A program made the position numbers and the translations under genes. The notes below the pieces were generated by a model. The model was not told the DNA's origin. It did no database searches and saw only the letters and a list, made by a program, of their open reading frames with translations. From a virus: a DNA stretch of 39,035 nt. The stretch is taken from positions 1 to 39,035 of IMG/VR virus record IMGVR_UViG_3300017917_002824; one strand, written 5' to 3'. Positions 1-39,035 of this stretch are shown piece after piece (within the stretch, counting starts at the first letter, position 1; each line of letters opens with the position of its first letter).

Positions 1-684
1 AGACGATTAATGGTTAATGCTTGGAATGTAGGAGAATTAGACCAAATGGTATTACCTCCTTGTCACTATGGATTTCAAGTTTATACAAGAGAGTTGAGTT
101 TTAATGAAAGATTAGATATTGCTGGTAAAAATAATGGATATGAATATCCTAATAGAATCAATGTTACTAAAGAAGATAATAAATTTTGGGATGAATGGTT
201 AATTGAACAAAAGGTCCCAACCAGAGCAATCTCTTTAATGTGGAATCAACGTTCAGTAGATACATTTTTAGGTTTACCATTCAACATAGCTTCTTATGGA
301 TTACTATTAATGATGATAGCAGATGAAGTGAATATGGTTCCTGACCAATTGATTGGTAATTTAGGAGATGTTCATTTATATTCAAATCATATTGAACAAG
401 CAAAGGAGCAGATTGGAAGGAAATATACTCACGAGGAGAGAACTGAATTGCTAAAACAGGCAATGGGATTTGAAAGATATGAAAAGGCAGTTGATGAATT
501 AATGCCATTTGGTGGAGGATTAAGTGGGTACTATGAATCTTACAAGATTCCATATAATACCAGAGAACCTTACCCACTACCAACAGTTCATGTTAGGGAT
601 GGAATATATTGTTCATCAATAGAAGATGTATTGTTATTTGATTATGAATCACATCCAGCAATTAAAGCACCTTTATCAAATTAA
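1..684 (+). CDS. thyA: Thymidylate synthase (ThyA-type), 5' truncated by window edge
   Basis: Converts dUMP to dTMP with methylene-tetrahydrofolate, supplying dTTP for phage DNA synthesis. The reading frame is open from base 1, so the N-terminal part lies outside the window. Visible family signatures in order: RR...AWNVGELDQM, the catalytic cysteine in LPPCH (Cys about residue 21 of the visible part), QRSVDTFLGLPFNIASYG (dUMP binding), GDVHLYSNH and REPYPLP, ending in HPAIKAP as in bacterial ThyA. The ATG at position 10 is internal (it corresponds to the RRxxxSAWN region of E. coli ThyA) and is not the start. All key residues that can be seen are intact. A small gene follows after 3 nt. Confidence 0.96.
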   Translation, partial: RRLMVNAWNVGELDQMVLPPCHYGFQVYTRELSFNERLDIAGKNNGYEYPNRINVTKEDNKFWDEWLIEQKVPTRAISLMWNQRSVDTFLGLPFNIASYGLLLMMIADEVNMVPDQLIGNLGDVHLYSNHIEQAKEQIGRKYTHEERTELLKQAMGFERYEKAVDELMPFGGGLSGYYESYKIPYNTREPYPLPTVHVRDGIYCSSIEDVLLFDYESHPAIKAPLSN

Positions 685-687
685 AAT

Positions 688-873
688 ATGACACCAGCAA
701 CAGAATTTGAAATAATGAGAACTCTCCATACATTATGGATTGATAATTTAATAACTTGGGAACAAGTTGAGAATCTTTTAATTCAAAGTTGTCAATTAGA
801 ATTGACATATATGAATCAAAGTAAAATTAAGGCGGAATCATTAGATGGTAAAACCAAATATGAAATTAGTTAA
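688..873 (+). CDS. Small hypothetical protein, 61 aa
   Basis: Starts 3 nt after the thymidylate synthase stop, so it is probably translated from the same mRNA. The protein looks helical and acidic to neutral, with no signal peptide, TM segment or recognised motif. Its stop overlaps by 4 nt the stop of the convergent minus-strand gene at 870-1475. I do not recognise the family. Confidence 0.6.
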   Translation: MTPATEFEIMRTLHTLWIDNLITWEQVENLLIQSCQLELTYMNQSKIKAESLDGKTKYEIS

Positions 874-1475
874 TAAAAACTCATCCAAAGTTTAAGAATT
901 GTTTGAGCCAATTTGGTTAAATTACGATTGACTTTATCCAATTCAATTTCTTGACCTTTAGATTCCATCCAACTTATAACCCCTTGAGCCATTTTATTTC
1001 TAGACTCATCAGCCATATCCAATAACTCTTCAAATTCATCAGGATTTGAAGGGTTTTCCCCATAATATCTATCGATGTGTTCTTTACCCGAGTAAAGTAA
1101 TGGCGCAGCAGTAAACATATTAACAATACCGGTCTCTCTAACTTTATTCAAATATTCCCTAAAAAATCTCCAATCAAAATTATCAAATATTTCGGAATTT
1201 TTTTGATAAAAGTCATACTCACTACTACCTGTTTGCTCTTCAATTTGTTGTTCTTTTGATTTTTTCCAAGCATCTGTTGTACTCACTAACCCTAAAGAAC
1301 TACCATTATCCCAATCAACACTAATAATTAACGCATCCTCATTTGGTTCAAATGGGTCTTTTTGAATTTTGGTCACAGTACCCACAGTACCGGGAGGAAC
1401 TGAAGTTTCTCCATCCATGTGATAACAAATTACTCTATCTCCCACTTTCAAGGGAGGATTTAACATTCCTTTCAT
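870..1475 (-). CDS. Hypothetical protein with N-terminal SH3/KOW-like domain
   Basis: The N-terminal ~65 residues (VGDRVICYHMDGE...VPPGTVGTVTKI...SVDWDNGSSLGL) read like a small SH3- or KOW-type beta-barrel: a conserved 'GD.V....D......G..G.V' pattern followed by 'DWDNG'. The remaining ~130 residues look alpha-helical. The start at 1475 (MKGMLNPPL) is chosen because a TATTTAT box lies exactly 4 nt upstream. An upstream extension exists but would read through the divergent promoter. It diverges from the tagged membrane protein gene at 1507. Function unknown. Confidence 0.8.
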   Translation of the reverse strand: MKGMLNPPLKVGDRVICYHMDGETSVPPGTVGTVTKIQKDPFEPNEDALIISVDWDNGSSLGLVSTTDAWKKSKEQQIEEQTGSSEYDFYQKNSEIFDNFDWRFFREYLNKVRETGIVNMFTAAPLLYSGKEHIDRYYGENPSNPDEFEELLDMADESRNKMAQGVISWMESKGQEIELDKVNRNLTKLAQTILKLWMSFY

Positions 1476-1479
1476 ATTT

Positions 1480-1486
1480 ATAAATA
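1480..1486 (-). promoter_or_regulatory. TATTTAT promoter-like box, N4 before ATG
   Basis: On the minus strand TATTTAT is followed by 4 nt and the ATG at 1475. The surrounding 14 bases form a perfect palindrome (ATATTTATAAATAT), and the divergent gene has its own box 10 nt away. Confidence 0.6.
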
Positions 1487-1495
1487 TTATCAATA

Positions 1496-1502
1496 TATTT
1501 AT
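1496..1502 (+). promoter_or_regulatory. TATTTAT promoter-like box, N4 before ATG
   Basis: TATTTAT-TAGT-ATG ahead of the gene at 1507. The same layout (TATTTATTAGTATGG) recurs before 15824. Confidence 0.6.
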
Positions 1503-1506
1503 TAGT

Positions 1507-2127
1507 ATGGAATTTTTAATTAACGAATCACAACTTAAACTAATTTTAAACGAGCAAGAGAGTTCTCGTATAACTGAGTCAATCAAACAAATGAATGATT
1601 ACACAGTAAATTTAGTTAAAAAACTTAAAACATTTTATGGATTAAATTTTAAAATGTTATTAACTTGGGGTGCGTCAGTTGGAGGTTTAATGATGCCGTT
1701 GGATAATTTTATAAAATCCGGAAATTTCAATTTAGATGACCAACAAGAGATATTGATATTAGGTGCGGTTGCATCAATACTTTTTTCTGAAAATCAAAGA
1801 AATATTACCACTTTACTGAAAAAAATAAAAGAAGATGGTTTGACTGATGTTTTTCAAATAATATTAAACAAAGGTGAAGAACTTAAAACATCTTTTGTTG
1901 AATTTCTTAGGTCGTTAAAAGTTAGTATTGGTAGTTTCATGGAAATGACCGCATATGCGTTTTTGATTCCAATCTTATTTGATGTTTTAAATGTGGCCAA
2001 CCAATCTACAAGTATAAGACAAGGTTCTTTACTAATTGCAGAAAGAATTCTTGCATCAGGATTGATTTTTATTGCCAGAGAAGCAGTATATAACCTTATT
2101 AGAAAAATAATAAAAAGGGTAAGTTAA
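1507..2127 (+). CDS. Tagged integral membrane protein
   Basis: Begins MEFLINESQLKL, a variant of the leader shared by 15 proteins here (Ile-Asn-Glu core, Glu at residue 7). The body has several hydrophobic stretches (about residues 48-66, 83-95, 140-165 and 175-195), suggesting three or four membrane segments or amphipathic helices, separated by charged helices; the C-terminus is Lys/Arg-rich. No enzymatic motif is visible. It has its own TATTTAT-N4-ATG start and ends in a hairpin shared with the convergent gene at 2128. If the leader is a packaging signal, this would be a virion-carried membrane-active protein; that is inference. Confidence 0.82.
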   Translation: MEFLINESQLKLILNEQESSRITESIKQMNDYTVNLVKKLKTFYGLNFKMLLTWGASVGGLMMPLDNFIKSGNFNLDDQQEILILGAVASILFSENQRNITTLLKKIKEDGLTDVFQIILNKGEELKTSFVEFLRSLKVSIGSFMEMTAYAFLIPILFDVLNVANQSTSIRQGSLLIAERILASGLIFIAREAVYNLIRKIIKRVS

Positions 2128-2140
2128 TTACTCACCCTTT
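2114..2140. terminator. Bidirectional terminator overlapping both stop codons
   Basis: AAAGGGT at 2114-2120 pairs with ACCCTTT at 2134-2140, with partial pairing inside. The hairpin contains the stop codons of both convergent genes (2125-2127 and 2128-2130). Confidence 0.65.
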
Positions 2141-3108
2141 AATATTTCTTGAATCACTCTTTCTTTTTGTTCTTCGGTTAATGAATGTTTATGTTGGTAT
2201 TTATCAAACCAATTTCTTACAATTGTTTCGAAATTTACATTTTTAACTTCTGACATCATCTTAAATCCTGCTCGTTGAGCACCTATTTCTTTTTCTTGAG
2301 TATAATATTTTTCAGATTCTTCAATTTCTTCCGGCATTTTCATCCCATCATTAATTTGTCTAATGTGTTCAATCTCATGTCTAACAGTTTCAATTAATTC
2401 CCCTGTTAAATCAATCATATCGTCTTTAGGTAAATTAGGATTTAAAACAACATTGATATAAATTACATCGTCATCATAATACAAATCACCATCAACCTCA
2501 AAATCATTCACATCTTCACTAATCTCTAAATCGAGGTCTAAAGTGAACCCATCGATTGGATGTTGAGTATAAACCATAAGATTCTCATCACCAAAATATT
2601 CCGGTAATGAAAATTCCCCAAATTCATTTTCGGATATAACTTTAAGAATGTCTCCAACCAAAAGTTTGGTTAAATCATTTAACTGATTAGTTGGATTTTC
2701 CGATTCGTTTAATTTCATAGGTTCTACTTCATTTATAACCCTTGTACATATAGTAGGGTAATTTATTGAAAATATTTTTAAAAACTCTTCTAATTTTTGG
2801 TCCATGACCCATCTTAATTGGTGGTAAGAATTGTCTGTCGTTGCAATTGGGACATCAGTACCATAGATACTACCATAAATTGAATACCATTTATCCGAAA
2901 CTTCATCAGTTTTCAAAATATATAAAGTGTATTGAACGAATGTTGTCCAATCACCAATACGAATATAATCTTTTGTTCCGGTTATTTCAACCTTTACATT
3001 GGTTTTTACATTATAATCTTCATCGTGAGTAGGTTGAACGACAACTTCAAAAGTATGATTTTGAAAAAATTGATTTAATCGGTCTATTATAGGTTTGATA
3101 TCTTCCAT
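2128..3108 (-). CDS. Two-domain protein with C-terminal HExxH metallopeptidase-like domain
   Basis: 326 aa. The C-terminal half has VRHEIEHIRQ (HEIEH, residues 244-248) and, about 25 residues later, KEIGAQRAG, whose Glu274 is a plausible third zinc ligand, so a gluzincin-like fold is likely. The N-terminal ~125 residues are separate and resemble the small strand-rich paralogs of the 22-36 kb array (beta-strands around FVQYTLYILK and WYSIYGSIYG). The junction carries MKLNESEN, which looks like the N-terminal tag placed internally (Leu-Asn-Glu). Substrate unknown. TATTTAT lies 5 nt before the ATG. No signal peptide, so it probably acts in the cytoplasm or in the virion. Confidence 0.82.
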   Translation of the reverse strand: MEDIKPIIDRLNQFFQNHTFEVVVQPTHDEDYNVKTNVKVEITGTKDYIRIGDWTTFVQYTLYILKTDEVSDKWYSIYGSIYGTDVPIATTDNSYHQLRWVMDQKLEEFLKIFSINYPTICTRVINEVEPMKLNESENPTNQLNDLTKLLVGDILKVISENEFGEFSLPEYFGDENLMVYTQHPIDGFTLDLDLEISEDVNDFEVDGDLYYDDDVIYINVVLNPNLPKDDMIDLTGELIETVRHEIEHIRQINDGMKMPEEIEESEKYYTQEKEIGAQRAGFKMMSEVKNVNFETIVRNWFDKYQHKHSLTEEQKERVIQEILKGE

Positions 3109-3113
3109 ACCAT

Positions 3114-3120
3114 ATAAATA
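3114..3120 (-). promoter_or_regulatory. TATTTAT promoter-like box, N5 before ATG
   Basis: Minus-strand TATTTAT, 5 nt, then the ATG at 3108. Confidence 0.5.
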
Positions 3121-3546
3121 CTACCTAAATGGTATTACTATTCCGGCACCATATCTAAACCCATCCATATAATTCACACCAACAACAAAATCGAAACCTC
3201 TATCAGTTTTGGTAAGTATTCTAAGAGGGTACGCTTTAACCCATACATCCGGTTTAAATTTAACTTCATCAATATATGTTTCCATGAATACACCGCCCAT
3301 AACACTAATTTTATGGTTGGTTAAACTCCCTCCAACACGATTCAACATTGACATCGGAGTGGTATAAATGTAGGGTTGAGGTAAAGTTGTTGTTATGTAA
3401 CCTCCAACATAAAATCCAACGGAAGTGTGATGGTTGTTATAAGTTGCAACAATTGTGTTTTGGTTTGGAACATACATGAAGTCCGCATCCTGAGACATTC
3501 CCAAAAATGGAATGATTAAAAATAAGAGTGAGTATATTGTTTTCAT
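3121..3546 (-). CDS. Secreted/outer-membrane small protein
   Basis: 141 aa with a clear signal peptide (MKTIYSLLFLIIPFLGMSQ; cleavage before or at Gln, as is usual in flavobacteria). The mature part alternates polar and hydrophobic residues (VGFYVGGYITTTL, RGFDFVVGVNYMDGFRYGAGIVIPFR) and ends in an aromatic-Arg terminus. This fits a small outer-membrane beta-barrel or a barrel fragment. It is preceded by a host-like TAAATTTG box rather than TATTTAT. It may alter the host envelope, but that is inferred only from location. Confidence 0.75.
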   Translation of the reverse strand: MKTIYSLLFLIIPFLGMSQDADFMYVPNQNTIVATYNNHHTSVGFYVGGYITTTLPQPYIYTTPMSMLNRVGGSLTNHKISVMGGVFMETYIDEVKFKPDVWVKAYPLRILTKTDRGFDFVVGVNYMDGFRYGAGIVIPFR

Positions 3547-3550
3547 AAAG

Positions 3551-3558
3551 CAAATTTA
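3551..3558 (-). promoter_or_regulatory. Host-type -7 box TAAATTTG
   Basis: Minus-strand TAAATTTG 4 nt before the ATG at 3546, matching the Bacteroidota TAnnTTTG element. No well-spaced TTTG -33 element. Confidence 0.4.
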
Positions 3559-3588
3559 CTACATTTATTTCAAACAAAAAAATATATT

Positions 3589-3819
3589 ATGGAAAAAATG
3601 AATCGAAAAGTATTTGAAATGTTAAAAGCATCTGCAGAGGCGGATAAACAAATGGCGTTATTATCCCTTGACTTATTAGGGAATAAAGGTGTTGGTATTG
3701 GAGACCACTCAACAAAAGATTTTTATAATAACGCAAATGAAGCGTTAAATATGTTAGCCGACGCCGATGATAGATTGGATGTTTTAGAAAAATACTTCTC
3801 TAAAAATTTGACCGATTAA
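3589..3819 (+). CDS. Small helical hypothetical protein, 76 aa
   Basis: Starts MEKMNRKVFEMLKASAEADKQ; almost wholly alpha-helical and acidic, with no signal peptide or membrane segment. Lies 36 nt ahead of the 3856 gene in the same direction and may share its transcript. Family not recognised. A second ATG at 3598 is an alternative start. Confidence 0.65.
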   Translation: MEKMNRKVFEMLKASAEADKQMALLSLDLLGNKGVGIGDHSTKDFYNNANEALNMLADADDRLDVLEKYFSKNLTD

Positions 3820-3855
3820 TTATTTTAAAGTATAATTGATAAAAAATATTAAACT

Positions 3856-4932
3856 ATGTCAAGATTAACAGAAATTAAAAACCAACACCCGGAATTAAAT
3901 GTTTCCATTATCGATGTTTTAAGTAAAGTCGATGGAACCAAATCACACAAATATTTACCTTTATTATGTAAATTATTCAATGATAGATTTGTTTTTGAAA
4001 AAAACTTTAGTAACTATAATAAAACTGATTTGAAACGAGAATTAAACTACATTAAAAATAGAGTTTCAAGAATTATTGATGTGAGTAATTTATCCGATAA
4101 TGAAATTTTTGTATTAGATTCATTTCTTGGTTTTTTTAGTGAACATGATATGCAATTAATGAAGACATTCAAAGATTTGAATGAAAGAAATTTAATACCT
4201 AACAAAGATGTTACTTCGTATAAAAATTTAGATGAAATTAGAAGTGCAGTTTCATTAGGTGAATTAAGAAAAAATGAGAAAGAAATGTCAAAACAAATTG
4301 TCAAAGAATTTGAAGATGAAAACTGGTTAATTCTTAGACCTTTAACTTTCTCGGCATCATCAAGATATGGGTCAGCAACAAAATGGTGTACGACTTACAA
4401 ATACGATAAACACTACTTCAAAAGATATTGGCAAAGAGGTATATTAGTATATGCAATTAATAAAATTACAGGTTACAAATTTGCAATTTTCAAATCATTG
4501 GATGGTGACCGTGAATTAAGTTTTTGGAATTCTGCCGACCAAAGAATTGATTTCTTAGAAGTTGAAATTGAAGATTACATGTTTCCGGTAATTAAAAATA
4601 TCTTAAAATCAAAAAAAACAAATAAAGATTTTTGTGATAATAAATTAATCATGTCAGTTGAAATGGAGTGTAATGAAACTTTAGAGAAAAAATTATCAGT
4701 AGAACCTTCACTTAATGAGGCAGGAGGAGAAATCCCACATCCGGAAGTTGAGATTACAAGAAATGGTGGTGTAATATTACATCGTGAAATTATGGTAGAT
4801 GAAACTGAAAGATACGAAGAAGAACCTGTTTATGATATAACGGAAAATACCGCAGAAGATATGGGCGAAGTTGATTTTCAAATGGAAGAAAGATATGTTG
4901 AACCAGGAGTGATTAGGCTTAGACGCAATTAA
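3856..4932 (+). CDS. Phage protein with GSATKWCT-type central domain
   Basis: 358 aa. The central block (about residues 165-235: SSRYGSATKWCTTYKYDKHYFKRY..., then GILVYAINK.TGYKFAIF and ELSFWNSADQRID) matches a conserved pattern I know from uncharacterised proteins of large phages: G-x-x-T-K-W-C-T, then F..Y...G.L......G.K.A......FW...D. I know no established activity for it. The N-terminal ~150 residues are helical; the C-terminal ~80 are acidic and probably disordered, with an internal SLNEAG (Leu-x-Glu) site. Ends at a hairpin terminator shared with the convergent gene at 4965. Confidence 0.8.
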   Translation: MSRLTEIKNQHPELNVSIIDVLSKVDGTKSHKYLPLLCKLFNDRFVFEKNFSNYNKTDLKRELNYIKNRVSRIIDVSNLSDNEIFVLDSFLGFFSEHDMQLMKTFKDLNERNLIPNKDVTSYKNLDEIRSAVSLGELRKNEKEMSKQIVKEFEDENWLILRPLTFSASSRYGSATKWCTTYKYDKHYFKRYWQRGILVYAINKITGYKFAIFKSLDGDRELSFWNSADQRIDFLEVEIEDYMFPVIKNILKSKKTNKDFCDNKLIMSVEMECNETLEKKLSVEPSLNEAGGEIPHPEVEITRNGGVILHREIMVDETERYEEEPVYDITENTAEDMGEVDFQMEERYVEPGVIRLRRN

Positions 4933-4933
4933 T

Positions 4934-4963
4934 AAAAAAAACCACCAATCGGTGGTTTTTTTT
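4934..4963. terminator. Bidirectional rho-independent terminator
   Basis: AAACCACC / GGTGGTTT hairpin with a 4-nt loop, flanked by an A-run on the left and a T-run on the right. It lies between convergent genes. Confidence 0.85.
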
Positions 4964-4964
4964 A

Positions 4965-5234
4965 TTATTCAAATTCCTCTATTTCAATTTTTAATTCATC
5001 AACACCTTTAATTACTCTGTGCCAAGCAAGTTTTGGTATAAAAATCTCATCATGATTTTCTAATTTGGTTGGCAATTCCTCATCCATTTGAAACATCCAA
5101 CCTCCTGATTCTACTATTTTAACTTTTCGGTCTTTTAAATCTTGATGCCATTTTAATTCATCAGAATCCACATCAGGGTTAAAAGTTCTAAAAAGTTTTC
5201 CGTCTTTTTCTATTTGTTCAAACGGATATTCCAT
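4965..5234 (-). CDS. Cupin-like small protein
   Basis: 89 aa from MEYPFEQ. The pattern ...DELKWHQDLKDRKVKIVESGGWMFQMD..., then ...IFIPKLAWHRVIKGVDELKI... reads as a small cupin-type barrel with His residues at the expected ends (WHQD and WHRV). Similar unnamed proteins occur in other phages. The start at 5234 is preferred over 5240 because the upstream gene's TAA overlaps it as TAATG, a typical coupling arrangement. Function unknown. Confidence 0.72.
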   Translation of the reverse strand: MEYPFEQIEKDGKLFRTFNPDVDSDELKWHQDLKDRKVKIVESGGWMFQMDEELPTKLENHDEIFIPKLAWHRVIKGVDELKIEIEEFE

Positions 5235-5860
5235 TACCATGAATTTGAAGAAGATAATCCTAATTGTTTTGCATATCGTCCAACATTACAAGACCAGTAT
5301 CCCGCAGTTGTTCTATCTTTCTTTTGGTCACATTTGTGTCTTGCCCTAAACGATTTAGCGGCACCTTTATTTCTATTTCTAACTTTTAATTTTGGGTCAC
5401 CAAATGTAACTTTTTTAACACCACCACCCGGTGTTTTAACATACACGGCGAATTTCTTAGGACCACCCGGAGTTCTAAATGGTTTGTTTAATTTTACATT
5501 TTTTCCTCGATGTTTGGCCTCTTCTAAAATATCTTCTTCAGTTTCGGTTTCATAAATAAATGGTGCGTCCAAATAAACATACTCATCACCAATTTTTACT
5601 TTAACCCCCAAATCAGATTCAACCATCATTCGGTCTTCTTCGTTTAAAGTTATTTTACCTTCATTCCAAAGTTTTCTAACTTCATTTACCAAATCAAAAT
5701 ACTTTTCAGAATAAGTTCTAAAAATATTATTAGTTAAACTTAAACCTTCATTAATGTGGTATTCCAATTCTTTTGAAACTTTAACTTCTTCATTTAATAT
5801 TAAACTTTTATCTAAATGGGAAATCAATGCCTCTTTTATTATTTTTCTTAAATTATCCAT
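5234..5860 (-). CDS. Protein with conserved basic Cys-containing C-terminal phage domain
   Basis: 208 aa. The last ~90 residues (KPFRTPGGPKKFAVYVK..., FGDPKLKVRN, KSFRARHKCDQKKDRT, AGYWSCNVGRYAKQLG) match a domain I recognise at the C-terminus of unnamed proteins of large tailed phages, sometimes annotated as prohead or virion associated. The FGDP, RARHxC and YWSC motifs are intact. The N-terminus (MDNLRKIIKEAL) is an amphipathic helix with Ile-Lys-Glu at residues 8-10, the helical version of the tag discussed in the findings; SLILNEE (Leu-Asn-Glu) follows at about residue 23. TATTTAT lies 12 nt before the ATG. Head-related role inferred, not shown. Confidence 0.8.
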   Translation of the reverse strand: MDNLRKIIKEALISHLDKSLILNEEVKVSKELEYHINEGLSLTNNIFRTYSEKYFDLVNEVRKLWNEGKITLNEEDRMMVESDLGVKVKIGDEYVYLDAPFIYETETEEDILEEAKHRGKNVKLNKPFRTPGGPKKFAVYVKTPGGGVKKVTFGDPKLKVRNRNKGAAKSFRARHKCDQKKDRTTAGYWSCNVGRYAKQLGLSSSNSW

Positions 5861-5872
5861 GTCGTTTATTTT

Positions 5873-5879
5873 ATAAATA
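5873..5879 (-). promoter_or_regulatory. TATTTAT promoter-like box, N12 before ATG
   Basis: Minus-strand TATTTAT 12 nt before the ATG at 5860; longer spacing than most copies. Confidence 0.4.
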
Positions 5880-5881
5880 GT

Positions 5882-6346
5882 TTAGTGTTTGTTATAGAGT
5901 AACTCACGATAATAGTTTATCATTTTTTTTGAATGATTTATTAACCATTCCTCAACATTAGGTATTTTTTGTAAAAAATCTAATTCATACTTATAACACA
6001 AAATTTCTTCATACTCCTCCCCTAAAAATATATTATGATTACGATAATATAAATGCTTCGATTCGTGAATTATTGTTGCCATTATATTATTGATATTACC
6101 GGATTTAATGTCTTTAGTTGAAATTATTATAACATCCTTACCCTCAGTTGTTGAATAATTTTCATTCCAAAATCCAATTCTTTTACACTCCTTTAGTATT
6201 ACATCATATTTGGTATTATCTACCGATTCAATCGTTTTCAAACTTAATTCAACCCTTTTTTTCCATCCTTCACCCACATCATCAATTTCTATTTGAGAAA
6301 AAGATTTGATGGTAAAAAGTAATGCTAATAATATGATAATTCTCAT
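5882..6346 (-). CDS. Secreted HExxH metallopeptidase-like protein
   Basis: 154 aa with an N-terminal signal peptide ending SFSQ. IIHESKHLYYR (HESKH) forms a zinc-binding HExxH helix, and Glu residues in GEEYEEILCYKYE about 15-20 residues on could supply the third ligand. The size suits a minimal periplasmic or surface zincin. It lies upstream of, and divergent from, the exported-protein operon at 6437, with a TATTTAT box 12 nt from the ATG. Substrate unknown; the activity is predicted from the motif only. Confidence 0.78.
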   Translation of the reverse strand: MRIIILLALLFTIKSFSQIEIDDVGEGWKKRVELSLKTIESVDNTKYDVILKECKRIGFWNENYSTTEGKDVIIISTKDIKSGNINNIMATIIHESKHLYYRNHNIFLGEEYEEILCYKYELDFLQKIPNVEEWLINHSKKMINYYRELLYNKH

Positions 6347-6358
6347 GTTTTTTTCTAA

Positions 6359-6365
6359 ATAAATA
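6359..6365 (-). promoter_or_regulatory. TATTTAT promoter-like box, N12 before ATG
   Basis: Minus-strand TATTTAT 12 nt before the ATG at 6346; divergent from the box at 6397. Confidence 0.4.
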
Positions 6366-6396
6366 TCGTTTTAATGTTGTCAAAGTTTTATTTGAA

Positions 6397-6418
6397 TATT
6401 TATAGGTAATAAATTACC
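6397..6418 (+). promoter_or_regulatory. TATTTAT box followed by GGTAA/TTACC dyad
   Basis: TATTTAT at 6397-6403 is followed 1 nt later by GGTAA-TAAA-TTACC (6405-6418), then the ATG at 6437. The same TATTTAT-plus-dyad layout precedes 12343 and 17977. It would drive the exported-protein operon. Confidence 0.5.
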
Positions 6419-6436
6419 AAGATATTATTATAAACT

Positions 6437-8320
6437 ATGAAAAAACTTTTTATGGTGTTGTCATTCCTTGTAATGACGACTCTGGGGTATTCCCAAATTT
6501 GTCCAACACCGACAACTACAGGAGTTTTTGTTACATTAGATGAAACTTATCAGTTGGCACCGGCATCCGCAGGTAATACTGAAGTAGGGTTATGTTTTTT
6601 TAACAACACAACTGAGTTGATTACGGCAGTTCAGTTTCGAGTATTTTATGACACGGATGCGTTCTCTTCAGTATCATCTGTAGTTTCATCAAATACCTCG
6701 TTTCCTCAATATATTCAATTTCAGGATAGTCCTGCAAGTGGATATGTTACAATTACATTAACTTACACAGGTAATAACCCAAATTTTGAATTATCTGACG
6801 GTTCATTAGTCAAACTAACATTAGTTCATTCATCTAATTTCGCTAGTTTAACTTCAGTGGACCCAATGACATTTAGTGGTGTTCAAACTTTCCCTCAAGT
6901 TTCAACAACACAATTAGGTTCAGATTATGTTTTAAATTTACAAAATTTTGGTGGTCAATTTTTACCTCAATTATTCTCATTCAATGGAGTATTCACAAAT
7001 GTGACTGGTACAGGTGCAAAACAAATCCCGGTTATTTTAGAAAAGAAATTAATGACTTCTTCAACTTGGGTTCAGGCATCTACAACATTAACTAATTTTG
7101 ATGGTGTATTCACATTTACCGACATTCCAATCGATGTTACAAGTTATAATGTTCGTATTAGAGTAAATGGTGACGCATTAACAGTTGGAAATATTATTTC
7201 AACATCCGATTCACAAAAAATTAATAGATTTGTGTTAGGTCAAGAAGCCCCGACAGGTTTCGACTTTTATTCATCTGATGTAAATGGAGATAATAATATC
7301 ACCATATCTGATGTTTACGGAGTATTCGGTAGAGTATCAGGTAGATTTAGTTCTTGGCCAAATTCGGTTAAAGACATTAAATTCTTTACATCGTCAGAGT
7401 ATGGTACAATCACATCTTCATCTACAAATTTACAATCATCTATACCTGGTGTGACAAATCTTGTTTATGAAATTTTACCGGGAACGACAACAGTTACATT
7501 CTATGTGTTAGTTAAAGGTGATGCAAATGGTACTGGTTTCAACATGGCTCGTTTAACTCCAATCGAAATCATCAATCCATTAAACACACCATCTCATATT
7601 ATTGATGTAACAACAAGTTATGATGACCCTACATTACAAACAATCGAATTAAATTACCCTAATTTATCAGTAAATGAAAATAACTTAGTTGAAGTACCTG
7701 TTACGGTTAAAACTAACGGTATTGATTTAGGTTCATTACAATTCGCACTTAATTATAATGGAGATTTATTGGATTTTAGAGGTGTAAGAAACGAACCTAA
7801 AGTTGGTTCTTGGATTTCTTTTATAAACCCTAACGATAATGTTGTTGAATGGGGAGGATATGACCCAACTTTAAACACAAAACTATTAAGTAATAATGAA
7901 TTAGCATTTACCCTACAATTTACCGCAAAAGAAATTCAAAGTGAGTGGATGTCAAGTCCTTTATATGTTACGAAAAAATTTGCAGGAAATTCAATGGCTC
8001 GTGATTTAAACATTATTCCAACAAATGGTATGGTTCAAATTTTAAGAGTTGTAAGACCTAATGAATATGATTACATGTTGACATATCCAAATCCAACAGA
8101 TGATTTAATTACAGTTAAATTTACGGTTGAAAAAGCTGGTGATATTTCATTATCAGTTTATGATTTAGGAGGTAAAGAACTTAAAACTATTGTTCACACA
8201 GATTTAGAAAAAGGTGAACACAATTATAGTACAAACATTGGTTTCCTTCCTTCAGGAACTTATGTGGTTGTATTAAAAAAAGAAACCGGAAAACAATTTA
8301 ATAAAGTAATCCGTAAGTAA
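6437..8320 (+). CDS. Large secreted protein with type IX secretion sorting domain
   Basis: 627 aa. Signal peptide (residues 1-20, ...TTLGYSQ); cohesin-like beta-sandwich (about 30-172); CnaB-like segment (173-250); dockerin-like calcium loop DVNGDNNITISDVYGVFGR (281-299); second cohesin-like sandwich (about 405-535); and a C-terminal type A T9SS sorting domain (547-627: YPNPTDDLITVKF..., SVYDLGGKEL, LPSGTYVVVLK..., VIRK). The signal peptide sends it through Sec and the CTD to the host's Por/T9SS translocon, predicting display on or release from the host surface. It leads an operon with a CsgG-like gene. It shares the dockerin-like module with the protein at 11329. A T9SS cargo in a phage is unusual. 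Ligand unknown. Confidence 0.88.
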   Translation: MKKLFMVLSFLVMTTLGYSQICPTPTTTGVFVTLDETYQLAPASAGNTEVGLCFFNNTTELITAVQFRVFYDTDAFSSVSSVVSSNTSFPQYIQFQDSPASGYVTITLTYTGNNPNFELSDGSLVKLTLVHSSNFASLTSVDPMTFSGVQTFPQVSTTQLGSDYVLNLQNFGGQFLPQLFSFNGVFTNVTGTGAKQIPVILEKKLMTSSTWVQASTTLTNFDGVFTFTDIPIDVTSYNVRIRVNGDALTVGNIISTSDSQKINRFVLGQEAPTGFDFYSSDVNGDNNITISDVYGVFGRVSGRFSSWPNSVKDIKFFTSSEYGTITSSSTNLQSSIPGVTNLVYEILPGTTTVTFYVLVKGDANGTGFNMARLTPIEIINPLNTPSHIIDVTTSYDDPTLQTIELNYPNLSVNENNLVEVPVTVKTNGIDLGSLQFALNYNGDLLDFRGVRNEPKVGSWISFINPNDNVVEWGGYDPTLNTKLLSNNELAFTLQFTAKEIQSEWMSSPLYVTKKFAGNSMARDLNIIPTNGMVQILRVVRPNEYDYMLTYPNPTDDLITVKFTVEKAGDISLSVYDLGGKELKTIVHTDLEKGEHNYSTNIGFLPSGTYVVVLKKETGKQFNKVIRK

Positions 8321-8325
8321 AACAT

Positions 8326-8346
8326 GTGGTCACAATTTGTGACCAC
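8326..8346 (+). other. Intercistronic inverted repeat
   Basis: GTGGTCACA and TGTGACCAC, a perfect 9-bp stem with a 3-nt loop, just after the T9SS gene. No T-run follows, so it is not a classical terminator. Possible mRNA 3'-end stabiliser, attenuator or operator within the operon. Confidence 0.5.
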
Positions 8347-8388
8347 TCAGCCTAAGAAGGGAAATAAACAATTAAATATTAAACAAAA

Positions 8389-8724
8389 ATGTCAGAAGAA
8401 ACACAAGAAACACAAAATGATGGTACTTGGTCAGGTTTGAAGAAAACCATAATTGGAACTTTAACAACAGTAATTGGTGGTGGAGGTATTTGGTTATCAA
8501 CGACTTTATTTGGAGGTCATTCTGAAGATAAAGAAGAAACTAAAACAGAACAAGTTGTTCAACCAGCGGCTCCGGTTATAAATGTAAATTTAGAAAACAA
8601 CAACACCAACCAACAAAAACAACAAGGTGGAGGTAATACTACAATTATTAAAGAAAAAGTTGTAGAAAAACCTGCAGCTCAACCTGTACCGGCTAAACCA
8701 AAAGAAGAGGAAGACCCTTGGTAA
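8389..8724 (+). CDS. Single-TM protein with Asn/Gln- and Pro-rich tail
   Basis: 111 aa. A short acidic N-terminus is followed by one glycine-rich hydrophobic segment (about residues 19-42: KKTIIGTLTTVIGGGGIWLSTTLFGG), then a low-complexity tail rich in Asn, Gln, Lys and Pro ending EEEDPW. No cleavable signal peptide. It sits inside the exported-protein operon, 2 nt before the CsgG-like gene. Candidate roles are a small inner-membrane accessory or a holin/spanin-like protein; neither is proven by sequence. Confidence 0.75.
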   Translation: MSEETQETQNDGTWSGLKKTIIGTLTTVIGGGGIWLSTTLFGGHSEDKEETKTEQVVQPAAPVINVNLENNNTNQQKQQGGGNTTIIKEKVVEKPAAQPVPAKPKEEEDPW

Positions 8725-8725
8725 G

Positions 8726-9439
8726 ATGAAAAAGTTATTAATTGCTACTTTTTTATTTTGTTCTTATTTGGGAGTATCTCAAACAATTGGAACAATTAAA
8801 ACTGAGGATTATAAAGCTGATTTCGAAAAGAAACAATCCTTAGATGTGGTTAGTGATTACAAAGGAGATATTGTAATACCAATCCAAATCTTAAAAATCG
8901 GAATTAATGATGAGGTATATGAAATGTACCCAGAATTAAAAGATAAGAGAGTTGGTCTTGGTGTTGCGAATATTGTATTAGAGTATCTTGAATCAACCGA
9001 CCGTTTTAAATTCACTGAAGATAAGGCGGAAATTAAAAATAAAATGATTGCACAAGATAAAGCATCTGATAAAGGAATTTCAAGTAATAAAATAGAAGTT
9101 AAAGGAAATGTTATTTTAGCGAATTATTTTGTTTACATAGAAGTTTACGATTTCAGCGTGTCGGAAGATGAAATCATTAAAGGAAATGAAGGTGCAAAAA
9201 TAACTCAAACAACTCGTTTAGGTTTACAAATAAGATTTGTGGATGCTCAAACAGGTGAAGTAATCACAGGGAGTGGATTAGGTGAAGCAAACACCGTAAA
9301 AACAGCTTCTCTTCTAGATGATGTAGATGAAATAAAATTTAACCAATCAACTATTGGTATATCAACAAAAAAATCATTAGAAACAGCATCTTCGAGAGTC
9401 GTATCTAAATTAATTAAAAAAGGGGTTTTTAAAGAATAA
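8726..9439 (+). CDS. CsgG-like outer-membrane secretion pore subunit
   Basis: 237 aa with a signal peptide (1-19, ...YLGVSQ). The body resembles the CsgG/curli transport family: VGLGVANIVLEYLESTDRFKFTED, YFVYIEVYDFSV, a hydrophilic stretch, RLGLQIRFVDAQTGEVITGSGLGEANT, then FNQSTIGISTKKSLETASSRVVSKLIKKGVF, typical of the C-terminal helix of that family. E. coli CsgG is a lipoprotein; here no lipobox Cys is seen at the cleavage site. CsgG forms a nonameric outer-membrane channel for curli subunits. CsgG-like genes have been noted in some marine T4-like phages (from memory), where a role in lysis or release has been suggested. The stop overlaps the next start (TAATG). Confidence 0.75.
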   Translation: MKKLLIATFLFCSYLGVSQTIGTIKTEDYKADFEKKQSLDVVSDYKGDIVIPIQILKIGINDEVYEMYPELKDKRVGLGVANIVLEYLESTDRFKFTEDKAEIKNKMIAQDKASDKGISSNKIEVKGNVILANYFVYIEVYDFSVSEDEIIKGNEGAKITQTTRLGLQIRFVDAQTGEVITGSGLGEANTVKTASLLDDVDEIKFNQSTIGISTKKSLETASSRVVSKLIKKGVFKE

Positions 9440-10875
9440 TGAAAAAAACACTTTTCACTTTATTTTTTTTACTAACTACAACATTGGTTATGGGACAAGG
9501 GTTGGTATATTCGTATGCCGACCCATGTACTTCCAAAACTAAAGAACTTTATATTCCAAACCCATCTCAAAGTGTTGTATTATCTTACAATGGTTCAGTT
9601 CAAAGTTTCACATACGCCCAACTTCAATCAGGGGCTATGGAACAATGGATAAATGAAGTAAATTCTCAAAACCCATTAGGACCTTGTAGTGGTGTTGGAC
9701 TTCAATTAAATACAACAATAAATGCCACAATCGCAGCAAATAATATACAAGTATTAACGACTGTGTTGACCTCAATTTCTTCATTATCCGGTGGTGCAAA
9801 TATAGAAGGAGTAATCCAAGCAGATGAAAAAGTATCATCTAATAATGAAAGACAGAAGGATAAAACCAAAATAAATAATAATGGAACAACTAATACTGAC
9901 GGAGGAAATCCAACAACTATTAACTCAAATACAGGAACTTCGCAAAGTGGGGGAAATCAAAATAATAGTTCAGGAGTTGGAAATGGAACTAATCCGCAAG
10001 GAACAACGACTACAAATCCAAATGTCCCATCTTCAACAGGAAGTCAACCGTCTCAGTCATCTGTAACACCAAATCCTAATAATTCCACAACACCAAATAC
10101 TAATAATTCCTCAGGTACAACTAATATCACCGGAGGAATTAATTCTGTTAGGTTAGATAATACTGAAAAGTCCGATAAAGAAAAATTAGAAGACGCACAA
10201 TCTTCCTCATCGACAACTTCTTCGTCAACAAAAAGTAAAGTTGCCGCAGTAAAAAAAGGGAGTATAATGATGACAGGTGATATAGTGGTTATTGGTAGTG
10301 CGAATGGCGTTGACCCATCTCAAGTTAGAGTGAATACAAGTATCATTTCATCAAATACAAAAAACACATTTGCAAAAGGTGCATTACTTAACTACACAAG
10401 TCAAATCAATAATACAAACATCACCCTATTTGCATCATATCGTTACAAAAAATCAACAACCATTATTGCTAACTCGTCAATGATGAATTTTGAAAAAGAT
10501 TTTTTCAATACAACTTCAATAATGGAATCTTATCAGATAAAAAAAATCACTACAACGGTAGGGGTAAATTATACTGTAGGAAATTTAGGTGAATCTAAAT
10601 TTCAGAGTATTTCAACTTTAGCCGGTGGTTATGGTAATTTTAAACTTAACAAAAAAATGAACATAACAACAATGTTTGTTATGGTTTATTCACCATTTGT
10701 TTATTACTATGAAGGAATTTGGTATCAATCAGGATTTTTAGCAGTACCATTCACCGCAGTGGATTATAAATTAACAAAAAAATTCAAACTAAACATAAGT
10801 TTCAGTGGTGTTCAACAAATTAATGACCAACCACTAAATTACCAAGTTTTACTTGGAGCAAAAGCATTTTTATAA
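9439..10875 (+). CDS. Secreted protein with disordered linker and C-terminal beta-barrel
   Basis: 478 aa. Signal peptide (1-20), a compact N-terminal domain (about 21-115: LVYSYADPCTSKTKELYIPNP..., two Cys at about 29 and 75), a long Asn/Thr/Ser/Gln/Pro-rich linker (about 130-265), then ~210 residues of alternating amphipathic strands ending in an aromatic/hydrophobic terminus (...LGAKAFL), as in outer-membrane beta-barrels. Coupled to the CsgG-like gene by a TAATG overlap. A role as barrel partner or client of the CsgG-like protein is inferred from operon position. Confidence 0.78.
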   Translation: MKKTLFTLFFLLTTTLVMGQGLVYSYADPCTSKTKELYIPNPSQSVVLSYNGSVQSFTYAQLQSGAMEQWINEVNSQNPLGPCSGVGLQLNTTINATIAANNIQVLTTVLTSISSLSGGANIEGVIQADEKVSSNNERQKDKTKINNNGTTNTDGGNPTTINSNTGTSQSGGNQNNSSGVGNGTNPQGTTTTNPNVPSSTGSQPSQSSVTPNPNNSTTPNTNNSSGTTNITGGINSVRLDNTEKSDKEKLEDAQSSSSTTSSSTKSKVAAVKKGSIMMTGDIVVIGSANGVDPSQVRVNTSIISSNTKNTFAKGALLNYTSQINNTNITLFASYRYKKSTTIIANSSMMNFEKDFFNTTSIMESYQIKKITTTVGVNYTVGNLGESKFQSISTLAGGYGNFKLNKKMNITTMFVMVYSPFVYYYEGIWYQSGFLAVPFTAVDYKLTKKFKLNISFSGVQQINDQPLNYQVLLGAKAFL

Positions 10876-10877
10876 CT

Positions 10878-11327
10878 ATGAAAAATTTATTATTCTCAAT
10901 TTTGATGTTATTCACACTAACATCTTTCTCTCAAAATTGTTATACCGTTAAAGAAGTTAAAAACAACGGTGAAATTGAAGGAATTAACCCTAAAAGATTT
11001 ACTTTAGGTGTAAAACAAATAACGGAAGAAATATTATCTGAAAAATTTACAGTTTGTGAAAACGGTAATCCGGTTAATGTTACAATAGTAAGTATTGAAG
11101 CACCTTCGACAGGGTTTTCATTAGGTCCATTTGAGAAAAAAAGAAAAAAAACAATTGTTAAGTTAATTATTAATATAGATGGTAAAGAATTTGAGGGCGA
11201 GGGACAAGCAAATACCGATGTCCAATCAACCTTTATCGAATTACAAGACGAAAATTTACCATTTGAAAAATCAGCATTTTCAGGAGCACTTAAAAAGGCA
11301 CTAATAGATTCATTATCAAAAATGTAA
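10878..11327 (+). CDS. Small periplasmic protein in CsgG-like operon
   Basis: 149 aa with a signal peptide (1-19, ...TSFSQ). The mature part has a helix, then strands (KFTVCENGNPVNVTIVSI, KKTIVKLIINIDGKEFEGEGQANTDVQ) and a C-terminal helix (SAFSGALKKALIDSLSKM), reminiscent of the small alpha/beta domains of CsgG or LPP20-type envelope proteins. Starts 2 nt after the beta-barrel gene and ends 1 nt before the lectin gene. Precise function not recognised. Confidence 0.75.
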   Translation: MKNLLFSILMLFTLTSFSQNCYTVKEVKNNGEIEGINPKRFTLGVKQITEEILSEKFTVCENGNPVNVTIVSIEAPSTGFSLGPFEKKRKKTIVKLIINIDGKEFEGEGQANTDVQSTFIELQDENLPFEKSAFSGALKKALIDSLSKM

Positions 11328-11328
11328 A

Positions 11329-12306
11329 ATGATTAAAAATTTTATATACATATTATTCTTTATTCAATCTGTCTGTTTGGGTCAGAACTTTACTCATTCA
11401 GGGTATGTTTATAACTCATCAGGTTTAGGTGTTGCGAATTATGAAATTAAATTATATAAAAGAACTACTCCAAATTTAAATGGGTTTACATCTCAGAATA
11501 ACTATAATGGTCATTCGTATTATCGTTCAACCGGTTCGATGACTTGGACTGACGCAAGACAAGCATGTTTAAATATGGGGGGTCATTTAGTTACTGTAAC
11601 AACTCCTGAAGAAAACAACTTTATTTTTAATTTATGGCCGTCAGGTTGGATAGGTTTGACGGATGAAGTTATTGAAGGTCAATGGAGATGGGTTACAGGA
11701 GAACCATTCACTTGGGCTAATTGGAATTGGGGGGAACCAAATAATGCAGGTAATGAAGATTATATCCAATTTGTTGGTGGGGGGAAATGGAATGATTTAC
11801 CTAATGTCTCATTACCTTATGTATTAGAATTTGAATATATTGTGACATTTACAGATTGGGTTTATGTTAAATCGGTATATACTGACTCTCTTGGTCGTTA
11901 TATTATTAACGAACCTTCAAACCCATCTGTAGAATGGTATTTAAAAATCGACATACCTTCAAATTTTTACCAATCTTCAAATGCTGACATTCTTGGTGCC
12001 AACACTAAAACAATTTCAAGAAATTTTACTTCACTTGATTTTTACAGATATGATGTAAATAATGATGGTCGAATAAACATTTCAGATGTTTATTATATGT
12101 CGATGAGACAAAATAATAGATTCCAAAATTGGAACATCACTTTACCGAATTATCGACTTTTATTACCTTCACAATTTTCGATAATAAATTCTTCAACATC
12201 GGATTTGAGAACTACCTATCCGGGTCAATCATCATTCACAATCAATAATCCGGTGAATGGTGGTACTAATAATTTTTATTTAATCACTACAGGTAAAAAG
12301 GACTAA
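11329..12306 (+). CDS. Secreted C-type lectin-domain protein with dockerin-like module
   Basis: 325 aa. Signal peptide (1-19, ...VCLGQ). The C-type lectin fold covers about 58-170: WTDARQACLNMGGHLVTV, WIGLTD, the EPN triplet at 136-138 and WND at 154-156 (EPN/WND are the mannose-type calcium site in classical lectins). The lectin appears inserted into a CnaB or carboxypeptidase-regulatory-like domain, whose halves flank it (residues 22-46 and 171-210, GYVYNSSGLGVANYEIKLY and YTDSLGRYII). A dockerin-like loop YDVNNDGRINISDVYYM (241-257) follows, as in the protein at 6437. No T9SS sorting domain. Probably binds surface glycans; inferred. Confidence 0.85.
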   Translation: MIKNFIYILFFIQSVCLGQNFTHSGYVYNSSGLGVANYEIKLYKRTTPNLNGFTSQNNYNGHSYYRSTGSMTWTDARQACLNMGGHLVTVTTPEENNFIFNLWPSGWIGLTDEVIEGQWRWVTGEPFTWANWNWGEPNNAGNEDYIQFVGGGKWNDLPNVSLPYVLEFEYIVTFTDWVYVKSVYTDSLGRYIINEPSNPSVEWYLKIDIPSNFYQSSNADILGANTKTISRNFTSLDFYRYDVNNDGRINISDVYYMSMRQNNRFQNWNITLPNYRLLLPSQFSIINSSTSDLRTTYPGQSSFTINNPVNGGTNNFYLITTGKKD

Positions 12307-12314
12307 AAGTAAAG

Positions 12315-12343
12315 TATTTATAGTAATAAAATGTAAATTACTA
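12315..12343 (+). promoter_or_regulatory. TATTTAT box with TAGTAAT/ATTACTA dyad reaching the start codon
   Basis: TATTTAT at 12315-12321; inverted repeat arms 12321-12327 and 12337-12343, the latter ending on the A of the endolysin ATG. Could hide the start codon in RNA or act as an operator. Confidence 0.5.
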
Positions 12344-13164
12344 TGATATTAAAAAACGGTTCAAAAGGAGAAGAAGTTAAAAAACTTCAAACGAAATTGG
12401 GAACAACACCTGATGGTGTATTTGGTCCTGGTACAGAAAAATTAGTTAAAGAATGGCAAACCAAAAATGGATTAACCGCTGATGGTATTGTCGGTGACGC
12501 AACTTGGAAAAAAATGTTTCCGGGTGAAGTCATAAAAGAAGATGTGGTAATCCCATCAGGTGGAGCTTTTAAATTAGAAAAATTAAAAGGTCATATACCT
12601 GAATCAGTAATAGCTCAAATTCCTGACACAGCAAAAAAATTCAACATTACAACACCATTAAGATTGGCACACTTTTTAGCACAATGTGGTCACGAATCAG
12701 GTGGATTTAAAGCGGTTCAAGAAAACTTAAACTATTCAGCGGATGGTCTTAAAAAAATATTCCCAAAATATTTCCCGGGTAATTTAGCTGAAGGTTATGC
12801 TAGAAACCCTGAAAAAATTGCATCAAAAGTTTATGGTGGAAGAATGGGTAATGGAGATGAGTCAACAAAAGAAGGTTTCAAATTTAGAGGTAGAGGTTAT
12901 ATCCAATTAACAGGAAAACAAAACTATACAAATTTTGCTAAATTTATTGGTGAAGATACAGTTTCAAATCCTGATTTAGTTGCAACAAAATATCCGTTAG
13001 CATCTGCAGCATTTTTCTTTGACTCAAATAAACTTTGGTCAATTTGTGATAAAGGTGCTGACGACGCTACTGTGACGGCAGTTACAAAAAGAGTAAATGG
13101 TGGAACTATCGGATTAGCTGATAGAATAAAACATTTCAAAGAGTATTATAATTTATTAAAATAA
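12343..13164 (+). CDS. Endolysin: peptidoglycan-binding domain plus GH19 chitinase-like lysozyme
   Basis: 273 aa, no signal peptide. Residues 1-60 form a PG_binding_1 domain (LKNGSKGEEVKKLQ..., DGVFGPGTEKLVKEWQ, DGIVGDATWKKM). Residues about 80-273 are a GH19-type catalytic domain: LAHFLAQCGHESGGF (catalytic Glu118), QENLNYSADGL (Glu127), RYARNP-like YARNPEKIASKVYGGRMGN, FRGRGYIQLTGKQNY, then ASAAFFF. It cleaves the glycan backbone of peptidoglycan to release progeny. It follows the exported-protein operon directly but has its own TATTTAT box and dyad. Confidence 0.95.
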   Translation: MILKNGSKGEEVKKLQTKLGTTPDGVFGPGTEKLVKEWQTKNGLTADGIVGDATWKKMFPGEVIKEDVVIPSGGAFKLEKLKGHIPESVIAQIPDTAKKFNITTPLRLAHFLAQCGHESGGFKAVQENLNYSADGLKKIFPKYFPGNLAEGYARNPEKIASKVYGGRMGNGDESTKEGFKFRGRGYIQLTGKQNYTNFAKFIGEDTVSNPDLVATKYPLASAAFFFDSNKLWSICDKGADDATVTAVTKRVNGGTIGLADRIKHFKEYYNLLK

Positions 13165-13166
13165 TT

Positions 13167-13196
13167 TTTGATGTTTTATTTTTTTTCATACCTTTG
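13167..13196 (+). promoter_or_regulatory. Host-type promoter TTTG-N18-TACCTTTG
   Basis: TTTG at 13167-13170 and TACCTTTG at 13189-13196, close to the Bacteroidota primary sigma consensus, 16 nt before the ATG at 13213. Confidence 0.65.
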
Positions 13197-13212
13197 TAAA
13201 AAAAATAAAATC

Positions 13213-13476
13213 ATGGCAGTATCAACTAACTTAAAGGTGGCGCTTGACAACTACAAATGGGTTGTTAGAATTTTACAATCTTCTCAAACAAGAGAACATT
13301 TAGATTGTGCTGAAAAATGCTTTAATCTTTGGATTAAAAACCATTTAGAAACCGGAAGTAATAGAGTTGAGAATAAATTTTTAATGAGATTGAGAAATAA
13401 CTTTTGGAGTAATTTCCATCAAAAGAGAATTTCATTAACATTCAAAAAAAAGTCGATTTATAATACGACTACTTGA
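13213..13476 (+). CDS. Small basic hypothetical protein, 87 aa
   Basis: MAVSTNLKVALDNYKWVVRIL..., helical and basic, with two Cys (AEKCFNLW and LDCAEK). The ATG at 13213 is chosen because the host-type promoter lies between it and the earlier ATG at 13168. The conserved look (W, ARCF-like, RN.FW) suggests a DNA- or protein-binding early protein. Family not recognised. Confidence 0.7.
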   Translation: MAVSTNLKVALDNYKWVVRILQSSQTREHLDCAEKCFNLWIKNHLETGSNRVENKFLMRLRNNFWSNFHQKRISLTFKKKSIYNTTT

Positions 13477-13489
13477 ACTTTTTTGGAAT

Positions 13490-13535
13490 TATAGTGTATT
13501 TATTCTATACACACCACTCCTTTGAGAGTGTTCTC
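13490..13535 (+). other. Two small stem-loops in the 13477-13614 spacer
   Basis: The 138-nt spacer holds GTGTA..TACAC and ACTC..GAGT inverted repeats before a strong terminator. Reads like a structured 3' UTR or a short RNA; no ORF seen. Confidence 0.3.
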
Positions 13536-13550
13536 ATATATCTTTTTCCA

Positions 13551-13589
13551 AAAGACCCGCGAATTTATTTTGACGGGTCTTATTTTTTT
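13551..13589 (+). terminator. Rho-independent terminator
   Basis: AAGACCCG (13552-13559) / CGGGTCTT (13574-13581) followed by ATTTTTTT. Ends the 13213 unit just before the next promoter. Confidence 0.85.
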
Positions 13590-13599
13590 ACTATCTTTG
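13569..13599 (+). promoter_or_regulatory. Host-type promoter TTTG-N19-TATCTTTG
   Basis: TTTG at 13569-13572, 19-nt spacer, TATCTTTG at 13592-13599; it overlaps the terminator stem. Drives 13615 and the genes coupled to it. Confidence 0.75.
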
Positions 13600-13614
13600 C
13601 TTAAAATATTTAAA

Positions 13615-14250
13615 ATGGAACCAGAAAAAGACATATTCGACCAATGGAGTGATGACCTAATGAAAAAACCTTGGATTATCCGAAAACTAAGATTTATTAA
13701 ATCTTGGTGGAATAACGATGGTAAATATTACCACAAATACATTAAAATGGGTGTAAAAAACTTAATTTATTGGTTTCCAATCATATGGAAAGACCGAAAT
13801 TGGGATAGTCATTACATCTTTGAGATAATGAAACACAAATTATCGTCTCAAGCCGACTATATTGGTCGTAGAGATTTTCATACCCGAGCTCAGTTAGACG
13901 CAAAAAGAATGAGATTGTGTGTTAAACTAATGAAATTGGTTCAAGATGAATTTTATTCACACGAATATTTTGATTATCATAAAACTAAACATTGGTTTGA
14001 GGATGTCCCTGAAAAACCGGGTTATTCTTCTTGGGAATCAAGAACATTGGAAGAGAATTTTGACGATTATTTTAAAAAATACCCATTAATTTATAAAAAA
14101 GTGTTAAACGGAGAAGGACCTATTGATAGAGAAGGTCGAGAGGATGATAAACATTTAATAGCTATGAGTATTGGACATATCAATCACGATAGAGCAAGAA
14201 AATTGTTATTCAAAATAATGGAAGAAAACATCGAAGGATGGTGGGATTAA
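13615..14250 (+). CDS. Conserved phage hypothetical protein, 211 aa
   Basis: Starts MEPEKDIFDQWSDD, placed 15 nt after a perfect host-type promoter; the earlier in-frame ATG lies upstream of that promoter. Rich in Trp, Tyr and charged residues (WWNNDGKYYHKYIKMGVKNLIYWFPIIWKDRNWDSHYIFEIMKHKL, given here as a general pattern). WKDRxWDxHYIxExMxxKL followed by a helical Arg/Lys region is a recurrent pattern in unnamed phage proteins. No catalytic motif recognised. The next gene starts inside its last codons. Confidence 0.8.
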   Translation: MEPEKDIFDQWSDDLMKKPWIIRKLRFIKSWWNNDGKYYHKYIKMGVKNLIYWFPIIWKDRNWDSHYIFEIMKHKLSSQADYIGRRDFHTRAQLDAKRMRLCVKLMKLVQDEFYSHEYFDYHKTKHWFEDVPEKPGYSSWESRTLEENFDDYFKKYPLIYKKVLNGEGPIDREGREDDKHLIAMSIGHINHDRARKLLFKIMEENIEGWWD

Positions 14251-14747
14251 TTAGGATAATATTATTTTTTTTTGTATTTTTGTCCTATGGTCAAGAACAT
14301 ATATTGATTGGTGATTCTCAAACATTTTACATGTCAAAATATTCAACAAAAATCGACCATATCAGAAGATTGTCTAAAGCAGGAATCGGAGTACAAGAAT
14401 TAAATAATAAAATAATATCATACCCAACCTCAAAAAAAGTAAAATCAGTTTCTGTTTGTATTGGAGTTAATGACTTTTACATAAACAAAGGGATTGACAC
14501 TTTAATGAGAACCATCAAACGAACTTTTCCAAATGCGAAAATTTTCATTATACAAGGTTCATGGGGGTGGGGAAATGTTAGAAAACACAATCAAAAAACA
14601 ATCCAAAAATATTATAAATTATTTGAGGAATTAGGTGGTGAGATTATTAATCCTCCGATTGGAAACGGAGACCCTCACAGAAATAAAATAATTTATAAAA
14701 CAATAATAAAAAATATTGAGATGAAAATTATAAATTTACATGGATAA
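14238..14747 (+). CDS. Secreted SGNH/GDSL-family hydrolase
   Basis: 169 aa. Signal peptide (about 1-18, ...FLSYGQ). Block I ILIGDSQT (Gly-Asp-Ser, nucleophile Ser), block III IGVNDFY (G-x-N-D) and block V GDPHRNK (Asp-x-x-His) make a complete SGNH catalytic set, although the protein is short for the family. Expected to hydrolyse an ester, such as an O-acetyl group on a surface glycan. The start overlaps the preceding gene by 13 nt, so the two are probably translationally coupled. Substrate is inference. Confidence 0.82.
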   Translation: MVGLIRIILFFFVFLSYGQEHILIGDSQTFYMSKYSTKIDHIRRLSKAGIGVQELNNKIISYPTSKKVKSVSVCIGVNDFYINKGIDTLMRTIKRTFPNAKIFIIQGSWGWGNVRKHNQKTIQKYYKLFEELGGEIINPPIGNGDPHRNKIIYKTIIKNIEMKIINLHG

Positions 14748-15504
14748 GGATACAAAAGGTCATTCAACAAGACATAAAGCAAAAGAATGGCCATTAAAAA
14801 TAAAAAAAAATATGAGAATTACATTAATTTCAGACACACACAACAAGCATAAACAAATCACAGGTGATTTACCTGGTGGTGATTTATTGGTCCATAGTGG
14901 TGATTTATCTTCTATGGGATATGAACACGAAATCAGAGAGTTCTGTAAGTGGTTTCAAAGTATTGAGGGTTACACTCACAAGGTATTCATTGCAGGAAAC
15001 CACGATTGGGGTTTCCAAGATAATGTCGAAAAGGTAAAAGAAATTTTGGACTTCTATTCAGGAATTACTTATCTGCAAGATAGTGAATTGGTAATTAAAG
15101 TTGGTGATGAAAGAGAAGTTAAAATTTATGGTTCTCCTTGGCAGCCATGGTTCCATGATTGGGCATTTAATTTACCTAAAAATGGGTTTGGTCTTGCCGG
15201 TAAATGGGAGGCAATCCCGGATGACACCGATATTCTTTTAACTCACGGACCGGCATTTGGTATTTTAGATACGGTTGACGGTAGAAGATATGATAATTTG
15301 GGATGTGAATTATTATCGGAAAGATTGGAAAAATTAAATGTAAAAATCCATTCTGTTGGTCACATCCACACCGGTTATGGTTATGTTATGAAAAATAATA
15401 CTCATCATTTTAATGCTGCTGTGTTAGATGAAAGATATGTTTACACACAAAAACCTATGACGATTGATTGGGACCCGGAAACTAATGAAGTAAATTTTAT
15501 ATAA
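14740..15504 (+). CDS. Calcineurin-like metallophosphoesterase
   Basis: Up to 254 aa. Motifs in order: LISDTHNKH (D-x-H), VHSGDLSS (GD), IAGNHDWG (GNHD), LLTHGPAFG (H) and VGHIHTGYG (GHxH), so a full dimetal phosphoesterase site of the MPPED/YfcE type is present. Phosphomonoester or diester substrate unknown. The first ATG at 14740 overlaps the previous gene by 8 nt, but the conserved fold begins at MRITLISDT (ATG at 14812), so the start is uncertain. Cytoplasmic; no signal peptide. Confidence 0.9.
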   Translation: MDKDTKGHSTRHKAKEWPLKIKKNMRITLISDTHNKHKQITGDLPGGDLLVHSGDLSSMGYEHEIREFCKWFQSIEGYTHKVFIAGNHDWGFQDNVEKVKEILDFYSGITYLQDSELVIKVGDEREVKIYGSPWQPWFHDWAFNLPKNGFGLAGKWEAIPDDTDILLTHGPAFGILDTVDGRRYDNLGCELLSERLEKLNVKIHSVGHIHTGYGYVMKNNTHHFNAAVLDERYVYTQKPMTIDWDPETNEVNFI

Positions 15505-15505
15505 C

Positions 15506-15799
15506 ATGGGAAATAAAAAAACCGATATATTCATATGTGAATGCCATTCAACAGAACATCAAGTAGTTGTTTATTATGATAATGGTGAAGATGATTATGG
15601 TTCAACATACCCAATGTGTTATTTTCACATTCACTTAACTAAGAGACCTTTTTGGGAACGAGTTAAATATGGGTTTAATTACATTTTTGGAAGAAAATCA
15701 AGATTTGGAGCATTTGATGAATTTATCATAAATCCGGAGGACTCGGATAAACTACAAGAAATTGTGGATTATTTAAAAGATATGAAAGGTGGTAAATAA
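15506..15799 (+). CDS. Conserved phage hypothetical protein, 97 aa
   Basis: Pattern FICECHSTEHQVVVYYDNGEDD...CYFHIHL...FWERVKYGFNYIFGRKSRFGAFDEFII; the CxCHSxEHQ and FWxRxxxGxxYIFG..RFG.xDE motifs recur in unnamed phage proteins. Cys and His residues could bind zinc. Begins 1 nt after the phosphoesterase stop. The terminator hairpin overlaps its stop codon. Confidence 0.82.
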   Translation: MGNKKTDIFICECHSTEHQVVVYYDNGEDDYGSTYPMCYFHIHLTKRPFWERVKYGFNYIFGRKSRFGAFDEFIINPEDSDKLQEIVDYLKDMKGGK

Positions 15800-15809
15800 C
15801 CACCTTTTG
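15785..15809 (+). terminator. Terminator hairpin overlapping the stop codon
   Basis: AAAGGTGGT (15785-15793) / ACCACCTTT (15799-15807) followed by a short T-rich tract; the stem includes the end of the 15506 gene. Confidence 0.6.
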
Positions 15810-15812
15810 TTA

Positions 15813-15819
15813 TATTTAT
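15813..15819 (+). promoter_or_regulatory. TATTTAT promoter-like box, N4 before ATG
   Basis: TATTTAT-TAGT-ATG for the gene at 15824, right after a terminator. Confidence 0.6.
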
Positions 15820-15823
15820 TAGT

Positions 15824-16459
15824 ATGGCAGACCAAAGTAACTTTTCAAGATTTCCAAAAAAACAATTAGTTTTTATTGCGAATAAACTTATCGAAGATGG
15901 ATTTGAATGGGATGATATTACTCATAATTATGATGTTGTGTATTACGACAATGAAAATATTCTTTCAAAAGTATCCAATTATTTTGGCGAATCAGTCGTA
16001 GAAGATGATGTCCAATTTTTTATGAAATTTTTGGAAATTAATAGTGGTTTGCTTTCTCAAATATCTAATGGAGATAAGTCAATGATAGAACAACTTATAA
16101 TCCCACAATCAAAAGATTATTTAGTTGAATATTCTACTATGGGTACTTGTTCATTTACCGAATATTACGAAACTCGTTTCTCATGTTACGATAAAGATTG
16201 GGTGGCAGTTTCTTTATATTCACAAAGAAACGATGGTAATTGGGATGTTTATTCCGGTGATTTAAAATCCACCGATTATGATAATTGGGAAATGAATGAT
16301 TGGGAAATTAATAAAGTTAAAGACGCTCCAAATAATGTCCAAGAATCTCGTAACCCAAGAAAATTATTAGAAAATACCGAAAAACTAATCCCTAAATTGG
16401 ATAAGAACACATTAATTGCACTAAAACAACTTATAGACAAACAATTACGAACTCTTTGA
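15824..16459 (+). CDS. Hypothetical protein, 211 aa
   Basis: MADQSNFSRFPKKQLVFIANKLIEDGFEW at the N-terminus; acidic, with a strand-rich centre (SCYDKDWVAVSLYSQRNDGNWDVYSGDL) and a basic helical C-terminus (ENTEKLIPKLDKNTLIALKQLID). No signal peptide or known motif. TATTTAT-N4-ATG start. Its 3' end overlaps the convergent 16445 gene by 15 nt. Function unknown. Confidence 0.75.
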   Translation: MADQSNFSRFPKKQLVFIANKLIEDGFEWDDITHNYDVVYYDNENILSKVSNYFGESVVEDDVQFFMKFLEINSGLLSQISNGDKSMIEQLIIPQSKDYLVEYSTMGTCSFTEYYETRFSCYDKDWVAVSLYSQRNDGNWDVYSGDLKSTDYDNWEMNDWEINKVKDAPNNVQESRNPRKLLENTEKLIPKLDKNTLIALKQLIDKQLRTL

Positions 16460-16672
16460 TTTTCTTGTTGTTTTTTTCTTAGTTTCTTTTACCAATTCAC
16501 CTAAAGTTTTTTTCTTGGTTGGGTCAACCCAAACATAATTCTTTTTGTATCTAACATCGACCTCCACCGGACCGAAAGTGGTGATAGAAGAATCGTATTT
16601 CCATGTAGTAATAGTGTCTTCATCTTCGAAAACAACTTGTCTTTTTGTATTTTTTTCTATTTGTATTGCCAT
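16445..16672 (-). CDS. Small protein with Lys-rich tail, 75 aa
   Basis: N-terminal strands (MAIQIEKNTKRQVVFEDEDTI..WKYDSS) and a strongly basic C-terminus (KKKTLGELVKETKKKTTRKSKSS) that suggests nucleic-acid binding. Preceded by TATCTTTG 4 nt before the ATG. Convergent overlap with 15824. Family not recognised. Confidence 0.65.
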   Translation of the reverse strand: MAIQIEKNTKRQVVFEDEDTITTWKYDSSITTFGPVEVDVRYKKNYVWVDPTKKKTLGELVKETKKKTTRKSKSS

Positions 16673-16676
16673 GGGA

Positions 16677-16684
16677 CAAAGATA
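16677..16684 (-). promoter_or_regulatory. Host-type -7 box TATCTTTG, N4 before ATG
   Basis: Minus-strand TATCTTTG then 4 nt and ATG at 16672; implies a near-leaderless mRNA. -33 TTTG not evident. Confidence 0.5.
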
Positions 16685-16689
16685 TAAAT

Positions 16690-17670
16690 TTATATTAAAT
16701 CTTTCAATCTATCACCATATAAATTTATAACTCTTTTTAAGAAAGCGTCAGGATTTTTTCTAATATACTCTAAAACATCATAACGAACATTTTTCGCATA
16801 TTTCCCAAATAATTCAGCAATTTTATCAGTTTTTTGACCTCTTTCTTTATTATATCTGAAGTTTTTTATCGTATTCGTATCTACAATTGGAAAAGTAATA
16901 CTTTTTTTATTACCTGATATTGCATCTTCGTGAGATAAAGATATTGAAGAACTTGTTTTACCAGGTTTTGTTTCTTTCAACAACATATCCATAACTTCCT
17001 CGTTGTTTTTTACGGTATATTCAATAACATTCCCCGTTTTAGGCAGTACAGCAAATATCCAATTTACATTATTAAAAGACACTTCCATCATTTGATTTTT
17101 ATAAAAATCATATTCAGGTCCTTTTTTCATTAAGTCATATGGTTTATCAATTCCTTCGATTGATAATGTATCGTCCTCCGAAATACCTTGTAATGCAACA
17201 TCGAAACCTTTATTCAATGACCCCAATGAATATCTTTCTCCGGGTGTTGTAAGTTTTACTGAATAAGGTACACCCTCAATAAGAATGTCCGCTTTTGAAC
17301 CCTCTTTATTACTTTCTGTTGTTGGTATTGCAACACCACCCGTAAATAATCCAGCTATTAAACCTTCAAAGAAAAATCCTCGACCGTCAGTTTCCTCTTG
17401 TAAACTAATGAAATATTGGTAAAATCTAATTCTATCAACCGTTTTTCTAATGTCTAAATTTAAATCAACATTACTTCCATTGTCTGAAAAATTATAAGTA
17501 CCAATACCCTCAGAATTTAATATTTTTGGTATGACTTTAGCCGCTTGAATTTTACTTTTTGGGATTGGAGCAATTGTCGCCATCACACTCCCTAATGCGG
17601 TGGAAACATCCTCTGAATTTTTTTCTTGTAAGTATAATTTATATTGAGATTCAGTAATTTTAATTTTCAT
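16690..17670 (-). CDS. Tagged protein with PD-(D/E)xK-like domain
   Basis: 326 aa starting MKIKITESQYKLYLQE (tag; Ile-Thr-Glu at residues 5-7). The middle has RGFFFEGLIAGLF (Glu102), SKADILIEGVPYSVKL (Asp128, Lys139) and a Gly-rich stretch between, resembling the E...D...xVK arrangement of PD-(D/E)xK nuclease-fold proteins, though the usual Glu/Asp before x-Lys is Ser here. The C-terminus is a charged helical region. Candidate virion-packaged nuclease or DNA-end protein. TATTTAT-N4-ATG start. The fold call is tentative. Confidence 0.8.
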   Translation of the reverse strand: MKIKITESQYKLYLQEKNSEDVSTALGSVMATIAPIPKSKIQAAKVIPKILNSEGIGTYNFSDNGSNVDLNLDIRKTVDRIRFYQYFISLQEETDGRGFFFEGLIAGLFTGGVAIPTTESNKEGSKADILIEGVPYSVKLTTPGERYSLGSLNKGFDVALQGISEDDTLSIEGIDKPYDLMKKGPEYDFYKNQMMEVSFNNVNWIFAVLPKTGNVIEYTVKNNEEVMDMLLKETKPGKTSSSISLSHEDAISGNKKSITFPIVDTNTIKNFRYNKERGQKTDKIAELFGKYAKNVRYDVLEYIRKNPDAFLKRVINLYGDRLKDLI

Positions 17671-17674
17671 ACTT

Positions 17675-17681
17675 ATAAATA
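17675..17681 (-). promoter_or_regulatory. TATTTAT promoter-like box, N4 before ATG
   Basis: Minus strand TATTTAT-AAGT-ATG (17670). Confidence 0.6.
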
Positions 17682-17692
17682 CCTCAATAAAT

Positions 17693-17722
17693 AAAAAACC
17701 CCTCGAATAGGAGGGGTTTTAA
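17693..17722 (-). terminator. Rho-independent terminator
   Basis: AAAACCCCTC / GAGGGGTTTT, 10-bp stem, 6-nt loop; ends the holin-like gene unit on the minus strand. Confidence 0.85.
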
Positions 17723-17725
17723 AAT

Positions 17726-17977
17726 TTACTCTTCAGTTTCTTCACCTTTATTTTTATTTATCCATTTGTCAACCGAACCGATACCAAATGAACCTAAAAC
17801 TAACCACATAAAGGCATTAAAGATAAACTCGTTTATTACTAGGTCTTGACCTAAATAACCTGTGATAATATCCGCAACTGCGAATGCCACCATCATGATG
17901 AAAGCTAAAAAGCCAACAACACTTTTTTCATTGATTGAGTTATCATCATTGAATAACTCACTAAAAAATTTTTTCAT
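17726..17977 (-). CDS. Holin-like small membrane protein
   Basis: 83 aa: a short charged N-terminus (MKKFFSELFNDDNSINEKSV), two hydrophobic helices (about 21-41 and 49-68) and a charged C-terminus (KWINKNKGEETEE). Size and topology match two-TM phage holins, which open the inner membrane so that endolysin reaches peptidoglycan. The TATTTAT-plus-dyad upstream matches that of the endolysin and T9SS operons, suggesting co-regulation. Assigned by topology only. Confidence 0.65.
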   Translation of the reverse strand: MKKFFSELFNDDNSINEKSVVGFLAFIMMVAFAVADIITGYLGQDLVINEFIFNAFMWLVLGSFGIGSVDKWINKNKGEETEE

Positions 17978-17984
17978 AATATTT

Positions 17985-18007
17985 GGTAATTTACTTACCT
18001 ATAAATA
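17985..18007 (-). promoter_or_regulatory. TATTTAT box followed by GGTAA/TTACC dyad
   Basis: Minus-strand TATTTAT (18007-18001), then GGTAA...TTACC (17999-17985), then the ATG at 17977. Near-identical to the element at 6397-6418. Confidence 0.5.
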
Positions 18008-18123
18008 TCAAAAAAATATCTATTTTCCATTATAAAACTTATTATCGATTAATTTTCAATTTTTTTTCCATTAAAACCTATATAATCACAATTATTTTCC
18101 ACTAACAAGATTTTAAATTGTGA

Positions 18124-18130
18124 TATTTAT
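18124..18130 (+). promoter_or_regulatory. TATTTAT promoter-like box, N17 before ATG
   Basis: TATTTAT ahead of the 48-aa basic protein gene at 18148. Confidence 0.35.
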
Positions 18131-18147
18131 TTATAAAAGTTAAAATA

Positions 18148-18294
18148 ATGGCAAAATCAAACACATCATCGAATTCATCGGTAAAATTAGATAAACCAAA
18201 AGTTAAAAGACCTGGTGTTCATTCAAAAACAAAAACTTCAAAATTAAAAAACTCAAAGAATTACCAAAAAACTTATAAAGGTCAGGGTAAATAA
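18148..18294 (+). CDS. Small very basic protein, 48 aa
   Basis: MAKSNTSSNSSVKLDKPK..., then KRPGVHSKTKTSKLKNS and KTYKGQGK. Strongly Lys-rich, disordered, with no acidic stretch. The RPGVHxKTKTSKxKxSKNY pattern recurs in short proteins of Bacteroidota phages as I remember them. The charge suggests binding to nucleic acid, possibly packaged with DNA; inferred. Clean ATG-to-TAA frame with no overlapping gene. Confidence 0.72.
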   Translation: MAKSNTSSNSSVKLDKPKVKRPGVHSKTKTSKLKNSKNYQKTYKGQGK

Positions 18295-18321
18295 TTTGGT
18301 TTTATCGAGAAAAAAATCATA

Positions 18322-18328
18322 TATTTAT
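18322..18328 (+). promoter_or_regulatory. TATTTAT promoter-like box, N7 before ATG
   Basis: TATTTAT then 7 nt and ATG at 18336. Confidence 0.45.
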
Positions 18329-18335
18329 TGTTATA

Positions 18336-18620
18336 ATGGACAATAAACGCAGATTTTTTAAATTAATTGAAACCTACATCAACGATTTTCGTGGTGATGC
18401 GGTTCGGGAATTCTATGGTCAAAATTCTCGAATTAAAATCCACACCCTGAATTGGGGTGTGAAAGATAATTCTATTATGTTAGAAGCTGTGGTAATTTTA
18501 GGAGATGTGATTAATGAAGACACCACTAATGATGTTTTAGCTCATGTTCTATTACAAGACGCAATAGTTTATTTTTTTCCTGAACTAAAATTAAAAACCT
18601 ATGTGAGGTTTGATGTCTAA
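18336..18620 (+). CDS. Small hypothetical protein, 94 aa
   Basis: MDNKRRFFKLIETYINDF..., helix then strands (IKIHTLNWGVKDNSIMLEAVVILG), then helix and strand (VLAHVLLQDAIVYFFPELKLKTYVRFDV). The layout (N-terminal helix, beta hairpin, acidic loop, helix) is like the small untagged strand-rich paralogs at 22-36 kb. No known motif. Confidence 0.7.
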   Translation: MDNKRRFFKLIETYINDFRGDAVREFYGQNSRIKIHTLNWGVKDNSIMLEAVVILGDVINEDTTNDVLAHVLLQDAIVYFFPELKLKTYVRFDV

Positions 18621-18621
18621 A

Positions 18622-18924
18622 TTATTTTTTATTCAACGCAATATGTAATTCGTTGTTTTCTTTCTGAAGATATTCAACTTTAATCGCTAATTGGGCGACT
18701 TGTTCGGTAAGTTTCAAAATAGTTTCTCTCATACTATCTTTCTCTTTCGAACTTTCTTGTAATAATACCTCTAATTTTCCAATCCTATCACGACAATCAT
18801 GTCTGATAAAATCTTCATCTTTTTCTTTTCTTAAGGCTCTTTTTTCGTAAAATCTCCAAGCACTTGCTGAACCTAATACGGTGATTGCGGTTATTAAAAC
18901 TGTCCAAAGGGAATCATTTTGCAT
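18622..18924 (-). CDS. Membrane-anchored coiled-coil protein (i-spanin-like)
   Basis: 100 aa with one N-terminal TM helix (about 6-24: LWTVLITAITVLGSASAW), basic residues after it, then a heptad-patterned coiled coil (about 45-98, IGKLEVLLQESSKEKDS..., LTEQVAQLAIKVEYLQKENNELH). This layout is typical of inner-membrane spanins or of holin-associated small proteins. Its position 650 nt upstream of the holin-like gene on the same strand supports a lysis role, which remains inference. Confidence 0.65.
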   Translation of the reverse strand: MQNDSLWTVLITAITVLGSASAWRFYEKRALRKEKDEDFIRHDCRDRIGKLEVLLQESSKEKDSMRETILKLTEQVAQLAIKVEYLQKENNELHIALNKK

Positions 18925-19080
18925 ATTTTCAACATTTTATAAATAAATATGTTAATGTTAATAAAAAAATTGGATTTTGGTCGAGACGGGAATAATTATT
19001 ATTCTTAATAGAATAATAATATAATAATATAAAACTAAAAAAAAAACAAAAATAAAAATAAGCACTAGTACTAGAACTAG
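18925..19080. other. AT-rich spacer with nested inverted repeats
   Basis: 156 nt without a gene. It holds GAATAATTATTATTC (a perfect inverted repeat), then AGAATAATAATATAATAATAT, a poly-A tract and a CTAGTACTAGAACTAG motif. Two overlapping TATTTAT boxes (18939-18949, minus) precede the spanin-like gene. No ORF or terminator with a clear T-run. Confidence 0.4.
18939..18949 (-). promoter_or_regulatory. Two overlapping TATTTAT boxes
   Basis: Minus-strand TATTTATTTAT 14-18 nt before the ATG at 18924. Confidence 0.35.
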
Positions 19081-19335
19081 TTAGGCAAAATCTACACAAC
19101 ACTCGAAGCCCAACAAACCTTCTAAGGTGGTTTGTATGTCTCTTGTACCTTGACCTCTCGATATCGAATCCACTGACTTAATTTGAATAAATAATGCGTG
19201 TGAATCCGGAACCCATTTATTGGCTTCATTATTGTATTCGTAAGTTGGTGTCATATCGAAATCACAAATTGTGGCTCCGCTAAATGACATCTCCAAAATT
19301 GTCTCACATAATTTCTTTACTCTATTTTTGTCCAT
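19081..19335 (-). CDS. Small hypothetical protein, 84 aa
   Basis: MDKNRVKKLCETILEMSFSGATICDFDMTP..., with strands around HALFIQIKSVDS and a C-terminal CC near LGFECCVDFA. Starts within the last codons of the DUF2452-type gene, so coupled translation is likely. Family not recognised; the layout resembles the strand-rich small paralogs. Confidence 0.68.
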   Translation of the reverse strand: MDKNRVKKLCETILEMSFSGATICDFDMTPTYEYNNEANKWVPDSHALFIQIKSVDSISRGQGTRDIQTTLEGLLGFECCVDFA

Positions 19336-19700
19336 GTCATATCAGAATTTAAAATCGCCGAATAGAGATGTTTTTGTCTCCATGTTGATGGTTCAATTAA
19401 AGACAAGAACTTCCTACCTTTATCATCTTCGTATAAGTGGTAAATTTGACCTATAATGGGTTCAAATCTATAAGATGACTCATAGACCTCTTGATTAATT
19501 AAAAATGAATTATAAAGGTTCTCTGCGTCTCGTAATAATTCTTTATATTTTGTGTCATAAATTTTATTCACCCGGTCGGTTCCGTTTTTTTTAAACGATG
19601 TTAAATCCGTGGGTTCAATTTTTGGAGCACCGACATGTGACGGGTACGAAAGTAAATTCGCCTTTAACTCTACCTTATTGATATGTGATTGTGTTGACAT
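19317..19700 (-). CDS. DUF2452-type protein
   Basis: 127 aa from MSTQSHINKVELK. NLLSYPSHVGAPKIEPTDLTSFK, DRVNKIYDTKYKELL, then FEPIIGQIYHLYEDDKGRKFLSLIEPSTW and SAILNSDMTW match the DUF2452 family as I know it. Function unknown. The start at 19700 is used because a terminator-like hairpin with a T-run lies directly upstream, inside the longer alternative frame. Confidence 0.78.
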   Translation of the reverse strand: MSTQSHINKVELKANLLSYPSHVGAPKIEPTDLTSFKKNGTDRVNKIYDTKYKELLRDAENLYNSFLINQEVYESSYRFEPIIGQIYHLYEDDKGRKFLSLIEPSTWRQKHLYSAILNSDMTWTKIE

Positions 19701-19739
19701 AAAAAAAAGTGTCCCTAATTGGAACACTAATTATAAATA
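19701..19739 (-). promoter_or_regulatory. TATTTAT box, hairpin and T8 directly before ATG
   Basis: On the minus strand: TATTTAT (19739-19733), a hairpin AGTGTTCC...GG-ACACT (19728-19708), eight T's, then ATG at 19700. It may terminate the upstream 19760 unit, attenuate this gene, or both. Confidence 0.5.
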
Positions 19740-19759
19740 ATATTTTTTATAAACTCAAC

Positions 19760-20260
19760 TTATTGACCTTTAATCATGGAAATTCCGTGTTTCAAGAACT
19801 CTTTAGCTCTCGGAGATACATGGTTCATTGCATAAACTTTTTCAATATCTTTAACCAACTCTTCACCATGTTCATTTTCTTTGTAAAGTTCAATTATCTT
19901 ATCCATTACTTTATTACACTCTTTCTTAGTTTCGTCAAAGTAATTGTAAGGTTTAAACGATTTAAGGTGATTCATTATTTCTGACGCCAAATGTTCTCCT
20001 CCGTCAGATACTTTTGGATGTAACCTAAGTGTTTTCAATAACTCTAATCTATCAACAAGACCGTTTACACCATTTTTTCTAATAGTAACACCTTCAATGT
20101 AATCCTCCATTTCATCATTACCAACAATATCTTCTAATGTCTTAACATTTCCGCTATGACAAAAATTTCTATCTTCTTTTTCATCAGATTGTTCAATCAT
20201 ATACATTTTTTTGATTGACTCAATTTCTGATTCCGTTATTGTAAATTTTTTATTTCCCAT
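19760..20260 (-). CDS. Tagged helical protein, 166 aa
   Basis: Begins MGNKKFTITESEIESIKK; the Ile-Thr-Glu core is shifted 3 residues relative to MKYIITE. A second I-x-x-Q segment (MYMIEQSDEKEDRNF) follows. The remainder is charged and helical (VDRLELLKTLRLHP, MDKIIELYKENEHGEELVKDIEKVY). No known domain. TATTTAT-N4-ATG start. Confidence 0.8.
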   Translation of the reverse strand: MGNKKFTITESEIESIKKMYMIEQSDEKEDRNFCHSGNVKTLEDIVGNDEMEDYIEGVTIRKNGVNGLVDRLELLKTLRLHPKVSDGGEHLASEIMNHLKSFKPYNYFDETKKECNKVMDKIIELYKENEHGEELVKDIEKVYAMNHVSPRAKEFLKHGISMIKGQ

Positions 20261-20264
20261 ACCT

Positions 20265-20271
20265 ATAAATA
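20265..20271 (-). promoter_or_regulatory. TATTTAT promoter-like box, N4 before ATG
   Basis: Minus strand TATTTAT-AGGT-ATG (20260). Confidence 0.6.
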
Positions 20272-20280
20272 TATCAATAA

Positions 20281-21000
20281 TTATAATATTCCATGGATAA
20301 AATTCATTTTTTCCTCATTCGTTAATTCTTGAGTGGTAAATGAAAAAGGGTCATACCCTAACAATAAGAAATATTGTTTATGATACTCATACACTTTTTT
20401 CGCAGATTCAAATGTATACACCGAATTAAATTTAACTGAATGATTGTTAAGATGTTCATTTTTTCTTAGATAATTCTCAATATAACCTGATGACCATATT
20501 GAACTTTCTCTAATAAAATCAATTTTTTCCAAATCATTAATAATATTTTCAATTCTTATATAATGTTTGGGGATTTTAACATCAAAATTATATTTTGAAA
20601 CATAATTTTCAAGGATAATTTTATTTTCGTTAATTGGTTTATCTATTCTTGGGATAATTTCTTTAACTTTAAACAATTCATCGATAAATGATGAAAAATT
20701 ATAGACAAATTGTTCATGATTATTTTTATCGTAATAAAATGATGCACCAACACTCACAAAATTCAAAAAAAGACCTAACATTCTATCATACGGATTTCTA
20801 ATACTACAAATTACCTGATAATCACTACTATCCCCGGATGGTATTGATATTTCATGAGACTGATAATTAGATTTTTTAACCGTATTACCACATTTCATTT
20901 CATAAATAAAATTAAAATGTTCAAATATGTGTGCAGTTGCCTTGGTCCCGCATCTTTCGGGGGCCCACCAAATTGTTTTATGTTTGTGAGAAATATTCAT
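20281..21000 (-). CDS. Sulfotransferase-like protein
   Basis: 239 aa. The N-terminal TIWWAPERCGTKATAHIF fits the 5'-phosphosulfate-binding loop of PAPS-dependent sulfotransferases, and YQVICSIRNPYDRMLGLFLNF fits the 3'-phosphate-binding R-x-P-x-x-R block. The remainder (PKHYIRIENI.NDLEKI, ...KKVYEYHKQYFLLLGY) resembles the Sulfotransfer_2-type carbohydrate enzymes. It would move sulfate from PAPS to a glycan or lipid, perhaps host surface material or a phage structure. Divergent from the nuclease gene at 21018. Substrate unknown. Confidence 0.8.
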   Translation of the reverse strand: MNISHKHKTIWWAPERCGTKATAHIFEHFNFIYEMKCGNTVKKSNYQSHEISIPSGDSSDYQVICSIRNPYDRMLGLFLNFVSVGASFYYDKNNHEQFVYNFSSFIDELFKVKEIIPRIDKPINENKIILENYVSKYNFDVKIPKHYIRIENIINDLEKIDFIRESSIWSSGYIENYLRKNEHLNNHSVKFNSVYTFESAKKVYEYHKQYFLLLGYDPFSFTTQELTNEEKMNFIHGIL

Positions 21001-21006
21001 TTCTTA

Positions 21007-21013
21007 TATTTAT
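21007..21013 (+). promoter_or_regulatory. TATTTAT promoter-like box, N4 before ATG
   Basis: TATTTAT-GATT-ATG; picks the start at 21018 over the ATG at 21012. Confidence 0.6.
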
Positions 21014-21017
21014 GATT

Positions 21018-21656
21018 ATGAGAAAATTTTTATTAACATTTGTAATTATTTTATCGTCTCTACAATCTTTTAGTCAAGACACGATAAGAATCAAACACAC
21101 TAATTATACAACAGTTTTTAGTAAAACTAAACATTACCCGGTTTTGGTTGAATGGTGGGTGACAAAATCTATGGTAAGTTGTGAAAAACCACTTAAACGA
21201 AAAGACAATTTTAAACCGGACCCACAATTACCTAAGGAAACTGATTTATCCAAAGATTATGTTGGTAGTGGCACTGATAGAGGTCATATGATGCCAGCAG
21301 CCGATAATCTTTGTCAAACTCAACAGGTACAAGACGAATGTTTTTATTTTTCGAATATGTCTGCACAATATCATAGTTTAAATGCTGGTGATTGGAAATC
21401 ATTAGAAACTTTAACTCGTCAAATGTCAATACAAAGTGATAGTATTAAAGTTTGGTGTGGAAATATTGGTGAAATTAAACGAATTGGTAAAGTTGCGGTT
21501 CCAAAACAATGTTGGAAAGTGATTTATATTAAAAAAACCAAAGAATGGAAGTCATATTTGTTTGACAATACCACAAATAAACCTGATGGAATTGAAAATA
21601 ATGTGGTTAAATTACAAGTCATCGAAGAATTAACCGGATTTAAGTTCAAAATATAA
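21018..21656 (+). CDS. Secreted DNA/RNA non-specific endonuclease (NucA/Serratia type)
   Basis: 212 aa. Signal peptide (1-20, ...SLQSFSQ). The catalytic motif DRGHMMPAAD is present (Asp87-His90; His90 is the general base), followed by the metal-binding Asn of YFSNMSAQ (about 118) and LNAGDWKSLE, as in Serratia nuclease. Short but complete for the family. It is exported, so it acts in the periplasm or outside the cell, for instance degrading DNA in lysates or competing incoming DNA. The start is set by TATTTAT-N4-ATG. Confidence 0.92.
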   Translation: MRKFLLTFVIILSSLQSFSQDTIRIKHTNYTTVFSKTKHYPVLVEWWVTKSMVSCEKPLKRKDNFKPDPQLPKETDLSKDYVGSGTDRGHMMPAADNLCQTQQVQDECFYFSNMSAQYHSLNAGDWKSLETLTRQMSIQSDSIKVWCGNIGEIKRIGKVAVPKQCWKVIYIKKTKEWKSYLFDNTTNKPDGIENNVVKLQVIEELTGFKFKI

Positions 21657-21684
21657 AAAAAACCTCATATTGAGGTTTTTTTTG
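21656..21684. terminator. Bidirectional rho-independent terminator
   Basis: AAAAAACCTCA / TGAGGTTTTTT around a 3-nt loop, between convergent genes 21018 and 21688. Confidence 0.88.
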
Positions 21685-21687
21685 TTT

Positions 21688-21882
21688 TTACAAATATAAT
21701 TTTTGAGTATCGTTGAACAATTTTCTCATTGTAGCCTCAAGTTGATTAACTCTTTGTTGGTCTTTATCAGACAATTCAAAGTTCGCGGCTTTTATTTGTC
21801 TTACCTCTTCTTGTAATCTTTGATATCTCATAAGCATATCATTATACAATATCGCTTTTTCTGCTTGTGTTAAATTTGACAT
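21688..21882 (-). CDS. Small coiled-coil protein, 64 aa
   Basis: MSNLTQAEKAILYNDMLMRYQRLQEEVRQIKAANF...; nearly all helix with heptads (residues 8-60), no Cys or TM. Resembles small unnamed phage coiled-coil proteins. Terminator immediately downstream. Confidence 0.72.
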   Translation of the reverse strand: MSNLTQAEKAILYNDMLMRYQRLQEEVRQIKAANFELSDKDQQRVNQLEATMRKLFNDTQKLYL

Positions 21883-21932
21883 AATATCTTGTTTTTTTTT
21901 TAATATAATCTTTTATTACAGAATGTAATTAG

Positions 21933-22331
21933 TTATCGATAATTAAATAATTGTGAGTATATTTTCTTTAGTACATAATAACTAATATCCAATTCAATAT
22001 CATCTCCAAGGACTGGTGATGTTAAACTAAATTCCATATCACGACCGCCTCTATTAAATATTATTTTATTGGCCAATAATTTGAAAGGGAATGTTTTAAT
22101 TGAAAATCTTACTTCCGTTTTTAAAAATTCATGTTTGATGTCATAACTTGTTAAATTTTCTTTTTTGATTTGTTTAAGAATATATAAACCAATTTCCTCA
22201 TCTTTACCAATTATATGAAGGTATTTCAAAAATTTCACAATCATTGTTGAGTTATATTCTTTTCCATCCTCACTTAAAAACTTAGTAAGAAATTTACTTA
22301 ATTGATTTTGTTTAACTATTACTTTCATCAC
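21933..22331 (-). CDS. Hypothetical protein with degenerate tag-like N-terminus
   Basis: 132 aa, MMKVIVKQNQLSKFLTKFLSED. The first ten residues resemble the tag (KVIVKQNQL against KVIITEEQN), but the Glu of the I-x-E core is replaced by Gln; Leu-Ser-Glu occurs 10 residues on. The body ends in FSLTSPVLGDDIELDISYYVLKK, a strand-plus-helix pattern. Starts inside the end of the 22312 gene. An ATG 3 nt downstream is an alternative start. Confidence 0.7.
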   Translation of the reverse strand: MMKVIVKQNQLSKFLTKFLSEDGKEYNSTMIVKFLKYLHIIGKDEEIGLYILKQIKKENLTSYDIKHEFLKTEVRFSIKTFPFKLLANKIIFNRGGRDMEFSLTSPVLGDDIELDISYYVLKKIYSQLFNYR

Positions 22332-22518
22332 CCTCTTTTTTATGTTTTTTCCATTCCAACCAAAACGCCATCAATACCAAGATATTCATCCCAAATGATG
22401 CCATAATTTCATAAATGTCTTCATACACATTCATGGTTAAATGAACATGACCAACTACCCAAAATGGAACTGCCAAATTGGAACCCATCCATACTATAAA
22501 AAATTTAATAAAATTCAT
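22312..22518 (-). CDS. Small two-TM membrane protein, 68 aa
   Basis: Hydrophobic stretches at about 3-28 (FIKFFIVWMGSNLAVPFWVVG) and 36-54 (EIMASFGMNILVLMAFWLEW), and a charged tail KKHKKEGDESNS. The two-TM, charged-tail layout would also suit a holin or antiholin; unproven. Coupled to the next gene by overlap. Confidence 0.65.
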   Translation of the reverse strand: MNFIKFFIVWMGSNLAVPFWVVGHVHLTMNVYEDIYEIMASFGMNILVLMAFWLEWKKHKKEGDESNS

Positions 22519-22519
22519 A

Positions 22520-22852
22520 TTATATATCGTTTGTCTTAATCATATCAAAATTTGTATCATACACGCTAAACCTTATTGATGTCTTATTATTATCAATACC
22601 AATATAGGGTAATAATTTTCGAACATGATGGTCAACTAAATAATATTCGTCAAAATTAAATTTATCCCATAAATTATTTTTATTTGCGTCAGGGTTATTT
22701 AAATAAATGTTTAGATGTAATGTATCTTCAAGAACATCAAAAGGGTTTTCACTATTATAAACTTCAATCTCACCAATAACTGGGTAGATATTCTTAATAA
22801 CATCACTATTTAGTAATTTTTCAAGTCCTTTAATTTGAGCATCAGTAATCAT
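22520..22852 (-). CDS. Small strand-rich paralog (family B-like), 110 aa
   Basis: MITDAQIKGLEKLLNSDVIKNIYP, then VIGEIEVYNSENPFDV..DTLHLNIYLNNPD, and a C-terminal helix-strand. The pattern (N-terminal helix, I-E-V-Y strand, D...hHhNhYh strand, helix, hydrophobic strand) recurs in several neighbours. The N-terminus has no I-x-E tag. Starts by ATGA overlap with 22849. Confidence 0.68.
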   Translation of the reverse strand: MITDAQIKGLEKLLNSDVIKNIYPVIGEIEVYNSENPFDVLEDTLHLNIYLNNPDANKNNLWDKFNFDEYYLVDHHVRKLLPYIGIDNNKTSIRFSVYDTNFDMIKTNDI

Positions 22853-23214
22853 AAGTAATAATCTATTGTATTAACCGGAATTTTAAATGTTTCAACAAAC
22901 CACTCTTTAAACCCTTCTTTCCAATTATCATTAAAATAACCTTCTAATGAGTTAAGAAGTTCTTGGCTCTCAATATATAGCATTGGACTTAATGGTTTTC
23001 TATAGTCGGAATTTTCATTCCAATAATCTTCACCATATAACCTGAATAATGTTTCGTCATCCATGTAATCCCCCAAATAAAATTCAATTGCATCTTCTTC
23101 ATTACCGAAATCATCGGTTAATGGAGTCCAATTGATATTCTCAACATCCAATGTGTTGTTTAAAAAATTTTTAACCGTTTGGTTTAATCTACTTTCAGTT
23201 ATAATGTATTTCAT
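22849..23214 (-). CDS. Tagged small protein, family A, 121 aa
   Basis: Starts MKYIITESRLNQTVKNFLN. The C-terminal half (PMLYIESQELLNSLEGYF..., KEWFVETFKIPVNTIDYYL) shows the 'LYI.....L...L..YF...... EWF.E.F...V' signature shared with genes at 26574, 32924, 33229 and 35932. Function unknown. Overlaps 22520 by ATGA. Confidence 0.8.
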   Translation of the reverse strand: MKYIITESRLNQTVKNFLNNTLDVENINWTPLTDDFGNEEDAIEFYLGDYMDDETLFRLYGEDYWNENSDYRKPLSPMLYIESQELLNSLEGYFNDNWKEGFKEWFVETFKIPVNTIDYYL

Positions 23215-23215
23215 A

Positions 23216-23479
23216 CTATTCTGTTAATTCCCAAGTCACTCCAATCCAATAATCTCTTCCCTCTCTTAATCCGGTATATTTACTAACTTGGTCAACTAAC
23301 ATATCAACATGACCTTCAGTGCATTCTACCGCATTATATACTATACCAAAAAAAGGGTAATCTCCATCGTAGGTTGACCTTATTTCTTTTTCGATTCTAA
23401 TTACAGGATAATTATGAACCGTATCGTGTTCAAAAAATGCATCCAATAATCTTTCAACTCTACGATTATTTTTTTTCAT
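23216..23479 (-). CDS. Small hypothetical protein, 87 aa
   Basis: MKKNNRRVERLLDAFFEHDTVHNYPVIRIEKEIR..., then FFGIVYNAVECTEGHVDMLVDQVSKYTGLREG.DYWIGVTWELTE; short alpha/beta, no tag. Sits 1-2 nt from its neighbours in the same direction, so it is operonic. Confidence 0.68.
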   Translation of the reverse strand: MKKNNRRVERLLDAFFEHDTVHNYPVIRIEKEIRSTYDGDYPFFGIVYNAVECTEGHVDMLVDQVSKYTGLREGRDYWIGVTWELTE

Positions 23480-23480
23480 A

Positions 23481-24182
23481 TTACGCTAATCCTGTTTGTG
23501 ATTTATTAACTAAAGATGCATATATTGGTTGAGACATTTGATTCACTTGTGATGATATTTTTTTCACCATGTTCTCATAATCCTTACTTGATGCGTATCT
23601 TTGTCCTTTAACATTAACGAAATTGTTAATTAAGTCGGACGCAGTTTTACCTCCCGACAAATATTTTCTACCCATCAAATCATAATAGGATTGAATACCG
23701 CTTTGAACTGACCCATGACTAACATTTTTACCACTATCAACATTCCCAACATTAAACGGATTTTTAGTTCTAATTGGTCGAGCGTTGGGGTTATTTGAAA
23801 ATCCTCCTTCAGCAGCTAATTGAGCAAGAGCCAATTCAGGTGGAACATAAGATTTATGTTTATTATATGTGTTTTTCGCAGCATCTGCCAACATACTACC
23901 ATTTATATTCAAAAGATTTGAACTTCTAGTATCAATATATTTATCTGCAATTTTTTTATATGCGTCATATCCTTCAGGTGTGTTTAAGTCCAATTGAGTG
24001 AATTCATCATCAGATGATATTATTGGTGATTCCCCATTTGATGAATCTGTTGAAGTTTTTGATGTTGTTATTTTTTTTATAAAATCTTTTAAAACATCAG
24101 TACTATCTTTCCCGGTCACTTGTTTGGTGATTAGGTCCATTAGTTGTTGTTCGGTTAATCTAACTTTGTATTTCTTTCCCAT
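23481..24182 (-). CDS. Tagged glucosaminidase-like peptidoglycan hydrolase
   Basis: 233 aa starting [18 protein letters not shown]; Leu-Thr-Glu gives the tag core. After a Ser/Thr-rich linker (about 40-75), residues ~105-225 match the glucosaminidase (GH73/Bax-like) lysozyme family: [18 protein letters not shown] (catalytic Glu in the AAEGGFS region), [29 protein letters not shown], then [17 protein letters not shown]. It cuts peptidoglycan glycans. The tag and the lack of a signal peptide suggest a virion-borne lysozyme used at entry, unlike the lysis enzyme at 12343. Start set by TATTTAT 6 nt upstream. Confidence 0.85.
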
Positions 24183-24188
24183 AATAAT

Positions 24189-24195
24189 ATAAATA
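24189..24195 (-). promoter_or_regulatory. TATTTAT promoter-like box, N6 before ATG
   Basis: Minus-strand TATTTAT then 6 nt and ATG at 24182. Confidence 0.5.
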
Positions 24196-24216
24196 CCTTT
24201 AATAGATAAATACAAC

Positions 24217-24242
24217 AAAAAACCCCCAAATGTGGGGGTTTT
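24217..24242 (-). terminator. Rho-independent terminator
   Basis: AAAACCCCCA / TGGGGGTTTT; ends the cyclophilin unit just upstream of the glucosaminidase promoter. Confidence 0.88.
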
Positions 24243-24247
24243 AATTT

Positions 24248-24682
24248 TTAATCCAAAATAGTAATTGAATTGATTTTATCTCCTTGTCGGATTGAATCAA
24301 TAACTTCTAAACCTTCAACCACTTTACCAAAACAAGTATGGTTCCCGTCTAAGTGTTGAGTTCCTTGTCTGTTATGACAAATGAAGAATTGAGACCCTCC
24401 AGTATTACGACCGGCATGTGCCATTGATAAGACTCCTCTGTCATGGAATTGTTTTTCTGCAGTTACTTCACATGGAATGTTATAACCCGGTCCACCGGTT
24501 CCCGTACCATTAGGACATCCTCCTTGAATTACGAAATTTGGAATCACCCTATGAAAGTTTAACCCATCGTAAAATTTTTCGTTAATTAATTTTTTGAAAT
24601 TGTCAGTTGTAATTGGAGTCTCGTTGTCGTATAATTCGGCAATCATATCTCCCTTGTCTGTTGAAATTTTTACTTTACTCAT
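24248..24682 (-). CDS. Cyclophilin-type peptidyl-prolyl cis-trans isomerase
   Basis: 144 aa. Family signatures: [38 protein letters not shown] (active-site Arg in FHR), [33 protein letters not shown] (substrate pocket) and [19 protein letters not shown]. Catalyses proline isomerisation; could help fold phage or host proteins. No signal peptide, so cytoplasmic. Single-gene unit with its own terminator and a TAAATTTG box 25 nt upstream. Rare in phages as far as I know. Confidence 0.95.
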
Positions 24683-24707
24683 GTTTTATATTTTTGTTTA
24701 AGTATAT

Positions 24708-24715
24708 CAAATTTA
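24708..24715 (-). promoter_or_regulatory. Host-type -7 box TAAATTTG
   Basis: Minus-strand TAAATTTG 25 nt before the cyclophilin ATG; no clear -33. Confidence 0.4.
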
Positions 24716-24736
24716 ATTAATAATTCCAACTATTAT

Positions 24737-24768
24737 TTTGATTTGATGATTTATTTTTAATATATTTG
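24737..24768 (+). promoter_or_regulatory. Host-type promoter TTTG-N20-TATATTTG
   Basis: TTTG 24737-24740 and TATATTTG 24761-24768. The GTG at its end is not the start; the ATG at 24783 is. Confidence 0.65.
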
Positions 24769-24782
24769 TGAAAAAAAATATT

Positions 24783-25013
24783 ATGATATACTTAAACATT
24801 ATTTTAACAATTCTTTGTCTTATTTTAATTTCTTTTTTTATCTTAGCACTTTATTTGGTGAAAGAATATAAAAATAGAATTAAAAACTTCCCTAACCAAT
24901 TAAACATGGATTGGAATAAACCGTCCAACATGAATTTCGGTAATAAAGAAGAACTCGATAAAATGACCGAAATAGCCAACAGAATGATGAGAGACCTTTT
25001 TACGAAAAAATAA
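24783..25013 (+). CDS. Small single-TM protein, 76 aa
   Basis: MIYLNIILTILCLILISFFILALYLV forms one N-terminal TM helix; the remainder is a charged helical tail (KNRIKNFPNQLNMDW..., MNFGNKEELDKMTEIANRMMRDLF). The start is the ATG just after the TATATTTG promoter. It heads a unit with a lipoprotein and a kinase. Function unknown. Confidence 0.7.
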   Translation: MIYLNIILTILCLILISFFILALYLVKEYKNRIKNFPNQLNMDWNKPSNMNFGNKEELDKMTEIANRMMRDLFTKK

Positions 25014-25014
25014 A

Positions 25015-25218
25015 ATGAAAAAAATTATTATCTTTGCGTTTTTATTCACATTACTTTCATGTAGTGTGGAACAAAGGATTAAGGATTATTCATACACTGA
25101 AGAATGGTATTACATTGATACGATGAGATTCCAAGTTTATAAAACTAAATCCGGAAAAAAATACATCATTATATTAAATGAGAAACAAACAAGATTTAAA
25201 AGACAATACATTAAATAA
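25015..25218 (+). CDS. Small lipoprotein, 67 aa
   Basis: Signal peptide with lipobox LLSC (Cys17). Mature part: SVEQRIKDYSYTEEWYYIDTMRFQVYKTKSGKKYIIILN; the YYIDTxRFQVYKTxSGKxYIIxLNExxxxFKRQYI pattern recurs in small lipoproteins of Bacteroidota phages as I recall. Small phage lipoproteins often block superinfection or alter the envelope; inferred. Lies 1 nt after the TM gene and 1 nt before the kinase. Confidence 0.78.
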   Translation: MKKIIIFAFLFTLLSCSVEQRIKDYSYTEEWYYIDTMRFQVYKTKSGKKYIIILNEKQTRFKRQYIK

Positions 25219-25219
25219 G

Positions 25220-25621
25220 ATGAAAGAATTATTTTTATTAAGAGGATTACCTGGAAGTGGTAAATCAACATTAGCAAAATCAATCGGTGGTATTCATATT
25301 GAAGCGGATATGTTTTTTATGAAAGATGGTGAATATCAATTTGATTTTACAAAATTAAAAGACGCTCACGCTTGGTGTCAAGAAAGTACTGAAAAAAGTA
25401 TGAGAGCACTTGATAATCCTAAAATTGGGACTAAGAGAATTATTGTATCAAATACATTCACCCAAGAGTGGGAAATGAAACCATACTTTGACTTGGCTGA
25501 AAAACACGGGTATAGAGTTTATTCTTTAATTGTTGAAAATAGACACGAAGGAGTTAATGAACACGGAGTTCCCGAAGATAAATTGGAAATAATGAAAAAT
25601 CGTTTTGAAGTTAAACTTTAA
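25220..25621 (+). CDS. P-loop kinase of the PNK / N4BP2-like type
   Basis: 133 aa from MKELFLLRGLPGSGKST (Walker A). The later pattern IEADMFFMKDGEYQFDFTKLKDAHAWCQ is diagnostic of the T4 Pnkp-like/N4BP2-like kinase family (Asp acceptor site, DG.Y.FD, H.WC), then a basic helix and EHGVPEDKLEIMKNRFE. It phosphorylates a 5'-OH end (RNA or DNA) in characterised relatives. Start set at 25220, 1 nt after the lipoprotein stop; the earlier ATG at 25178 lies inside the lipoprotein gene. Next to the cREC-like gene: RNA-end repair is likely. Confidence 0.88.
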   Translation: MKELFLLRGLPGSGKSTLAKSIGGIHIEADMFFMKDGEYQFDFTKLKDAHAWCQESTEKSMRALDNPKIGTKRIIVSNTFTQEWEMKPYFDLAEKHGYRVYSLIVENRHEGVNEHGVPEDKLEIMKNRFEVKL

Positions 25622-25634
25622 TTCACTACTTTTG
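25604..25634 (+). promoter_or_regulatory. Host-type promoter TTTG-N19-TACTTTTG
   Basis: TTTG 25604-25607, 19-nt spacer, TACTTTTG 25627-25634, then 4 nt and ATG at 25639. Confidence 0.7.
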
Positions 25635-25638
25635 CAGT

Positions 25639-25998
25639 ATGAAATTATTTTTAGACGACAATAGAACCCCTTACGATGTATTCAAGAACACAATTGACCC
25701 CATTTATGAGGAAAATGAAACTTGGGTTATTGTGAGGGATTATTACCAATTTGTGAACTTTATTCAAAGATATGGTGTACCAAAATTAGTATCTTTTGAC
25801 CATGATTTGACTCAGGAACACTATTTAACCGAAAATCAATCAAATATTGACTATAAATCGTTAAAAGGGAATACCGGATATGATGCCGCTCAGTGGTTAA
25901 TTGATTATTGTGAAAATAATGAGGTAAAATTACCCGAAATTAGGGTTCATTCCTCAAATTTAGAGGGAAAACGAAATATTGAGGGATTATTTCTCTAA
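25639..25998 (+). CDS. cREC-type (cyclic-phosphate processing receiver-like) protein
   Basis: 119 aa. MKLFLDDNRTP (receiver-like acidic cluster), WVIVRDYYQFVNFI, YGVPKLVSFDHDLT (SFDHDL, hallmark), GNTGYDAAQWLIDYC and IRVHSSNLEGKRNIEG match the catalytic receiver-like (cREC) domain predicted to process cyclic phosphates of RNA ends. Such domains are linked in the literature to RNA repair with kinases and ligases. It follows the PNK-like kinase and has its own host-type promoter. Its stop overlaps the convergent 25987 gene by 12 nt. Confidence 0.82.
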   Translation: MKLFLDDNRTPYDVFKNTIDPIYEENETWVIVRDYYQFVNFIQRYGVPKLVSFDHDLTQEHYLTENQSNIDYKSLKGNTGYDAAQWLIDYCENNEVKLPEIRVHSSNLEGKRNIEGLFL

Positions 25999-26571
25999 AA
26001 CGAAAGCTCTAATCTTAACTTTATCCCAATTTTTGAGGTCTTCACCATTATCTCCAAGTTTTAATGAAGACATTGTTCGGTGCCACCCTTCAATTAACTC
26101 ATATTTACCATTTTTATGTTTAACCACAATAATAGGTTCGTTTTTACCTGTTGTTGTGGCTAAATTTTTCTGAATATCCATCCTTTCTTTATCATTTGGG
26201 ACAAAATAAGCATCAATTTCACCGAAATCTCTCTCAATAAACGCATTTATTGTATTTTCATCAAAATCTTCAGGATTTACATTCAAAATTTTTAATTTCC
26301 AAGGACCTTTTAGGTAATCATATGTTAATTTACTTAAATAAGGTATTGGGTCTCCAAAATATTGGTTGCTTATTAATCTTATTGTTGATTTATTATTACA
26401 TAATGAGTTATTAGTAAATTCTCTTAAGACATATTCCGGTGTTTTTGGGAATTCGTTTTTTAATCTATTGAAGAATTTTTGACATGCGGGCGGTTTTGGT
26501 GATGAAATAGGTATTGAAGTCACTATCTCATTCAAATATTCTTTAAGTATATGTCTAATAGCTTCTTTCAT
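25987..26571 (-). CDS. ParB-like-fold protein with helical tag
   Basis: 194 aa. The N-terminus MKEAIRHILKEYLNEIV is an amphipathic helix with Leu-Lys-Glu at 9-11 (helical version of the tag). The C-terminal GKNEPIIVVKHKNGKYELIEGWHRTMSSLKLG resembles the ParB/Srx N-terminal fold (PIIV...Y.L.EG.HR....), as found in several phage nuclease or kinase-like proteins. The middle is helical. Activity unknown. It lies in the TATTTAT unit headed by 26574. Confidence 0.75.
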   Translation of the reverse strand: MKEAIRHILKEYLNEIVTSIPISSPKPPACQKFFNRLKNEFPKTPEYVLREFTNNSLCNNKSTIRLISNQYFGDPIPYLSKLTYDYLKGPWKLKILNVNPEDFDENTINAFIERDFGEIDAYFVPNDKERMDIQKNLATTTGKNEPIIVVKHKNGKYELIEGWHRTMSSLKLGDNGEDLKNWDKVKIRAFVLEK

Positions 26572-26573
26572 TA

Positions 26574-26957
26574 CTATCTAATCCCCTCAATTACTCTATC
26601 GACATTCTGTTTATAGGTTTCATTAAACCATTTCAATAAATCATCTTCAATATCACCTAAATAACCTTCTAAATCTCTATATAATTGGGTGTCCACATAT
26701 AATCTAACTCCGGGATATTTTGGCTCTGTCACTCCTCCACCTTTCCAATACACAGGACCTCCGGAAACCACATGAAATAACACCTCTTTAGAATCAGGAT
26801 TAAAATATTTAAAACCATTACCAAACATCATATTTTTGGTTGGTCGTTTTCGTAATCTTTTCATACCCGGATACTTGTTGTCTAAGAAATGTTGTATAAC
26901 ACTTTTTCGTTGTTCCGTTAAGAAATTATATTGTTCTTCAGATAAAATGTATTTCAT
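26574..26957 (-). CDS. Tagged protein, family A, 127 aa
   Basis: MKYILSEEQYNFLTEQRKSV (Leu-Ser-Glu core), then a basic block MKRLRKRPTKNMMFGNGF, a strand region VLFHVVSGGPVYWKGGG, and the family A ending YVDTQLYRDLEGYLGDI..LLKWFNETYKQNVDRV. Function unknown. TATTTAT 5 nt upstream of the ATG. Confidence 0.8.
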   Translation of the reverse strand: MKYILSEEQYNFLTEQRKSVIQHFLDNKYPGMKRLRKRPTKNMMFGNGFKYFNPDSKEVLFHVVSGGPVYWKGGGVTEPKYPGVRLYVDTQLYRDLEGYLGDIEDDLLKWFNETYKQNVDRVIEGIR

Positions 26958-26962
26958 ATAAT

Positions 26963-26969
26963 ATAAATA
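26963..26969 (-). promoter_or_regulatory. TATTTAT promoter-like box, N5 before ATG
   Basis: Minus-strand TATTTAT then 5 nt and ATG at 26957. Confidence 0.5.
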
Positions 26970-26981
26970 CCACAGATAATA

Positions 26982-27164
26982 CTATTTTTTTGTTTGATTG
27001 AAGTTTGGTTTTTCCGATTTTTTTTCTTTAGGTAATTCTATCTCACAACAAGGATTACTACTCCCCTGAAATGAATTTAATTCTCTGATTAGGAAATCAC
27101 TTATTAATTGTCCATAAACATTATTATGATATTCGGTTAATTCCTGTAAAGCATCGTTATTCAT
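26982..27164 (-). CDS. Small hypothetical protein, 60 aa
   Basis: MNNDALQELTEYHNNVYGQLISDFL, then GSSNPCCEIELPKEKKSEKPNF; helical N-terminus, Cys-Cys pair and Lys-rich end. No match recognised. Coding status is moderate. Confidence 0.55.
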   Translation of the reverse strand: MNNDALQELTEYHNNVYGQLISDFLIRELNSFQGSSNPCCEIELPKEKKSEKPNFNQTKK

Positions 27165-27182
27165 ATTTTCTATTTTTTTAAT

Positions 27183-27482
27183 TTACCAATATACTGGTGT
27201 TATTTTTTCTTTTGAGTCAATATAGGACACTAATTTCATATATTCAGGAGACCAATACATATCGTCCCATTTTATATCACAAAATGTGGATAAATTTATA
27301 ATTTCTTCATATAATCCACAATTTTTTTTAATCTCCAAGGTCCATTTATATTCGAATGTATTATAGGTCTCATAATTTATTTCCACATCGCAAGACAAAC
27401 GGGTGAAATGGATGTATGAGGGTAAAACTTGTTTAAGAATGTATTCAAATTGTTCCCACTTATTCATATTAAATGTTTTCAA
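27183..27482 (-). CDS. Small strand-rich protein (family B-like), 99 aa
   Basis: MKTFNMNKWEQFEYILKQVLPSYIHF, then SCDVEINYETYNTFEYKWTLEIKK: N-terminal helix followed by V-E-I strand, loop, W-T-L-E-I strand, as in neighbouring family B proteins. Many Trp/Tyr. Untagged. The start overlaps 27469 by 14 nt. Confidence 0.68.
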   Translation of the reverse strand: MKTFNMNKWEQFEYILKQVLPSYIHFTRLSCDVEINYETYNTFEYKWTLEIKKNCGLYEEIINLSTFCDIKWDDMYWSPEYMKLVSYIDSKEKITPVYW

Positions 27483-27912
27483 TAATTACAAATCCAACAA
27501 GTCCTTCAATATATTTGATGATTTCATCTTCACTACAAGAAATAAGAGGTTTAAATTCAATTGTATTTTCATCATCATTTGTGAATGGAATAAATTGTAA
27601 ATCTTCTAATATTTCTTGATTGTTAATTTCTATTCGGTCTTTTTCCATTGTTGGGTCTAAAACAACATTAAACCTACCCAATAATTTTTTTCTAAAATCA
27701 TCATACTGGTCAGGATGTAATAATATTTCAAGTTCCGGATGCATTATTATAGTATCCGCACCTCCTCGTCTTGATGATTGGTGTATCTTATTTGATATCA
27801 TCATTATTTTATTGATAAGAGTTTTATTCCACTCTCGTTGAGCATGAGGTGTTGGTTCTTCGACTCCCATCCAACCTCTTAAATCCCATTCTTCTATATG
27901 TGAGTTTTCCAT
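27469..27912 (-). CDS. Small protein with capsid-protein-like segment, 147 aa
   Basis: TLINKIMMISNKIHQSSRRGGADTIIMHPELEILL, then KKLLGRFNVVLDPTMEKDRIEI resembles the 'I...T..G.GN.vV.Sp.v...L...... G...VY.DPy...d.i.i' block of T4-type major capsid proteins (gp23/HK97-like P-domain), but only ~100 residues of it, in a protein far too short to be a capsid subunit. Possibly a derived minor head protein. It has a host-like TATCTTTA box rather than TATTTAT. Homology is tentative. Confidence 0.68.
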   Translation of the reverse strand: MENSHIEEWDLRGWMGVEEPTPHAQREWNKTLINKIMMISNKIHQSSRRGGADTIIMHPELEILLHPDQYDDFRKKLLGRFNVVLDPTMEKDRIEINNQEILEDLQFIPFTNDDENTIEFKPLISCSEDEIIKYIEGLVGFVIIENI

Positions 27913-27926
27913 AAATTATTTTTTGG

Positions 27927-27934
27927 TAAAGATA
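27927..27934 (-). promoter_or_regulatory. Host-type -7 box (TATCTTTA)
   Basis: Minus-strand TATCTTTA 14 nt before the ATG at 27912; one mismatch to TAnnTTTG. Confidence 0.35.
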
Positions 27935-27953
27935 TGAAATATTTTTCAAATAA

Positions 27954-27985
27954 AAAACCCTCCGGAGATGGAGGGTTATATTTTT
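27954..27985 (-). terminator. Rho-independent terminator
   Basis: AACCCTCC (27956-27963) / GGAGGGTT (27970-27977), with an A-run on the left (T-run on the minus strand). Ends the 27986-30150 minus-strand unit. Confidence 0.85.
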
Positions 27986-28351
27986 TTAACATTCAGATTT
28001 TATTCTTCTGACAGAGACAGGTATTTCAAACATATTGTAGATTTCATACCAAGTTATATCAACTAAATCCTCAGATTCATCTTTGGTGAGTGCTCTTGTA
28101 GTATTAATCCAAAGAGTTACAAAGTATTCGTCTTGACTGCTATGTTTATGAATTTCTGCCTTACAAATTAAATCATTTCCCGGAACCAAAATATTATCCA
28201 AGTAATTTTGAATTAAGTTTAATTTTCGATTCTCCTGAGTGTATTTAAATTCGGTTTCAATTATTATGGGAGTTTTATTTATCTTATGATGTAAATCCCA
28301 ATCAATAATTGATTCCCGTAATACTTTCTTTATGATTTTATTTAATTCCAT
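27986..28351 (-). CDS. Small strand-rich protein with helical tag, 121 aa
   Basis: MELNKIIKKVLRESIIDW: amphipathic helix with Leu-Arg-Glu at 11-13. Then TPIIIETEFKY, KAEIHKHSSQDEYFVTLWINT and ITWYEIYNMFEIPVSVRRI, the family B plan (A-E-I strand, FVTLWI strand, helix, final strand). Function unknown. Overlaps 28338 by 14 nt. Confidence 0.74.
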   Translation of the reverse strand: MELNKIIKKVLRESIIDWDLHHKINKTPIIIETEFKYTQENRKLNLIQNYLDNILVPGNDLICKAEIHKHSSQDEYFVTLWINTTRALTKDESEDLVDITWYEIYNMFEIPVSVRRIKSEC

Positions 28352-28661
28352 TTTTCTTTGATTTAATCAAATATTCAAAGTCGGACTTTTTTATTATCGT
28401 ACTTTGAATAACATTTAAAGGTTCCCCAATATACAAATTATAGTATTTCAAAATATTATCTTGCCACTTCCTCATAATTTTTGAACTATTTTTCTGGTCT
28501 TTCAATAATTCACTATCGTCAGGAACTATAAAGAAATAACTAATATAATCATATTCCGAAGGAGATTTTATTTGACGAATATAAACATACTCAACACCTT
28601 CCGGTTTGGCTATCGTGTTTGATATTTTTTCTAAAGTTATTTTTATATCCTTATTTGTCAT
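28338..28661 (-). CDS. Small strand-rich protein (family B-like), 107 aa
   Basis: From MTNKDIKITLEKISNTIAK; then VEYVYIRQIKSPSEYDYISYFFIVPDD and a helical C-terminus with basic tail. The ATG at 28661 is used rather than an upstream TTG because TATTTAT lies 5 nt before it. Untagged. Confidence 0.7.
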   Translation of the reverse strand: MTNKDIKITLEKISNTIAKPEGVEYVYIRQIKSPSEYDYISYFFIVPDDSELLKDQKNSSKIMRKWQDNILKYYNLYIGEPLNVIQSTIIKKSDFEYLIKSKKNGIK

Positions 28662-28666
28662 ATTCA

Positions 28667-28673
28667 ATAAATA
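28667..28673 (-). promoter_or_regulatory. TATTTAT promoter-like box, N5 before ATG
   Basis: Minus-strand TATTTAT immediately after the 28674 gene's stop and 5 nt before the ATG at 28661. Confidence 0.5.
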
Positions 28674-28937
28674 CTACTCGACGTGTTTTACATCATATTT
28701 ATTACTCATCTTAAACCATTTGGTGATTAAGTTGGGATAATTATTTTCGATAAATTTTGTCCCATATTTTTTTGATAAGGTCATTTTAACAACATCGGAA
28801 CTATAAATGGTTTGAGTTTTAATGTCATATAAAAAATGTTCATTGGTCCATGTCTGTTCGGCCTTATCATAAGTCATGTAAGGAAAACCAAATTTATCGT
28901 CAATTACTTTTATAATTTGTTTTTCTAATTGTGTCAT
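28674..28937 (-). CDS. Small hypothetical protein, 87 aa
   Basis: MTQLEKQIIKVIDDKFGFPYMTYDKAEQTWTNEHFLYDI..., helix then strands and a closing helix LITKWFKMSNKYDV that resembles the family A C-terminal 'WF..N.Y.V' ending without the tag. ATGA overlap with 28934. Confidence 0.68.
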   Translation of the reverse strand: MTQLEKQIIKVIDDKFGFPYMTYDKAEQTWTNEHFLYDIKTQTIYSSDVVKMTLSKKYGTKFIENNYPNLITKWFKMSNKYDVKHVE

Positions 28938-29317
28938 TGTAATGAAAATGAATTAATTTTTACTCTTCTGAAGCGTTGTGAGGGTAATCCGGTTTTAAAC
29001 TGATATTCCTCAGTTATTGATTCATAAAACATCGCACCTAAAGTTTTTATCTCAGATATGATTAAATCTTCAGGGTCCGGGTTTGGATAAAATATATTAG
29101 AAAATCTCCAAAATTCATCCCAATCATTATCAGCTCTTTTCTTAAAGTACTCCTCAAGTTTTGATTTACTCATGATTATTTTTATGGTTAATAATGTAGT
29201 ATATTGTGTTAAATCTACTATGTTTGGAGACGCATCAATAATAAATGGATATTTTTTACTTAAAACCCTAACCATCATTTCCAATCCTTTTTTTTGGTCA
29301 TCAGTCAATTCCATCAT
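28934..29317 (-). CDS. Small strand-rich protein (family B-like), 127 aa
   Basis: MMELTDDQKKGLEMMVRVLSKKYPFIID, then TQYTTLLTIKIIMSKSKLEEYFKK and a C-terminal LPSQRFRRVKINSFSLQ. The N-terminus (MELTDDQ) is tag-like but has Leu-Thr-Asp, not Glu. Start overlaps the 29314 stop. Confidence 0.68.
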   Translation of the reverse strand: MMELTDDQKKGLEMMVRVLSKKYPFIIDASPNIVDLTQYTTLLTIKIIMSKSKLEEYFKKRADNDWDEFWRFSNIFYPNPDPEDLIISEIKTLGAMFYESITEEYQFKTGLPSQRFRRVKINSFSLQ

Positions 29318-29823
29318 TCATCTTTTAAGTATTCTAATATTGTTTCCGAGCGTTGAGAACCAAAATGAATTTCTAAACTCATCCCATCAACCTCATACAT
29401 TGAAACTAATAAAGGTCTTAATTTAGCACGAATGTAAGCTTTAACTTTATCTTCAATATCCTCATCATAAAGTTCTGCCCTATGTGCCGGAGAAACAATA
29501 AATTTAATTTTTGGTGATTCAAATTTATCTCTCCCGTCAGAGTATTTAAATTTATTAACTCTCAAAAAAGATGTCTCAATTACAAAAGGAAATAAATTAC
29601 TAATAAATCTATTTAATGGAGTGACATCCAATTCAATAGTTTCTCCACCACCAAAATGAAAACCTACCGTGGATGATGGTACACCACCTCCCACTTGAGT
29701 TATTATAGGTCCTTGTCCCCAAGGTCCATTATTCGCTCGTTGTTGTTGTTCATAAAAACTCGGAGGTTCAGGTTGTGCTCTAAATCGTTCTATAAATCGA
29801 CTAATACTACTACTACTCGCCAT
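29314..29823 (-). CDS. Hypothetical protein with Gly-rich N-terminal segment, 169 aa
   Basis: MASSSSISRFIERFRAQPEPPSF, a Gly/Gln/Asn-rich section (29-58), strand ETIELDVTPLNRFISNLFPFVIETSF, then basic alpha/beta (FIVSPAHRAELY, DKVKAYIRAKLRPLLVSMYEVDGMSLEIHFG). The last part follows the family B plan (VDGMSLEIHFGSQRSETILEYL). Unknown function. Confidence 0.7.
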   Translation of the reverse strand: MASSSSISRFIERFRAQPEPPSFYEQQQRANNGPWGQGPIITQVGGGVPSSTVGFHFGGGETIELDVTPLNRFISNLFPFVIETSFLRVNKFKYSDGRDKFESPKIKFIVSPAHRAELYDEDIEDKVKAYIRAKLRPLLVSMYEVDGMSLEIHFGSQRSETILEYLKDE

Positions 29824-29826
29824 AAT

Positions 29827-30150
29827 TTACCAACTATATTTTATATATTCAATTCCAAACTTATCCCACACTCGATACACCGCTTCAACAAATGGTGTCG
29901 CCCATTCATCACCTTCTCTTTTTATCCATTCCAATTTAACATCCATTCTCTCATCGCAATCATTATGAACAATAGTTCCGTTAGTAATATCTTCTTGAAA
30001 ATACTCCAACCAAATGTGCCAACAATCTTTATATTCACCACCGACTATTTTATGGTAATCTCTAAAGTATTCTTCTTCAATACCCATTTCTTTACATATT
30101 TCTTTTTGGATATCAAACCACTCATAATATTCTACCGTATGTTTTTGCAT
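29827..30150 (-). CDS. Conserved phage hypothetical protein, 107 aa
   Basis: MQKHTVEYYEWFDIQKEICKEMGIEEEYFRDYHKIVGGEYKDCWHIWL, then FVEAVYRVWDKFGIEYIKYSW. The 'IQKEICKEMGI...YFRDYH.IVGG.YKD.WH.WL' and 'RVWDK..IEYI.YSW' blocks recur in unnamed phage proteins as I recall. Likely cytoplasmic. Host-type promoter upstream, unlike the tagged genes. Confidence 0.8.
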   Translation of the reverse strand: MQKHTVEYYEWFDIQKEICKEMGIEEEYFRDYHKIVGGEYKDCWHIWLEYFQEDITNGTIVHNDCDERMDVKLEWIKREGDEWATPFVEAVYRVWDKFGIEYIKYSW

Positions 30151-30165
30151 GATATAAATTTTTCA

Positions 30166-30197
30166 CAAAGATATGAAAATGAAATGATATAAACAAA
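30166..30197 (-). promoter_or_regulatory. Host-type promoter TTTG-N20-TATCTTTG
   Basis: Minus strand: TTTG (30197-30194) and TATCTTTG (30173-30166) before the ATG at 30150. Confidence 0.65.
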
Positions 30198-30225
30198 AAA
30201 AAAACCTCACTTATGTGAGGTTAAT
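30194..30225 (-). terminator. Rho-independent terminator
   Basis: AACCTCAC (30203-30210) / GTGAGGTT (30215-30222) with an A-run to the left; ends the unit above and overlaps the -33 of the next promoter. Confidence 0.82.
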
Positions 30226-30228
30226 TAT

Positions 30229-30345
30229 TTAAAGTTCGTTTTTTAAACGACTAAGAACTTCATTGTTGTTATTCATCAACTTTAATTTTTTAACAACATT
30301 TCTTCGGTTCTTTTTTGGTTTCCCTTCTTTTTTTGATTTTGACAT
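30229..30345 (-). CDS. Very small basic protein, 38 aa
   Basis: MSKSKKEGKPKKNRRNVVKK, then a short helix KLKLMNNNNEVLSRLKNEL. Eleven Lys/Arg in the first 20 residues; resembles a nucleic-acid-binding or ribosomal-like peptide. A clean ATG-TAA frame directly before a terminator supports it. TATTTAT lies 15 nt upstream. Confidence 0.6.
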   Translation of the reverse strand: MSKSKKEGKPKKNRRNVVKKLKLMNNNNEVLSRLKNEL

Positions 30346-30360
30346 GATAAGTATTTTATA

Positions 30361-30367
30361 ATAAATA
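30361..30367 (-). promoter_or_regulatory. TATTTAT promoter-like box, N15 before ATG
   Basis: Minus-strand TATTTAT ahead of the 38-aa gene. Confidence 0.35.
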
Positions 30368-30373
30368 TCTTAA

Positions 30374-30730
30374 CTATAAATTACTCGGTAATCCAATATT
30401 TGTTATTTGAGTTATAAATCCTAAATCTATTAGTATTGGTATTGCTTCACTTCCACCATTAAATTTTAAGTAAGGTATTATTAGTTTTCTTAATTTCAAA
30501 TCTGTCTCTTCGTCCCATTCCAATGAAAATGTATTTAATAAACCATAAAAATCATTTTTATTTAACCTTAAATAAGTTGTATTTTCTTTCAAAATTTTAG
30601 CAACCGGACTCCCATCTCTATACCAAATAACCTCGTCAGGATTTATCTTACAAGTTAAATCGTTATATAAATTATTAATATATAGTTTTATTAAACTTTC
30701 TAATTTTTCTTCTTTGATAATATACTTCAT
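30374..30730 (-). CDS. Tagged small protein, family A variant, 118 aa
   Basis: MKYIIKEEKLESLIKLYINN (Ile-Lys-Glu core), then YNDLTCKINPDEVIWYRDGSPV and TTYLRLNKNDFYGLLNTFSLEWDEET, the family A middle, but a divergent C-terminus (IPILIDLGFITQITN). Function unknown. TATTTAT-N4-ATG. Confidence 0.78.
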   Translation of the reverse strand: MKYIIKEEKLESLIKLYINNLYNDLTCKINPDEVIWYRDGSPVAKILKENTTYLRLNKNDFYGLLNTFSLEWDEETDLKLRKLIIPYLKFNGGSEAIPILIDLGFITQITNIGLPSNL

Positions 30731-30734
30731 AATG

Positions 30735-30741
30735 ATAAATA
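30735..30741 (-). promoter_or_regulatory. TATTTAT promoter-like box, N4 before ATG
   Basis: Minus strand TATTTAT-CATT-ATG (30730), starting right at the stop of 30742. Confidence 0.58.
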
Positions 30742-31053
30742 CTAATAAGGAACAATTAGTTTTTTGGAACCAAAATCATTATGAATCTCACGACAAATTT
30801 CCATAATATCACTTACATCTAACCCCAAATATTTAAATAACTTAAACATCTCATCACAATTTCCCATAATACGAGAATAGTGTTCATCAACATCATCATC
30901 AATTAAAAGCCTGACAGGTAATTTATCCATAAATTTGTTTTTATCGGTCGGCATAAGGATTAATTGAATTTTCTCATTATTCCGATATTTAATACCGATA
31001 ATTGTGGCACTTTCAACTTCAAAAAATGTTAAAAATAATTCTTTATTTGTCAT
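30742..31053 (-). CDS. Small hypothetical protein, 103 aa
   Basis: MTNKELFLTFFEVESATIIGIKYRNNEKIQLILMPTDK, then RLLIDDDVDEHYSRIMGNCDEMFKLFKYLGLDVSDIMEICREIH; strands followed by helices, acidic. Untagged. Host-type TATATTTG upstream. Family not recognised. Confidence 0.68.
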   Translation of the reverse strand: MTNKELFLTFFEVESATIIGIKYRNNEKIQLILMPTDKNKFMDKLPVRLLIDDDVDEHYSRIMGNCDEMFKLFKYLGLDVSDIMEICREIHNDFGSKKLIVPY

Positions 31054-31073
31054 AACTTAAGTGATTCATTATG

Positions 31074-31081
31074 CAAATATA
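31074..31081 (-). promoter_or_regulatory. Host-type -7 box TATATTTG
   Basis: Minus-strand TATATTTG 20 nt before the ATG at 31053; the terminator next to it leaves no clear -33. Confidence 0.45.
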
Positions 31082-31119
31082 CAAAAAAAATCCCACCGGC
31101 AATGGTGGGATGTATTTTT
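31081..31119 (-). terminator. Rho-independent terminator
   Basis: ATCCCACC (31090-31097) / GGTGGGAT (31104-31111), flanked by A8 and T-rich tracts; ends the 31124-32446 unit. Confidence 0.87.
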
Positions 31120-31123
31120 TTTA

Positions 31124-31387
31124 TTAAAATTGATTCGGGTCGTAGAAAAAAGTTCGTTCAAAATACTCATTTTTGTCTAAAAGATATTTTGATAAATTTT
31201 TAACCTTATCTTTTAATATTTCTTGTTGTTTACTATCTAACTCAAGTAAATCACTATATTTTATTCCAAGACCGACACGATAGTTGGTCCAAGTACCCAA
31301 ATCTGTAGAGGAAACAACTATACCCATAATCTGAGGATATTCATCCTTCAACATTGTAAGTAATAATTTTTTTAACGCTTCTTCCAT
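31124..31387 (-). CDS. Small strand-rich protein (family B-like), 87 aa
   Basis: MEEALKKLLLTMLKDEYPQIMGIVVSSTDLGTWTNYRVGLGIKY, then helix and FERTFFYDPNQF: helix, V-V-S strand, loop, Y-R-V-G-L-G-I strand, helix. Untagged. Last gene before a terminator. Confidence 0.66.
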   Translation of the reverse strand: MEEALKKLLLTMLKDEYPQIMGIVVSSTDLGTWTNYRVGLGIKYSDLLELDSKQQEILKDKVKNLSKYLLDKNEYFERTFFYDPNQF

Positions 31388-31393
31388 TAAATG

Positions 31394-31690
31394 TTAATTA
31401 TAAAATCCTTCACTAACGGGTTTTCCGTCAAATATGTGCCAAACCGCACTATAATTTGTATCAATACTATCAGTATAATGGTAATACCCATTCCCAACAA
31501 CATCGGTTAATTCAGGATTACTATAAATTGTTTGTGTTATTTGCAAACAAGGATAGCAATTACCAACAATTTGATTACAATCATCACATAGACCCAAATC
31601 TTCCACATAGATTGTAAATGTTGGAGTTAAATTGATAAACACATCTTCTTTTGTACTGGCAGAAGAAACCACAAAACTTATTACTGACAT
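31394..31690 (-). CDS. Small protein with two CxxC pairs, 98 aa
   Basis: MSVISFVVSSASTKEDVFINL, then LGLCDDCNQIVGNCYPCLQI (C-x-x-C and C-x-x-C, zinc or disulfide), VVGNGYYHYTDSIDTNYSAVWHIFDGKPVSEGFYN. The repeated aromatic GxGYYxYTD pattern looks like an adhesin or tail-fibre segment; no signal peptide. The ATG at 31690 is used; an earlier in-frame start is less likely since a TATTTAT box lies 17 nt upstream of 31690. Confidence 0.68.
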   Translation of the reverse strand: MSVISFVVSSASTKEDVFINLTPTFTIYVEDLGLCDDCNQIVGNCYPCLQITQTIYSNPELTDVVGNGYYHYTDSIDTNYSAVWHIFDGKPVSEGFYN

Positions 31691-31707
31691 GATATTATAT
31701 TTTAACA

Positions 31708-31714
31708 ATAAATA
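31708..31714 (-). promoter_or_regulatory. TATTTAT promoter-like box, N17 before ATG
   Basis: Minus-strand TATTTAT 17 nt before ATG 31690. Confidence 0.32.
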
Positions 31715-32056
31715 TCAAACATAAATTATTTCTTTAAAATAAGATTCACTAAACATATTCGACAATGAGGAATCAATAAAAAAATCACAAGATTTGATAT
31801 TACATTCTTCAAAATAATTTGAAACATATTCTCGGACATAATCACTAATATCTCTTTTAATTATTCCAAATTTCCATGACCCCTGAGATGTGATATATTC
31901 ATAATCCTCAGGGTTAATTGTGATATGTATGATTAATAAATAACTTTGAGACCATGTGGAAAAACTATCTACATAAATACGCCATTCACAAACCCATTCA
32001 GGTTTGAGATGTCCCATCATTAAATTAATAAGTCGTTGTAATCTAACTTCATTCAT
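31715..32056 (-). CDS. Small strand-rich protein (family B-like), 113 aa
   Basis: MNEVRLQRLINLMMGHLKPEWVCEWRIYVDSFSTWSQSYLLIIHITINPEDYEYI..., same plan as 27183 and 31124 (helix, W-R-I-Y-V strand, loop, Y-L-L-I-I-H-I strand). C-terminal Cys-rich part (EECNIKSCDFF). Untagged, operonic with 32062. Confidence 0.68.
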   Translation of the reverse strand: MNEVRLQRLINLMMGHLKPEWVCEWRIYVDSFSTWSQSYLLIIHITINPEDYEYITSQGSWKFGIIKRDISDYVREYVSNYFEECNIKSCDFFIDSSLSNMFSESYFKEIIYV

Positions 32057-32061
32057 GGAAT

Positions 32062-32274
32062 TTAATTTTCGGATATTACTGAAATAGTTTCTTCGTCAAT
32101 ATACATTTCATCAATATCCCATAACCCAACGGAATGCCACAGACAATATTTCTGTTCTCTACCTCGGGTTATGGTGACCTTGGTTCCTTTTGGAATTTCA
32201 ATTATGTCGTCAGGGTGCTCATATTTCTCGGAAAGTAATAACCTTCTTTTTAGATTTGCCTCCGCAGCCCACAT
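32062..32274 (-). CDS. Small hypothetical protein, 70 aa
   Basis: MWAAEANLKRRLLLSEKYEHPDDIIEIPKGTKVTITRGREQKYCLWHSVGLWDIDE...; the DDIIEIPKGTKVTI and HSVGLWDIDE parts read as a short SH3-like beta-barrel. Preceded 4 nt after the stop of the 55-aa gene upstream. Unknown role. Confidence 0.65.
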   Translation of the reverse strand: MWAAEANLKRRLLLSEKYEHPDDIIEIPKGTKVTITRGREQKYCLWHSVGLWDIDEMYIDEETISVISEN

Positions 32275-32278
32275 AATA

Positions 32279-32446
32279 CTATTCTAAAATTTTCTTACCT
32301 AAAATAATTGGAGATGCAGTTTGGTTTTTACTCACGGTAAAATGGGTGTCGTGTTCTTTAATAAACATTGGAGTGTCCGGAGTAAATGTTTGTTTGTAGT
32401 GAGATAATACATAATCTCTAACTTTGTTTTCAACTTCTTGTGTCAT
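32279..32446 (-). CDS. Very small hypothetical protein, 55 aa
   Basis: MTQEVENKVRDYVLSHYKQTFTPDTPMFIKEHDTHFTVSK, then NQTASPIILGKKILE. Acidic helix then a short strand-rich end. Clean ATG-TAG frame with a host-type TATCTTTG box 27 nt upstream and close spacing to the next gene, so it is probably real. Absent from the longer-ORF list because of size. Confidence 0.6.
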   Translation of the reverse strand: MTQEVENKVRDYVLSHYKQTFTPDTPMFIKEHDTHFTVSKNQTASPIILGKKILE

Positions 32447-32473
32447 GATATTTTATATTTTTAAATTACACGA

Positions 32474-32481
32474 CAAAGATA
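32474..32481 (-). promoter_or_regulatory. Host-type -7 box TATCTTTG
   Basis: Minus strand TATCTTTG before the 55-aa gene; TTTG on the upstream side at a 25-nt spacing. Confidence 0.5.
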
Positions 32482-32523
32482 AAAAAATATTTTGGAATAA
32501 AAAAAACAAATTTATAATAAAAG

Positions 32524-32530
32524 TATTTAT
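32524..32530 (+). promoter_or_regulatory. TATTTAT promoter-like box, N4 before ATG
   Basis: TATTTAT-CAAT-ATG (32535) on the plus strand within a minus-strand region. Confidence 0.6.
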
Positions 32531-32534
32531 CAAT

Positions 32535-32927
32535 ATGGGAACACATATAGTAAATTTTATAAAAAACAATAATTTTTGGTTTGCAGATTTTACCGAAACC
32601 AGTTTAACACCAAATATTAATGGAGTTAATCAAAGAAAACTTCTCCCACTAACTCGTAATGGTTGGGATGAGTGGGTTGAAATAGTGTCTGAAGGTAGTG
32701 ATAATTTTTGGGCGACAGTATCTAATACAAAAATTATTGGTGGGACTGAAATTAAATATCTTAACCAAACAACAACAAGTCCTAATCAAAACCAATGTGG
32801 TAATTGTTATGAATTTACATCATATAAAGGAGTCGATTATAACATAAAATTTTGGATTTGTTCAAATGGATTAGATTTTGTTTTTAACGAAACTCCATCA
32901 TCTTGGTTTTTTAGACGAGAATACTAA
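32535..32927 (+). CDS. Hypothetical protein, 130 aa
   Basis: MGTHIVNFIKNNNFWFADFTETSLTPNINGV, then SDNFWATVSNTKIIGGTEIKYLNQTT, QNQCGNCYEFTSYKGVDYNIKFWICSNGLDF. Strand-rich with two Cys pairs (C-x-x-C and W-I-C-S), no signal peptide. The start at 32535 is chosen for its TATTTAT-N4-ATG; the earlier ATG lies before that box. The only plus-strand gene in this region; end overlaps 32924. Confidence 0.7.
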   Translation: MGTHIVNFIKNNNFWFADFTETSLTPNINGVNQRKLLPLTRNGWDEWVEIVSEGSDNFWATVSNTKIIGGTEIKYLNQTTTSPNQNQCGNCYEFTSYKGVDYNIKFWICSNGLDFVFNETPSSWFFRREY

Positions 32928-33232
32928 GATTCAACATACACAACAACAAACCCAAATTCATTTTCAAACCAATTGGTTAAATATTCATAAGCATTTTCAT
33001 CATCACCAAAAAACATATCCGAAAATGATTTCATAAATCCGGAATCAACGTATAATCTCCCATCTTCCCTATCATACTCCAACCAAACATCATTCTCCCA
33101 TTCATCATTATTTTCACTATTGGTACTTGATATTGTTATAAAATCACCAAAGGCCTCGACATTTATTGATTTTGATTTAAGATAAGAAGATTTAAATTCA
33201 TCCAAACGGCTTTCACTTATAATGTATTTCAT
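32924..33232 (-). CDS. Tagged small protein, family A, 102 aa
   Basis: MKYIISESRLDEFKSSYLKS (Ile-Ser-Glu core), then WLEYDREDGRLYVDSGFMKSFSDMFFGDDE and YLTNWFENEFGFVVVYVES: the full family A signature. ATGA overlap with the preceding gene 33229; the last of three tagged genes in tandem. Confidence 0.8.
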   Translation of the reverse strand: MKYIISESRLDEFKSSYLKSKSINVEAFGDFITISSTNSENNDEWENDVWLEYDREDGRLYVDSGFMKSFSDMFFGDDENAYEYLTNWFENEFGFVVVYVES

Positions 33233-33543
33233 GATTGGTAAATTTTATATATGTTAATTCCATAATTATCCGAAAACCATTCTTCTAATATTCTCATAGC
33301 TCTAAAATATCCCAAATCAAAAACATTTTCAAGAAGATTGACAATATGTTCTTTAAGTCCTGGTGTTTCAATATATAAATTACCGGAATCTGTGGAATAA
33401 TAAAAAACCACCTTTTTGTTTTCATCGACAAAATACTTAATATTGTTTTGTGGTGAATCAATTTCTCTCAACCCTCCGAAATAACCGGAGATATATTTTG
33501 AAATTGAAATGTCGAATTGACTTTCTGTTATAATGTATTTCAT
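33229..33543 (-). CDS. Tagged small protein, family A, 104 aa
   Basis: MKYIITESQFDISISKYISG, then FGGLREIDSPQNNIKYFVD, VVFYYSTDSGNLYIETPGLKEHI, and MRILEEWFSDNYGINIYKIY. Family A. ATGA overlaps at both ends. Confidence 0.82.
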   Translation of the reverse strand: MKYIITESQFDISISKYISGYFGGLREIDSPQNNIKYFVDENKKVVFYYSTDSGNLYIETPGLKEHIVNLLENVFDLGYFRAMRILEEWFSDNYGINIYKIYQS

Positions 33544-33866
33544 GATTCACAAGGTAATGGATTCACATATGTTCCAACATATAGATAAATCCCCATATAA
33601 TTGTTTATTTTTTCCTTAAAATCCTTAACATATTTACGAATTTTAACATTTTTAAGGTCCTTTTCCAAAGGATTTTCCAAATACCAATCTTTATCAATAA
33701 CTAAATAACAATAAAAATTATTATCTTCTTCATCATATCCCGTATCTAATTCGCAAATCCCTTCCATACCCATAGATTCATACAGATTTTTTATCATTTT
33801 GACGATAAATTCAGGTTTTTTTGTTTGAATTGTGGAGAATTGTTCTTCCGTTATAATGTATTTCAT
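33540..33866 (-). CDS. Tagged small protein, strand-rich (family B-like), 108 aa
   Basis: MKYIITEEQFSTIQTKKPE, then EGICELDTGYDEEDNNFYCYLVIDKDWYLE, IRKYVKDFKEKINNYMGIYLYVG. The same leader as its neighbours but a family B body, direct evidence that the leader is modular. ATGA overlap with 33229. Confidence 0.8.
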   Translation of the reverse strand: MKYIITEEQFSTIQTKKPEFIVKMIKNLYESMGMEGICELDTGYDEEDNNFYCYLVIDKDWYLENPLEKDLKNVKIRKYVKDFKEKINNYMGIYLYVGTYVNPLPCES

Positions 33867-33867
33867 A

Positions 33868-34197
33868 TTACCAAGTTTTCATTAATTGGAGGTCAAATCG
33901 AGTATTAGGATTAAATATTCTTTCATCACCCACTTTATCAAAAACAAATTGTTTATAAATTTTTAAAATTTGTCTCGTATTCAACCCAAACATATTTTCC
34001 AACATATTATAATCGGATTTTTTGATTTTAATTAACCCATCAACCCAATCATATTCAAATGACTTATCTCCATCTTTTTCATATGAATAATAAACTTCCT
34101 GACTATTACCATAGGTTACAGGTCTTCTTCCGGATTTTTTATATCCGGCATATAATGTATTTAAATAATTATAACCAATCTCTTCCAATCTATTCAT
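33868..34197 (-). CDS. Untagged family A paralog, 109 aa
   Basis: MNRLEEIGYNYLNTLYAGYKKSGRRPV, then EVYYSYEKDGDKSFEYDWVDGLIKIKKSDYNMLENMFGLNTRQILKIYKQFVFDK. Retains the family A 'YLN.LY.G..... I.K....LENMFGL' middle but starts directly at the helix, without MKYIITE. TATTTAT-N4-ATG. Confidence 0.75.
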   Translation of the reverse strand: MNRLEEIGYNYLNTLYAGYKKSGRRPVTYGNSQEVYYSYEKDGDKSFEYDWVDGLIKIKKSDYNMLENMFGLNTRQILKIYKQFVFDKVGDERIFNPNTRFDLQLMKTW

Positions 34198-34201
34198 ATC
34201 A

Positions 34202-34208
34202 ATAAATA
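34202..34208 (-). promoter_or_regulatory. TATTTAT promoter-like box, N4 before ATG
   Basis: Minus strand TATTTAT-TGAT-ATG (34197). Confidence 0.58.
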
Positions 34209-34223
34209 CTCGGAATAATTGAT

Positions 34224-34562
34224 TTACTTCGCAGAAAACAATTCCATCATAATTTCTCGATTTGTCTTTTTTGGTTCATCAATAAAACTTCTCACGGTAA
34301 ATTTTATGAAATCAATATCCGGATAAGTATATGTAAATGCGGTTGTAATATCATCACCATATTTTTGACGCAATGGTAAATGATTTCCATATTTTTCAAG
34401 TTTTAATTTAAGATGAATTGTAAATTTTTCAACAGGATTAAAGTCAATTGGGTTATATAACATAATTGTTTCAACATCATGAACTTCAATTTCTTCAATC
34501 TCTTTATAAAGTTTTTTAACTACAACTTTAAACTCTTCGGGTATTTTATATTTTTGTTCCAT
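34224..34562 (-). CDS. Small strand-rich protein (family B-like), 112 aa
   Basis: MEQKYKIPEEFKVVVKKLYKEIEEIEVHDVETIMLYNPIDFNPVEKFTIHLKLKLEKYG... and DIDFIKFTVRSFIDEP. Family B plan (I-E-V-H strand, FTIHLKL strand, FIKFTVRSF). Similar to the N-terminal domain of the 2128 peptidase-like protein. The ATG at 34562 is used rather than an upstream TTG. Confidence 0.7.
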   Translation of the reverse strand: MEQKYKIPEEFKVVVKKLYKEIEEIEVHDVETIMLYNPIDFNPVEKFTIHLKLKLEKYGNHLPLRQKYGDDITTAFTYTYPDIDFIKFTVRSFIDEPKKTNREIMMELFSAK

Positions 34563-34589
34563 AATCAATAATAATACATAAAATAAAAT

Positions 34590-34997
34590 TTAATTTCTAC
34601 CCCACCCATAATAAATCACTTCACCATCAATATATTCTTTCCATTGTTTGTTCCATGGACCTGAGAATAGTAGGGTCATGCATCCGTTGCTATTGGCGAT
34701 TCGGTGATATGAATCTCGAGGGAAATACACCAATGTTTTTTTTCTTCTAACGATATGGTATTCACCGGTGGTTTCATCATCCAAGATGTGCTCATCGTAT
34801 TCACCAAATAATTTGATGGACCAAGCATTGAATGCGTGGGTATGGAATCGGTCTTGAGACGAATTTGATTTGTGGAAATAGAAAAAGATGATTGAGAAGA
34901 GCCATTTACATTCGAATAATACGAATTGACTTACGACTTGGTCTCCGAACCTAAATTTGTTGAATTTAAGGAACGAGAAGTATTTTGTTTTTACCAT
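34590..34997 (-). CDS. Cupin-like protein, 135 aa
   Basis: DRFHTHAFNAWSIKLFGEYDEHIL..., VYFPRDSYHRIANSNGCMTLLFSGPWNKQW, GEVIYYGWGRN. HTHAF (H-x-H) and YHRI are typical cupin metal/His positions; TLLFSGP.N..W is a known phage-protein pattern as I recall. The N-terminus is Phe-rich and hydrophobic (KWLFSIIFFYFHKS). By eye the DNA is richer in G+C than its neighbours. Confidence 0.75.
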   Translation of the reverse strand: MVKTKYFSFLKFNKFRFGDQVVSQFVLFECKWLFSIIFFYFHKSNSSQDRFHTHAFNAWSIKLFGEYDEHILDDETTGEYHIVRRKKTLVYFPRDSYHRIANSNGCMTLLFSGPWNKQWKEYIDGEVIYYGWGRN

Positions 34998-35050
34998 AAA
35001 ATATTGCTTTATGGAATTAAATGATAGGTAATTTTTTTTGGATTGTCAAA

Positions 35051-35080
35051 TAAAAAAACCCACATAAGTGGGTTTTGATT
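35051..35080 (-). terminator. Rho-independent terminator
   Basis: AAAACCCAC / GTGGGTTTT hairpin (35055-35076); ends the lipoprotein unit at 35079. Confidence 0.85.
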
Positions 35081-35582
35081 ATCCTCTTCTCGGTGAACTT
35101 GAATTTCCTCTAACTCTTGGAGTGCTTGGTTGATATTCTCTCGTTCTTGGAGTGCTTGGTTGAATTTCTCTCGTTCTTGGGGTATTTGGTTGAATTTCTC
35201 TTGTCCTTGGTGTGTTTTGTTGATGATTATTTGGTCTAACTTCACCTCTATGTCCTGAATTTCTAACACTTCTATACCCAATATTGTAATAATTTCTATG
35301 GTGACGATAATGTCTATGAATTCTTGGTCCCCAATACGGGTCATTGAAGTAAAACCACCAATTTGAACCAAAATACCACTGATTGTTCCAATGGAATCTC
35401 CATCTATCATAATAAAAAGGGTCAAATTCTCTTTCAAATACCGATAATGGAACTTGAACTTCTTGTCCTAATTCATTTATTGCTAAAATATGTGTTATTC
35501 TTGGTTGAGATTGAACATTTTGGTAGGTTCCACAAGATAATAACAAAAACGATGTTAATAAAATCAATAAAATTTTTTTCAT
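35079..35582 (-). CDS. Lipoprotein with Pro/Arg 10-residue repeats
   Basis: 167 aa. Signal peptide with lipobox LLSC (Cys17). The middle is Trp/Tyr/His-rich (FYYDRWRFHWNNQWYFGSNWWFYF, IHRHYRHHRN); the C-terminal 50 residues hold four copies of a ~10-residue unit, N/S-TPRTRE[I/Y]QP. His- and Arg-rich, so possibly metal or envelope binding. Phage lipoproteins can affect adsorption or superinfection; inferred. Promoter unclear: a TATAAATA lies 8 nt before the ATG, in the opposite orientation to the usual TATTTAT. Confidence 0.82.
   Translation of the reverse strand: MKKILLILLTSFLLLSCGTYQNVQSQPRITHILAINELGQEVQVPLSVFEREFDPFYYDRWRFHWNNQWYFGSNWWFYFNDPYWGPRIHRHYRHHRNYYNIGYRSVRNSGHRGEVRPNNHQQNTPRTREIQPNTPRTREIQPSTPRTREYQPSTPRVRGNSSSPRRG
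35100..35220 (-). repeat. Tandem ~30-bp coding repeat in lipoprotein gene
   Basis: Four imperfect copies of a 30-nt unit (TTCTTGGAGTGCTTGGTTGA type on the plus strand) encode the N/S-TPRTRE[I/Y]QP repeats. Coding tandem repeat, not a CRISPR: no spacers. Confidence 0.8.
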
Positions 35583-35627
35583 GGTAATTTTTATTTATAG
35601 TTTATCAAAAAATATTCCAAAATTAAA

Positions 35628-35924
35628 TTAAGCACACATATTTTTATAATATTTAACCAAGTAATCACGGAAATTATCAACGAAATAATGGTAAAGTGCG
35701 TCTTTTTCTTTTGGTTGTAAAACATAATCAAAATCGTTCACAAAATAATCGTGATACATTTCAACTAAAGAATCACAAGCATCTCCAATAAATTCACCAA
35801 CATCATCATAATTGCAAACTTTCATATCATTCATTAAATTTTTGAATGGTAATCTTCTTCGGACCTCAGGTGGTAATGATTCCGTTAATAAACTATATTG
35901 AGATTCAGTTATAATATATTTCAT
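35628..35924 (-). CDS. Tagged small helical protein, 98 aa
   Basis: MKYIITESQYSLLTESLPPEVRRRLPF, then VCNYDDVGEFIGDACDSLVEMYHDYFVNDFDY, LYHYFVDNFRDYLVKYYKNM. The family A C-terminal helix is recognisable but the middle is helical and Cys-containing. Also contains a second Leu-Thr-Glu at about residue 13-15. Confidence 0.78.
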   Translation of the reverse strand: MKYIITESQYSLLTESLPPEVRRRLPFKNLMNDMKVCNYDDVGEFIGDACDSLVEMYHDYFVNDFDYVLQPKEKDALYHYFVDNFRDYLVKYYKNMCA

Positions 35925-35931
35925 AAATTAC

Positions 35932-36270
35932 CTAATTTGTAATGTTCCTCCACACAGCAGGAGCTGCTATAATAGGCTTGTTTGTTGTTTTCACTCTTAA
36001 TTTGTAATGTTCCTCCACCCATTCTTTTGTTAGATATTGTATTTCTTTATATTCCAACCCAAAAAAGGATTCCAAAAATGACCAAATGTCATAAGAGATA
36101 TAAACATCCTTATTTTTTTTATTGTAATCAAAAATAACTTCATCATCTTTCATAAAGAAAATGTGGTTAGGCTCTCTGTCCGTTTTATATGGAGTTAAAT
36201 CACCATAATTAATGTTAAGGTATTTCAATACTGCTCGGTCTAATTGACTTTCTGTGATAATGTATTTCAT
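35932..36270 (-). CDS. Tagged small protein, family A, with duplicated 3' end, 112 aa
   Basis: MKYIITESQLDRAVLKYLNI, then NYGDLTPYK, EVIFDYNKKNKDVYISYDIWSFLESFFGLEYKEIQYLTKEWVEEHYKLRV. The relatives end here; this protein goes on with TTNKPIIAAPAVWRNITN, whose last six residues are the VEEHYKL codons read in another frame, because a 21-bp segment is duplicated (see repeat). The extra tail is therefore likely a recent insertion. Confidence 0.8.
   Translation of the reverse strand: MKYIITESQLDRAVLKYLNINYGDLTPYKTDREPNHIFFMKDDEVIFDYNKKNKDVYISYDIWSFLESFFGLEYKEIQYLTKEWVEEHYKLRVKTTNKPIIAAPAVWRNITN
35933..36018 (-). repeat. 21-bp direct repeat flanking a 44-bp insertion
   Basis: Identical 21-bp segments at 35933-35953 and 35998-36018 (core TGTAATGTTCCTCCAC) surround 44 bp that include a palindromic AGCAG-GAG-CTGCT. 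The duplication adds a C-terminal tail to the tagged gene at 35932. Confidence 0.7.
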
Positions 36271-36273
36271 AAA

Positions 36274-36546
36274 TTAGATTTCTTTAACTCGGGCTGAAGT
36301 GGAATAAACGGGAACACCAAACATATCTTCAAGGTTTTGAGATAAAATATGTTTGTAAATGTGATGTGGGAACTTATTTTTACTTTTCACATAAAATGTG
36401 GGATAAATTATATACTGACCTCTTTCGGGTAAGTATTCAATCTCAACATCGGTGCGAATTACTCGTTCCTCAGAATATTGATTGGCGAAATTTTTCATCA
36501 ATTTAATAATTCGTTCATTCTGTTCTTCTGTAATTATTACTTTCAT
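36274..36546 (-). CDS. Tagged small strand-rich protein (family B-like), 90 aa
   Basis: MKVIITEEQNERIIKLMKNF, then TDVEIEYLPERGQYIIYPTFYVKSKNKF, HILSQNLEDMFGVPVYSTS: tag plus family B body (V-E-I-E-Y strand, YIIYPTFYV strand). TATTTAT-N4-ATG; heads the unit 36274 > 35932 > 35628. Confidence 0.8.
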   Translation of the reverse strand: MKVIITEEQNERIIKLMKNFANQYSEERVIRTDVEIEYLPERGQYIIYPTFYVKSKNKFPHHIYKHILSQNLEDMFGVPVYSTSARVKEI

Positions 36547-36550
36547 AGTT

Positions 36551-36557
36551 ATAAATA
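36551..36557 (-). promoter_or_regulatory. TATTTAT promoter-like box, N4 before ATG
   Basis: Minus strand TATTTAT-AACT-ATG (36546). Confidence 0.6.
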
Positions 36558-36570
36558 TGACCTTAATTAA

Positions 36571-36843
36571 TTAAATCACCTCTTTAATCCTTAGGTTAAA
36601 TTTTTCTGAAGCCCATTCTTTCAAATACATCCTAAATTTCTCTTTTGTTCCTGAGAAATAGTTTTCAGACATGACAAGTAAATCATTATTATAAAATAAA
36701 AGGTAATCTCTATATAGTAATGTCGAATTAATTATTGCATTTGCAGAATGACCTTCATGAGGTTTCATTTCATCACCACAATTAAGTTCAAAAAAAGAGA
36801 AATATATTTCTCTTTCTTTATCTATTTTATTATTACCATCCAT
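36571..36843 (-). CDS. Untagged family A-like paralog, 90 aa
   Basis: MDGNNKIDKEREIYFSFFELNCGDEMKP, then LLVMSENYFSGTKEKFRMYLKEWASEKFNLRIKEVI. The C-terminal 'F....YLKEW..E.FNLR.KE' is close to the 35932 gene (YLTKEWVEEHYKLRVK). No MKYIITE leader. Overlaps the 36833 gene by 11 nt. Confidence 0.72.
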   Translation of the reverse strand: MDGNNKIDKEREIYFSFFELNCGDEMKPHEGHSANAIINSTLLYRDYLLFYNNDLLVMSENYFSGTKEKFRMYLKEWASEKFNLRIKEVI

Positions 36844-37435
36844 AATAAACTAAGTAATCATTTTCCCAATCGAATGTTTTGTAAATTCTAACCAATTCAA
36901 AAATTGAATATTCGTATTTCCAAGAATTTGTAATTACATCACCACCTAATTTGAATGGTCGAGTATCATCAAAGAAGCTTGCAACACCCCATTCTTGTGC
37001 CATTCCACGAACATATTCCATACAATCCATTATCCCCATTTTACGCTCTGCACTGAACATATCCCCATTAAAGTCGGGTCTATTGGTTTCTTCATTAATA
37101 AATGGTTTCAATATGTTTTGGAAATATTTTCTAACTAATTCAACATAATGGTCAATCACATGTTCAAAAAAATCTTTTCCAACTAAATGGAAATCATGGT
37201 CGGACGCATACCAATCTTGAGTTTCTTTATTTCTAAAGAAAGGTGTGTAAAATTTTTCATTATCGAATTCGGTGTATTTTCCAAATTCATATAATTCTTC
37301 ACAGATTTGATTCATACTAACCCATCCGTCTTCCGGGTCCTCATCTTTTAACTTATACAATTCGTCTCGAGACAAATCAGTTATTTTTTCCCATTCCGTT
37401 TTTGGTATTTTACCAATGTAAGTTCTATATCCCAT
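36833..37435 (-). CDS. Hypothetical protein, 200 aa
   Basis: MGYRTYIGKIPKTEWEKITDLSRDELYKL, then EELYEFGKYTEFDNEKFYTPFFR, FFEHVIDHYVELVRKYFQNILKPF, IMDCMEYVRGMAQEWGV, IFELVRIYKTFDWENDYLVYYGW. Mixed alpha/beta, acidic, aromatic-rich; no known catalytic motif. Similar unnamed proteins occur in phages. Untagged. Confidence 0.78.
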   Translation of the reverse strand: MGYRTYIGKIPKTEWEKITDLSRDELYKLKDEDPEDGWVSMNQICEELYEFGKYTEFDNEKFYTPFFRNKETQDWYASDHDFHLVGKDFFEHVIDHYVELVRKYFQNILKPFINEETNRPDFNGDMFSAERKMGIMDCMEYVRGMAQEWGVASFFDDTRPFKLGGDVITNSWKYEYSIFELVRIYKTFDWENDYLVYYGW

Positions 37436-37447
37436 TTTGTTTTTTTT

Positions 37448-37726
37448 TTAAGTATAAGAAATCATTTCAATAATTTCAAACTCAGAAAAATAAAAAGAAC
37501 CTTTAATGTATTGATTGTAAGTTTTACCTATTAAAACGGGTGCTTCGTCTTCTAATTTATGCCAAGCGGTTCCCATCCATCCATCTAATTTGAAAGTTGT
37601 ATCCCATCCACCTGACTGCGACATCATTGGTGATTCGTATTTTTCTCTAATTAAAAAATGTCCTTTTAATTCTTCATCATGACCGACCACTCTAAAAATT
37701 TTATTTGGTTCTAAAAAGTAATTCAT
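37448..37726 (-). CDS. Small hypothetical protein, 92 aa
   Basis: MNYFLEPNKIFRVVGHDEELKGHFLIREKYES, WDTTFKLDGWMGTAWHKLEDEAPVLIGKTYNQYIKGSFYFSEFEIIEMISY. Strand-rich with conserved-looking GW..TAWHKLE. Operonic with neighbours. Function not recognised. Confidence 0.68.
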   Translation of the reverse strand: MNYFLEPNKIFRVVGHDEELKGHFLIREKYESPMMSQSGGWDTTFKLDGWMGTAWHKLEDEAPVLIGKTYNQYIKGSFYFSEFEIIEMISYT

Positions 37727-37729
37727 ATT

Positions 37730-38134
37730 TTAATTGTTTATGGTAAAAATATCATCCAACATTTCTTCATTGAATTTTACATTATGTCTATCTTCAAAAT
37801 GTTCCAATAGTAATTCCATTGAATTTGTATAATTCTTTTCTTTTAGAAGGTGGTAAGCACCCAAGTCCGCCTCAAGTTCGTGTTGGTCGTTTCTTGGTCC
37901 ATCGTGGCCAAACAAAATATGAGCAACCTCATGAGCTTCAATAAATTTCAAAATATCTTTTGCGTTGGACTTTCCAACCAATATCTCACCATCGATGATG
38001 ATAAGATTTTTATCCGGAACCATAAATCCAAAACCATATTCCTCAAAAAAAGGTTTAACTTGAGGATATTGTGGGTCATCATTAAAAACAACCGCAACAA
38101 CCGCATCTTCCAAAAATTCGCTATTATATTCCAT
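37730..38134 (-). CDS. ImmA/IrrE-like zinc peptidase-fold protein
   Basis: 134 aa. KFIEAHEVAHILFGHDG carries HEVAH (68-72), followed by DQHELEADLGAYHLL, where Glu-x-x-Ala-Asp is the typical third-ligand region of the ImmA/IrrE-type (M78-like) family. Relatives cut regulators or repressors; here the target is unknown. It has a good host-type promoter (TTTG-N19-TATCTTTG), unlike the tagged genes around it. Confidence 0.82.
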   Translation of the reverse strand: MEYNSEFLEDAVVAVVFNDDPQYPQVKPFFEEYGFGFMVPDKNLIIIDGEILVGKSNAKDILKFIEAHEVAHILFGHDGPRNDQHELEADLGAYHLLKEKNYTNSMELLLEHFEDRHNVKFNEEMLDDIFTINN

Positions 38135-38151
38135 ACTTCTTAATTAGATTA

Positions 38152-38182
38152 CAAAGATAATGAGAATTATTTTAACTGCAAA
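38152..38182 (-). promoter_or_regulatory. Host-type promoter TTTG-N19-TATCTTTG
   Basis: Minus strand: TTTG (38182-38179), 19 nt, TATCTTTG (38159-38152), ATG at 38134. Confidence 0.7.
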
Positions 38183-38211
38183 AAAAAACCTCCCAAATTG
38201 GAAGGTTATTC
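38180..38211 (-). terminator. Imperfect terminator hairpin
   Basis: AACCT-CC / GG-AGGTT with one mismatch, beside an A8 run (T8 on the minus strand); ends the 38206 unit. Confidence 0.6.
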
Positions 38212-38478
38212 TATACCAAAAATCGGATTACCCGGAAAATGGTCTCTCATATAGTGAAGTACTAGTTCATTAGTCCTTTCACCAAACATTTGATTTAATC
38301 GATATTCTGTGGCATAATCACCATAATAAAAATGGTCCTTCAACAAATACCCAAATATTTCTCTATTTGGTAAAATAAACTCACGGGTATTAAGGTTATA
38401 ACTCATATCACCATACATGGATTCCATATAGGTATTAAAAAGTTTTTCTAATCGGTCTTCAGTTATAATGTATTTCAT
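38206..38478 (-). CDS. Tagged small protein, family A variant, 90 aa
   Basis: MKYIITEDRLEKLFNTYMES, then MYGDMSYNLNTREFILPNREIFGYLLKDHF, LNQMFGERTNELVLHYMRDHFPGNPIFG. Family A middle and a divergent end. ATGA overlap with 38475. Its last codons overlap the terminator. Confidence 0.8.
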   Translation of the reverse strand: MKYIITEDRLEKLFNTYMESMYGDMSYNLNTREFILPNREIFGYLLKDHFYYGDYATEYRLNQMFGERTNELVLHYMRDHFPGNPIFGIE

Positions 38479-38777
38479 AATTCTCTCTCAAATCTCATTC
38501 GTTCCAATTTATACCCATAAGTTTGATTTATAAATTTCAAAATTATTTTCGACATTTCATCACGATTCATATTCATCGCATCCATGAAAAAATTTTTAAC
38601 TTCATCCGATATTTCCAAAACTTCTTTATTTGGACTTATTTGGAAATATCCCCGAGTATTATCATCAATTAAAATGGTATAACTTCCCGACTGATACTTT
38701 TTCAAATCAGATAAATTTTCTTTCAACCAATTAAGGGCAAACTTGGTTAATCTTGATTCAGTTATAATATATTTCAT
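38475..38777 (-). CDS. Tagged small protein, family A, 100 aa
   Basis: MKYIITESRLTKFALNWLKE, then SGSYTILIDDNTRGYFQISPNKEVLEISDEVKNFFMDAMNM and ILKFINQTYGYKLERMRFE. Family A. Begins 3 nt after the 38781 gene ends, so the same mRNA is likely. Confidence 0.8.
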   Translation of the reverse strand: MKYIITESRLTKFALNWLKENLSDLKKYQSGSYTILIDDNTRGYFQISPNKEVLEISDEVKNFFMDAMNMNRDEMSKIILKFINQTYGYKLERMRFEREL

Positions 38778-38780
38778 AAT

Positions 38781-39023
38781 TTATTGTTTAACAATGGTGC
38801 ATCCACCACAAATAATAATTTGACGACCATCACTTATTCTCTCAAAATAAACGCAACCATCTTTAACTTGAATTTTATTCGTGCTATAAATTATACCGGT
38901 TGATGTGGTAATCTCATAAACACCTTTTGGTTCAATAGACCAAACATACGAACCAATCTTAAATAAAATAAAAAGACCAATAATTAAATAAACCAATTTT
39001 GTGTTCTTGGAAAAGAAATTCAT
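38781..39023 (-). CDS. Small single-TM protein, 80 aa
   Basis: One N-terminal TM helix (about 9-28: LVYLIIGLFILFKIGSYVW), then a short strand-rich domain with KDGCVYFERISDGRQIIICGGCTIVK (three Cys, C-G-G-C). The tail likely faces the periplasm. The start at 39023 is 12 nt from the window edge, so its promoter is outside or at the edge. Function unknown. Confidence 0.7.
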   Translation of the reverse strand: MNFFSKNTKLVYLIIGLFILFKIGSYVWSIEPKGVYEITTSTGIIYSTNKIQVKDGCVYFERISDGRQIIICGGCTIVKQ

Positions 39024-39035
39024 GGCACGACCAAA

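Follow-up and report, generated by a model that had tools for sequence, protein, structure and literature searches.

In phage T4 four proteins, IPI, IPII, IPIII and Alt, carry a short N-terminal leader (CTS) that is cut by the S77 protease gp21; the cleavage rule is described as L/I-x-E, Asp at the P1 position as inhibiting the processing of IPIII, and the internal proteins as basic (PMC9026906). The SPN3US protease site is A-x-E; several propeptides of this phage are longer than 100 residues, and of its roughly 50 head proteins only eight were found to be cut (PMC5694885). In the case of P1 DarB, the N-terminal 30 residues suffice to package a reporter in the head (PMC9024508). The phages that encode bS21 infect freshwater Bacteroidetes, and the paper describing them raises packaging of bS21 itself as a possibility (PMC9723584). 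Here we analyse a stretch of viral DNA of 39,035 nucleotides (the window) in which many proteins share short N-terminal peptides. Judging from sequence, we think it quite likely that these peptides are N-terminal capsid-targeting propeptides cut by S77, with the bodies staying in the head.

The original prediction named 15 tagged proteins in the window. All 15 N-termini were found at their coordinates and in open frames, and Glu is indeed residue 7 in 13 of them. The exceptions are 19760 (MGNKKFTITES), with Glu at position 10, and 23481, where it stands at position 11 if translation starts at the ATG at 24182; the longest 23481 frame opens with TTG at 24218. The pattern M-x3-[ILV]-x-E-[SEQ] opens 12 of the 84 ATG ORFs of the window, whereas 2000 within-protein shuffles give 0.37 on average and never more than 4, and [IL][STKN]E[SEQ][QREK] begins at residue 5 in 12 window proteins, with 0 occurrences at positions 16-100. 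With proteins below 75 aa and signal-peptide-like N-termini left out, 43 protein pairs (16 of 60 proteins) have common N-terminal 12-mers on bodies without detectable similarity; each of three control positions inside the proteins gives 0 such pairs. Leader-like starts beyond the listed 15 occur at 25987, 27986, 5234 and perhaps 21933. In the following list a slash marks the putative end of the leader; G003 (309 kb) is the nearest large relative found and is largely collinear with the window, and G017 is another leader-bearing genome.

1507..2127 (+): leader MEFLINESQLKLILNE/ on a 206-aa protein; relatives keep the leader type, MEFLITEAQLKTILTE/Q (G003), MNSNFIITEEQKKLIINE/S and MKVVISENQNKLLLTE/G.
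5234..5860 (-): leader-like MDNLRKIIKE/A and body, outside the original 15; homologues open with MNNIKQIVRRVISE/T (G017) and MKNNKIISE/G.
16690..17670 (-): leader MKIKITESQYKLYLQE/ on a 326-aa protein; one G017 homologue (2e-7), N-terminus MKNIKLSEKELINMIERIIKE/E.
19760..20260 (-): leader MGNKKFTITESEIESIKKMYMIE/ on a 166-aa protein; retained in relatives of 90% and 87% identity, remoter relatives having other N-termini with [IL]xE deeper inside (MRRLVKESDIRKALYKIIKE, MKKRSINSDIIRNTLKKYISE); structure model uninformative (pLDDT 47).
21933..22331 (-): possible leader MKVIVKQNQLSKFLTKFLSE/, first site without Glu.
22849..23214 (-): MKYIITE/SR on a 121-aa protein; G003 best match 87.6% identical, leader identical.
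23481..24182 (-): leader on a glucosaminidase-like domain (PF01832, residues 108-214, 3.1e-5, under the curated cut-off); G003 best match carries an identical leader.
25987..26571 (-): leader MKEAIRHILKEYLNE/ of another dialect on a 194-aa body; best G003 match MKEQIRNILKNYLNE/, second Glu retained, first gone.
26574..26957 (-): leader MKYILSEEQYNFLTE/ on a 127-aa protein; homologues MKYIITESQYGKLIE/Q and MKYIITESQYNKLTE/K.
27986..28351 (-): leader MELNKIIKKVLRE/ of another dialect on a 121-aa body; in G003 this leader heads a 471-aa protein, the homologous stretch lying further inside.
30374..30730 (-): MKYIIKE/EK on a small protein; no homologue among the loci compared.
32924..33232 (-): MKYIISE/SR on a small protein; 20 homologues at E <= 1e-5 among the loci compared.
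33229..33543 (-): MKYIITE/SQ on a small A3-family protein.
33540..33866 (-): MKYIITE/EQ on a small protein; G003 best match 73%, MEYIITE/SQ.
35628..35924 (-): leader MKYIITESQYSLLTE/ on an RRRL-type body; homologue leaders end LLNE/N and ALME/Q.
35932..36270 (-): MKYIITE/SQ on a 112-aa A3-family protein.
36274..36546 (-): MKVIITE/EQ on a small protein; G003 best match 70%, MKYIITE/QQ.
38206..38478 (-): MKYIITE/DR on a small protein.
38475..38777 (-): MKYIITE/SR on a small A3-family protein.

Leaders span 7-24 residues and end in [I/L]-x-E, in part by construction of our search grammar. Short tags (MKYIITE/S) have one such site, while longer tags such as KYIITESQYxxLxE/ and RLTESDLxRIVxRVINE/ contain two, of which the second adjoins the body. 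Five longer window tags have a second [ILM]-x-E 8-13 residues past the first (ILNE/Q, LQE/K, MIE/Q, LTE/Q and LTE/S), and here it looks as if the leader/body junction is the second site, not the first. A cut directly after the Glu of the tag, as originally proposed, fits the short tags, but in several larger proteins the junction lies past the second [I/L]-x-E. By comparison of the leaders, the window tag is one dialect among at least five interchangeable leader types. The idea of a packaging tag is supported by the protease in relatives and by the [I/L]-x-E ends; that of a single tag has to be given up.

When the position X is left open in M[KR][YIF][IVL][IVL][TS]X, it is Glu in 242 of 244 cases. 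Glu likewise fills RLT-X-SDL in 85/85, the second site of that leader in 80/81 and the X of NLQExIxRILRX in 25/26. At least 119 stretches in IMG/VR carry the true tag with Glu, and 0 IMG/VR contigs carry its exact Asp version or a scrambled tag. Moreover, the leader-end consensus is similar both to the gp21 rule and to the relatives' own capsid site, which is LINE/A or LINE/S in six distinct capsid proteins; by eye, the N-termini of the relatives' proteases show FLQE/S, IIKE/S and FLNE/N. The cut places in T4 we take to be FLTE/A in gp23, LLRE/S in gp24 and TITE/A in an internal head protein.

The window, a 39-kb fragment, is without S77, and G003 encodes a T4-type S77 prohead protease, gp20 and gp23. 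A prohead protease was sought outside the window, in leader-bearing relatives, and of the 42 contigs of at least 107 kb, 34 encode S77, as do 19/19 of at least 200 kb. The remaining eight contigs lack the gp20 portal as well, which suggests that their head region is missing. HK97-type capsid (PF05065) was found in 0/22 contigs of leader phages. The background rate of S77, which comes from random contigs of 50-102 kb only, is 3/13, and in leader-bearing contigs of 52-97 kb it is also 3/13 (these 13 being all the listed contigs of 50-100 kb but a fourteenth, which has 50,016 bases). We therefore reject S77 co-occurrence alone as a decisive argument, its frequency equalling background at this size. 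Nor does S77 predict the leader system, since S77 phages without it exist (T4, PTm1, P-SSM2).

How could such a system work? Cargo would be made with its 7-24-residue leader, and the leader would bind the prohead core during head assembly. A T4-type S77 would cut past the Glu of the leader-end [I/L]-x-E, as expected on the capsid protein, and to go by consensus and homology the mature bodies would remain in the head beside the DNA. Several leader dialects, mobile between bodies, would serve this route. Its likely purpose, which is the least certain step, would be to bring tens of small proteins that evolve fast into the newly infected host.

The tagged bodies are acidic, not basic as T4 internal proteins are: their median pI is 5.2 in G017, 5.6 in G003 and 5.2 in the window, with 5.6-5.7 for untagged proteins. 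Pfam at E <= 0.001 matches 2/51 tagged G017 proteins (DUF6576 only), as against 18 families, one member each, from 51 untagged G017 proteins of roughly matched length. PHROGs gives the tagged proteins four families, one member each and none of named function. Weak or unrelated matches only were obtained for 10 of the 15 tagged window proteins; no body matched a named T4 head-protein family in the Pfam and PHROGs family searches, and PADLOC gave only weak DrmE and SspC matches. Cargo that is not basic would suit leaders that stay uncut and dock proteins to another phage structure, such as a complex for replication or transcription or one at the membrane; the [I/L]-x-E end would then cap a helix. 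Several leaders do resemble short amphipathic helices (by eye), and tagged genes are often clustered with small genes in early-gene fashion. However, docking is unlikely in our judgement, as it leaves unexplained the likeness of leader ends to the capsid protein's own site, the use of Glu but not Asp, and why differently led bodies usually join directly past the Glu.

Homologous bodies occur under different leaders, with the junction usually directly past the Glu. In eight swap pairs chosen by rule, mean identity is 0.18 before the junction and 0.50 after it; identity is higher after it in six, and the junction is not visible in two. In L077_7595 a leader precedes the body with which the untagged paralogue L077_4130 directly starts. 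Sharing of 12-mers without body similarity amounts to 292 pairs in G017 versus 11, 0 and 5 at control positions, and to 16 pairs in the phage immuto versus 1, 0 and 0; there is little or no excess in T4 (mutant clone record), PTm1 and P-SSM2, and a slight one in RM378.

The tag might also be no more than the N-terminal part that stayed conserved in a single ancient family of paralogues while the bodies diverged, and for the A3 proteins of about 100 aa this is partly true. The products of 35932 and 33229 are similar (2e-9), and common homologues join 38475 to both. The claim that the bodies differ stands for the 43 window pairs, but among tagged proteins of ~100 aa many are related. Even here the leader is the best-conserved part (M1, K2 and E7 are invariant in an alignment of 46 members), although identity to the window protein is only 22-40% for most members. 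In the predicted structure of 35932 (pLDDT 90.5) the first helix covers residues 7-22 and the preceding residues lack regular structure; at E <= 0.001 the fold has no PDB match and eight BFVD matches, every one an uncultured phage protein. Beyond A3, KYIITES heads 122 and RLTESDL 66 body families in the loci examined (diverged relatives may count apart), 14 families occur under at least two leader types and in 42 tagged members stand beside untagged ones, so that a single family is very improbable.

A late-promoter-like motif, TATTTAT, lies at preferred distances ahead of many start codons. It is upstream of 32/76 tagged genes versus 62/321 in G017 (p = 7e-5), of 8/19 versus 14/64 in the window (not significant) and of 3/23 tagged versus 27/198 in immuto (no enrichment). 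When 13 window genes are set against their best matches in G003 (pair 27986 aligning outside the leader), leader codons are 51 identical, 16 synonymous and 23 non-synonymous, and body codons 686, 400 and 475 (p = 0.62). The earlier argument from codons to selection on the peptide is therefore weak: tag codons do vary, but leader and body ratios are alike. Those ratios and the spacing of TATTTAT would agree with a conserved DNA or RNA element (promoter or ribosome-binding context) having the peptide as by-product, to which we give almost no credence in view of the varying tag codons, the 44/76 tagged G017 genes without the upstream motif, and leaders of unlike sequence that have mainly the [I/L]-x-E end in common.

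Sought in related phages, the motif is present in large relatives as several leader types, and two phages of ~300 kb have about 37-77 leader-bearing genes each, mostly without Pfam match. In G017, the first 120 kb (217 genes) hold 53 of 54 grammar-matched leaders and the other 180 genes, where by eye the head, tail and many replication genes are found, hold one; in immuto, leader-like N-termini surround the head genes. A short reverse-strand gene among the G017 head cluster resembles bS21 by eye. A leader search in cultured phages gave none, at a sensitivity below which the short KYIITES core may fall, and its positive control gave immuto only (4 records). In open PMC full text the string MKYIITE returned 0 papers, and among the matches listed no paper dealt with leaders of this kind outside T4, P1, phiKZ and SPN3US. 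A collection of 84,980 cellular species' genomes gave two matches to the KYIITES pattern. Both are 17-residue opening frames overlapping other genes and, by that token, are chance frames; S77 was not found in either genome, and we reject a cellular origin of the tag.

The propeptide reading can be extended to a protein-packing code, in which freely swapped dialects address tens of effectors to the prohead and the capsid acts as a bulk protein injector. This extension we put forward tentatively, as a possibility; in it, each dialect might perhaps stand for its own copy number or location. Should it hold, one could read from N-terminal sequence which proteins a group of large phages injects, giving a candidate list of anti-defence and takeover proteins missed by domain searches. 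The T4 capsid-targeting principle, which in T4 serves four proteins, would serve tens in each of these phages, and new leaders would be at hand for loading proteins into phage heads. Since immuto is cultured, the packaging idea is testable now.

Among known systems, the bS21-encoding phages are alike in their cluster of prohead protease, portal and capsid and reach up to 331 kb, and the relevant parts of their description mention no leader peptides (PMC9723584). The P1 Dar N-termini, for which the corresponding passages report neither a consensus nor a gp21-like site (PMC9024508), are unlike the leaders here on both counts. Among them, phiKZ and SPN3US pack many proteins into the head and have a prohead protease that cuts past Glu (PMC5694885, PMC13282480); going by the published descriptions these two stand apart, the leaders here being, unlike those of SPN3US, short and of few shared kinds. 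The cargo examined has no named match apart from the weak glucosaminidase one in the window. Unlike the T4 CTS, the leaders come in at least five interchangeable dialects, often with two sites per leader and on acidic cargo, and two genomes of ~300 kb have 37-77 such genes each, compared with four proteins in T4. Like the CTS, however, they are short N-terminal leaders with an L/I-x-E end on different bodies, and an S77 protease and a gp23-type capsid are found in the same phages or their relatives.

Our analysis shows, at the level of sequence, that these phages encode short interchangeable N-terminal leaders that carry a near-invariant Glu and whose ends fit the T4 head protease consensus. 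The original prediction of 15 N-terminal tags of the MKYIITESQ type in the window holds in full, all 15 being present, far above chance expectation. In IMG/VR, ATG-started MKYIITE followed by S or one of a few other residues and then Q or E occurs in at least 119 stretches; a scrambled peptide with identical composition and an Asp-for-Glu version each gave no match there. A slightly wider pattern matched 26 of 28 records, with 7 matches in the window and none in T4 or in the cultured Flavobacterium phage immuto, and its reversal gave 0 matches across the same 28; because 25 contigs among these records were preselected for the tag, the informative results are confined to the reversed control, the count for the window and the outcomes for immuto and T4. 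Moreover, the tag is tied to large genomes, since the 80 tag matches listed from IMG/VR include 25 different contigs that measure 117 kb or more, against a single contig reaching 100 kb among the matches listed for a random 15-mer.

How tightly is the leader constrained? Across the loci compared, 106 N-termini match MKYIITES exactly and 169 inexactly with at most two mismatches, and Glu7 is constant in all of them; residue 5 is I, L or V only, and residue 8 is the most variable (S, T, N, R, E, Q, D and others). Because the tag served to retrieve the loci, every locus has at least one gene that is biased at residues 1-9, whereas the other genes and other leader types in the loci are free of tag-based selection. 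When the pattern admitted any residue at the Glu position, that residue was Glu in 242 of 244, 85 of 85, 80 of 81 and 25 of 26 instances, one ratio for each of four leader contexts.

A grammar of regular expressions covering six leader types, five of which occur in G017 (a 304-kb leader-rich phage), assigns leaders to 54 of the 397 genes of G017 and to 37 of the 432 genes of G003, a 309-kb IMG/VR relative of the window. Controls gave 0 and 5 matches, respectively, in reversed proteins and 1 in each genome in internal segments. In a grammar-free test, which excludes proteins below 75 aa and signal-peptide-like N-termini, 77 of 321 G017 proteins have an N-terminal 12-mer that recurs on a protein whose body is unrelated (292 pairs, against 11, 0 and 5 in controls), as do 18 of 165 immuto proteins (16 pairs against 1, 0 and 0). 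RM378 has a slight excess (4 pairs against 0, 0 and 0), P-SSM2 gave 9 pairs against 4, 6 and 6, and there was no clear excess in T4, PTm1, crAss001 or phi14:2.

Clustering of bodies after removal of the first 24 residues gave 1071 families, of which 205 have a tagged member, 14 have at least two leader types and 42 mix tagged and untagged members. With a slash marking the predicted cut place, the likeness begins directly after Glu in the close pair MKYIISENQYNFLLE/GLHDTSW and MNLQEQISRIQSMMGVINE/GLHDTSW and in the same-genome pair MKKIIRLTESDLTRIVNRVINE/NQEEVD and MKYLITESQYEILIE/NQKYVD, and one family has three leader ends (LLLNE/AVGVPEG, VLRE/AVGIPEG, LINE/ALGVPES). The junction is clean, by eye, in about 9 of 12 close pairs themselves chosen by eye. 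A rule that admits a single pair for each combination of body family and leader-type pair, and only bodies that are 40% or more identical, retained 8 of 21 pairs, with mean identity 0.18 before the junction and 0.50 after, and higher identity after it in 6 of 8. In immuto, an N-terminus that ends in LLLEE/S precedes a deoxyribonucleotidase match beginning at residue 21. One widespread body type has an Arg-rich motif shortly after leaders of several dialects:

Examples of bodies beginning with RRRL or RRRV
35628, window
1827, compared locus L060
10333, compared locus L106

A window protein (27986-28351, 121 aa) and a G003 protein near 283069 (471 aa) have a common leader, the stretch homologous to the former sitting further in within the latter; their sequences point to a deletion or a fusion downstream of an unchanged leader.

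What do the leaders carry? Of 58 tagged proteins picked from G017, 51 were searched and 2 had Pfam matches, against 18 families, one member each, for 51 untagged G017 proteins whose lengths were matched to the shorter members of the 58; the 18 counts families rather than matched proteins. PHROGs gave four families for tagged proteins, none with a named function, and the tagged cargo is acidic. For the A3 family (tagged proteins of about 100 aa) the model is a compact alpha-beta domain (pLDDT 90.5) that matches nothing in the PDB at E ≤ 0.001. In this model helix one begins at residue 7 and the preceding residues lack regular structure, a predicted geometry as expected if MKYIITE were removable. 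At 2929 (minus strand) in locus L090, a protein starts MKILITKEQ, like KYIITES with Lys replacing the first Glu, and its later part matches a protein at L055 1010 that is lysozyme-like by eye; it is possibly a packaged peptidoglycan hydrolase. A second set of proteins of about 100 aa, without leaders, lies among the tagged small genes (window 22520-34568, minus strand):

Examples of the leaderless set (structure by eye)
22520, minus strand, helix first, then strand-rich
28934, minus strand, helix first, then strand-rich
31124, minus strand, helix first, then strand-rich
31715, minus strand, helix first, then strand-rich
34224, minus strand, helix first, then strand-rich

The window (39,035 bases, 30% GC) has no match to S77, the T4 gp21-type prohead protease, which as a fragment it need not carry. 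Its first 685 bases are 80.5% identical to the thymidylate synthase region of immuto, a T4-like phage with S77, gp20 (portal) and gp23 (capsid protein). G003 encodes all three as well and matches 50 of the 83 window genes at a mean identity of 66%, mostly in the same order. From immuto and passages of PMC9723584, we infer that the host group is probably Bacteroidota.

Larger contigs of leader phages carry a predicted T4-type head protease, and the protease anticipated outside the window was found in relatives: of the 42 leader-bearing contigs that measure 107 kb or more, 34 have S77. The 42 are all distinct ones of that size among the matches listed for the tag and leader searches, and gp20 was likewise not found in the other 8. 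In 25 of the 42, gp23 was looked for and found in 18; two of the remaining 7 have S77 within 3 kb of a contig end. S77 is present throughout the 19 leader contigs that reach 200 kb, of which three (G010, G022, G025) look near-identical. At 50-102 kb, however, S77 occurs in 3 of 13 leader contigs versus 3 of 13 random contigs, and because leader contigs are no richer here the co-occurrence is consistent with a link rather than strong evidence for one.

Sites resembling the leader ends also stand in head proteins. By eye, capsid proteins of leader phages have ENQAS[FHY]LINE/[AS] ahead of the conserved Gp23 region; in the S77 proteases of these phages, FLQE/S, IIKE/S or FLNE/N lies shortly ahead of the conserved domain. 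T4 head proteins have a site of this type too, at what we take to be the exact cut places. Passages of PMC9026906 give the gp21 rule as cleavage after L/I-x-E.

In the immuto locus L003 (23355-25468), small genes with leader-like N-termini lie beside the protease, at about the site of the T4 core proteins between gp20 and gp21. In the immuto record MW353175, examples of leader-bearing genes are those at 102294, 103806, 111675, 113188, 117631 and 118632. Within the portal and protease cluster of G017, near 135003 (minus strand), a short leaderless reverse-strand gene resembles ribosomal protein bS21 by eye. TATTTAT, which we take to be the reverse complement of the T4 late box, precedes start codons at -11 in the window and, in G017, mostly at positions -11 to -13 or -20 to -23; the immuto genes that it precedes include those for terminase, portal, sheath and tape measure. 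It may be a late promoter. The protein bS21 is described for freshwater Bacteroidetes phages in a passage of PMC9723584.

We propose that the leader would bind the prohead core and be cleaved off, and that the cargo proteins would be packaged and injected. On the best reading the leaders are putative capsid targeting sequences (CTS), a greatly enlarged version of the CTS of T4.

Follow-up and report, generated by a model that had tools for sequence, protein, structure and literature searches.

The window analyzed here, the whole 39,035-nt stretch of IMG/VR virus record IMGVR_UViG_3300017917_002824, carries at 6437–12306 six plus-strand open reading frames, encoding proteins of 627, 111, 237, 478, 149, and 325 aa, which are present as the first-pass annotation had described them. 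These genes and the features around them are:

5882–6346, minus strand: small exported, zincin-like protein with an HExxH motif (HESKH), a frequent neighbor of the cassette
6437–8320, plus strand: protein A, 627 aa, with signal peptide, cohesin-like, Ig-like, and dockerin-like domains and a T9SS C-terminal domain (CTD), from profile searches
8084–8311, plus strand: T9SS type A sorting domain of protein A (PF18962 and TIGR04183)
8326–8346, no strand: near-perfect palindrome of 21 bp, GTGGTCACAATTTGTGACCAC
8389–8724, plus strand: TM, 111 aa, with a short N-terminus, one glycine-rich TM segment, and a Pro/Lys-rich tail
8726–9439, plus strand: CSG, 237 aa, a divergent protein with a predicted CsgG fold (core residues 51–231), from AF2 and Foldseek
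9439–10875, plus strand: BAR, 478 aa, with signal peptide, N-domain, linker, and predicted barrel, from AF2, Foldseek, and alignment
10878–11327, plus strand: E, 149 aa, an exported, predicted short paralog of CSG
11329–12306, plus strand: LEC, 325 aa, with a C-type lectin domain and a module common to A and LEC
12343–13164, plus strand: endolysin, PG-binding and GH19-like (phrog_181, E = 4.7e-68; PF01471; PF00182), outside the constant cassette

The six genes are genuine and constitute a single unit. They are closely coupled, as first proposed, with gaps after position 8389 of 1, −1, 2, and 1 nt, and dN/dS values of 0.03–0.22 across the cassette denote purifying selection on each gene; since this selection acts on every gene and the order is kept in 84 non-redundant loci, chance can be ruled out. 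Sec-type signal sequences ending in ..SQ or ..GQ, as judged by eye, begin five of the six proteins, which agrees with the five signal peptides originally reported, and the 111-aa protein has an internal TM segment. The sole sizeable gap of the cassette, between A and TM, holds the palindrome, a possible candidate for an attenuator or operator. A promoter scan was uninformative (65 sites found versus 61 expected).

A synteny search in other Bacteroidota phages, one of the checks suggested by the first-pass annotation, recovered the same gene order. Among the 84 non-redundant viral CSG loci, A/LEC is found in 80, BAR in 78, TM in 77, and E in 71; neighboring cassette pairs are invariably on the same strand (380/380), and the median gaps of the common pairs range from −4 to 12.5 nt. 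The reciprocal count gives CSG in 73 of 76 BAR loci and E in 74 of 76, the BAR loci without CSG being short contig stretches. The CsgG-like gene occurs in at least 584 IMG/VR contigs, in 2 bacterial MAGs, and in one cultured phage species only, the T4-like Flavobacterium phage immuto, where the cassette adjoins replication genes and is distant from the structural and lysis genes. A distant clade of three loci (L074, L077, and L078) retains E, a cohesin-like protein, the lectin, TM, CSG, and BAR, and encodes small lipoproteins that by eye resemble stand-alone T9SS sorting domains. A literature search of open-licence papers found no published description of cohesin/lectin phage cassettes or of immuto.

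Protein A joins a signal peptide to a C-terminal sorting domain, the combination that defines T9SS type A cargo, and the sorting domain first noticed there is confirmed at residues 550–625 (PF18962, E = 7.6e-11; TIGR04183, E = 1.1e-8). This CTD is present in 27/27 long A relatives, and 73 loci carry exactly one T9SS label each; the A profile matches 91 of 100 Flavobacteriaceae genomes, nearly always through the sorting domain stretch. From the N-terminus, the order of domains is cohesin-like I (~22–170), Ig-like, dockerin-like (~243–307), cohesin-like II (~399–535), and CTD. A cohesin profile matches 21/27 A relatives (best 1.4e-12), window protein A itself being without a Pfam cohesin match, and a dockerin profile matches 12/27 (best 1.4e-5) as well as 5/25 of the lectin-type set. 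Of the paired calcium loops in the degenerate dockerin-like repeats, the second is clear (DVNNDGRINISD) and the first degenerate, and a profile search of the PDB with protein A matched scaffoldin dockerin and cohesin chains. These cohesin- and dockerin-like domains had been overlooked in the first reading. The likeness to cellulosomal scaffoldins extends to cohesin- and dockerin-like domains in A and a dockerin-like domain in LEC, whereas the present proteins are phage-encoded, fused in the case of A to a T9SS sorting domain, and partnered by a C-type lectin, with a putative pairing. Cryophages are also known to encode T9SS type A cargo proteins, including a PA14 protein (PMC7468147), but as variable single genes, whereas here one labeled protein lies within a constant cassette.

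The lectin domain recognized earlier in LEC spans residues 70–158 (PF00059, E = 3.5e-16). In the window it carries the motifs GEPNNAGNEDY...KWND (EPN...WND), and EPN is found in 42/42 motif-positive lectin loci; by these motifs, LEC is a mannose-type C-type lectin. A module of ~160 aa, Ig-like/dockerin-like, is common to LEC and A (profile–profile probability 99.8%, E = 2.8e-30), a relationship that had previously gone unnoticed.

In the case of CSG, the AF2 model (pLDDT 75.7) gave CsgG for all of the first 15 Foldseek matches (best E = 4.6e-8, probability 1.0, with TM-scores of only about 0.5), and PelC was matched at E = 1.8e-6. Pfam CsgG (PF03783) shows no match to window CSG at E ≤ 1 and matches 4/49 CSG relatives, the best at 8.5e-5; an HMM built here from CsgG and soluble CsgG-like sequences matches CSG relatives at 1.3e-6, and a CsgG-only HMM matches none. 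CSG is well predicted by modeling to have the CsgG fold, with a weak link in sequence. The first-pass annotation had stated that one protein resembles CsgG and that a lack of profile similarity would speak against it: such similarity is lacking for window CSG taken alone, but the predicted fold and the relatives overturn this objection.

The likeness to CsgG, the type VIII (curli) channel, consists of the same predicted alpha/beta fold and a weak but significant match in some relatives. Both hairpin segments of CSG, however, are short and charged: they count 20 and 22 residues, of which 35 and 32% are charged, versus 24 and 33 residues with 17 and 21% for E. coli CsgG (19–24 residues and 18–42% across the CSG family), and no amphipathic pore-forming membrane hairpins were recognizable in a family-wide comparison. 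A lipobox-like motif is present in only 34/84 relatives, and window CSG (FLFCS) has no typical lipobox. Because both membrane hairpins are short and charged, CSG would be akin to PelC-type rings and would form no pore. Its identification as a true curli CsgG was rejected, given the missing hairpins and the searches of phage records with E. coli CsgG, which miss CSG, as the reverse search misses CsgG. Protein E is predicted with good support to be a short CsgG-like paralog of CSG: the mature parts align in profile–profile comparison with 96.6% probability (E = 5.4e-10), against 0.4–0.7% for reversed controls, and direct BLAST gives one link, at 2.7e-6. The first reading had not recorded this homology between the 237-aa and 149-aa proteins. 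Assignment of E to CsgE (0.1–0.2% profile probability) was discarded, and a match to ribosomal S1 in the PDB profile search (0.002 over 46 residues) was judged to be due to chance.

The earlier claim that one protein ends in a beta-barrel holds for BAR, which AF2 predicts to form a 12-strand C-terminal barrel at residues 275–477, preceded by an N-terminal domain with two conserved Cys (residues 20–117) and a disordered linker rich in Asn, Gly, Ser, and Thr (118–271). The model is of moderate confidence, with a pLDDT of 58 for the whole protein and about 80 for the barrel, and its Foldseek matches in the PDB include the 12-strand outer-membrane barrels NanC, NalP, EstA, KdgM, and FapF. BAR is well predicted, then, to be an outer-membrane 12-strand barrel with a long flexible linker and an N-domain that may be periplasmic or a passenger. 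A 94% match of the N-domain to CsgF came from the signal peptide and the residues next to it and fell to 0.3% after removal, and the barrel does not correspond to the C-terminal part of Flavobacteriaceae CsgG (L160–L169; 0.5%). The remaining protein, TM, has no significant family in Pfam, PHROGs, or NCBIfam, and its Pro/Lys-rich tail is probably periplasmic; weak resemblances to Zot-like proteins or FliL (E 0.01–0.06) were judged compositional.

All together, we favor the reading that the six genes encode one envelope-spanning phage device that alters the Bacteroidota host surface in infection, with a lectin coat as the result, a proposal that is plausible but falls a little short of being probable. 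The host-surface remodeling suggested in the first-pass annotation fits well with one T9SS label per cassette, the EPN-type lectin, the cohesin and dockerin-like domains, and the outer-membrane barrel, and the cassette probably dresses or re-wires the infected cell surface, rather than bursting the cell. In the PelBC structure, PelC is a CsgG-fold ring without membrane hairpins, paired with the outer-membrane barrel PelB (PMC12141448). The present system would share the combination of a hairpin-less CsgG-fold protein, putatively a ring, and an outer-membrane barrel, although BAR, with its 12 predicted strands, lacks TPR repeats, and no sequence similarity was detected. CSG, with E, would thus be a periplasmic ring beneath BAR, like PelC beneath PelB, and TM, its single segment presumably in the inner membrane, would serve as an inner-membrane tie. 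Protein A would be exported via the host T9SS, while LEC, passing through BAR or sitting on it, would reach the surface and dock to A via cohesin–dockerin contacts, and the lectin coat would bind surface glycans, resulting most likely in superinfection exclusion, or in adhesion of infected cells.

The endolysin does follow directly in the window, as first noted. Of the 28 loci whose flanks are complete, 18 have a member of its family no more than 12 genes from CSG and 10 do not. This proximity is left unexplained by a purely surface role. Other recurrent neighbors are holin-like and exported nuclease genes, and homologs of the HExxH protein, without a Pfam match, lie near the cassette in 45/84 loci. 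With such a neighborhood, CSG, E, and BAR might open or weaken the outer membrane late, together with the adjacent endolysin and replacing spanins, as was put forward for CsgGF of phage Melnitz (PMC9004378). We consider this unlikely. No constant position with holin and endolysin was seen, and immuto has a separate pair of holin and chitinase-type endolysin 28 kb from the cassette. As the endolysin is a frequent, not a constant, neighbor, the original argument "since an endolysin follows" is suggestive only, and the outer-membrane permeabilization for release deduced from it finds little support, with CSG devoid of recognizable pore hairpins and the immuto lysis pair so far away. A lysis role would also leave the lectin, cohesin, and T9SS parts unexplained.

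In our view it is similarly improbable that CSG/E and BAR make up a dedicated secretion channel, of a type VIII-like (curli) or a Fap-like kind, that carries LEC or some unseen substrate to the surface. FapF, the Fap amyloid exporter, has the same layout as BAR (N-domain, linker, and 12-strand barrel) and is itself among its PDB matches, but many outer-membrane barrels match BAR equally well and no other Fap component was recognized. The predicted CsgG fold of CSG and the true csgF-csgG of pelagiphages also favor a channel; nevertheless, CsgE, CsgF, and curlin were not found in the cassette (0.2% for E against CsgE, and 0.1–0.9% across the profile comparisons, with signal peptides removed), nor were curlin repeats noticed. 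The pelagimyophages HTVC008M and Melnitz are likewise myophages with an exported CsgG-fold protein in a compact gene cluster, but theirs is a true CsgG, 37–40% identical to that of E. coli, with canonical hairpins and accompanied by CsgF, and searches between the CSG family and pelagimyophage CsgG recover nothing in either direction. That BAR is an autotransporter showing its own N-domain, with CSG/E as chaperones and A and LEC as independent adhesins that aggregate cells or keep new hosts close by, the "sibling capture" proposed for pelagiphage curli genes (PMC7029224), is very unlikely: the C-terminal barrel, passenger-like N-domain, linker, and top matches NalP and EstA would agree with it, but BAR has no Pfam autotransporter match and the retention of CSG and E in nearly all BAR loci suggests an obligate complex.

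Returning to the surface-altering device, it is conceivable, if rather doubtful, that a large group of Bacteroidota phages combines an envelope-spanning machine, made of a double ring with the CsgG fold and an outer-membrane barrel of their own, with the hijacked host T9SS to build on infected cells a cellulosome-like cohesin–dockerin lectin scaffold. Curli pores encoded by phages and T9SS cargo genes occurring singly were already known; here, a constant, phage-specific cassette brings together a protein with a predicted CsgG fold, its paralog, an outer-membrane barrel, a mannose-type lectin, and a cohesin protein addressed to the T9SS. As this cassette is found across hundreds of viral contigs and also in a cultured phage–host pair, immuto and Flavobacterium sp. 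LMO8, the use of exported CsgG-like proteins by phages becomes directly testable, and the cassette links phage biology with the secretion routes of Bacteroidota surfaces.

The six plus-strand genes of the cassette are one conserved unit. Their layout in the window, which is a virus record of 39 kb, and the regions of the AF2 model of the barrel protein BAR, are as follows.

6437-12306, plus strand: six tightly packed open reading frames, encoding A (627 aa), TM (111 aa), CSG (CsgG-like, 237 aa), BAR (478 aa), E (short CSG paralog, 149 aa) and LEC (lectin, 325 aa)
12343-13164: endolysin gene, 3' of the cassette
BAR residues 20-117: N-domain (AF2)
BAR residues 118-271: disordered linker (AF2)
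BAR residues 275-477: 12 strands (AF2)

Searches of IMG/VR with CSG, and then with the CSG alignment, yielded at least 584 stretches encoding the family. From 157 fetched loci, redundancy reduction at the CSG C-terminus left 84, with A/LEC-type genes nearby in 80, TM in 77, BAR in 78 and E in 71. All 380 adjoining cassette pairs share a strand, and common pairs have median gaps of -4 to 12.5 nt. The reverse search from BAR recovered CSG in 73 of 76 loci and E in 74, the three loci lacking CSG being short contig stretches. Against close relatives, dN/dS ranges from 0.03 to 0.22, with the lowest values for CSG (0.04-0.09) and for the endolysin. A near-perfect 21-bp palindrome (8326-8346) occupies the A-TM gap.

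The CSG family is nearly restricted to phages. Across 84,980 species, searched with one genome each, only two loci were found, both on MAG contigs with phage-like neighbours; the single positive among 395 sampled Bacteroidota genomes is the query MAG itself, and plasmids have none. Among 50,697 phage records, the family occurs only in isolates of Flavobacterium phage immuto, which, together with the label for the type IX secretion system (T9SS), suggests a Bacteroidota host for the window phage.

The first-pass annotation had likened CSG to CsgG, a claim that cannot stand on sequence alone, since the CSG of the window has no match to Pfam CsgG. PF03783 is reached by 4 of 49 CSG relatives (best 8.5e-5), and an HMM combining true and soluble CsgG-like proteins matches CSG at 1.3e-6, while a CsgG-only HMM gives no match and a profile-profile test against true CsgG by itself comes out negative (0.4%). 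The AF2 model (monomer prediction, 49 sequences, pLDDT 75.7) has the order beta-alpha-beta-alpha-3beta-alpha; E. coli CsgG fills the first 15 places in its list of PDB matches (best E=4.6e-8, with TM-scores of only ~0.5), ahead of PelC, Cj1090c and FlgT. The segments equivalent to the pore hairpins are shorter and more charged in CSG than in E. coli CsgG: 20 and 22 residues instead of 24 and 33, and 35% and 32% charged instead of 17% and 21%. CSG is therefore predicted to be of CsgG fold, yet not pore-like, comparable to PelC (PMC12141448). Judging by their profiles, E and CSG are paralogs (signal peptides removed, probability 96.6%, E=5.4e-10; reversed controls 0.4-0.7%).

CsgG and CsgF have been reported in pelagimyophages, with sibling capture proposed (PMC7029224), and in Melnitz, with a proposed lysis role (PMC9004378). 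Those proteins are true CsgG, whereas the CSG family forms a lineage of its own, carried by other phages; CsgG of Pelagibacter phage HTVC008M, unlike CSG, has canonical hairpins. Beside csgF-csgG, HTVC008M (L263) encodes two proteins with curlin-like 'VTQxGxxN' repeats, recognized by eye (4818-5501 and 6585-7907), one with a PA14-like N-terminal part; according to the published account, csgA and csgB are missing. In Flavobacteriaceae curli operons (L160-L169), CsgG has ~460-510 aa, and in L160, L161 and L165 it seemingly carries, by eye, an extra C-terminal beta-barrel-like domain relative to E. coli CsgG. In the open-licence papers searched, we found no description of the six-gene cassette.

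Among the PDB neighbours of the BAR model are the 12-strand barrels NanC, NalP, EstA, KdgM and FapF, and the DPC and PC cysteines of its N-domain are kept in 42/42 aligned sequences. Long relatives of A carry a T9SS sorting domain (27/27), cohesin (21/27) and dockerin (12/27). Exactly one sorting domain is present in each of 73 loci; the immuto A is divided between two genes, with the domain apparently on the second. Of 100 Flavobacteriaceae genomes, 91 encode host proteins that the A profile matches, in almost every case via the sorting domain only, so the label resembles that of host cargo. Phage-encoded T9SS cargo has been reported in Cryophage (PMC7468147). A and LEC share an Ig/dockerin-like module of 160 residues (E=2.8e-30). 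LEC contains the motif pair EPN...WND, which characterises C-type lectins of the mannose type, and EPN is found in 42/42 loci with a recognisable lectin motif.

A distant clade (L074, L077, L078) retains TM, CSG, BAR, an E homologue, and cohesin-like and lectin-like proteins, and also has extra barrel-like proteins, by eye. Each of its loci encodes two small lipoproteins (L074:7771-8488, L077:7496-8220, L078:7543-8260) that, on inspection by eye, look like stand-alone, lipid-anchored T9SS sorting domains. A strongly conserved two-TM protein (WKEMLLILLGAFVGNLNKVVDYWF...DKMLIQKVDEEDG) of no named family lies beside or near CSG in 41 loci (L154 and 40 others) and is absent from the window and immuto. 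Upstream of the cassette, the window encodes an exported 154-aa protein with HESKH (zincin-like; 5882-6346, minus strand), which has no Pfam family and whose homologues are near the cassette in 45/84 loci. The product of 20916-21653 (plus strand) is homologous (E=1e-21) to an exported DNA/RNA non-specific endonuclease that adjoins the cassette in 18 loci. At 17726-17977 (minus strand), a gene for an 83-aa probable two-TM protein may be a lysis gene, because its immuto homologue adjoins endolysin and holin.

The first-pass annotation had proposed remodelling of the host surface or a role in release. The lysis reading draws support from the neighbourhood: of the 28 loci whose flanks are complete, 18 have an endolysin no more than 12 genes away. 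In immuto, however, the cassette runs from the lectin to the short paralog at 10.5-16.4 kb and adjoins replication genes, far from the chitinase/holin pair at 43.7-44.8 kb (structural genes are at ~82-160 kb). Surface remodelling fares better: together, the cassette proteins are predicted to span the inner membrane, periplasm, outer membrane and surface, and the best reading is a predicted phage-made surface-display device, whose likeliest purpose would be superinfection exclusion or adhesion.
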